Positions 1 through 64,000 of a stretch of DNA of 64,000 nt are shown piece after piece. Under the pieces are notes generated by a model. It worked only from the letters and a program-made list of their open reading frames with translations, was not told where the DNA came from and searched no databases. The translations under genes and the position numbers were made by a program. The DNA lies in the NCBI RefSeq assembly GCF_963675165.1, contig NC_087377.1, positions 3,502,978 through 3,566,977 on the forward strand. The letters are read 5' to 3'. Numbering within the stretch: position 1 is the first letter of the stretch; every line of letters starts with the position of its first letter. The DNA comes from Halichondria panicea. Its lineage: Eukaryota; Porifera; Demospongiae; Suberitida; Halichondriidae.

Positions 1-961
1 CCAACTATGTTGCTAGCCTTTCTACACAATTGTTATCATACAGTAATGGATGTATTGCTATCAACATGTTGCTATAGCTTTCTACATGTGTAAACATGAA
101 AGGTGGCTTAGCTAACACCTCCACACAACACATGCATGCACACTCTATATAATTATATAGTCCAGAACAAAGGGAATGAACTACTTTATCATAATTGTAG
201 TCTTAATTCCTGACAGTGCATGGTGTTAGGGTGCATCCCTTCATAGAATCCAATTGCCATGGTGACAAGTCCTCTGTTGTTACATATAACTATGAATGTT
301 TTTTTTCTTCTCAATCTCCTTTACAACTAGATCTAGATCTATAGAACAAATAAGAGATTATTTGTTTTAATAAAATCATGCAATGTCTATAATTACATCA
401 AAATTTTGTGCAATAATTGAAATAATTATGTATACTGTTGTACTAGACAAGAATACTATTATAGGGGCAGTGCTCGAAAGCATAATTATAATTATATAAT
501 AGTATAAGGTCCTATACTCTAAAGAATGTCACTGCATGCATGACTGTTTGAGTATAATAATTTATTATATAATTATATAATAGTATAAGGTCCTATACTC
601 TAAAGAATGTCACTGCATGACTGTTTGAGTATAATAATTATAATAGTCAAGAGCCAATACAATGTGTGATAGGTGTCTCGTAATATTCACCCTGCATGAT
701 GTCTTAAATCACGTCATGCATGTGCACCGGTATACAAACCGAGCATTAACAAAAAACAAAGCTGTCAACTATAAATAATTTAGCTTGAAACCCATAATTT
801 AATGACTCATAATAATTGCTCCCCCTCAATATAAGGGGGTTCAAAAACATTGGAATTTATCATATACCCCCTTGTATATAGCTATATAGCTATTAAACAG
901 CTACGTATAATATTATAGTCTCTAAAACATTAAACGCGCTGCAGGAGACTGTTCTCTTGCA
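1..961. other. 5' flank of giant receptor gene copy 1; left part of segmental duplication
   Basis: No gene is seen. The first ~170 bases are nearly the same as 27086-27245, so the duplicated block begins at or left of the window edge. A ~60 bp AT-rich string around 496-555 (with 'aaggtcctatactctaaaga') is repeated at about 575-635. The last bases before the ATG ('ctcttgca') are shared with copy 2, which supports the start chosen there. No convincing TATA box was identified among the many AT-rich stretches. Confidence 0.6.
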
Positions 962-18508
<17,547 letters not shown>

Positions 18509-18913
18509 ACTATTAATTTACAGTATTTTGGTGACACTATAATAGATATAGGTATAGCTGCTGAACTTTTAGCTTTGTTTTGTCTTCTAGATTTATTATT
18601 GTCCATGTCCCCCTGCGGCTCTACTATTAATAAATAAATAGAGCGGGTATAAACGTATTAGTGTAATTTTCGTATGAATTCCCATTAATTTCTGTTCTAT
18701 TCGTACAGCTCAGAATAGCGATGCACATGTAGAAGCTATTTGTTTGTACTGCTTAATTTTCTTATTCAGAGTCTAATGCCTAAATATCCACCATAAGAAA
18801 ATAACCCGCTATTATGGACACACTACTGACAGTCAATCGAAATCATGAATGATACATGTTTAGTTAATGATCTTTACATCTCTACATTTACGGGGTAATA
18901 CTCTAAAAGCGAT
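18509..18913 (+). promoter_or_regulatory. 3' end of giant gene copy 1 and 5' region of receptor A
   Basis: An AATAAA string lies about 120 bases after the giant-gene stop (near 18630) and may be the poly(A) signal. From 18855 the sequence 'tgtttagttaatgatcttta' lies ~50 bases before the ATG of gene A. Close forms of this block (GTTTRGTTAAYGATCTTT) lie upstream of B, C, E, F and G, so it may be a shared promoter element. Confidence 0.45.
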
Positions 18914-20953
18914 ATGGATCTGAGATGGCTCATTCTTTCAACAACTCTTGTGGCATCTATACAAGGTTTGTCTGTGCATGAGGAGTCAGTGCATTATGTT
19001 TCTATGTAGTATACATGTATTATGTTTGCAGCTCAGTTCACAATACAACCAGTATCAGTGGTACAGGCCCAAGGGCTGAATGCAGTGTTTGAGTGTCGGT
19101 ATCCTGGAGCACAAAATCGCAATTGGGGATTCAATGGAGAGTTTCCTACAGATGATAGCTACCCACCCAATGTGACTGTTGCTCTACCATTTGGAACACT
19201 GACCATCCCAGCCACAGGGCAGTGCAACAACACTGTGGTGCAGTGTGAGGCAGTCGTTAGAGACGGACAAATGTTCATATCTGAATTATCAGAAAATGCT
19301 ACCTTGCAAGTACAAGGTAGTCACAAACATTAAATAGCTTGTTTTTGTACCCCGTTCCTCTCAGGTCCTCTTTCAGCTGTCTCCAACCTCCATGCTCAGT
19401 CATCAAGTACCAACATCACAATCACCTGGGATGCCCCCTTCTCTCTTAACCTCACCACAGCTGAACCAGACATACAGTATTGTGTGGATGTGTACGATAG
19501 TGCCACTGATGTTCTACTACACTCTGAGTGTGGTATTATTGAGGAACGCTACACCTATTCCCCTAGCAACCCCTGCTCAACGTATGCATTGTTAGTGGCA
19601 CCTAAGAGTAATCTTGGCGGAGCTCTCAATGGAAGCATTGGTAAGTAGACTTATTGAAATGTGTGAGTGGCTAAATGAGATCACAATCTAACACAGCACG
19701 GTTTCAGGAATTCACAGTGCGGCCAGTATCATTGATACAAGCTGAAGGCCTGAAGGCAGTGTTTGAGTGTTTGTACCCTGGTGCCCTAAGTCACAGTTGG
19801 GGGATCAATGGAATGTACCCAGCTGATGATGCGTTTCCACCTGATGTAACTCGTACCCTACCGTCTGGTGATACTCCAGCAAGACTGTCCATTCCATCAA
19901 CAGGCCAATACAACAACACTGTGGTGCAGTGTAGGGCTGTGCTTGATGTGGGAGGAGATGCGCAGTTTGTGCAAACATGTGATGCTCTGTTGTTAGTACA
20001 AGGTATCCTGCTATCATTATAATAGCTTTACATTATAACACTTTAGGTCCACTGGGCTCTGTTACTGGACTGACACTGGACATGGTGACCTCTACTTCAG
20101 TGACTCTCACCTGGGATCCTCCCTTCTCTCTAGACCTCACCACAGCTGAGCCAGACATACAGTATTGTGTGGATGTACACAGTGTCCCTGGAAGACAACT
20201 GGTGGAGTCAACATGTGACATCATCGACACTAACTACACTTTCTCTACCAGTAATCAAGACCAGTTAGTGTTTACAGTGACACCAAGAAGCAATGTGGAG
20301 GGCAGTCTCAATGGAACTTCCAATGAACTAGTCGGACCTCCTTCGCAAGGTAAATGGTCTGTGTACCAAGCATTATCTATTATAGTTATGTAGTACCACT
20401 CTCTTCACAGCTAATGACACGATTACTGACATCTCACCATCGTCATCTCTTCCTGAGTCTATTCAACCACCCTCTATTTATACAATAGCAGGTGAGTAAT
20501 AAAATATGCTAAGCAGGCTTAACTGTCTAGTATGATTGGCTGTTTATACCCTATAATTATGTTATACAGTGTCTTCAGGTGTGACTGCTGTGGTAGTTCT
20601 ACTCCTACTCTTAGTCATTGCCATTTTAACAGCTGTTGTCGTAGTGAAACAAAAACTAAGGAACCACAAAGGTAAACTGTTGACAATTTTGTTTATTATA
20701 TTTACTATTTCTCTTTAATTTAGATGATGTTGTTGTATCAGATGGAAGAGTGGATTTGTCATCAACATTGCCAGGAATTGAGCAGCCTAACGAAGTTCAT
20801 GCTCCAGTGCTCAATAAGAACATTGCCTATGAGCAGACACGGATACCAAGACACAATGAACACACTACCACCATCGTCACCACGGTAGTAGCAATGGATA
20901 ATATTGAGCCTAGTCATGAGTACGAAGAAGTATTACCTCAGGGACATTTTTAG
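18914..20953 (+). CDS. Receptor A: Ig-FN3-Ig-FN3 transmembrane protein
   Basis: Eight exons: 18914-18965, 19032-19316, 19365-19640, 19697-20002, 20047-20349, 20411-20491, 20570-20671, 20724-20953; every intron is phase 1; 544 residues. Order: signal peptide (MDLRWLILSTTLVASIQG, 1-18), Ig-like 1 (~18-112), FN3-1 (~113-204), Ig-like 2 (~205-306), FN3-2 (~307-407), Ser/Pro stalk (~408-434), helix (~437-460), cytoplasmic tail (~461-544). Ig domains show the Cys-Trp-Cys core and N-glycosylation sequons; FN3 domains show the TxTWDxP strand. The tail has tyrosines in IAYEQT and HEYEEV. YEEV resembles Src-family SH2 ligands and is not a canonical ITIM. Ig1 is about 4 residues shorter than in the other genes. 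Role inferred as cell-surface recognition or adhesion; ligand unknown. Confidence 0.85.
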
Positions 20954-22413
20954 AACGATTGAACATCACTTCACATCAATGTGGCAACATAAACCACACC
21001 TCGCCCTCGAACCATAGTATAACTAAGGTCAAATTATGCTAATTTAGTACCTCAATTATGCTAGTTGCTAGAAGTCTCCCTATTATTCCAAAAATTATGC
21101 TAGCATAATTTGCCAAGCCCTATAGTGCATGGGGGCTTCAATCCATAATCACTCTGTTGTCTACGACCTCAGTATCTCTCCTCCATGCACCTCTGAGCTC
21201 TCAATGACAAACAGTTTAGCGATATCTGTAGCTTAAGTCGTAGCTTGATTGTAGTCATCGTCCTTACACAACTCCTTGCGGCCATTGCCATAGAATACAG
21301 AGAACTTAATCGGACATATCATTCTCAACGACAAAAGGAAAGAGGAATTAATGTTTAGTTGCATGGGAAGAAGCCAATAGACGAGCTAAATGTATTACTA
21401 TCTGATTATCAGACGTGGTGGAGGCCAACTGCATGGCCACTGCATGCATGTGCCGTTGGTTATGCCTCTACATACAAGAGTGTATACCGGTAGTTATCAT
21501 AAATGCTGCCAGCTAAAAAAAATTTGCCCATGCATGCAACTATATGTACGATAGCTAACGTGGTGATATGAAAATGGTATTCACAGATATAATTATGTCT
21601 ATCCAGAAGTACATTAATTGTCTATCTGTTAGCTAGCTGTACATGCAATTGTTGCATGTCAGTATCTAGAAAATTGCCTCGAAGTCTGACCTTATAAACC
21701 AGTTGTCAACTAAAAGTATACTCATTTTTGGAGCAACAACTTTAAACCTAGTATGTAGTATATTGGTTTTTAAATTGAACCTTTAACTTAAACCAGTTGT
21801 CAACAAGAAGTATGTAGTATATAGTGGTTTCTAGAGATTTGTATTTACATCTGAACAACAACTTTAAACCTTGTTCAAACCAGTTTGAGATTTTAGTATA
21901 AAATATAAAATACATGAACCAAGGATTCCAGGCATTCGACCATCCTCCAAACAGAAGAAAAATGAAAGCATCAGCTAAAGTAATATCAATCTGCATACTT
22001 TTAGAGTGCCTCACTGTGATCCAACAATACATAGGCTAGATCTAGTAAATATGTAAGAAACTGAGTTCTTTAGCAGTACCAGTGCATGTGACTGTAGTAC
22101 GTAAATCTATTAATTGACTGGGTTGTAAATCTATGCATAAAGTCTCACAAATTGAATGGTAGAAAATTGGCTGTCACAACGTCATTCATATGAGCCATTG
22201 GTCTTAGTACATGATACATGCATGTATGATAACTTGATGACAATTTGCATTCTAGATCTACAACTATGGTATAATGCAAACCACCCCCACTGAATGAATG
22301 CTGAATGCTATGATTATACATGTTTAGTTAATGATCTTTACTACATTTACGGGGGTGATGCCGTTAGATTCCCAGCAATCATAATTCTCTTGATGGCAAC
22401 TAGACTAAAAGTG
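20954..22413 (+). other. Spacer between receptors A and B
   Basis: The first ~350 bases match the 3' flank of gene G (62647 on) and the next ~700 match 53270-53990, so this is a duplicated spacer. It contains two units of a degenerate tandem repeat around 'ccagttgtcaacaagaagt' (about 21695-21890) and a collagen-gene relic (21966-22027). The promoter-like block 'tgtttagttaatgatcttta' is at 22321-22340. Confidence 0.55.
21966..22027 (+). pseudogene. Relic of short-chain collagen-like gene, exon 1 only
   Basis: The sequence from 'aaaaatgaaagcatcagc' to 'cactgtgatccaa' is nearly the same as signal-peptide exon 1 of the collagen-like locus at 53925. After it the sequence jumps directly to what lies behind the stop codon there ('caatacatag', then 'gtaagaaactgagttcttt'). 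This is an internal deletion of the whole gene body between the two copies. Confidence 0.6.
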
Positions 22414-25400
22414 ATGGACCTGAGATGGCTCATTCTTTCAACAGCTCTTGTGGCATCTATACAAGGTTGGTCTCTCATGAGTCAAACTCAGTGCATTGTG
22501 TTTTTATGTGTTTGCAGCTCAGTTCGCAGTACAACCAGTGCCAGTGGTGCAGGCCCAAGGGCTGAATGCAGTGTTTGAGTGTTGGTATCCTGGAGCAGTA
22601 AATTACAATTGGGGATTCAATGGAGAGTTTCCTACTGACAATAGCTACCCACCCAATGTGACTGTTATTCCACCATCTAGTGACACCCCAGCAAAACTGA
22701 TCATCCTAACCACAGGCCTGTACAATAATACTGTTGTTCAGTGTTTGATAGTGGTTATAGTGGAAGGAGAGTTCGTTAGTCAACTGCATATATCAGAAAA
22801 TGCTACCTTGCAAGTACAAGGTAACCATAATCGGTCATTAACTATAAGTATAATTAACTCTATTGGCGTAGGAAGTGAGGTGGCTCCAGGGCTGGAGCCA
22901 ACCCTTGTCTTGTTGGAGAGCAATGTTTAGCTTGAACTGTTGGTTAGTTTAGCTACAGCATGCTGGCTGCAGCCAGCTAGCTATTAAATAAATTACGTGA
23001 TTATTATGCCTCAGTGCGCATGCGCAAGCGAGGTATACGGTAGTGTGTTTGTGTGTCTGTGTAGTGTGTTGTGTGTTTGTGTGTGTAGACTATAGATCAA
23101 AGAGCAAGTAAGAGTTTCTATAGGCTTCTATATCGCTTCTATAGTCATGTTTTTTATTCGTTGATTTGCAAAATAATGCTTCGTTCTTGAGTTATGCCTA
23201 TAGTTTTGCTTACTTGGAATGCCATTGCAGCCTTTTCAGAAGAGCACGTAACCAAACTTGTTTACTGAGTGTTGCTACTCTACTTAGTAGTTAGCTCTGC
23301 ACTGGAATGCTAGCTGCAAGAGTGAGAAGAGAGCTGCAAGGCTCTTCTGATGGCAACCATTAATTTTAGACTTGAACGTTTGGCATCAATCGTTTTTAAC
23401 AACATTCATTGTCGATCATTAACCCACTCTTTAAGTTTGCATGCAGCAAATTTATTACATTTGTGTGTGTAATGTAAAAATGTTCATCATGTGTATAAAT
23501 GAACTATTAGTAGCTTTATGTTATGTAGCTTTGGCATCTCCACCGAGGCATCAGCACCTGCGATGCTTTCGGCATTTCAATGATGGGCTATAGGTTTCAA
23601 AAGTAAAATGCAAAGTGATAGATTTACCACGGAGATAATGATTGATCTATGAAATAATTATAGTCTCGAAGTCCAGCCTCCTTCAGTCTTTGCAAGACTA
23701 CGAAGTTTAGAAGGGCGTGGTCAAACTACTATGAGTCCCCCTTGTAAAAAATCTTCCTACGCATCTGCTATATAAGTGTAACTATACAACTACCCCTTCT
23801 ATATATACAGGTCCTCTTTCATCTGTCTCCAACCTCCATGCTCAGTCATCAAGCACCAACATCACAATCACCTGGGATGCTCCCTTCTCTCTTAACCTCA
23901 CAACAGCTGAACCAGACATACAGTATTGTATGGATGTGTACGATAGTGCCACTGATGTTCTACTACACTCTGAGTGTGGTATTATTGAGGAACGCTACAC
24001 CTATTCCCCTAGCAACCCCTGCTCGACGTATGCGTTGTTAGTGACACCTAGGAGTAATCTTGACGGAGCTCTCAATGGAAGCATTGGTAAGTAGACTTAT
24101 TGAAATGTGTGAGTGGCTAAATGATATCACAATCTAACACAGCATGGTTTCTGGAATTCACAGTGCGGCCAGTATCAGTGATACAAGCTGAAGGCCTGAA
24201 GGCAGTGTTTGAGTGTTTGTACCCTGGTGCCCTGAGTCACAGTTGGGGGATCAATGGAATGTACCCAGCTGATGATGCGTTTCCACCTGATGTAACTCGT
24301 GCCCTACCGTCTGGTGATACTCCAGCAAGACTGTCCATTCCATCAACAGGCCAATACAACAACACAGTGGTGCAGTGTAGGGCTGTGATTGATGTGGGAG
24401 GAGATGCGCAGTTTGTGCAAACATGTGATGCTCTTAGCCTGATGTTAGTACAAGGTATCCTTACTAAAATGATAGCTATAACTTCACATTTTTTTATGCT
24501 TTGAGCACTTCAGGTCCACTGCATGGGTTCTGTTACTGGACTGAGACTGGACACGGTGACCTCTACTTCATTGACTCTCACCTGGGATACTCCCTTCTCT
24601 CTAGACCTCACCACAGCTGAGCCAGACATACAGTATTGTGTGGATGTGCACAGTGTCCCTGGAAGACAACTGGTGGAGTCATCATGTGACATCATCGACA
24701 CTAACTACACTTTCTCTACTAGTGATCAAGACCAGTTAGTGTTTACAGTGACACCAAGAAGCAATGTGGAGGGTAGTCTCAATGGAACCTCCAGTGAACT
24801 AGTCGGACCTCCTTCGCAAGGTAAATGGTCTGTGTACCAAGCATTATCTATTATAGTTATGTAGTACCACTCTCTTCACAGCTAACGATACGATTACTGA
24901 CATCTCACCATCGTCATCTCTTCCTGAGTCTATTCAACCACCCTCTATTTATACAATAGCAGGTGAGTAATAAAGTATGCTAAGCAGGCTTAACTGTCGT
25001 ATGATTGGCTGTTTATACCCTATAATTATGTTATACAGTGTCTTCAGGTGTGACTGCTGTGGTAGTTCTACTCCTACTCTTAGTCATCGCCATTTTAACA
25101 GCTGTTGTCATAGTGAAACGAAAACAAAGGAACCACAAAGGTAAACTGTTGACAATTTTGTTTATTGTACTTACTATTTCTCTTTAATTTAGATGATGTT
25201 GTTGTATCAGATGGAAGAGAGGATTTGTCATCAACATTGCCAGGAATTGAGCAGCCTAACGAAGCTCATGTTCCAGTGCTCAATAAGAACATTGCCTATG
25301 AGCAGACACGGATACCAAGACACAATGAACACACCACCACCATCGTCACCACGGTAGTAGCAATGGAGGATGAGAACACTGAGCCAAGTCATGAGTACGA

Positions 25401-25428
25401 AGAAGTATTACCTAAGGGACATTTTTAG
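22414..25428 (+). pseudogene. Receptor B: Ig-FN3-Ig-FN3 gene with frameshift in second FN3
   Basis: Exons match gene A: 22414-22465, 22518-22820, 23811-24086, 24143-24454, 24514-24820, 24882-24962, 25039-25140, 25193-25428. The fifth exon carries four extra bases near 24522-24530 (ccactgcatggg against ccactggg) relative to all paralogues. This shifts the frame and meets a TGA about 70 bases later, before the helix. If transcribed it would give a secreted Ig-FN3-Ig fragment; otherwise it is a pseudogene. The remaining exons are well preserved, including the helix and a tail with YEQT and YEEV, so the lesion is recent or an assembly error. Intron 2 is ~990 bp against ~50 bp in relatives. Ig2 has a 2-residue insertion. 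Confidence 0.75.
22821..23810 (+). other. Expanded intron 2 of receptor B
   Basis: The same intron is ~50 bp in the other six receptor genes, so ~940 bp has been inserted. It contains a CpG-bearing stretch ('cagtgcgcatgcgcaagcga', 23013-23032) followed by TG-rich DNA. No terminal repeats or coding region could be assigned. Confidence 0.5.
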
Positions 25429-26575
25429 AACGACTGAGCGTCGCCTCACATTATTACATAATGTAGTTGTCCCAAATACACGTAAAATAAATTATTGTGG
25501 TTACATTAGTGTTGTTATTTTTCCGAGAAGTTCGATAATTATGCTACTTAATTGAACCATGACAACCGTCCTCGTTCACACACTCAGTATTTAAAGTGAA
25601 AAGTTTAATTGGGCCTGAAGCAATCGTTGATGCAAACCATTCAATAGAGCTATATGAAATAGCTACAAAGTACACCTTTTATCACAAATAATTATTACAC
25701 AACAACTGTACTCAAGTGCTAAGTGTCTGTTTGTGAACTATTCAGTGCATCTTTAACCTCTCCTCTCCAGCGACCAAACCTGTGCACACAATAATTATAC
25801 AGTGATAAACTTTCCACTATACAAGCTCGGGTTTCACACCTTGATCTAATCCTCTTTTCCTCCTTTTCTTCCTCCTCGGTGAATTTGGTGCAGAATGTCT
25901 CCAGTTCGTGCACAGTGAACTTGATCCACTGTGAAGCCTGGATGAAAGGGTGTGCATGCAATGGCGTAACTTAAGACATTTAGGGGGGATCTGAGGTAAT
26001 TGGTAAGGCACGCTGACTCTTATAATTATGGGGGGGGAGCTTCAGCCTCAAAATCATGTTGTTTTCTACGTGCATGAGCTTCAAACAACAAATACGCAAT
26101 AATTACAGAGCAATTCTTGGTTGCTGGCCTCACAGTTGAATGCAAAGTTGAGTACAGAGTCATTGTATTAATTGATAGTGCATGTTTTTTTCTAAAGTAT
26201 TGAACCAATGAGAGCCTATAATTATATGTAATAAGAATGAGACTGATGAATGCAGCAATGTACCAGTCAGAGAACAACATTGCATATGCAGAGCATCACT
26301 ATGCAGCAGGCAGGAATTGACATAATAAGAGAGGAGCGTTACTTTTAAAAAGCTGGTGGGGGCAGCTACTTAAATTGAGATCACTGAACACACACTGTTA
26401 CAGTAACTAGCACTGGCTAGTTGCATTGATATAATCACAGTTGAGTGTTACATTCTACAATCTTTGGTAGCAAATGACTTTCTCACTATACGAATGTGAG
26501 TTGATATAAGAGGCACTCAAAGTGAAACTCCTCACCTCTGCTGACAGAATCTCCTCCACCTCTGAGGTTTCAATG

Positions 26576-26688
26576 CACTGTAAAAACAAAACTATAGTGA
26601 CAATTTCAGTCTTTTACACTGGTGAAGTAGAAAAATGGTGAAGCTCACCACTCAAATTGGTGACCTTCACCGGGGTGTTTTTACAGTG
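26576..26688. mobile_element. MITE with TIR 'cactgtaaaaac', empty site known
   Basis: Ends are 'cactgtaaaaac' and 'gtttttacagtg'. The uninterrupted sequence 'tcaatgacaaacagttt' is present in the paralogous spacers at about 21202 and 62903, while here it is split by this ~113 bp element. That proves insertion after the spacer duplication. Only a 2-bp repeat (tg) is visible at the junction. Confidence 0.7.
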
Positions 26689-26964
26689 TGACAAACAGTT
26701 TAGCAATATCTTCAGAGGGTCCTAACTTGAGTCGTAGCTTGAGTGGGTAGTCATCGTCCTTACACAACTCTTTGCGGCCATTGTCATATATAGAACACAG
26801 AGAGAGAGAACTCGGACACATCATTCTCAACCTGGACAAGAGGAGAGAGGAATTTTAGGGGATATACAAAAGATAATAGACAGGCTATATATATATAAAA
26901 TATAGAGCTCTGCATGCAGGTATTAGCTAGGCCGCCAGAGATCAAAAGAGAAGCAGTACATGCA

Positions 26965-27078
26965 AGTGATCAAGACCAGTGGGTGTTTACAGTGACACCA
27001 ATAAGTAATGTGGAGAGTAGTCTTAATGGAACCTCCAGCAGTGACACCAATAGTGAAAGTCGGACTTCTTTTGAAGTG
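26965..27078 (+). pseudogene. Relic of receptor FN3-2 exon
   Basis: About 115 bases match the end of the FN3-2 exon of the Ig/FN3 genes (coding for a SDQDQWVFTVTP-like stretch and LNGTSS). A small insertion is present, and the donor GT at its end is lost. It sits at the left edge of the duplicated block, so a receptor gene once preceded the giant gene. Confidence 0.65.
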
Positions 27079-27085
27079 CTTAATT

Positions 27086-28356
27086 CCAACTATGTTGCTA
27101 TAGCCTTTCTACACAATGGTTATCATACAGTAATGGATGTATTGCTATCAACATGTTGTTAGCTTTCTACATGTGTAAACATGAAAGGTGGCTTACTTAG
27201 CCACACACACCTCCGCACATGCACGCTCACACTGCCTATAATTATATAATGATGCCCCTGAGTATAAATACATATTAATCTTAATGGGGACAAACATAAC
27301 AGAGACAGATTTATTGTTACACTAGCTATAATAGTTCTGGTAAGTTCTTATGCAGTTTGCAATACTGATCTGTTACAGGAACATGGGGGGGGGGGCGGGT
27401 AATAATGGTTTGACCCTTATACAAAGGTGACCTTAGGGACTAGGATATGGCCTGTTGTTGCATATAGGTACTAGTGGAAAGTACAGGGAATTTGAGTATC
27501 AAAGTGGCGTTCTGTGAAGTGACGAGTTAGCTAGATATAAATTATTTTGATATAGATAAAGTATAGATATAGGTCTAGGTTAATGATAGTGGGCAGCGCA
27601 TTCCAAAGCCTAGTATAATACGGTTGAAATAGAAGTGACGGGTGGTATTGTAGTGCATGAGAGACATTGTGCAAGCTTGTTGGAAGTTATCAAACGAGTT
27701 TTTCTGCTTGAAGTATTCTTGGTGGCAAACTGGCTTATGTCAAAATTGTCAGCTAGCTGTTGTATGCATTTCACAAAGAACATAATGTCTGAGCCAGTGC
27801 ATTAAGGGTCCGCGCTAATAATAAAACGCATTTAAAAAACTCATAAAATAATTTTTTGCTTTTTCTAGTACTTTTGAGAGTATGCTAAGCTAGCCTCGAT
27901 TCAAGGCCGATTAAAATATGTATTTTAATCGGCCTGGAATCGAGGCTAATGTTAAGCAAGCTAGCCCTTTTTTCATCTGTATATCTGACTCCAAACTTTC
28001 CATTTCATCTTTTGACAAATATTGTGTTAATGAATTTTCTGCAACAGATTTTTCTCTGAAAATGCTAAAATTACCTACACACAGCATGTTATATCATCGT
28101 ATTATAGTGATTTTAACAGACTGAAATGTATGCCATTTCTAAAAGATATACTATTAAAAACGTTTTGTGTTAACATTTATATGCTTTTACTGTGTACCCG
28201 TATAATAGACTAATATAGTTTACTCCCTCAAGAATGCTGCAAGATCCCCCTATGGGGGGGTTGCTTTTTTCTCATCAATATATCAATTACCACATTCCAT
28301 TTACAAATCATTTCTGCATAATAGCTATAGAGCATCCCAGGATTATATCTCTTGCA
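27086..28356 (+). other. 5' flank of giant gene copy 2; left edge of second duplication unit
   Basis: The sequence 'ccaactatgttgctatagcc' onward matches window position 1 onward for about 160 bases, then diverges with insertions, including a G-run near 27386 and a foldback at 27891. The right end again resembles copy 1, with 'ctcttgca' directly before the ATG. Confidence 0.6.
27891..27948. mobile_element. Foldback MITE, family TAGCCTCGAT, 9-bp target duplication
   Basis: A near-perfect 58 bp palindrome starts 'tagcctcgattcaaggccga' and ends 'cggcctggaatcgaggcta'. It is flanked by 'atgctaagc' and 'atgttaagc', a 9-bp target duplication with one mismatch. A larger member is at 54905. Half-copies occur near 7275 and 63035. 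Confidence 0.65.
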
Positions 28357-31300
28357 ATGAAGCTGTTTATAGCTGTGGCTCTGTTGGTTATTGGACTTTT
28401 TCCCAGTCCAGGCTCAGGACAAACCAGTGAGACTCCAATTGAGATAACAACTAAAGCACCAACTCAGGAATCAACTGATGCAACAACTCAGGAACCAACT
28501 GAGGCCACAACTGATGCAACAACTCAGGAACCAACTGAGGCCACAACTGATGCAACAACTCAGGAACCAACTGAGGCCACAACTGATGCAACAACTCGGG
28601 AACCAACTGAGGCCACAACTGATGCAACAACTCAGGAACCAACTGATGGTAAGTGTATGAGAATGCATGGTATTAATTCATTTTTGGATCCCCATCCTAG
28701 CTCACAATTGCAAGTTACTTTTGTATTATTTATAATTATGCTCATCTAAAAGCAGCACTATATAATTATATTCTTAGCTATTTAGCGTTTGTATACATTG
28801 ACTATAATTATAATTAAACTGCATGCATATGTGCATGCATGGAAATTACTGTTTACTTCTGATCTAACTATGTTGTCTTTTGACCTCTGAGATCAAAGGA
28901 ATAACAGTGCCAGTATATGGCATGTTGCACTGGGGTAAATTGACCTTTTTGAGACCATACCCCACCCTCCACCTACACATGAATGAGACAGTTATGGTTC
29001 CTGTGGTAAATTTACTAGACAGCATATGCATGGTTTCAATGCACTTACAGGGTTTTGGCAGAATCAGAGGGTGTAGAGCGTTCCTTATATGGATATCTAA
29101 TGTCTTTTGACCTCTGAGATCAAAGGAATAACAGTGCCAGTATATGGCATGTTGCACTGGGGTAAATTGACCTTTTGACATTGTGGTGTCATAAACACAT
29201 TGTGGTGAAATGCTAGTCTCATGAATCAGCCGCCGTTCTTTTGGAACCACCGTCTGAGCACTCTTGTCATCGTTTTATGTGCCAAGACGGAATTCCGTCT
29301 TGACCAATCAAATTGCAGAAGTCCAGTCAGGTGATGAACTTGGAGGCAGCAAAGAACTGCACTTTGCTCAATGCATTTGGATAATCATTACGCATGCATT
29401 ACGCATGGTAAACACTTTACACATAGAAGCTGCTACGAAGCATAAGCAAGGCAAGCAGGGGTCCTTGGGCACAATATTTAGCACCACAGCAAAACACAAG
29501 TAGAGAGAGATGCCTTCGCTTGGCGATTTGTATAACAATTAGGAAATATGTGTGGGCGTAAGATCACGAATTTAATTACATTCCATTGGTTTTGTGAGCA
29601 ATCAACATTCCATTTTGAAATGACTTCATGACAAGAGTGCTCAGACGGTGGTTCCAAAAGAACGGCGGCTGATTCATGAGACTAGTGAAATGCTAAGTCT
29701 GCTTAGGAAGCAAAATTCAAAAACAAAATGGTTTTTTCTTGTGAAAAAAACTGACCAAAGCATTATTTGGGATATTAAGATGGAGAATAGTGCATCAGAC
29801 AGAGCTGCTTGGACTATCTTATCAAAGTGTTGCTGAGAATCTTCAAGTTGATCCATCAACTGTTTGCAGAATAGTGCATTGTTGACATGCTGACTAAGAT
29901 CTACAACTCTATGTATTGCAAAGATTCTGCAAAACCCTGTACTATACACAATAATATTATTGTAAATCCAGCCACCAAAAACAGAACAAAAACTACCAAA
30001 TTACCTATTTTTTCACATCTATATGCAGCAAGTGGTTTTTATACTGGTTTCTATGTCAAAAAATGGTTATCAAGGCAACAAATTAGTTATTACATGGTAG
30101 TTCGTGCACAAGCAGTTCATTGGCCCTTGTAGTAGATAATGATCCACAATCTACTACCGGGCCAATAAACAGCTTGTGGCACTCATACCGTAGAAACTGG
30201 ATTATTAGCGCTTACTCGACTATAAGCGTATCTTTATTTTAAGAGCATGCTCAACTGCAGGCTTTTTATACTCGAATTGAAGTGCTTTTCCAATTATGAG
30301 CTAGTTAGCTTGTACAGTGCATGGATAGCTATATAGCTGGTGATATCCATCTGGAAGGACTCTCTGGGCATGCTGTTACCTTGTCTGATCATGCTGAGAG
30401 AATGTGAGACATGGAAATGAACTGTAAAATGAACTGTAACAAAATAGATCCAGTTAGGTTGCCTGCTTTCCTTGCTTGCTCACTTTCTAGCCAGCTTGCT
30501 AGCCAGCACTCATCACAGAGACATCCGGTTGCTGGGTGGCTAGAAATGACTGCATTATAGGCGCATTCTCAAATATAAGCGTATAGAGCTCTGCTATTTA
30601 CCCCAAAAGCGCATGCGCTAATAATCCAGTTTTTACGGTAGCCATGTAATAACTATAATTATTACATACATTAGGCTGTAAAACCTGTATGTGATTAGTT
30701 AATGCAATAACTGATTTGTTGCGTGGGAGAAGCATAGTAACCGATGATGATGTCATTAGTAAATATAGACCAAATATGCAGTGCTAATAATAGCTTACTA
30801 ATAGTGAAATCACTCTGCAGTTATACTTGATACCACAAACAGGTTAGTTGTACAAACAATATAAAAGAGATCATTCCATGATGCAACTTTCATCCAAGCT
30901 TTCTGGCTCTCCGCAAATGATTACCGTATAGCAGTGAAATTCAAAATTACCACCATAATTATAATGTTTTATGTACATAGTATCGCAAAAATAATAATTT
31001 TTTTCTAGCGCTGTAACTACATCAACTACGGTAGCTACGTACATGTAACTATAGCTGCTAGTACTAATAACTTTTTTGGATGCCACGTGCAGAATGCTAG
31101 AGTCGAAGTTCACTACTAAATGAGAGTGGCTATACTAAATGTTTTATTTTGCTAGCAAACGAAACTACTATTTGAGAGCGGCCTCTGATCGAACATATAA
31201 TTTATACGGTATATACTGCGTATAGCTATACTGATATACAACTGTCTGGTATTCGCTATTGTGCATGTGCTCCTTCCTTTATTATAGGATCCATTAGAGT

Positions 31301-34300
31301 GGACATAGTGGAATTCTTGTACATATCAAATGATGTTTTCATAAGAATCCACTTTAACAATTTCATGGAGAACATTTATTACTACGAATCGTTTGATACT
31401 GATGTGCCGTGCTTTTTGAACCAACTTGTTTTCAGAAACAGGGACACGAATAGAATCTTCCAGGCTGAACACCAGGGTACTTGTTCTTTCTACAACATCG
31501 GCTCCGGATCCATTCTGATCCACATGACTTCTAGAGATTTTCTCAGGATGGTTGTAAACAAGCTTATTGACACAAACTCTACTAATCAGTCCTTGGAAAT
31601 GTACACTGCAGATATGCTTGGAACTCCTTTTAACCTTCAAATAGAACCAGATAACGCTATTGAGTGTGACTTGAGATTGGACTTGTACTACAATGAAATG
31701 TATAACAAGTTTGATTATTGGATCGATGAGGGAATTCTTTTGATTCATTTCTATGATTTTATTGAGGTTGCCACTGTCAATGCCAGCAAGCTATCACTCT
31801 CTCGCAATAACCGTCATCGGTATGCAAACAACACTGTTAACATTACGAGTGGTGAAATACTGAACCAGTCACCTGGCCTAGCAAGATCTGTGGGTATCAA
31901 ACTGACCTCTAATGATCAAGATCTTCTTGCAAGCAAAAGAATATGCACTGGAGATAATAGGAGTTCTTTCATTCAATACTGTTACCTCGGCATAGAATCA
32001 GGATTTGCTGCTGCATATTTTGGACGAGAAGTTTCTCCTAATACCTATTCTGTCAATATTATCCGGAGGACACCCACAGGTGAACAAATTGTATCATAAT
32101 TAACCTGAGGCCGGGCCGCGGCCAGCGGGTTATACCGTATAGCGGGACATTTTCGCAGGTGCATAATTTTCATTATTTGGCTCCAAAGCCTTCAGAATAC
32201 CGCCCTATATGTGGAATCGTTGAGACTTGCAGCTGCTGCAGTTGATGCTAGCTGTGCCAATCCGAAAACTATTATATGCCAGAGAATTGTTAAAGTCAGT
32301 ATCGGCTTTATTAACTTGGATTGGCACCACTTTCGTAGCTTTTTAGCACTTTTCACGTATTTTCTCCTATGTCTAAAATGTTATATCTCTGCAAAAACTA
32401 GGTTCATCGCAAATGAGTGACTGACTAGATTCTTTGCCCTGATCCTATTCATGCATCCTATGGGCATAAATTTTGGCATGCAAGTTGAGTAATGAAGACT
32501 AGCTGTGATCGATAGTACGATACATAGGTAATATCAAGGGCGTATAAAAGAAGAGAGGGCATGCAACTCCACTATATATATCAGTACACGTAGCTAGCAG
32601 AGTTCAAACGTGGGCGGAGGAATGTGTGCATTTGCATGAAGTGCTAAAAATAGAAATTTCTATTTTTAGCATTTCATGCACAGTCATGCACATTCATCCG
32701 CCCACGTTTGAACTCTGCTCATATGGGAGTTGCATGCCCTCTCTTCTTTTATACGCCCTTGGTAATATAGCTAAATCTAAGTGTCACGTGCAGCAAACTG
32801 ACGTCACGAAAACCCAGAATCTCGTCTGATATGCTGACTGTGCAACACAAGATTCTACACAGAGTTTGACCCAGAGGATCTCCGACATGTGTGCAAGAAT
32901 CACTACAAGTTCAGTGCATTGATGTCATTGCGGTCATGTGATAACGTCCAGGCTAATACAGTTATGTAGCACTTTTATAGTGATTCGTGCATGCACGCAT
33001 GTCTCGAACCTCCTCTGAGTTTGACCGGTCTGTTGTTCGCCGTGCAACTTTACTTAAGGCTTGCGAGTTTAAGAAGTGAGTGGGTTTTCCAGTACTGTAG
33101 CGTATCTGATCACTGTTGTTCAGGTATAATAATTTACCTATGGTTGTCGTGACAGCAACCTTGAGTTTATATGCATGGTTGTTATGTTAACTACCCTGGT
33201 TGTTGTGTAAACAACCCTAGTACGTATTACCTCATAACAACTATCATATTATGAGTTTAACATCCTGTGGTTGTCAGCATTATAATTATGGAGTATACGT
33301 ACCATAGATCTAGTTACCACGTGAACATCATCAGCTTTTGCCTTGCAACTTTGCAAGTGTACATTTTCTGGTGCTATGATTACATCAATTAACTATACAT
33401 GCAGTTGTCACTTAAATAATTATTAATGAAGTGTCCAGCCTGTTACTGTTAGGTCTGAGCTGTATTACAAGAATAGAATGAGTCATAAAATATCCAAACT
33501 GCAAAGTTCCTAGCATCTACAGTACGTCACTACCTTAGCTTGTGTCAGAAAATAGCTAATACGCTCAAAAACTAAAGTAACACCTCCCGATACAGGCTCT
33601 TCTTTTTCCTAACTCTACCTCTATTTCTTTCTACCATATTATTTTATCTTATTGAACGATTGTGAAAAAGATAGCCTGCGTAGAAGTAGAGGAGGTTGGA
33701 AATCACTTCAACTTTCACCTTTTAATGACATTCCAGGCCAAATTGCTTTACGTTTTTACTGACTCAGCATTATAACACTAAATCTAGTTGCCACGTGAAA
33801 ATATCAATTTTTGCCTTGCAATTGTACATTTTCAGGCGCTATATGCTATACATGCAGTTGCCACTATATAATCTATTAGTGAAGTGTCCAGTGAGAGTAG
33901 AAGGGCGGAGGAGGTCCAACAACCGTGCGCTTAGGCATTAATATTTGCTGAATTAGCTTAATAAAACTTTCCTTTTAATAAAACTTGCCTTTACAGACTT
34001 TGTTAAGAGTGTTAGACTACTACTAAAACTAGACCAATACAATACGAGACAGAAGACTAAGTCAAAAAGAACGTACTCTAAAGGCTAGTGTTATGAAATG
34101 ATTCAGCAAGATTAATGTTAGTTGGACCTCCTTTGGGTAGAAAGCAGAAGAGGTACGACACGCGTGCTTCAATTTAGCAATTAGCCTCTGCAATAATGTT
34201 GAGCGTGGGTGGATAATTAGACACCCATGCTCAACGTTATTGCAGAGGCTAATTGCTAAATCGAGGCACGCATGGTCGTACCTCCTCTGGGTAGAAGGGT

Positions 34301-37300
34301 GAAAATGAGCGTGGGCATGCAGAGCTAGTAGAGATGTTGGACTGCCCACATGTTATAGTTGTGACACATGCACCACATGCACGAGTGCCACATGGGATAT
34401 TGACTCAGTAGTGACTTAGGCCGAGGGCAAAGGCACTACTGAGCCAATATATATCCAATGTGTGCACGAGTGAAGTATAGCGTAACAACTGATTTGTTAC
34501 ATTCTTTCCGTGTATAGGTCACTCGTTTTTATAGGACACCTAGTTTGTCGGCTGTGACATGAATCAGAAATACGTTTTTTGCTAAAAAAAATGCACCGGA
34601 TGTCATGAAATACTTGTGCCACAAATAACTCCAACCATGCGATACTATAAAAGTGATCATTTCAAGTTCATAGGGTAGATGGCCATGGGACTACTATCCA
34701 GCGAAAACTAGGATAGGACAAGTCGCTTCCAGTCCGAGCAGTGATCACTTGAAAAAAACTACTGTAGCTTAGTCCGGCAGTAAAGCATCACTTATTAACA
34801 CATTAAAGTTGTGGATGGTAAACACCTGCACGATAATTATGTCAGACTGACGGGCAGCTATACCCACATTTTTCCTATAATTAATGCCCATGTTGCAGCA
34901 GCAACGACGGACTAATGGTGGCTCTCTCCCCAATTGTGGCACCCACTCGAGTGTCAATCATTTACTCCACCTGGGTGAGCATATTAAATTATGTGGCGAG
35001 AAAGATATGGGTCATAAATTATGGCTTTATAACTATTATAACGTATAAGTGGCTTAATTTTCGCTGATTTCGTGTGTACACCATATATACATGTAGCCAT
35101 ACACGAAAATTAAGTCCACGAAAATTGTTCTTTATCTGCTATAACGTGCAAAGATTAAAGGCGTGGCTTCCGATAAGCAGTCATTCCATGAACATTGTGC
35201 AATAAATTCTTTTAGAAGCCATTCCATGAATTATAGCTAGCTAAGTGCCTCGAAAATTTTGCGCTACGGAAAGATAATAATTATGCTTACAGCAGCACAT
35301 GCATCACCCGGGACATACTATGTCATAGGGCAGCAGTACCGAGTTTAGACTTAGTTTTTATACTAGTGTTGTCTACTGTCTAGCTGACCTCTCCTTGGAT
35401 ATCTATTGGCGGCCGAGAAGGGTCACCCGCCTCCGCCTACAGCCACAGTACAATTAAGCGCGCATGGATTCGGAAGTTTTATTTGACCGCGCACAGCTTA
35501 AATATCTATATGCGCTTCGCGGTAAGCATAATGAATGCGCGCGGTAAGAGACACACAACACGCGCAGTTAAACAAAGAACCAGCAACACATTTTCAGGTC
35601 AGTCTGCACAAGATCAAAGGTCAATGAATCATGTCTGTATTCTAATTAACGCACGTATTACTTTTGTTGAAATGATGCAGGTAAGTTGGATTTGGTCCCA
35701 CTATGCTATGCTATAGTGATACACTCTTTAAGAGTAGCTCTATAATTATAGGACCAAATCTAACTCCGGACTGCATCGATAGCCAAGAAATATCTTGCGT
35801 TAATTAGAATGTAGAACGGAAGTGAGCGTGGTGCATGCCATGTGACTTCCAGTCATGCCCCCTTCCATGGAGCCGTGCATCCGTTATGATCCCATACGCG
35901 CTCAGAGGAGGTATGATACCCACGAGTCAAATGAAGTATTTTAGACTCACATTCCTTATTAACTCTAGTTCAAAGTTCAATTGCGTGTTACCTGCCAAAC
36001 ACAAGCACTCACTGTGTTATTTTTAGCTGCCAAGAGTCTGATTCATGCACTGTTTGATCTAGGTTATAGCTATTAGCTTAATCAACCATAAAACGTTTCA
36101 GCTTCATATCTAGAATCTTCTGGGGAGGGATGCCTGGAGTTGCTTCATTTGTTGAACTTTGACCTAGATATAATTAGGAATGTGGGGCTTTATTAGTTTA
36201 AGACTCGCAAATTTCGTACCTCCTCTGATGCGCGCTCATCCCCGTGTGTGAGAGAATCCATTTTGAACCCCAAATCCTGGCAGAATCAATTTCTTCTTTC
36301 TTGAGGTCCTGGTAAGCCATAAAACACAACAATGATACCATAAATTATACATGTATAACAGATGCATACACCAAGTCTGACTCTTAGTTACAGATAGACA
36401 CTTTATTCTGCAGACTGCTTTTCATAGATACTACTTTTTGTGTTTAAATTCTCTCTTACTATAATTCTCACAGACTACGGACTATGCCTTCGAACAAAGG
36501 TTTGCTCCCACTGTTTGGCTAAGATGATAAAGTATGGCAATTCGTTCGTTGTCTCAATTGCAAATGCAAACTTTAATGCAAAATTCATTATAGAAAAAAG
36601 CTTATTCCTTCACTCTAATACTCTTTACAGTGGCGTAGCCAGGATTCAGGGGCGGATCCAGGAAAAACAAAAGGGGGGGGCTAGCTAGAAAGGGGCAGCC
36701 TCGCCAGAGGTGATTTTTTTGCAAGATTTGACCTTTGAACTTTCATATTAATGAGTAGAATACGTTGACCTCTGCACTTACTTTTAATACTATGGTGATA
36801 CTGTACTGATCAGATGTACATACGTACGTACAGCTAGCTAGCTAGCTAGGTACGTCCAGCTAGCTACCCTAGATCCTTTATACTCCTAGTAGCTGTTGTC
36901 TAGCATCTCTCAAGTGATTTCAAGTGAGTCTACAGATGCATAATTGGTGGCAAAATTGTTGTAGAGTCAGACTACAACACATGGTAGTTTTTTCAAAAGG
37001 GGGGGGCTTCAGCCCCTCAAAATCACCCCTGGATCCGCCCCTGGGATTTTGGGAAGGGCAGGGCTCAAATTAGTTGAGATGAATTTCATAGAATCTGTCA
37101 TCACTTTTCCTCAGCAATAAGCATGCACATCAGATGGCCCTGCCCACATTTCATGACATCATTCTAGGAACTATGCATGCAGTACTGCAGAATAGATTGA
37201 CAGATCACAGTGATTCAAGCTAAGCTGAAGTTGATGGAGCACAGAAGAGGGGGCTCTAGCCTCGTCAGCCCCCCTATACCTACGCCACTGCTTTAGCGAA

Positions 37301-40300
37301 ATCCTAACATGGCGAGATCGAGGCATTAGCACAGCACAGCTGCAACACTCGTTATATCTTGGTTTCCTGTCTGGTGATCCCACATGTGTTTTTTTTGTTC
37401 ACATTTACTGTTTATGAGAAAAGTGTTTAGCCTATTCAATCCTAGAGTAGCTCTATACATGTGCCTTTATTAAATAAGACATACGTAGTTCGATGAAATA
37501 GCAAGCACTATATATACAATCTTTTATGTCCAGATTCTGAGCGAGTGTCTGTGTCCATTCAGCTAGAGTACATTGATGGATTGACTTTGGACCTGGCGCT
37601 CAGTCTAGGTCAGCCAATCAGAATTCGATCAATTAATTTTGGCGAGGAGAGGATTATCAGCGAGAGGATTATCAGGTAAGGCACGAGAAAAAATATAGAT
37701 ATAGGATATACCACACCTACGAGGAGGATATGCACCCATATATCTTCTGCTACCGTAGTTACTCCGAGGGGTATGTAACCACGGTAGCGAAGGATACACT
37801 GGGTGCATATCCTCCATAGGTGTGGTATATCTGACTTATGTCACGTGATCGCAGCATTACTAAAAGGACCTCCCCCTAGCAACAATTCAGTACACAATGA
37901 ATAATAGTACTGCAAATAGAGCAAATCTATATCCCTGATTTTACAGCCGCAAAAGAGATTTAGATTAGTGGGCCCATTTAAAGTGTATATCTGGAAAGTG
38001 AAAGCACTAAGAGAATGCAGTGATATCATTGTAATTTTGTATTATGAATCACTGAAACAAGAGACATCAATATCGGCCTTGAAACCGTGTCAATGAATTG
38101 AATTTTATGAATGGTGATCACCATTGATATTCAAATGACTATTTTGCAGTAAATCAGTAGATCAGTTGTTGACTGGTTGCCTATAGTATACATGAGTATT
38201 ACACATGCAACACTAATCCCCCTATAAAGTGTGACATGCATGTATAATTAACACCCCCCCCCCCCCCCACCTTTCCATACAGTGTAACGTGCATAAGCAG
38301 AGACACTAACAAACATGTAAACCCCATGCTGGAGATTGACAATGGTGCAGTGTCTATTCCACCTAACTACATCCAGAATGACTGGCCCAGCTCCACCACC
38401 TTGAATGCACCCAGGGGGCTAACTGAGTCTGGTTTGCAAGGTTACTACACGTGCAGGACAGAGGGAAACACTTTCCTCAGCCGTCACATTCTGCATTCCA
38501 GTAATAATTATAGCACGTACAGAACATTGTACTCATGTATTTACCTACAACATAATATTCAGTAGACAACGTCTGATTAAAGATGCAATGAACTTCTTTT
38601 CCTACTTGACTATAATTACTTTACTGTGTTTGCTTTCTCTCTATTCAGATGCTTTCCACCTCTTTTTCTACCAAGGGACCCCTGCTACAGCTGATGTAGG
38701 AGAAGACATTGTACTCCGCTTTGCACATGGCGACTTTTCTGATCGTTTTATTGAGGAATTTCGTAGTGATCGGTTAGATGTGCATTGTGCTGATCCATGT
38801 GGCAATCCACCTTTTGAGTACCATTTCGAAACAAACACCCCATTTCCGTACCATGCTGAGCTACACATCAACAGGACCCAGTTTAACTATGAGGGAGAGT
38901 ACTATATCTCATATTATGATGATGATCATCGACTACGGCCAAACTTCATTATCAATGTCATCAGTAAGTTACGTATGACTGTAGCAAATCAAACCATAAT
39001 GATGATGTGTACCATATTACTAGCGTTTCGCAAGTGAAAAACCTTTGACACTTTGCAATCTGGCAAGGATTGTGATATTGGAATGTACATTGTTAATTGT
39101 GCCTCTTGTTTAGCATTTCCCCACAGAACCTGAACTCACTCTCTACCCACCGGTCCTGACTGTGCTCAGTTCTAACTCTCCTGATACAACCGCCTCTCTC
39201 ACTTGTACCTCTAACAATACAAATGTCCCTGTGCTGTTCTCTGGAGATTACACATCACTGGGTATTATGTCTACATACTTGGATGACACTAACAGCTCTG
39301 TGAGATTGGACTTTGAACTGAACAAATACCGTATTGTAATGCTAGATGGGATGGAGTTTACCTGTGAAGCCAGAGATCCAGATGATTTTCAATCCACTGT
39401 GTCAACGGCTAGCTCCACCTTTAGGGCAGTGCTAGGTACTTTATTTATTGGTTCCTCAGGGCAATCTTTTCTATTGTTCGGTTATCTCTCTTTGCAATTG
39501 AGCCTGATGGTGATCGTAAACAAGTTATGGATAGTGCAATGATCAATACAGCCAGATCGTTTGAATGCCTGTGGTATATCAATCCTACACGAATGGATCT
39601 TGAGACCATTGCTGGGATGTTGTTCTGGAAAATTTACCTCCCGAAGTCAAAAAAAGAAATAGAATTCAAGTCAGATGTTAGTTGTAAAGATTTTATAGTC
39701 ACTACACTCGAGAATGGTATCACTCTGAATATTCTGGGAGATTTCTTTGGAAGTGTTTCGTGTATCTATGGTGGTGACAGTGTAAAGATTATCGTTGTCA
39801 CTGAAGGTAAGTGCATGTGCAACTCTATATAGCTACCTATTATAGAGTTTGTATATAAAATCAGTCCTAATCATAAACTAGCACTAGCTGTGTGCAACAC
39901 TTGACCCAGCCAGACTCATGAATTATAATTATAGAGTGAGCTTATCTATAAGCTGAAATGCTCATCCTATCTCTCCCTTCAGCTCTTGTGGAGGGCGTCG
40001 ACTTCTTTCCTCCCATCTTTCCTGATGATGCTGTGGAATTGTTTGATAGTGATGATGGATGTTCACAGCGGATTTACTCAAGTACTGGTATTCCCTTTGG
40101 AGCTTCAGCACACCAATACGTTCATGTGAGTTGAAAATAATGTCTGATTAACTTAATTTGTCCAAACGCACATGCACACATGCTCACGTATACAATGACT
40201 ATTATAGTTTTGCTGAATGGACGTACTTTTTCCCTGCAGGTCTGCACGAATGGCATGCTGACTGTTGGCACTCCACCTCTCTTACTTGGTACAGCACAAG

Positions 40301-42329
40301 AACAATTCCCTACATCCGATACCAGAATCAGCCAATCAAATTTGCTCGTTCCATTCTGGAATGACCACGATGGCCGAGACCCTGTGTCTAGCGTAACATA
40401 CAGAGTGTACGGTGGTGCTACCGGGGATCCTGATTTTATGCATAATGTGAGCTCCTTCATTTCAAAATACATCGATGCTGAACTATTTGAACCTACCTGG
40501 ATGCTAGTAGCCTCCTGGAGGGGTGTTCCTCCGTATCCTCACACTGCAACAGACAGGGGAAGAGTGAGTGCTGTGTGCATGCATGAGGGTGTATTACTAT
40601 ATGATAGTAGAGGGCCTATATAATTATAGCATCAGCTAGAGTTCATTAAGAATTGTTGTGTGTGATAGTAGATGGCCTATAACATTGGGTGCCCATAACT
40701 AGCATCAAGAATTCATCCTTGAATAGCGAAAATGTTTCGAGCCTCAGAATAAGTGAATTAAAGGTTGTGATCAGTTATAGTTTTTGTAGAAGGTGCATGT
40801 CCTTTATTAAGAGAAGATTTCCTTCAATTGCTAATGGAGTACTAATCAACATTGATTAATTTCTTTTTTTATATTTCAGAATTCGTTTGAAGCCATTATC
40901 ATAACTGATGGTGTAGTAACGTTTGCTGTGTACACGTATATCTGTGATGATCTGCAATGGGGTCAGTCGCAGGATGGTGACTATTCTACCATCGGCTACA
41001 ACATCAATCCGGCCTCATTTTTTGGTAGTGATAGCAAAGAATTACCTTCCTTCCACGATCATCGTCTTTCAAACCTTCCCATGAGCGAGATGATTGCATG
41101 TTCTAGCCTTGCTAGAGGATCACGTTATCATAACGAGGTTTATTTTGTCGGCCGGTCTAAAGATACCACGCAATTGGCACGTGCAGAATGTACAAGCACT
41201 ATCAACAACGATACCTTGTATAGTGACATCATTGATGGAACCACACTAAAAGATGGATGCCCTTGCAACTCGGCTCAAGCATCAAGAGACTTTGCCTTTC
41301 GTTTCATTGATATGTTTGAGTTGACATTGGACACTGTGTATGCTGGCCAGTTCTGTGTGACTCCATCATTCTCACAGACAAACACCATTCTCTGTTGCTA
41401 TGGGTAAGAGGGTCACATGACGGGGTACTCGTTAGCTACTTCTGATTAATTTTCTTTTTATTACAGACGGAACAGTGGAGCTCTCAACAATGTCAGTGGT
41501 ATCAGTGGAGTGGTGGCGTATAGTCCTAGCTTATTCCCAAGAGAGTTTCTTGATAATGATTTCAACTTGCGTCACAAATGCAGCATAGGAGGTGAAGCTG
41601 ACACACTGTACAGGACTAGACGACCTCCAGTGACCTGCGACACGTATTCCCCACCAAGAAGAAGTGAGTGCTAGTTGAAGAATTGTTTGTTGTAAAGTAG
41701 AGATCTATAGAAACAGTTAATGGCAAGTACAGCTACATAGCTATATATAGCTATTTAGCTAAATATGCAGTTACCTGTATATATAATGTGTCCTTCAACC
41801 GGGCGACGCCCCAACTTGATTTATTATTAACTTATTACATTGTGATGAGGGAATCGAACCCATGCCTTTTCTATCATCTGATCTTATAGGAGAGCTACCT
41901 AACCACTAAGCCACACCTATTCTTCCCCGATCTGTGTACTATTAGTAATTCTAGTGTGATGAAATCAGTAATTGTTAAGTACCATGCATAATTATTTGGT
42001 AATAGAACATAATTATGTATAGGAAGTATAATAACCTTTAGCTTTATTAGAGGTGTATGATTATGTCCTGAGTTGTTATTCTCTTACTAGCTAAGTCTAG
42101 AATGTTCTCTACTTGCCAGTGTTACCATACCTACTAATTCTTCCCGATTTGTGTACTATTAGTATTTTCGTCTGTTGTGAGATTGCTGAGAGTCTATAAT
42201 TACTAGTATATTAGTGGAGTGTTGGCAGTTAAATTCACCTGCTAGAAATGTTTACTAGTTTATACAAATATCCACCTGTTCAGCTAAGTAAAGTGCGGAG
42301 TTATCTATTCTATAATCATGTAATTGTCT

Positions 42330-42382
<53 letters not shown>

Positions 42383-45300
42383 ACACTCACACACACACAC
42401 ACACATACACACACACACACACACACAGCCTTCTGTACGGGTGATCCTCATCTCACCAACCTTGATGGAGCTAAGTTCACATTTAACGGTTGGGGAGAGT
42501 ACATTCTACTGGAGTTGGAGACTGATGACACCACATTCTGGGTGCAAGCTCGTATGCAACCAATCACAGATTCTCTGGCTACTGAATTAGGTGGTTTTGC
42601 TTTCGCTATGAGCAGGGACACTCCTGTTGAAGTATGTGAGGGGAATTTAATTGATTGAATTGACTTATTATGTGTGAATTCTATTACACAATGGTTTTCC
42701 CTCAAACAGATACGCCTGAATGCGTCTAGACAGCTTGAGATCCTAATCAGTGGAGAAGATGTAACGGACCAGCTGGTCAACGTCAGCTCTTCTATATCCA
42801 CTGACCTCTATTCTGTATCTCGAAGCAGTTCCAATTCCATTCTGGCCACGTTCCCGAATGGAATGGGATTAATGGTGAATCTCTCGAGCATGCTCACCTT
42901 CACAGTTATCATCCCTGATGCCTTCCGTGGACTAACTAGAGGTACATAACATTCATAGCTGTGTTTTGTGTGAACAGAGTACATACTAGCTGAGAGCTCT
43001 TTCTGTTACAGTGTAGTGGGTAATTTTGTATGGTGGTATTAATGTTAGGTATGCACATTCAATTTGGCGAAAATACAGTAGGTCATTGATTAAGAGTTTA
43101 TTTTCTATGCAGGAATGGTTGGGAACTACAACGGTAATGTCACTGATGATGTCGTATTCCGAAACGGAACAATGGTGCCTATTAGCGAATTTTCCTTTCG
43201 GATACTACATCAAGTAGGACTGTCATGTGAGCTATATAATTATTGAGCTGTAGCTATACTGTTTCCATAGTATAATAATTATGTGTGATTATAATTGTTT
43301 GTGTTCACAGGGCAAGTGGATGCTTCGGAGTCTCTCTTTACTTATCCTGATGGCATGACTGCTGCAGACTTTGCTGTCCTTGACCACGATCCACCCTACC
43401 TGGATGAAGTGGTAGCCAATGCGTCAGCAGAAGTGCTTAAAATGTGTGGAGATAATGTCGAGTGTATTTTTGACTCTATAGAAACAGGGGATATCAATAT
43501 CGGCCTTGAAACCGTGACAATGATTTCCATTATTGATGAAGATGAGAAGCAAGCATGTACGTTAAAATTATGTTCCATTGGGTAATCTTAACTACCGTAT
43601 AGTGGGTAAACTTTTGTGGAATAACCGTTAGTTGATCTTTTTTGTTTGCAGCATGCATGCATGCGATATTGGGTATAAATGTTCGCGTATAGCCGAGATT
43701 AAGTGTTTTATCCGAGTGATCTGGTATTAAAACATGTGATTTTGGCTAGGTGCATGGGTTCTAGTGCTGTCACGTGATCTCTAGCTTTGTGTACAACTTG
43801 TCATTTGTACAGCCTGATCTGTTAGGCAAGTTTTTACCTGCATGGCTATCCATTTCATTAACTCGATTTATTTGTATAAGTAACTTGAAAACTCAAGTTA
43901 TAATATTAAGTTAATAATTATGACTACTTTTAGATAAGCTGAAGTTGGCTAGAGATTATGTAATCATAACTAAGAAAGGTTTTTGCAAAATAGCAGCCTT
44001 TTTGCAGCATACATGCAATATAATTCGTGGGTATAAGTGTTCGCGTAGCCGAGATTAAGAGTTTTATCCGAGTGAAACATTAAAACACGTGATTTTGGCT
44101 AGGTGTGTTCTAAAGGATTTAGTGCTGTCACATCATCTCTAGCCTCGTGTAAAGCTTGTCATTTGTGCAGCTTAACCTGTTATTATACCTGGCTACATTT
44201 CATTCAATGTGTATCGATTTGTTGTATAAGTAGCTTAAAGCATACGTATTAATTTAAAGCATAATTATTATAGATAGCTGATTGTCTAGAGATCATGTGC
44301 ATGATTATGTACTTAAGTACGCAACTATACTAAGTCTTACTGCTGCTCTGTACACTAACACCTTAATTTACGTACCTGCTTGAGATTAAAGTTAAGTTTT
44401 GTCAGTATAATTATACAGTCATGTGTAAATTACAGCAACCACTTACTTACTGCTACATTGCAATCGTAACCTTTACCTACAGCCAACTTCCCTCCTCTCA
44501 TCTACGGCCCTGTGAGCCTCTATGTTACGCTGGGGGAAGAGGCTGTACTGGTGTTCAATGTGACTGATGACAAGGGCAGTATCAACGTTACACTGGTGGA
44601 TGGACTGCCAGCTGGGGCCACTCTACTGCCTACTCCTAAGGGTGACTATACAATGGAGTTCACCTTCAGGTTGGAACTTAATGCGATTGCCGATATTTCT
44701 CTCGTGTTTTTGGCCACTGATGAGCTGGATGCTGGGTCAACTCTGGAAGTGCAGGTTTGTGGCTTGCAGCAACAAGAGTGTTAGACCATAATTATTTTGA
44801 GTTATTGCTGCAATGAGGTTCCGTATGTTTTTGCATTTACCCATAGATTATGATCTGTGCTTGTGAGAATAATGGCAACTGCACGCTGGAGGGAGTGGTG
44901 GATCAGAGTGCTAATACTGTCGTCTCCAACTGTGTATGCCCTCAAGGTATGGTGCAACTTGTTACAATAGCTATATAGATCTGTATCTATAGCAAGCCAG
45001 GTCATGCATGTACGGCACTCTTCAGGTTGGGAGGGTGACTTCTGTGAGGCTGACGTTGACGGCTGTGCCAACTTTGACTGTTTCATGAGTGTGGATTGTG
45101 TGGACGTCCCTGCTCCAGGAGTGGGGGCAATGTGTGGTCCATGCCCTCCAGGGTATCTTGGAGACGGGTCAAAGTGCGCTGGTAAGCTATCACCCTCCAG
45201 GAAATTGTTATATATAGTTATGTAGTAGAGCTACATTGTATGTTCTGATTAGCATGCACACCCTGGCAATTTCTATATGTAGTATATAGCTATGTGCATG

Positions 45301-48011
45301 CTCAGTGTGTGCATGGTTGGCTTTTGAGAGTATATAATTATACAGTTTCTTACGAGTCGCCATAAAACTATGTATTTAATTATCGTGACCTAATTGTAAT
45401 TCCTTGTAATGCATTGATCTCCTCAGATATCGACGAGTGTAATGGTATCCATGGTTGTGCTCAACTGTGTGTCAACCAACCGGGAAGCTTCGAGTGTACC
45501 TGTTACCCTGGTTACGAGCTCGTTAGTCAAACACAATGTATAGGTAAGTGGATGAGTTATTTCGAAAGCGACCTTTAATTTTATAATTATATGTCCATTT
45601 TCAGGGTTGCATTGAAATAGCATTTATGTATAGTAGCTCTTTTAATTTGCAATTACTTTCGGGCCCCATGGCCATGCAAATCTATGATTGCTATGGAAAA
45701 CACTAATTTTATCCCCTTGCTTCCTTCAGATATTGACGAGTGCTCTTTGCTCAATGGTGGTTGTCATCAAGTCTACACCAACACTATTGGAGGGTTTGAT
45801 TGCAGCTGTAATGAAGGGTACACCATCAACACTGACAACAAAACATGCCAAGGTATTATATTATGACCATGTACTGCTATCATAAACCTCTTATTTATCT
45901 TTGCAAATTTATTTTACCCTCTACATTTATTTATACATGCAGTTGACCCAATAGCGATGTGTGATGCTAGTAACAGCTGTGTCCAATCATGTGTGAGATT
46001 ATCCGGAGTGGAAACATGCGGCTGTCTCCCTGGTTACGAACTGGCGTCCAATGGGATGAATTGCACAAGTAAGTTTAGTAAAGCTGTCGAAAAACAACTT
46101 TGTGCTTTGGGAACAGATGTTGTCTTTAATGGGATGTATAGTAATAATTATAAATCGAAGCCATTATTGTACAGACCTATATTTTGGAATGGTATTTTAT
46201 ATATGAGGCTCCCACTGTGTTGCACATGAATAAGAGTTTCCCTCACCACCCTTCACAGATATCAACGAGTGTCAGGAGAATCCATGTGAGCAGATCTGCA
46301 CTGACTTGGAGAGAGGTTACGAATGCTCGTGTCGTGAGGGATACCAGCTGTTGCCTGGGGGGAGATGTACCGGTGAGGGGGTGTTGTGCAACAACAGTTT
46401 CTATGTATATATACAAGTACGATGCTATACAGTACCCATAATAAATTATGTATGAGTGATGTAATTATGGCTCAATATAAATCTCTTTCCTTTACAGATA
46501 TCAACGAGTGTTTGGTGGCAGCTCTGGACATATTTGCCCCTGACCTTTGTGGACCCTCCATGTTCTGTGTGAATGTTGAGGGTAACTACAGTTGTGAGTG
46601 TCCGGCTGGTACACTACTAGTGGAGGGAGTGTGTGAAGCTGGTAAGCCAATCCTAATAGACTATATCAGAATGATAGGAGTGTCATATCGGATTCAACTT
46701 AATTTTTAAAATCAGTATATATATACAGTAAGAGCTCAGATGACATAATATTTTGTCGTAAATCACATTATCACACCGTATATGCACGCTGTCATACTAC
46801 ATCATACATTCATGCCGGGCCAGAAGCTAGTTTCAGTTACCTATATACAACACACACACACAGAGAACGTGCTAACCACCACTGCTGCACCACCAGTGAC
46901 GACTGTACCTGATGACACTGACACTATTCCTACTGATGCTATTCCTAATGCCGTTGTCGTGGAGATCAACGGATTTACTCCTTCCACGGTAATAACTACA
47001 CAAATTAATATTTTGTATTGTCAGTGAGTCCTTTTCCTCCAGTTTACTCCTGAGAATCAGAGGCGCTTCAGAGAAGCCACAGCAGATGCTGTCAATGGAT
47101 ACTGTGAGGAAAATGAGTGTCTCGTAGTATTCCCGGACCCTCAGGCAAGAGCGAGGTGAATTAATTCATACAGCAACTGTATTAACGACAAAGAATAAAA
47201 TCACAAGAGAATAATACACAAAGTTGCATTAATTATGTGACTCACTGATAGCCTGCCCCCCCTCCCACACACATGCATACACACACACACACATGCGCAC
47301 ACACTCTTGTCTCAGGAGGAACACTCTCACCGCTGACAACCTCTACATTGCTGGCATCACTAGCACTGGAAATTCTAGAGTCAGCTTCAGCTTGTATGCT
47401 CGTTTGGGTGGTGGCATCCTCAGCGGCAGTGCCTTGGCAACGGCTGTACTGGTGAGAGTCTTTCCTTGCTACGATATAATTATGTGTGGGTGGATTTGAA
47501 CCTCCTTCCCCTATAGGATCACCGTGACGAGTACGCAGCCCTAGGCTTTAATGTGGCTAGTGTACAGCTGCCTACAGAGTCAACCACCATTCTGACAACT
47601 AACCAGATCATTGGTATAGCGGTGGGAGTTGTTCTTGGACTAATCTTAATACTGGCCGTTATTCTGATTATTATCACATGGTGAGGCTGCTGTTTTATTA
47701 TAATAAGTGCATGGATCATATTAAATAGCAAAAACTCAATATCTATAGTCATAGTAGTAAAACCATGCATGCCATCTCAATGCATAACTTTTACCACTCT
47801 CTCATAATAATGATTCTTTCCTTGTAGTTGTTGTGTGAAGCATCGATCAGGACAACCCAAGAATGGAGGAGACCTCACCAATGTTGGCACTAGCCTGGAC
47901 ATGAAGCCAATACCCCACGAGGGCCTCGAAGAACAAGCCGTGGGACTAGAGTCTGATCGTGAGGAGAAGGAAGGGGATCTCGACTATGAGAGATATAAGA
48001 CCATTAAATAA
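28357..48011 (+). CDS. Giant NIDO-AMOP-VWD-EGF transmembrane receptor, MUC4-like, copy 2
   Basis: Same 28-exon plan: 28357-28648, 31288-32079, 37534-37675, 38283-38500, 38649-38963, 39127-39435, 39525-39806, 39983-40125, 40240-40563, 40880-41403, 41467-41663, 42429-42631, 42710-42941, 43113-43226, 43311-43556, 44483-44754, 44847-44946, 45026-45181, 45427-45543, 45730-45852, 45943-46068, 46259-46372, 46498-46641, 46864-46988, 47043-47155, 47316-47451, 47517-47680, 47828-48011; 2068 residues in one frame. Differences from copy 1: exon 1 adds a ~68-residue Thr/Glu-rich tract of 12-residue repeats; exon 3 has 7 extra residues; exons 2-5 are clearly diverged, while NIDO onward is nearly identical; one EGF cysteine is Tyr (codon near 45773); the tail has two extra residues. 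All exon-length differences are multiples of three, which argues that both copies are functional. Confidence 0.85.
28486..28642 (+). repeat. In-frame 36-bp minisatellite in exon 1 of copy 2
   Basis: About four units of 36 bases encode the 12-residue repeat TTDATTQEPTEA (one unit has R for Q). The Thr-rich sequence looks like a mucin-type O-glycosylation tract just after the signal peptide. Copy 1 has none of it. Confidence 0.9.
28874..29175 (+). repeat. Direct repeat pair of ~75 bp
   Basis: The stretch 'cttttgacctctgagatc' to 'ggggtaaattgacctttt' occurs twice, 227 bp apart, with almost no changes. It may mark a local duplication or the ends of an insertion between the two. Confidence 0.6.
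29215..29684. mobile_element. Inverted-repeat element with ~55 bp arms and 10-bp target duplication
   Basis: The left arm 'agtctcatgaatcagccgcc' to 'cactcttgtcat' is repeated inverted at 29627-29683. Both sides are flanked by 'gtgaaatgct' (29205-29214 and 29685-29694). Long arms and a 9-10 bp duplication fit a non-autonomous Mutator-like element. The interior has no recognisable transposase. Confidence 0.6.
29827..29883 (+). pseudogene. Possible transposase helix-turn-helix scrap
   Basis: A short frame reads VAENLQVDPSTVCRIV, like the helix-turn-helix of Tc1/mariner-type transposases (a '..VDPSTV.RIV' pattern). It has no intact surroundings. A call from pattern alone. Confidence 0.3.
32535..32760. 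mobile_element. hAT-like foldback MITE with 8-bp target duplication
   Basis: Ends 'caagggcgtataaaagaag' and 'cttcttttatacgccctt' are inverted. An inner palindrome (about 32601-32719) makes most of the element one hairpin. It is flanked by 'ggtaatat' at 32527-32534 and 32761-32768. An 8-bp duplication with CARGG-type ends fits the hAT superfamily. Confidence 0.65.
34145..34289. mobile_element. MITE with 9-bp target duplication, family CAGAGGAGGTAYGA, second copy
   Basis: Two ~65 bp arms ('cagaagaggtacgac' on the left, 'gtcgtacctcctctg' on the right) are near-perfect inverse copies. The flanks 'ggtagaaag' and 'ggtagaagg' form a 9-bp duplication with one mismatch. Confidence 0.65.
35903..36227. 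mobile_element. MITE with 9-bp target duplication, family CAGAGGAGGTAYGA, third copy
   Basis: It begins 'cagaggaggtatgatacc' and ends 'cgtacctcctctg'. The flanks are 'atacgcgct' and 'atgcgcgct', a 9-bp duplication with one mismatch. The interior is ~300 bp of non-coding DNA, longer than in the other two copies. Confidence 0.6.
36628..37290. mobile_element. hAT-like element with TIR CAGTGGCGTAG, carrying a nested element
   Basis: Ends are 'cagtggcgtagccagga' and 'cctacgccactg', typical of animal hAT-derived MITEs. Flanks share only 'cttta', so the target duplication is unclear. It is split by a second element (36647-37043). No transposase remains. Confidence 0.6.
36647..37043. mobile_element. 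Nested hAT-like MITE, TIR CAGGGGCGGATCCAGG
   Basis: Perfect inverted ends 'caggggcggatccagg' and 'cctggatccgcccctg' enclose ~360 bp with G-runs at the inner edges. A short 'ggatt' repeat flanks it. It lies inside the CAGTGGCGTAG element and is therefore the younger insertion. Confidence 0.65.
37705..37831. mobile_element. Foldback element in intron 3 of copy 2
   Basis: Arms starting 'gatataccacacctacgagg' and ending 'ataggtgtggtatatc' are inverted repeats of ~35 bases around a shorter inner pair. It is absent from the corresponding intron of copy 1 as far as can be seen. Confidence 0.55.
41675..42245 (-). mobile_element. tRNA-derived SINE-like insertion in copy 2, with empty site in copy 1
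   Basis: The copy 1 intron reads 'gagtgctagaaatgttt' (from 12463). In copy 2 it is interrupted by ~571 bp bounded by 'tgctag' on both sides (41669-41674 and 42240-42245). On the minus strand it contains a tRNA-like pol III promoter: A box 'tggcttagtgg' (41903-41913) and B box 'ggttcgattcc' (41850-41860). The D and anticodon arms do not fold well, so this is a SINE or inserted tRNA pseudogene, not a working tRNA. Confidence 0.55.
42332..42428 (+). repeat. (CA)n microsatellite against the VWD exon acceptor, copy 2
   Basis: An interrupted CA array runs directly into the acceptor at 42428 ('cacacag'), with no pyrimidine tract. It is shorter than in copy 1, so its length changes quickly. Confidence 0.9.
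42440..42451 (+). other. GDPH codons in VWD domain, copy 2
   Basis: The same Gly-Asp-Pro-His codons as in copy 1, with the flanking residues conserved. If cleaved as in MUC4, the N-terminal part of ~1180 residues, including all diverged domains, would be a separate subunit. Confidence 0.6.
43557..44482 (+). repeat. Intron with tandem ~390 bp repeat, copy 2
   Basis: Counterpart of 13786-14742. The first unit starts near 43651 and the second near 44005, each with a reverse CACGTG box. Small deletions separate it from copy 1. Confidence 0.55.
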
Positions 48012-48454
48012 ACTGTTAATTTAGTAGTTTGGTGACACTATTAATAGATGGGTAGCTGCTGAACTTTTAGCTTTGTTTTGTCTTCTAGACTTATTATTGT
48101 CCATGTCCCCCTTGCTGGCGGCTCTACTAATATAATAAATAGAGCGGGTATAAACGTAATTTTTCATTAGTGCAAACTTTCGTATGAATTTCCATTAATT
48201 TCTGTGTTCTATTCGTACAGCTCAGAATATAGCGATGTACACATGTAGAAGCTATTGCATTATTTCTTATTCAGAGTCTAATGCCTAAATATCCACCATA
48301 CGAAAATAATCCGCTATATAATTTATTATGGTACACACTGATAGTCAATTTACTATAATTTATATCTGGAATGATACATGTTTAGTTAATGATCTTTACA
48401 TCTCTACATTTTTACGGGGTTAATACTCTCTTGATTGCCACTAAAGCAATAATT
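48012..48454 (+). promoter_or_regulatory. 3' end of giant gene copy 2 and 5' region of receptor C
   Basis: Closely matches 18509-18913. An AATAAA string lies near 48134. The promoter-like block 'gtttagttaatgatcttta' is at about 48380-48398, ~57 bases before the ATG of gene C. Confidence 0.45.
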
Positions 48455-50465
48455 ATGGATCTGAGATGGCTCATTCTTTCAACAACTCTTGTGGCATCTA
48501 GATCTATACAAGGTTTGTCTGTGAGGAGTCAGTGCATAAATTATATGCTATAATTACGTATGCAGCTCAGTTCACAGTACAACCAGTGTCAGTGGTACAA
48601 GCCCAGGGGATAGATGCAGTGTTTGAGTGTCGGTATCTTGGAGCACAAAATCACAATTGGGAGATCAATGGAGAGTTTCCTGCTTACGATAACTACCCAC
48701 CAGATGTGACTGTTACCCCACCGTCTGGTGATACCCCAGCAACACTGGCCATCCCAGCTACAGCACAGCACAACAACACTGTGGTGCAGTGTGAGGTATT
48801 CGTTAGAGACGGACGAGGGATCATATCTGAATTATCAGAAAATGCTACCTTGCAAGTACAAGGTAGTCATAACCAATATTAAATAGCTTGTTTTGTACCC
48901 TGTTCCTCTCAGGTCCTCTTTCAGCTGTCTCCAATCTCCGTGTTCAGTCATCAAGCACTAACATCACAATCGCCTGGGATGCTCCCTTCTCTCTTAACCT
49001 CACCACAGCTGAACCAGACATACAGTATTGTGTGGATGTGTACGATAGTGCCACTGGTGTTCTACTACACTCTGAGTGTGGTATTATTGAGGAACACTAC
49101 ACCTATTCCCTTAGCAACCCCTGCTCGACATATGCGTTGTTAGTGACACCTAAGAGTAATCTTGACGGAGCTCTCAATGGAAGCATTGGTAAGTAGACTT
49201 ATTGAAATGTGTGAGTGGCTAAATGATATCACAATCTAACACAGCACGGTTTCAGAAATTCCCAGTGCGGCCAGTATCATTGATACAAGCTGAAGGCCTG
49301 AAGGCAATGTTTGAGTGTTTGTACCCTGGTGCCCTGAGTCACAGTTGGGGGATCAATGGAATGTACCCAGCTGATGATGCGTTTCCACCTGATGTAACTC
49401 GTACCCTACCGTCTGGTGATACTCCAGCAAGACTGGTCATTCCATCCACAGGCCAGTACAACAACACTATGGTGCAGTGTAGGGCTGTGCTTGATGTGGG
49501 AGGAGATGCGCAGTTTGTGCAAACATGTGATGCTCTGTTGTTAGTACAAGGTATCCTTAATATAGCTATCATAATAGCTTTACATTATAACACTTCAGGT
49601 CCATTGGCTTCTATTACTGGACTGAGACTGGAAATGGTGACCTCTACTTCAGTGACTCTCACCTGGGATGCTCCTTTCTCTCTAGACCTCACCACAGCTG
49701 AGCTAGACATACAGTATTGTGTGGATGTGCACAGTTTCCCTGGAAGACAACTGGTGGAGTCAACATGTGACATCATCGACACTAACTACACTTTCTCTAT
49801 CAGTGATCAAGACCAGATAGTATTTACAGTGACACCAAGAAGCAATGTGGAGGGCAGTAGTCTCAATGGAACCCCCAATGAACTAGCCGGACCTCTTTTG
49901 CACGGTAATTATAACTGTCTGTGTACCAAATAGCCACATGATACTTAATCTTTCCCACCCCCTCTCCTCACAGGTAACGGCACGATCACTGTCGGCACAC
50001 CACTTCCTACTAATGAGTCTGCTCAACCACAGTTTATTACAATAGCAGGTGGGTAATGAAATAGGCTAAGTCACGGCACATTATATCTATACTGCATGCA
50101 GTGTCTTCAGGTGTGACTGCTGTGGTTGTTCTACTCCTACTCTTAGTCATCGCCATTTTAACCGCTATTGTCACAGTGAAACGAAAACAAAGGAATCACA
50201 AAGGTATAAATGTTTATGTTAATTTTTTATTGTTTTTATTAATTTAGGTGATGTTGTTGTATCAGATGGAAGAGTGGATTTGTCATCAACATTGCCAGGA
50301 ATTGAGCAGCCTAACGAAGCTTATGTTCCAGTGCTCAATAAGAACATTGCCTATGAGCAGACACAGATACCAAGACACAATAAACACACCACCACCATTG
50401 TCACCACGGCAATAGCAATGGAGAATATTGAGCCAAGTCATGAATACGAAGAAATATTGCTCTAA
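48455..50465 (+). CDS. Receptor C: Ig-FN3-Ig-FN3 transmembrane protein, YEEI tail
   Basis: Exons: 48455-48512, 48566-48862, 48913-49188, 49245-49550, 49599-49904, 49974-50048, 50102-50203, 50248-50465; all introns phase 1; 545 residues. The plan is that of gene A, but the signal peptide has two extra residues, the stalk is of another type (starting GNGTIT, rich in Thr/Pro), and the tail ends YEEILL rather than YEEVLPQGHF. The tail has three tyrosines (AYVPV, AYEQT, EYEEI); YEEI is the textbook Src-family SH2 ligand. Position after giant gene 2 mirrors A after giant gene 1, so A and C arose from the block duplication and later diverged at the 3' end, probably by conversion with an E-like gene. 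Confidence 0.85.
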
Positions 50466-50824
50466 ATATTCAAAGAGTCATGAAATTCTCATCAATAAGT
50501 TTCAAATTGCATAAAATTATTATCACAGTGTACTAATTGCTTTTCAAGTAGATGTACAATGTATAAGCACTTTATGCATGTGCGTGTAAGTGATAATTAT
50601 AGCACAACTAGATTTTACCATAATTATTAATAATCTGATATATTTTTTCTGCACTACGTAATCGATCATTATTCACGCAGACATAATAATTAATTTGTGC
50701 TCACTGAATGTCTTACTGATTCTAATGTCTATATAACAGATTAAAGATCCTTAACTAAACAAGTAGATCTTTAATGCGCCACAAATGTGCATGCTTTACT
50801 AGATCTATGAAAGCACTAAAAGAG
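50466..50824 (+). other. Spacer between receptors C and D
   Basis: About 360 AT-rich bases. The first part resembles the 3' flank of gene E (57993 on). The motif 'ttaactaaac' near 50751 is the reverse complement of the first half of the promoter-like block seen before the other receptors; the forward block is not present. Confidence 0.4.
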
Positions 50825-52902
50825 ATGGAACTGAGATGGTTCTTTCTTTCAACAGCTCTTGCATCTATACAAGGTTGGTCAGTGATGAGTCAGTGGATTG
50901 TGTTTCTATATGCATGATACTATTTGCAGCTCAGTTCATAGTACAACCAGTGTCAGTGGTACAAGCCCAGGGGATAGATGCAATGTTTGGGTGTCGGTAT
51001 CCTGGAGCACTAACTCACAATTGGGGGCTCAATGGAGAGTTTCCTACTGACGATAACTATCCATCTGATGTGACTGTTATCCCACCGTCTGGTGATACCC
51101 CAGCAACACTGACAATCCCAGCCACAGCACAGTACAACAACACTGTTGTGCAGTGTGAGGCCTTGGTTAGAGACGGACGAGGGTTAATATCTAAATTATC
51201 AGTAAATGCTACCTTGCAAGTACAAGGTAGTCACAAACATTAAATAGCTTGTTTTGTACCCTGTTCCTCTCAGGTCTTCTTTCAGCTGTCTCCAACCTCC
51301 ATGCTCAGCCATCAAGCACCAACATCACAATCACCTGGGATGCCCCCTTCTCTCTTAACCTCACCACAGCTGAACCAGACATACAGTATTGTGTGGATGT
51401 GTACAATAGTGCCACTGGTGTTCTACTACACTCTGAGTGTGATATTATTGAGGAACGCTACACCTATTCCCCTAGCAACCCCTATTCGTATATGTTCACA
51501 GTGACACCTAGGAGCAATGTAGATGGAGCTCTCAATGGGACCACTGTGTTCGGATGTATACAAGATGGTAAGAATGTGACTTTGCTAAATTGAGTCAATT
51601 TGAGCTGGCTAATTGATTTCAACCACATGCACTCAAATACAGCACAGTCTCAGAACTTCACAATTCAGCCATTATCAGTGATACAAGCTGAAGGCCTGGA
51701 GGCAATATTTGAGTGTTTGTACCCTGGTGCCCTGAGTCACAGATGGGGGGTCAATGGAATGTACCCAGCTGATGATGCGTTTCCACCTGATGTAACTCGT
51801 ACCCTACCGTCTGGTGATACTCCAGCAATACTGGCCATCCCAGCCACACGCAAGTACAACAACACTGTGGTGCAGTGTAGGGCTGTGCTTGATGTGGGAG
51901 GAGATGCGCAGATTGTGCAAACATGTGATGCTTTGTTGTTAGTACAAGGTATCCTTAATACAGTATCATTATAATAGCTTTACATTATAACATTTCAGGT
52001 CCATTGGGTTCTGTTACTGGACTGACACTGGACATGGTGACCTCAAACTTCAGTGACTCTCGCATGGGATGCCCCCTTCTCTTTTAACCTCACCACGGCT
52101 GAGCCAGACATACAGTATTGTGTGGATGTGTACAGTTCCCTGGAGGACAACTGGTGGAGTCATCATGTGATATCATCCGCACTAACTACACTTTCTCTAC
52201 CAGTGATCAAGACCAGTTAGTGTTTACAGTGACACCAAGAAGTAATATGGAGGGCAGTCTCAATGGAACCTCCAATGAACTATTCGGACCTCCTTCGCAA
52301 GGTAAATGGTCTGTGTACCAAGCATTATCTATTATAGTTATGTAGTACCACTCTCTTCACAGTTAACGATACGATTACTGACATCTCACCATCGTCATCT
52401 CTTCCTGAGTATATTCAACCACCCTCTATTTATACAATAGCAGGTGAGTAATAAAATATGCTAAGCAGGCTTAACTGTCGTATGATTGGCTATTTATACC
52501 CTATAATTATGTTATACAGTGTCTTCAGGTGTGACTGCTGTGGTAGTTCTACTCCTACTCTTATTCATCGCCATTTTAACAGCTGTTGTCATAGTGAAAC
52601 AAAAACTAAGGAACCACAATGGTAAACTGTTGACAATTTTGTTTATTGTATTTACTATTAATTTAGATGATGTTGTTGTATCAGATGGAAGAGTGGATTT
52701 ATCATCAACATTGCCAGGAATTGAGCAGCCTAACGAAGCTCATGCTCCAGTGCTCAATAAGAACATTGCTTATGAGCAGACACGGATACCAAGACACAAT
52801 GAACACACCACCACCATCGTCACCACGGTAGTAGCAATGGGGGATGAGAACACTGAGCCAAGCCATGAGTACGAAGAAGTATTACCTCAGGGACATTTTT
52901 AG
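50825..52902 (+). pseudogene. Receptor D: Ig-FN3-Ig-FN3 gene with disrupted second FN3
   Basis: Exons: 50825-50873, 50930-51226, 51274-51567, 51643-51948, 51999-52301, 52363-52443, 52520-52621, 52667-52902. FN3-1 is the long type ending IQDG, shared with E. Exon 5 has one extra base near 52045 and one missing base near 52135. The frame between them is wrong and meets TAA near 52086, although total exon length is unchanged. The stretch between resembles the FN3-1 exon of the same gene more than other FN3-2 exons, as expected from conversion. Outcome: a secreted Ig-FN3-Ig fragment or nothing. Helix and tail (YEQT, YEEVLPQGHF) are otherwise intact. Ig1 has Gly where the others have Glu before the first Cys. 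Confidence 0.75.
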
Positions 52903-53924
52903 AACATTATATAATGTTAGTTGTCCAAAATAGGCACGTAAAATAATATTAATACAGAGAAGTTTCGATAATAATGCTACTTAATTGAACCATGACAACT
53001 GTGCCTCGTTCACACACTCAGTATTCAAGAGTTTAATTGGGCCTGACAGCAATCGTTGATGTATGCAAACCACTTAATACAGCTATTATGAAATAGCTAC
53101 AAAGTTGCATCACAAACAATTATTACACAACAACTGTACTCTAAGTGATATAATTAAAGTGTCCGTTTGTTCAGTGCATCTTTAACCTCTCCTCTCCAGC
53201 GACCAAACCTGTGCACACAATAATTATACAGTGATCATAAACTCGGCTTTTTCTCACCTTGTTCTAATCAGAAGCCAATATAGACGAGGTAAATGTATTA
53301 CTGTCTGAGTATATCGGACGGGTGGAGGCCAACTGCATGGCCACTGCATGCATGTGCCGTTTGTTATGCCTCTACATACAAAGAGTGTATAATTATCATA
53401 AATGCTGCCAGCTCAAAAAAAGTACCCATGCAATGCAACTATAATTATGTCGATAGCTAACGTGGTGATATGAAAATGGTATTCACAGATATGTCTATCT
53501 GTTAGCTAGCTGTACATGCACTTGTTGTATGTCAGTATCTAGTGGTTATAGAAAATTGCCTCGAAGTCTGACCAGTTGTTAACAAGAAGTACTCGTTTTT
53601 AAAATTTGAGATTTGCATATATACACCTGAACCTTTAACCTTAATGCAGTTGTCAACAAGAAGTATAACTATTTTGCACGGTTTCTAGAGATTTGCATTT
53701 ACATCTGAGCAACAACTTTAAACCTAGTAGATCTATGTAGTATTAGTGGTTTTTAAATTGAACCTTTAACCTTAAACCAGTTGTCAACAAGAAGTACGTA
53801 GTATATAGTGGTTTCTAGAGATTTGAATTTACATCTGAACAACAACGAGAATTTAGTATAAAATGCATGAACCAAGGATTCCAGGCATTCGACCATCCAG
53901 AAAAACCCTCCAAAAGGAAGAAAA
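52903..53924 (+). other. Spacer between receptor D and collagen-like pseudogene
   Basis: 52903-53240 matches the 3' flank of receptor B, and 53270-53920 matches 21340-21960. It contains three degenerate units of a tandem repeat marked by 'cagttgtcaacaagaagt' (about 53570-53860). No gene is seen. Confidence 0.55.
53570..53860 (+). repeat. Degenerate tandem repeat, three units
   Basis: Units of ~75-130 bp share 'cagttgtcaacaagaagta', 'tttctagagatttg' and 'acatctgaacaacaac'. Two units of the same repeat are at 21695-21890. Confidence 0.55.
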
Positions 53925-54876
53925 ATGAAAGCATCAGCCAAAGCAATATCAATCTGCATACTTTTAGAGTGCCTCACTGTGATCCAAGGTAAAGGACATG
54001 CATGCAAAGCAAAGCAATTTCTACTGATTAAACAATGCTATATATATATTTTACTAGTGGCCAACTTCTTATAATAATTATACATGCAATAATTTGTTGT
54101 AATTTGATCAATGCAGCTTCCCCTGTTGAAGCAGTCAAGCCCAACAACACAGAGATTACTCCCAATGTCCATATCCAGATACTCTGTGGTAGAGATGACC
54201 CTCAGTGTATGCCAGGAATCCCAGGAATTAATGGGAGAGATTGGGGAGCCAGGGATGCTGGGGGAAAAGGGAGAGCTAGGGATACAGGGACTAAAAGGGG
54301 ACAGGGGAGAACAAGGACCCGCCGGTGGAGGGGTCACTTATATAAGGTGAGGGAAGACATCTTGTCCCTCTGTGTCAGGAACATTGCTGCTCTATCACGG
54401 AATAGCCGCTGGGGGTTGGTATGCACATGTTGGAGGTGGAGCGAACTATCTATGTATGCCGCATAACCCTCAATATGGAGCTTTTCAAGCTGGTGTGCAA
54501 GGTATACAAGCCCTATCTATATGGAACTGAGTACCAATCGTATCCATGGTGGACCACTTGGCTCACACGATCACAATGTCCCTTGTGCTGTTTGCTATGC
54601 ATCTACAAGAGTGTCGCTGCTGATGCTGCCAGCTCGAGTGGAATGCCCAACATCTTGGACTCGTGAATACACGGGCTATCTGATGTCAACTTATTTTGCT
54701 AATAACCACCATCGAACCATGTACGAGTGTGTTGACCAATCTCCTGACAGAATACCAGGAAGCGCACCAAATACAGACGGTGCAGTATTCTACCATGTAG
54801 AGGCTACCTGCAATGGCCTACCTTGTGGACCTTATGACCCACAGAAAGAACTAACATGTGCTGTGTGTACCAAGTA
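53925..54876 (+). pseudogene. Short-chain collagen (C4-like) pseudogene
   Basis: Exon 1 (53925-53988) encodes a signal peptide (MKASAKAISICILLEC). Exon 2 from 54117 encodes a linker and then Gly-X-Y triplets (GEKGELGIQGLKGDRGEQGP in part). The 3' part encodes a Cys-rich C-terminal domain with motifs HNVPCAVC, WTREYTGYLM, GAVFYHVEATCNGLPC and a final TCAVCTK, as in sponge short-chain collagen C4-like proteins. The frame is broken at least three times: one extra base between PGIPGING and the next triplet (about 54233); TGA where the family has Trp after YIR (about 54347); and two frame changes within 54510-54545. The conserved motifs lie in different frames, so this is a decayed gene. It is not related to the receptors around it and was carried in the duplicated spacer. 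Confidence 0.75.
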
Positions 54877-55309
54877 GACTGAGCTAACAATACATAGACT
54901 ATACTAGCCTCGATCCCAGGCCGAGTTTTTGCTTTTATAACGATTAGGCGAACAAGTTGTTCGCCTAACCCTTATAAAAGCAAAAACTCGGCCTGGGATC
55001 GAGGCTAAGACTATACATGTAAGAAACTTAGTTCTTTAGCAGTGCCAGCTAGTGTGATTATTGTATATATTCATTGAATGCTGCATGGGTGTACATCTAT
55101 GCACAAAGTAAAACATTTGCTGTATACATGGTTGAAAATTGGGGCTGTCACAACATCATTCATATATAGGTCACATGACACACGTATGAAACCTCCATGA
55201 AAATGTTTATTTCTCCTGCAGATTTGCATTCTACAACTAGATTTATGGTATAAATGTGTTTGCAAAACCACCCCATCACAATTCTATCACTGAATATACT
55301 GAATGCTAT
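54877..55309 (+). other. Spacer after collagen-like pseudogene
   Basis: It begins with the foldback element 54905-55007. The rest matches 22050-22290 (3' flank of the collagen relic), for example 'gtaagaaactgagttcttt'. No gene is supported. Confidence 0.5.
54905..55007. mobile_element. Foldback MITE, family TAGCCTCGAT, perfect 9-bp target duplication
   Basis: A ~103 bp almost perfect palindrome starts 'tagcctcgatcccaggccga' and ends 'cggcctgggatcgaggcta'. It is flanked on both sides by 'agactatac' (54896-54904 and 55008-55016). Confidence 0.75.
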
Positions 55310-55661
55310 TATGTTTAGTTAATGGTCTTTACTACATTTACGAGGGTTATAATGTTTGCAACTCAGTTCACAGTGTATAGTACGGAAGCCCGTATAGGGG
55401 CCATTTAGTTCTGCGTAAGTATTCCACTCTAGAATGCACTGGAATTTAATTGTATCAGATGGAAGAGTGGATTTGTCATCAACATTGCCAGGAATTGAGC
55501 AGCCTAACGAAGCTCATGCTCCAGTGCTCAATAAGAACATTGCTTATGAGCAAACACAGATACCAAGACACAGTGAACACACCACCACCATCGTCACCAC
55601 GGTAATAGCAATGAAGAACATAATTGAGCCAAGTCATGAATACGAAAAAGTATTGCTCTAA
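55310..55661 (+). pseudogene. Receptor relic: promoter block plus lone tail exon
   Basis: At 55312-55370 the promoter-like block ('tgtttagttaatggtcttta') and the first bases of an Ig1 exon ('gcaactcagttcacagt') remain. Then all domains are missing and a complete last exon follows (from about 55452, stop at 55661) coding for the cytoplasmic tail, with YEQT and YEKV before LL. This is a large internal deletion of an eighth receptor gene. Confidence 0.7.
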
Positions 55662-55941
55662 ATATTCAAAGCATTTCAAGGAGACAATTTATAAGTCTGT
55701 GCAATAATAATTATGTTTGCATAAAAATTATTGTCACGGTGTTGCTTTTGATAGGCTTTTGATAGATCTAGGTACGTGTGTGTACAAGTTATAAACAATT
55801 CAAGTGATGGCACAGCTATATTTAACCATAATCTCTCTGCACAATGTCATAACAATTATTCACTAAAATGTTACTTGTTTGGTTAACGATCTTTATTGTG
55901 CCCACAAATGCGCATGCCTTAGAAGAGATCTCTGGGAAGAG
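55662..55941 (+). promoter_or_regulatory. 5' region of receptor E
   Basis: Nearly the same as 60288-60582 before gene G, so tail relic plus spacer plus E parallels F tail plus spacer plus G. The block 'gtttggttaacgatcttta' lies at about 55877, ~50 bases before the ATG. Confidence 0.45.
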
Positions 55942-57992
55942 ATGGATCTGAGATGGCTCTTTCTTTCAACCGCTTTTGTGGTATCTATAGAAGGTTGGTT
56001 TGTGATGAGTCAGTGGATTGTGTTCTATGTCTATGCATGGTATTATATATGTTTGCAGCTCAGTTCACAGTACAGCCAGTGTCAGTGGTACAGGCCCAGG
56101 GGATAGATGCAGTGTTTGAGTGTCGGTATCCTGGAGCACAAATTTACAATTGGGGGCTCAATGGAGAGTTTCCTGCACACAATAACCTCCCACCTGATGT
56201 AACTGTTATCCTACCGTCTGGTGATATCCCAACAAAACTGATCATAGCCACAGGGCAGTACAACAACACTGGGGTGCAGTGTGAGGCAGTCATTAGAGCC
56301 GGACCAGTGTTCATACCTAAATTATCAGTAAATGCTACCTTGCAAGTACAAGGTAGTCACAACTAACATTAAATATCTTGTTTTGTACCCCCTTTCCTCA
56401 GGTCCTCTTTCAGCTGTCTCCAACCTCCGTGCTCAGTCATCAAGCACCAACATCACAATCACCTGGGATGCTCCCTTCTCTCTTAACCTCACCACAGCTG
56501 AACCAGACATACAGTATTGTGTGGATGTGTACGATAGTGCCTCTGGTGTTCTACTACACTCTGAGTGTGGTATTATTGAGGAACGCTACACCTATTCCCC
56601 TAGCAATCCCTATTTGTACATGTTCACAGTGACACCTAGGAGCAATGTAGATGGAGCTCTCAATGGGACCACTTTGTTCAGATGTATACAAGATGGTAAG
56701 AATGTGACTTTGTACTAAGTTTGAGTTGGCTAATTGATTTCTCAACCACATGCACTCAAATACAGCACAGTCTCAGAACTTCACAATTCAGCCAGTATCA
56801 GTGATACAAGCTAAAGGCCTGAAGGCAGTGTTTGAGTGTTTGTACCCTGGAGCCCTGAGTCACAGATGGGGAATCAATGGAACGTACCCAGCTGATGATG
56901 CGTTTCCACCTGATGTAACTCGTACCCTACCGTCTGGTGATACTCCAGCAAGACTGGCCATTCCATCAACAGACCAGTACAACAACACTGTGGTGCAGTG
57001 TAGAGCTGTGCTTGATGTGGGAGGAGATGCGCAGTTTGTGCAAACATGTGATGCTCTCTTGTTAGTACAAGGTATCCTGCTATCATTATAATGAGCTTTA
57101 CATTATAACACTTCAGGTCCATTGGGTTCTGTTACTGGACTGAGACTGGACATGGTAACCTCTACTTCAGTGACTCTCATCTGGGATGCTCCCTTCTCTC
57201 TAGACCTCACCACAGCTGAGCCAGACATACAATATTGTGTGGATATGCACAGTGTCCCTGGAGGACAACTGGTGGAGTCAACATGTGACATTATCGACAC
57301 TAACTACACTTTCTCTACCAGTGAACAAGACCAGTTAGTGTTTGCAGTGACACCAAGAAGCAATGTGGAGGGTAGTCTCAATGGGACCTCCAGTGAACTA
57401 GTCGGACCTCCTTTGCAAGGTAATTAAAATGGTCTGTGTACCAAGTAGGATAGCCACATGATACTTAATCTTTCCCACCCTCTCTCCTCAAAGGTAACGG
57501 CACGATCACTGACAGCTCACCATCACCATCTCTTCCTACTATTGAGTCTGCTCAACCACCATTTATTACAATAGTTGGTGGGTATTAAAATAGGCTAAGC
57601 CGCGGCAGACTTAACTATATACCCATGCTTGCAGTGTCTTCAGGTGTGACTGCTGTGGTAATTCTACTCTTACTCTTAGTCATTGCCATTTTAACAGCTG
57701 TTGTCATAGTGAAACGAAAACAAAGGAACCACAAAGGTAAATGTTTATGTTAACTTTTTATAATTTAGGTGATGTTTTTGTATCAGATGGAAGAGTGGAT
57801 TTGTCATCAACATTGCCAGGAATTGAGCGGCCTAACGAAGCTCATGCTCCAGTGCTCAATAAGAACATTGCTTATGAGCAGACACAGATACCAAGACACA
57901 ATGAACACACCACCACCATCGTCACGACGGTAGTAGCAACGGACGATGAGAACATTGAGCCAAGTCATGACTACGAAGAAATATTGCTCTAA
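55942..57992 (+). CDS. Receptor E: Ig-FN3-Ig-FN3 transmembrane protein, YEEI tail
   Basis: Exons: 55942-55993, 56059-56352, 56402-56695, 56766-57071, 57117-57419, 57494-57577, 57635-57736, 57769-57992; all introns phase 1; 552 residues in one frame. Signal peptide MDLRWLFLSTAFVVSIEG. FN3-1 is the long type ending RCIQDG (shared with D); the stalk is the GNGTIT type (shared with C) and the tail ends HDYEEILL. The acceptor of the stalk exon is preceded by 'cctcaaag' rather than 'cctcacag', still AG. Ig1 differs from A-D in the C-C' region (PAHNNLPPD). Predicted plasma-membrane receptor; intracellular partner perhaps an SH2 protein. Confidence 0.85.
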
Positions 57993-58247
57993 ATATCCAA
58001 ATAGCATTTCAAAGAGACATGCAATTCAAATCAATATAATCACTAGTATGTCACGATGTTGATTTTCAAGTAGATTTGTAAGCACTTATTAGGCAGGTGC
58101 GTGTATAAACGATTCAAGTGATATAGCACAACTAGCATGCATGATTCAACACATTTTATTTTGTATAAATTATCATGTGCTCACTGAATGTTACTTGTTT
58201 GGTTAATGATCTTTTGTGCCACAAAGGCACATGCCTATAAGCTATTG
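57993..58247 (+). promoter_or_regulatory. 5' region of receptor F
   Basis: A short AT-rich spacer related to the 3' flank of gene C. The block 'gtttggttaatgatctttt' is at about 58197, ~33 bases before the ATG. Confidence 0.4.
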
Positions 58248-60287
58248 ATGGATCTGAGATGGCTCTTTCTATCAACAGCTCTTGTATCTATAGAAGGTTG
58301 GTTTGTGTTGAGTCAGTGGATTGTGTTTCTGTCTATGCATGGTATTATAATTATGTTTGCAGCTCAGTTCACAGTACAACCAGTGTCAGTGGTACAGGCC
58401 CAGGGGATAGATGCAGTGTTTGAGTGTCAGTATCCTGGAGCACAAAGTTACAATTGGGGGATCAATGGAGAGTTTCCTTCACACAATAGCCTCCCACCTG
58501 ATGTAACTGTTACCCTACCGTCTGGTGATCTCCCAACAAAACTGATCATAGCCACAGGGCAGTACAATATCACTGTTGTGCAGTGTGAGGCATTGGTGGC
58601 TAGAGCCGGACGAGTGTTCATATCTGAATTATCAGTAAATGCTACCTTGCAAGTACAAGGTAGTCACAAACATTAAATAGCTTGTTTTAGTACCCTGTTC
58701 CTCAGGTCCTCTTTCAGCTGTCTCCAACCTCCATGCTCATTCATCAAGCACCAACATCACAATCACCTGGGATGCTCCCTTCTCTCTTAACCTCACCACA
58801 GCTGAACCAGACATACAGTATTGTGTGGATGTGTACGATAGTGCCACTGGTGTTCTACTATACTCTGAGTGTGGTATTATTGGGGAACACTACACTTATT
58901 CCCCTAGCAACCCCTGCTCAATGTATGCATTGTTAGTGACACCTAGGAGCAATCTTGACGGAGCTCTCAATGGAAGCATTGGTAAGTAGACTTATTGAAA
59001 TGTGTGAGTGGCTAAATGAGATAACAATCTAACACAGCACGGTCTCAGGGATTCACAGTGCGGCCAGTATCAGTGATACAAGCTAAAGGTCTGAAGGCAG
59101 TGTTTGAGTGTTTGTACTGTGGTGCCCTGAGTCACAGTTGGGGAATCAATGGAATGTACCCAGCTGATGATGCATTTCCACCTGATGTAACTCGTATCCT
59201 ACCGTCTGATGATACCCCGGCAACACTGGCCATTCCATCAACAGGCCAGTATAACAACACTGTGGTGCAGTGTAGGGCAGTGCTTGATGTGGGAGGAGAT
59301 GCACAGATTGTGCAAACATGTGATGCTCTGTTGTTAGTACAAGGTATCCTTGATAGCTATAATTATAGCTTTACACAATTTTTTTATGCACTTCAGGTCG
59401 ACTGGGTTCTATTACTGGACTGAGACTGGACATGGTGACGTCTACTTCAGTGACTCTCACCTGGGATGCTCCTTTCTCTCTAGACCTCACCACAGCTGAG
59501 CTATACATACAGTATTGTGTGGATATGCACAGTTTCCCTGGAAGACAACTGGTGGAGTCAACATGTGACATCATCAACACTAACTACACTTTCTCTACCA
59601 GTGATCAAGACCAGTTAGTATTTACAGTGACACCAAGAAGCAATGTGGAGGGCAGTCTCAATGGAACCTCCAATGAACTATTCGGACCTCTTTCGCAAGG
59701 TAAATGGTCTGTGTACCAAGCATTATCTATTATAGTTATGTAGTACCACTCTCTTCACAGCTAACGATACGATTACTGACATCCCACCATCGTCATCTCT
59801 TCCTGAGTATATTCAACCACCCTCTATTAATTTTATACAATAGCAGGTGAGTAATAAAATATGCTAAGCAGGCTTAACTGTCGTATGATTGGCTGTTTAT
59901 ACCCTATAATTATGTTATACAGTGTCTTCAGGTGTGACTGCTGTGGTAGTTCTACTCCTACTCTTAGTCATTGCCATTTTAACAGCTGTTGTCATAGTGA
60001 AACGAAAACAAAGGAACCACAAAGGTAACTGTTGACAATTTTGTTTATTGTATTTACTATTTCTTAGGTGATGTTGTTGTATCAGATGGAAGAGTGGATT
60101 TGTCATCAACATTGCCAGGAATTGAACAGCCTAACGAAGCTCATGCTTACTCAATAAGAACATTGCCTATGAGCAGACACGGATACCAAGACACAATGAA
60201 CACACCACCACCATCGTTACCACGGTAGTAACAATGGAGGATGAGAGCACTGAGCCAAGTCATGAATACGAAGAAGTATTGCTCTAA
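58248..60287 (+). pseudogene. Receptor F: gene with lesions in stalk and tail
   Basis: Exons: 58248-58296, 58363-58659, 58706-58981, 59038-59343, 59397-59699, 59761-59846, 59923-60024, 60068-60287. The ectodomain (Ig-FN3-Ig-FN3) is open. In the stalk exon, five extra bases ('attaatttta' against 'attta', about 59828) give an in-frame TAG just before the helix. In the last exon four bases are missing near 60146 ('catgcttactc' against 'catgctccagtgctc'), shifting the tail. As it stands the gene could make a complete soluble ectodomain of ~430 residues. Ig2 has an extra cysteine (LYCGA for LYPGA). The tail remnant encodes YEEVLL, joined to an ANDTIT-type stalk, a combination not seen in the other genes. 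Confidence 0.75.
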
Positions 60288-60582
60288 ATATTCAAAGCAT
60301 TTCAATTTATAAGTCTGTGCAATAATAATTATGTTTGCATAAAAATTATTGTCACGGTGTTGCTTTTGATAGGCTTTGATAGATCTATAAGCACTTAGGC
60401 ACGTGTGTGTACAAGTTATAAACAATTCAAGTGATGGCACAGCTATATTTAACCATAATCTCTCTGCACAAAATAATGTCATAACAATTATTCACTAAAA
60501 TGTTACTTGTTTGGTTAACGATCTTTATTGCGCCCACAAATGCATGTGCATGCCTTAGGCCGGAAGAGATATCTGGGAAGAG
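60288..60582 (+). promoter_or_regulatory. 5' region of receptor G
   Basis: Near-copy of 55662-55941. The block 'gtttggttaacgatcttta' lies at about 60509, ~55 bases before the ATG. Confidence 0.45.
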
Positions 60583-62646
60583 ATGGATCTGAGATGGCTC
60601 TTTCTTTTAACCGCTTTTGTGGTATCTATAGAAGGTTGGTTTGTGATGAGTCAGTGGATTGTGTTCTATGTCTATGCATGGTATTCTATATGTTTGCAGC
60701 TCAGTTCACAGTACAACCAGTGTCAGTGGTACAGGCCCAGGGGATAGATGCAGTGTTTGAGTGTCAGTATCCTGGAGCACAAACTTACATTTGGGGGCTC
60801 AATGGAGAGTTTCCTTCACACAATAGCCTTCCACCAGATGTGACTGTTACCCCACCGTCTGGTGATATCCCAACAAAACTGATCATAGCCACAGGGCAGC
60901 ACAATATCATTGTTGTGCAGTGTGTGGCAGTGGTTAGAGACGGACAAATATTTATACCTGAATTATCAGTAAATGCTACCTTGCGAGTACAAGGTAGTCA
61001 CAACCAACATTAAATAGCTTGTTTTGTACCCTGTTCCTCTCAGGTCCTCTTTCAGCTGTCTCCAACCTCCATGCTCATTCATCAAGCACCAACATCACAA
61101 TCACCTGGGATGCTCCCTTCTCTCTTAACCTCACCACAGCTGAACCAGACATACAGTATTGTGTGGATGTGTACGATAGTGCCACTGGTGTTCTACTACA
61201 CTCTGAGTGTGGTATTATTGGGGAACGCTACACCTACTCTCCTAGCAACCCCTGCTCAACGTATGCATTGTTAGTGACACCTAGGAGTAATCTTGACGGA
61301 GCTCTCAATGGAAGCATTGGTAAGTAGACTTATTGAAATGTGTGAGTGGCTCAATGATTCCATGATAACAATCTAACACAGCACAGTCTCAGGGATTTAC
61401 AGTGCGGCCAGTATCAGTGATACAAGCTGAAGGCCTGAAGGCAGTGTTTGAGTGTTTATATCCTGGTGCCCTGAGTCACAGTTGGGGGATCAATGGAATG
61501 TACCCAGCTGATAATGCGTTTCCACCTAATGTAACTCGTACCCTACCGTCTGGTGATACTCCAGCAAGACTGGCCATTCCGTCAACAGGCCAGTACAACA
61601 ACACCGTGGTGCAGTGTAGGGCTGTGCTTGATGTGGGAGGAGATGTGAAGATTGTGCAAACATGTGATGCTCTGTTGTTAGTACAAGGTATCCTTAATAT
61701 AGTATCATTATAATAGCTTTACATTATAACATTTCAGGTCCATTGGGTTCTGTTACTGGACTGACACTGGACATGGTGACCTCTACTTCAGTGACTCTCG
61801 CCTGGGATGCTCCCTTCTCTCTAGACCTCACCACAGCTGAGCCAGACATACAGTATTGTGTGGATGTGCACAGTGTCCCTGGAGGACAACTGGTGGAGTC
61901 ATCATGTGACATCATCGACACTAACTACACTTTCTCAACCAGTGATCAAGACCAGTTAGTATTTACAGTGACACCAAGAAGCAATGTGGAGGGTAGTCTC
62001 AATGGAACCTCCAGTGAACTAGTCGAACCTCCTTCGCAAGGTAAATGGTCTGTGTACCAAGCATTATCTATTATAGTTATGTAGTACCACTCTCTTTACA
62101 GCTAACGACACGATTACTGACATCTCACCATCGTCATCTCTTCCTGAGTCTATTCAACTACCCTCTATTTATACAATAGCAGGTGAGTAATAAAATATGC
62201 TAAGCAGGCTTAACTGTCTAGTATATGATTGGCTGCTTATACCCTGTAATTACGTTATACAGTGTCTTCAGGTGTAACTGCTGTGGTAGTTCTACTCCTA
62301 CTCTTAGTCATCGCCATTTTAACAGCTGTTGTCGTAGTGAAACAAAAACAAAGGAACCACAAAGGTAAACTGTTGACAATTTTGTTTATTATATTTACTA
62401 TTTCTCTTTAATTTAGGTGATGTTGTTGTATCAGATGGAAGAGTGGATTTGTCATCAACATTGCCAGGAATTGAGCAGCCTAACGAAGCTCATGCTCCAG
62501 TGCTCAATAAGAACATTGCTTATGAGCAGACACGGATACCAAGACACAATGAACACACCACCACCATTGTCACCACGGTAGTAGCAATGGATAATATTGA
62601 GCCTAGTCATGAGTACGAAGAAGTATTACCTCAGGGACATTTTTAG
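60583..62646 (+). CDS. Receptor G: Ig-FN3-Ig-FN3 transmembrane protein, YEEV tail
   Basis: Exons: 60583-60634, 60700-60993, 61044-61319, 61382-61687, 61738-62040, 62102-62182, 62263-62364, 62417-62646; all introns phase 1; 547 residues. Signal peptide MDLRWLFLLTAFVVSIEG. Ig1 is closest to E and F (PSHNSLPPD), FN3-1 is the short type (GSIG end), the stalk is the ANDTIT type and the tail is as in A (AYEQT, HEYEEVLPQGHF). Thus the 5' half belongs with E/F and the 3' half with A/B, a mosaic. The 3' flank also matches that of A, so an exchange point lies inside the gene. It is the last recognisable gene in the window. Confidence 0.85.
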
Positions 62647-64000
62647 AACGATTGAACATCACTTCACATCGATTAATGTGGCAACATAAACCACATCTCG
62701 CCCTCCAACCATAGTATAACTATAACATAAAGGTCAAATTATGCTAATTTAGTACCCAATTATTCTCAATTATGCTAGTTGCTAGAAGTTATTATTATTA
62801 GAACTATTACTCCTGCTAGCATAATTTGCCAAGCGAGGGCTTCAATCCATAATCACTCTGTTGTCTACGACCTCAGTATCTCTCCTCCACCTCTGAGCTC
62901 TCAATGACAAACAGTTTAGCAATATCTTTAGCTTGAGTCGTAGCTTGATTGGGTAGTCATCGTCCTTACACAACTTTTTGCGGCCATTATCATAGAACAC
63001 AGAGAACTAGATCTAGCGTTCAATTAGAGACGGATCGGCCTGGGATCGAGGCTAACAGAGAACTTGATCGGACTATCATTCTCAACGACAAAAGGAAAGA
63101 GGAATTAATGTTTAGTTGCATGGGAAGAAGCCAATAGACGAGCTAAATAAATATGATGAGCTAAAATTAATGTATTACTGTCTGAGTATAATAATTATCA
63201 GACGTGGTGGAGGCCAACTGCATGGCCACTGCATGCATGTGCCGTTTGTTATCCCTTTCCTTACCTTTGTGAAAGTCTGGAACAGGAGTGTCTTGGTCGA
63301 TCAATTAGTGTGGATCCGGCCTCACCACGCCTCCATGTCATTCTATTAGTCTAGATCCGGCTAGCAATTCTAGCTGGGACTCCCAGTTCTAGCTCGTTTT
63401 GTTTAGCGTGTCAGAGACTGGGAGAAGATGATTGGCACTCCCTGGCTCCTTTGGATGTACAGCTGTCCAGATCCCTAGAACATACCCTCCATTCTGACGA
63501 GTTATCAGTGCATAGGGTGCTTACTAGATTCTTGCCAGCCAGTACAGTTCAAGCTACACACAGCACCGCTCAACTATTCTCTACCCCATTATCTAGCTAA
63601 ATCTGGTCCAACTAGACAGCAGACACAGCTAGTTAATTCAGTAAAGCCAGGGGTAGCTGTGCTTCTACGGTTGTTCAGTACCCACGGTAACAATTCCTCT
63701 GGGCTGGGCTAACTAGTTGAGCCACGCCTCCCAATTCTCAAGGCTAGGTACATGTCTCTGTCTAGCTGCTTCTTCAGCTTCTTGCTCAGTTTTGTGGCTT
63801 AGAGAAAGGCCAGCTACTCAGGGGGAAGAGTCCAGATGAAAGTCTGGCAGCCAGGTGACGTCCAAACGGTCAGTTATTCTTTCCACCAACTTTTTAATCT
63901 AGTCTAGTCCTGCTTGCACTGCTACTGCTACTGCTACTCTTCCTACTACTACTGCTGCTACTCTTCCTAGCTAGTCAAAGGTTTCTTTTTTTTTTTTTTT
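62647..64000 (+). other. Right-end non-coding region
   Basis: 62647-63245 matches the 3' flank of gene A (20954-21450), with a half-copy of the TAGCCTCGAT foldback near 63035. From about 63250 the sequence is not related to anything else in the window, and no gene could be supported. A degenerate CTA/CTG triplet repeat lies at about 63918-63965, and the window ends in a T-run (63987-64000). Confidence 0.5.
63918..63965 (+). repeat. Degenerate (CTG/CTA)n triplet repeat
   Basis: Imperfect 'ctgctactg' and 'ctactactactg' repeats over ~48 bases. It is not inside any supported reading frame. Confidence 0.8.

Follow-up and report, generated by a model that had tools for sequence, protein, structure and literature searches.

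The Locus

The window, i.e., the whole stretch of 64,000 nucleotides from Halichondria panicea that was analyzed, contains between positions 18914 and 62646 seven gene-length copies of an eight-exon gene (G1 to G7) together with two relics. In each gene the exons follow the order signal peptide, Ig, FN3-like, Ig, FN3-like, stalk, transmembrane segment (TM) and tail. Gene models were obtained by splicing each copy by alignment to a single hand-marked gene, which reproduced the seven genes, the two relics and the common layout described by the initial annotation, with the same end points (exon 1 of G1 begins at 18914, and the final base of the G7 tail exon is 62646). G1, G3, G5 and G7 alone are open throughout (4/7), and small frameshifts are found in G2, G4 and G6. 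The features are the following:

8908..20934, + strand: duplicated unit, left copy; NIDO/VWD-like/EGF gene, then G1
18914..20953, + strand: G1, open, 8 exons, 544 aa; tail HEYEEV. Exons: signal peptide 18914-18965, Ig1 19032-19316, FN1 19365-19640, Ig2 19697-20002, FN2 20047-20349, stalk 20411-20491, TM 20570-20671, tail 20724-20953
22414..25428, + strand: G2, gene-length copy, +4 nt frameshift at the start of FN2; tail HEYEEV. Start codon near 22414 and Ig1 exon at ~22518-22822 behind a ~1 kb intron (by eye and tblastn); FN1 23811-24086, Ig2 24143-24454, FN2 24514-24820, TM 25039-25140, tail 25193-25428
26965..27038, + strand: relic, FN2 exon fragment, 92% to the reference
39114-50458: duplicated unit, right copy, ending in G3; 90-95% identity to the left copy, in pieces
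48455..50472, + strand: G3, open, 8 exons, 545 aa; tail EAYVPV, IAYEQT, HEYEEI
50825..52902, + strand: G4, 8 exons; frame broken by +1 nt in FN2 (51999-52301); open tail with HEYEEV
55423..55679, + strand: relic, lone tail exon, open, HEYEKV
55942..58004, + strand: G5, open, 8 exons, 548 aa; tail HDYEEI
58248..60295, + strand: G6, 8 exons; the stalk exon (59761-59846) carries 5 extra nt and the tail changes frame
60583..62646, + strand: G7, open, 8 exons, 547 aa; tail HEYEEV
62417..62646, + strand: G7 tail exon, type example; blocks NIAYEQT and EPSHEYEEVLP conserved, linker between them free

The gene copies share 84-94% DNA identity over 1.6-2.7 kb. An Rfam scan of the window gave no match at gathering score. 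The 30-kb duplication was also considered as an assembly artefact, with both haplotypes placed in tandem; its divergence of 5-10% and the presence of more NIDO gene copies on C1 make this less likely.

A Genome-Wide Family of Tail Exons

The genome-wide reading gave 69 copies of the tail exon. Nineteen belong to cluster A, which includes the window genes, spans 255 kb and far exceeds the window; of the other 50, 47 lie in cluster B, which covers 840 kb at ~3.2 Mb from cluster A. The proposal made from the window, of Ig/FN receptors that duplicate in clusters and end in tyrosine tails, is supported. Among the 15 modelled cluster A genes, AG/GT is found at all exon borders in 13, the first two exons of the remaining two (G2 and A3446) having been misplaced by the automatic alignment; nine are fully open and six are broken or partial.

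The same tail stands under two ectodomains, Ig-FN-Ig-FN in cluster A and Ig-FN-X-Y-Z in cluster B, and domain trees reveal mosaic exon shuffling. The outer Ig-FN module has one relative upstream of a DEATH domain, and a third tail type (YEGL/TYEVV/polyproline) matched 51 times, including 47 matches on C4, the exon order of the DEATH-linked and C4 genes having been read by eye at most. Cluster B contains near-identical triplets, which may reflect either recent duplication or an effect of assembly. The sequences clearly indicate a gene family with modular exons, one conserved tail shared by two ectodomains, and birth and death of copies. Silicatein-like genes mark this genome as that of a siliceous demosponge.

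Domain Identity

Membership of the Ig superfamily appears firm at the level of the family profile, via its Cys-Trp-Leu-Cys core: F20, C22, W32, L61 and C75 are invariant (24/24 sequences), the best PDB match is a titin Ig domain (E 1e-6), and the best 60 of 81 PDB matches are antibodies, TCR, titin, Robo2, obscurin and other Ig-domain proteins. With the single G7 protein, Pfam returned Ig_3 at E 0.093 (13.7 bits vs a cut-off of 30). As for the FN3-like domains, Pfam fn3 matched FN2 of G7 just below its cut-off (E 4e-5, 24.2 bits vs 25) and gave no row for FN1 of G7, and the FN profiles reached PDB entries at E 0.04 and 0.056 only; a combined Ig and FN alignment was left unused because its FN rows were misaligned.

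The whole protein returned sub-cut-off rows only in Pfam and no rows in NCBIfam, and the concatenated cluster B protein gave zero Pfam domains. No sushi row was obtained for G7 up to E 0.1, and the modelled genes contain no TIR or kinase domain. The DUF4945, IgaA, Rifin, influenza NS2 and BTB rows, all below the Pfam cut-off, were attributed to chance, and 12 pattern matches in viral contigs included no relative. By hydropathy, from which signal peptide and TM were called, the nine open cluster A proteins (about 540-551 aa) have a hydrophobic N terminus and a single strong TM segment (KD19 3.35-3.63), together with 7-11 ectodomain sequons.

Tyrosine Motifs of the Tail

Tails were considered open when 68 codons, counted from the block start, preceded the first stop, and 49/69 passed (16 in cluster A, 33 in cluster B). 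This rule dropped 20/69, at least four of which (L079, L088, L089, L097) are open if reading begins at SDG/ADG, keep their tyrosines and may be intact tails whose first block is shorter; it kept L099, with a stop just past the last tyrosine, and L102, with a frame change just past it.

Intact tails had been credited with two tyrosines, the second in a YEEI-type motif. Both sites are indeed kept, Y37 by 48 of the 49 open tails and Y74 by all 49, with ten further columns as invariant as Y74. A third tyrosine occurs in 7/16 open cluster A tails, G3 being one gene with three. Exact YEEI is found in only 3/49, and it is the wider YE[ED][IV] that holds, in 46/49. Cluster B tails additionally carry YESI and a C-terminal YVNV. 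Scored with the usual motif patterns, strict ITAM and hemITAM are each present in 0/49 open tails and ITIM in 5/49 (one in A, four in B); a tandem pattern relaxed to admit Val and spacers of 5-12 is found in 1/16 tails of A and 31/33 of B, and the core YxxI/L/V motif in 49/49. The tail motif class is therefore a looser YxxI/V, not a canonical ITAM/ITIM.

Selection on Tails and Ectodomains

With tail blocks delimited after the alignment had been inspected, dN/dS of the NIAYEQT block is 0.27 within A, 0.21 within B and 0.18 between A and B, and that of the EPxHEYEEVLP block 0.16, 0.16 and 0.22, vs 0.56, 0.88 and 1.23 for the linker between them, the A-B linker value being near saturation (pS 0.70); the block preceding NIAYEQT yields 0.41-0.58. 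A lack of constraint on the tyrosines, named in the initial annotation as a refuting result, was not observed: they lie in constrained blocks (0.16-0.27 vs 0.56-1.23). Y74 is encoded by both TAT and TAC, and Y37 by TAT only, so that Y37 alone yields no synonymous evidence. Gene conversion can distort dN/dS, and intron divergence was dropped as a neutral baseline, its value being alignment-dependent (0.08-0.35). DNA identity, splice borders, the 69 tail copies and selection on the tyrosine blocks establish that the copies are not a chance pattern.

Within cluster A, whole-domain dN/dS is below 1 in every exon, with TM (0.31) and FN1 (0.39) constrained and Ig1 (0.71) and stalk (0.84) looser. Change in Ig1 is concentrated in the BC and FG loops, named from Cys/Trp landmarks only (1/102 circular shifts as extreme); the same test, a weak one, gave 7/102 and 18/102 in the two B sets, and 7/104 for Ig2. 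Ig1 change thus leans towards these loops, weakly in one of three sets. The BC loop dN/dS of 8.2 rests on very few synonymous changes.

Possible Function

These genes probably code for type I receptors on the surface of demosponge cells, recognizing variable partners and signalling through phosphotyrosine to SH2 proteins. The outermost Ig domain would bind the variable partner, and ligand-driven clustering would allow a Src-family kinase to phosphorylate NIAYEQT and HxYE[ED]V/I, the second of which could then hold Src-type SH2 proteins through Val/Ile at pY+3. YESI and YVNV would add docking in cluster B, the latter, with its Asn at pY+2, as a Grb2-type site. Copies would diversify at the Ig1 BC/FG loops and be made or lost through tandem and segmental duplication, and their natural role would be to recognize other cells, conspecific tissue or microbes. 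Variable outer parts joined to kept tyrosine motifs inside the cell make them candidates for friend-vs-foe discrimination in sponges. We know of no nameable SH2 class that YEQT matches. The Src-family SH2 ligand, given in the portion of the source used here as pY, acidic, acidic, Ile/Val (PMC7337045), corresponds as a sequence motif to YE[ED][IV]. The appeal of the initial annotation to Src-family signalling gains a partner, as a Src-family kinase is encoded in the same genome, with Src as its best PDB match (E 8e-156) and an SH2 stretch KHYRVRRLDEGGFFI that aligns closely with KHYKIRKLDSGGFYI of Src; SH2 matches number 71, and contact between tail and SH2 is putative. The three broken genes among the seven of the window count against this reading.

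Literature comparisons, here and below, are drawn from parts of published accounts (PMC11876637, PMC13119343, PMC12018476, PMC7337045, PMC4704026, PMC12909245, PMC12065747, PMC3549757, PMC11999971, PMC12723187). Quite possibly, the proteins are microbe-sensing or phagocytic immune receptors whose repertoire is selected by symbionts or pathogens, in the manner of the expanded sponge NLRs: 126 NACHT+LRR genes are described in Dysidea avara and Ig-TIR receptors are reported in sponges, and high copy number, many broken copies and the outer-module relative upstream of a DEATH domain point the same way, against which the ectodomains scanned with Pfam contain no known microbe-binding domain.

Allorecognition occurs in sponges, and a role in it, hypothesized for these receptors, would make the clusters the counterpart of the Hydractinia allorecognition complex, with Ig1 allele matching between neighbors setting fusion or rejection. 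We hold this to be rather doubtful. It is favored by the chromosomal clustering of IgSF genes, broken copies among them, which recalls the 40-gene Hydractinia complex, by YxxI/V tails of the signalling type reported, in the accounts used, for Hydractinia candidates and Botryllus FcoR, and by the focus of change on Ig1 loops. However, the sponge recognition molecules named in those accounts are aggregation factors, whole-Ig1 dN/dS is only 0.71-0.73, and allorecognition genes require a high polymorphism that a single assembly cannot display.

It is unlikely that these are ordinary adhesion proteins, in which Ig and FN3 are frequent, with tails that bind cytoskeleton or trafficking machinery. YEEV, YEEI, YEDV and YESI formally fit the endocytic YxxPhi motif, with Val/Ile at +3, but YVNV and the conserved YEQT indicate no single sorting role, and YxxPhi does not need the acidic +1/+2 residues kept in YE[ED][IV]. 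Equally improbable, as an extension of the receptor reading, is a combinatorial recognition system over several chromosomes, in which phase-1 exon shuffling would place one pool of Ig-FN heads onto several signalling ends (the YEEV/YVNV tyrosine tail, an ITIM-like VVYADL with a DEATH domain, and the YEGL/TYEVV/polyproline tail), which would pair activating receptors with inhibitory or death receptors in a self/non-self choice close to the animal root. Mostly decaying repeats of little function are very improbable. The broken or partial copies (3/7 in the window, 6/15 modelled in cluster A, up to 20/69 tails) favor this reading; it is opposed by the 9/15 fully open cluster A genes and by the purifying selection seen in TM, FN1 and the tyrosine blocks.

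Comparison With Known Systems

Vertebrate KIR/LILR clusters consist of tandem Ig receptors with varied outer domains, tyrosine signalling and birth-and-death evolution; the sponge genes resemble them in organization, although their motifs are mostly not ITIM/ITAM and no homology is claimed. Among the invertebrate parallels initially invoked, Botryllus fester, in which a sushi domain is described along with three predicted TM segments, offers no Ig/FN3 parallel, and Hydractinia Alr stands in organization. Alr and Botryllus FcoR would be nearer than fester. The Hydractinia complex (chromosome 3) is described as 40 clustered IgSF genes, with possible pseudogenes and tail tyrosine motifs; by that description, dozens of clustered IgSF genes on one chromosome with tyrosine-motif tails are common to both, whereas the sponge genes differ in their FN-like domains, exon-shuffled common tail, absent strict ITAM and rare ITIM. 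Botryllus FcoR, described as type I proteins of 520-610 aa with Ig and sushi domains and ITIM, hemITAM or core YxxI/L/V tails, are similar in topology, length, Ig and core motif; unlike G7, which lacks a sushi row in Pfam, they have sushi and can carry ITIM/hemITAM.

In sponges, the Ig-TIR receptors and the Geodia Ig-like receptor tyrosine kinase are also IgSF receptors, as described, whereas the modelled genes lack TIR and kinase domains. For cell recognition, the accounts used name aggregation factors and glyconectins and no receptor family with signalling tails; aggregation factors are secreted proteoglycan complexes, not type I tyrosine-tailed receptors. For testing, the present family supplies a set of defined genes, defined peptides from their tails and two map intervals (C1:3.44-3.70 and 6.91-7.75 Mb). 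Cnidarian and tunicate allorecognition receptors are described as unrelated and converging on tyrosine-motif signalling, and a sponge family built on this logic, with constraint on its tyrosines that can be measured, would extend that convergence to Porifera.

Gene models and extent of the family

The genome comprises 131 Mb in 39 contigs (C1, C2 and so on), the window corresponding to C1:3502978-3566977. The receptor gene at window positions 50825-52902 was marked by hand, and its exon borders were transferred by alignment to 15 gene-length copies (itself among them) of cluster A, whose members carry tail type A and an Ig1-FN1-Ig2-FN2 ectodomain; these models cover the cluster except for four further tail copies. 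AG and GT were present at every exon border in 13 of the 15 genes, each domain occupies one exon, and phase was 1 wherever it was read. Nine genes are fully open, namely G1, G3, G5 and G7 in the window and A3438, A3451, A3580, A3650 and A3693 outside it, and encode proteins of about 540-551 aa, each with a single strong transmembrane (TM) segment. The remaining six are broken (G2, G4, G6, A3446, A3476, A3500), the alignment having also misplaced the first two exons of G2 and A3446.

A genome-wide search with the tail returned 72 matches, of which three are the second half of a tail matched already. From the window, which holds eight, and the fetched loci, 69 tails were extracted (19 type A, 50 type B):

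C1:3.44-3.70 Mb, plus strand throughout: cluster A, 19 type A tails
C1:6.91-7.75 Mb, both strands: cluster B, 47 type B tails
C1:8.72 Mb: one type B tail
C2:1.56 Mb: two type B tails

The open-tail rule was passed by 49 tails (16 A, 33 B), to which the conservation counts refer; at least four of the 20 left out were perhaps wrongly excluded by this rule.

A shared tail with constrained tyrosines

Type A tails follow the pattern ...NIAYEQT...EPSHEYEEV/I, and type B tails ...NEAYAPV...NIAYEQT...GEYESIEPVHEYEDV...ANYVNVN. The NIAYEQT tyrosine (alignment column Y37, encoded by TAT only) is present in 48/49 open tails and the HxYE tyrosine (Y74, encoded by both codons) in 49/49, an invariance equalled by ten further tail columns. 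Every open B tail (33/33) keeps the YESI and NEAY tyrosines, the latter being found in 7/16 open A tails, and YVN[VI] occurs in 21/33 open B tails. The initial annotation had described YEEI/YEEV tails; this holds in the broader form YE[ED][IV], which is the rule (46/49), whereas exact YEEI is rare (3/49). By pattern search, neither ITAM nor hemITAM was found among the 49 open tails, an ITIM pattern was found in five, and a relaxed tandem pattern, with Val permitted and a spacer of 5-12, in 31/33 B and 1/16 A tails.

Constraint on the tail tyrosines, which the same annotation had named as a check, is borne out for the blocks around them by dN/dS (Nei-Gojobori, pooled; block limits set after the alignment had been seen). 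For comparisons within A, within B and of A vs B, the NIAYEQT block has 0.27, 0.21 and 0.18 and the HxYE block 0.16, 0.16 and 0.22, a range of 0.16-0.27. In the same order, the linker separating the two blocks gave 0.56, 0.88 and 1.23, where the A vs B figure is close to saturation, the block preceding NIAYEQT gave 0.58, 0.41 and 0.50, and the whole tail 0.46, 0.39 and 0.57. Synonymous sites in the HxYE block have diverged strongly (pS 0.29-0.56), and the conservation of this block is thus not explained by recent homogenisation.

Divergence of the ectodomains

Searched against the PDB, a profile of 24 Ig exons matched titin, Robo2 and chains of antibodies and TCRs; Pfam on one protein gave Ig only at E 0.093, and FN3 scored close to the cut-off but beneath it. 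A concatenated cluster-B protein matched no Pfam family up to E 0.1, so that the FN label in this cluster rests on position. Its exon order, read by eye, is Ig-FN-X-Y-Z-stalk-TM-tail; no Pfam scan run here assigned X, Y or Z to a family.

Among the nine open cluster-A genes (36 pairs), dN/dS by exon was 0.71 (Ig1), 0.39 (FN1), 0.60 (Ig2), 0.58 (FN2), 0.84 (stalk), 0.31 (TM) and 0.45 (tail). Within Ig1 (14 exons), amino-acid change is in excess at the BC loop (from Cys to Trp) and the FG loop (past the second Cys), with dN/dS of 1.19 at FG, 0.55 in the remainder and 8.2 at BC, the latter not a firm number because synonymous change is nearly absent there; 1/102 circular shifts was equally extreme. 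In Ig2, BC is conserved (0.30) and FG reaches 1.16 (7/104 shifts). The cluster-B sample of 29 Ig exons, 27 of them distinct, is a subset of those in the genome; it gave 2.23 at BC, 1.21 at FG and 0.55 elsewhere for one Ig type (7/102), and a weak pattern for the other (0.53, 1.19 and 0.80; 18/102). This loop-focused change is suggestive of diversification, short of proof. Three cluster-B Ig exons at C1:7.367, 7.504 and 7.690 Mb (L134-L136), spaced 137-185 kb apart, are identical in protein sequence, either by recent triplication or as an assembly effect.

Probable mosaic origin and DEATH-linked relatives

The domain trees place cluster-A Ig2 with the Ig exons of a C8 tandem array (UFBoot 98) and the B FNs with the C8 FNs (100). 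Cluster-A FN1 falls with the FN exons from four places on C1, at 6.34, 7.78, 7.79 and 7.94 Mb (90), and cluster-A Ig1 joins the Ig of these loci with support of only 37. These loci are known as exon orders rather than gene models. Downstream sequence was read at 6.34, 7.79 and 7.94 Mb, and two of the four loci have a DEATH match there. The 6.34 Mb locus has, downstream of its Ig and FN exons and in their orientation, a TM exon, then an ITIM-like VVYADL exon (one of three genome-wide), then a DEATH domain (PF00531; 24.1 bits, cut-off 22.6; E 4e-5). The order at 7.79 Mb is similar; there only half of a DEATH match is present, with 81% identity to its 6.34 Mb counterpart and without a Pfam call, and no DEATH ORF lies within 6 kb downstream at 7.94 Mb. 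Together with the shared tail, these exon orders and domain groupings point to exon shuffling as the probable source of the mosaic.

A further tyrosine/proline-rich tail with YEGL and TYEVV, taken from the C8 array, has 51 matches, 47 of them on C4:

C4:0.54-0.79 Mb: YEGL/TYEVV tail matches
C4:1.38-1.81 Mb: YEGL/TYEVV tail matches
C8:4.49-4.52 Mb: YEGL/TYEVV tail matches

DEATH-like matches of 33-36% identity also occur in the cluster-B interval, at C1:6966081, 7305308, 7612689 and 7702051.

Neighbouring genes and other loci

G1 and G3 are each preceded by a copy of a multi-exon gene (window 8908-17900 and 39114-47550) that encodes NIDO, EGF and VWD-like domains, the last scoring under the cut-off, and that was duplicated together with them; both copies keep a (CA)n array directly 5' of the VWD-like exon (12559-12676 and 42333-42427). 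Its NIDO exon has 39 matches in all, and the 18 at >=76% identity are all on C1. ORFs at window 2228-3112 (294 aa, no Pfam match) and 31176-32099 (307 aa) are 76% identical in DNA. A mucin-like ORF at 28219-28749 combines a signal-peptide-like start with Thr-rich 36-bp repeats (x5.6), and ORFs at 54032-54877, between G4 and the relic tail, resemble by eye short-chain collagen plus a C-terminal domain.

Elsewhere, silicatein-like genes carry DCGASYAF at three places on C2 and CGSSYAF at two on C6, with neighbouring silicatein-like genes at C2:656-668 kb; a sixth match, which served as a control, shows CGSCWAF, the form found in cathepsins. Serine replacing the cathepsin cysteine is the mark of silicatein, and the genome is therefore most likely that of a siliceous demosponge.

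Proposed signalling and comparison with known systems

The genome contains 71 SH2 matches, the best lying in a Src-family kinase (best PDB match Src, E 8e-156). Its SH2 stretch KHYRVRRLDEGGFFI aligns to Src KHYKIRKLDSGGFYI, the stretch that holds the tyrosine lining the pY+3 pocket. This pocket and the Asn that Grb2 requires at pY+2 are described in PMC7337045.

The sequences show conserved tyrosine blocks, a single TM, a looser outer Ig and one tail under differing heads. In the proposed mechanism, Ig1 would bind a ligand, a Src-type kinase would phosphorylate the tail tyrosines, and SH2 proteins would dock on them. Recognition receptors signalling via phosphotyrosine to SH2 proteins are, with modest confidence, the reading we favor. 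As natural roles within it, microbe sensing is a real possibility that falls somewhat short of even, and allorecognition proper seems rather unlikely.

Our literature search, by title and abstract and covering few subscription papers, returned no paper recognisable as an account of a sponge family of clustered, tyrosine-tailed IgSF receptors. Such receptors are of a known kind, as in Hydractinia, Botryllus and vertebrates; new here are the tail common to unlike ectodomains and a relative linked to DEATH.
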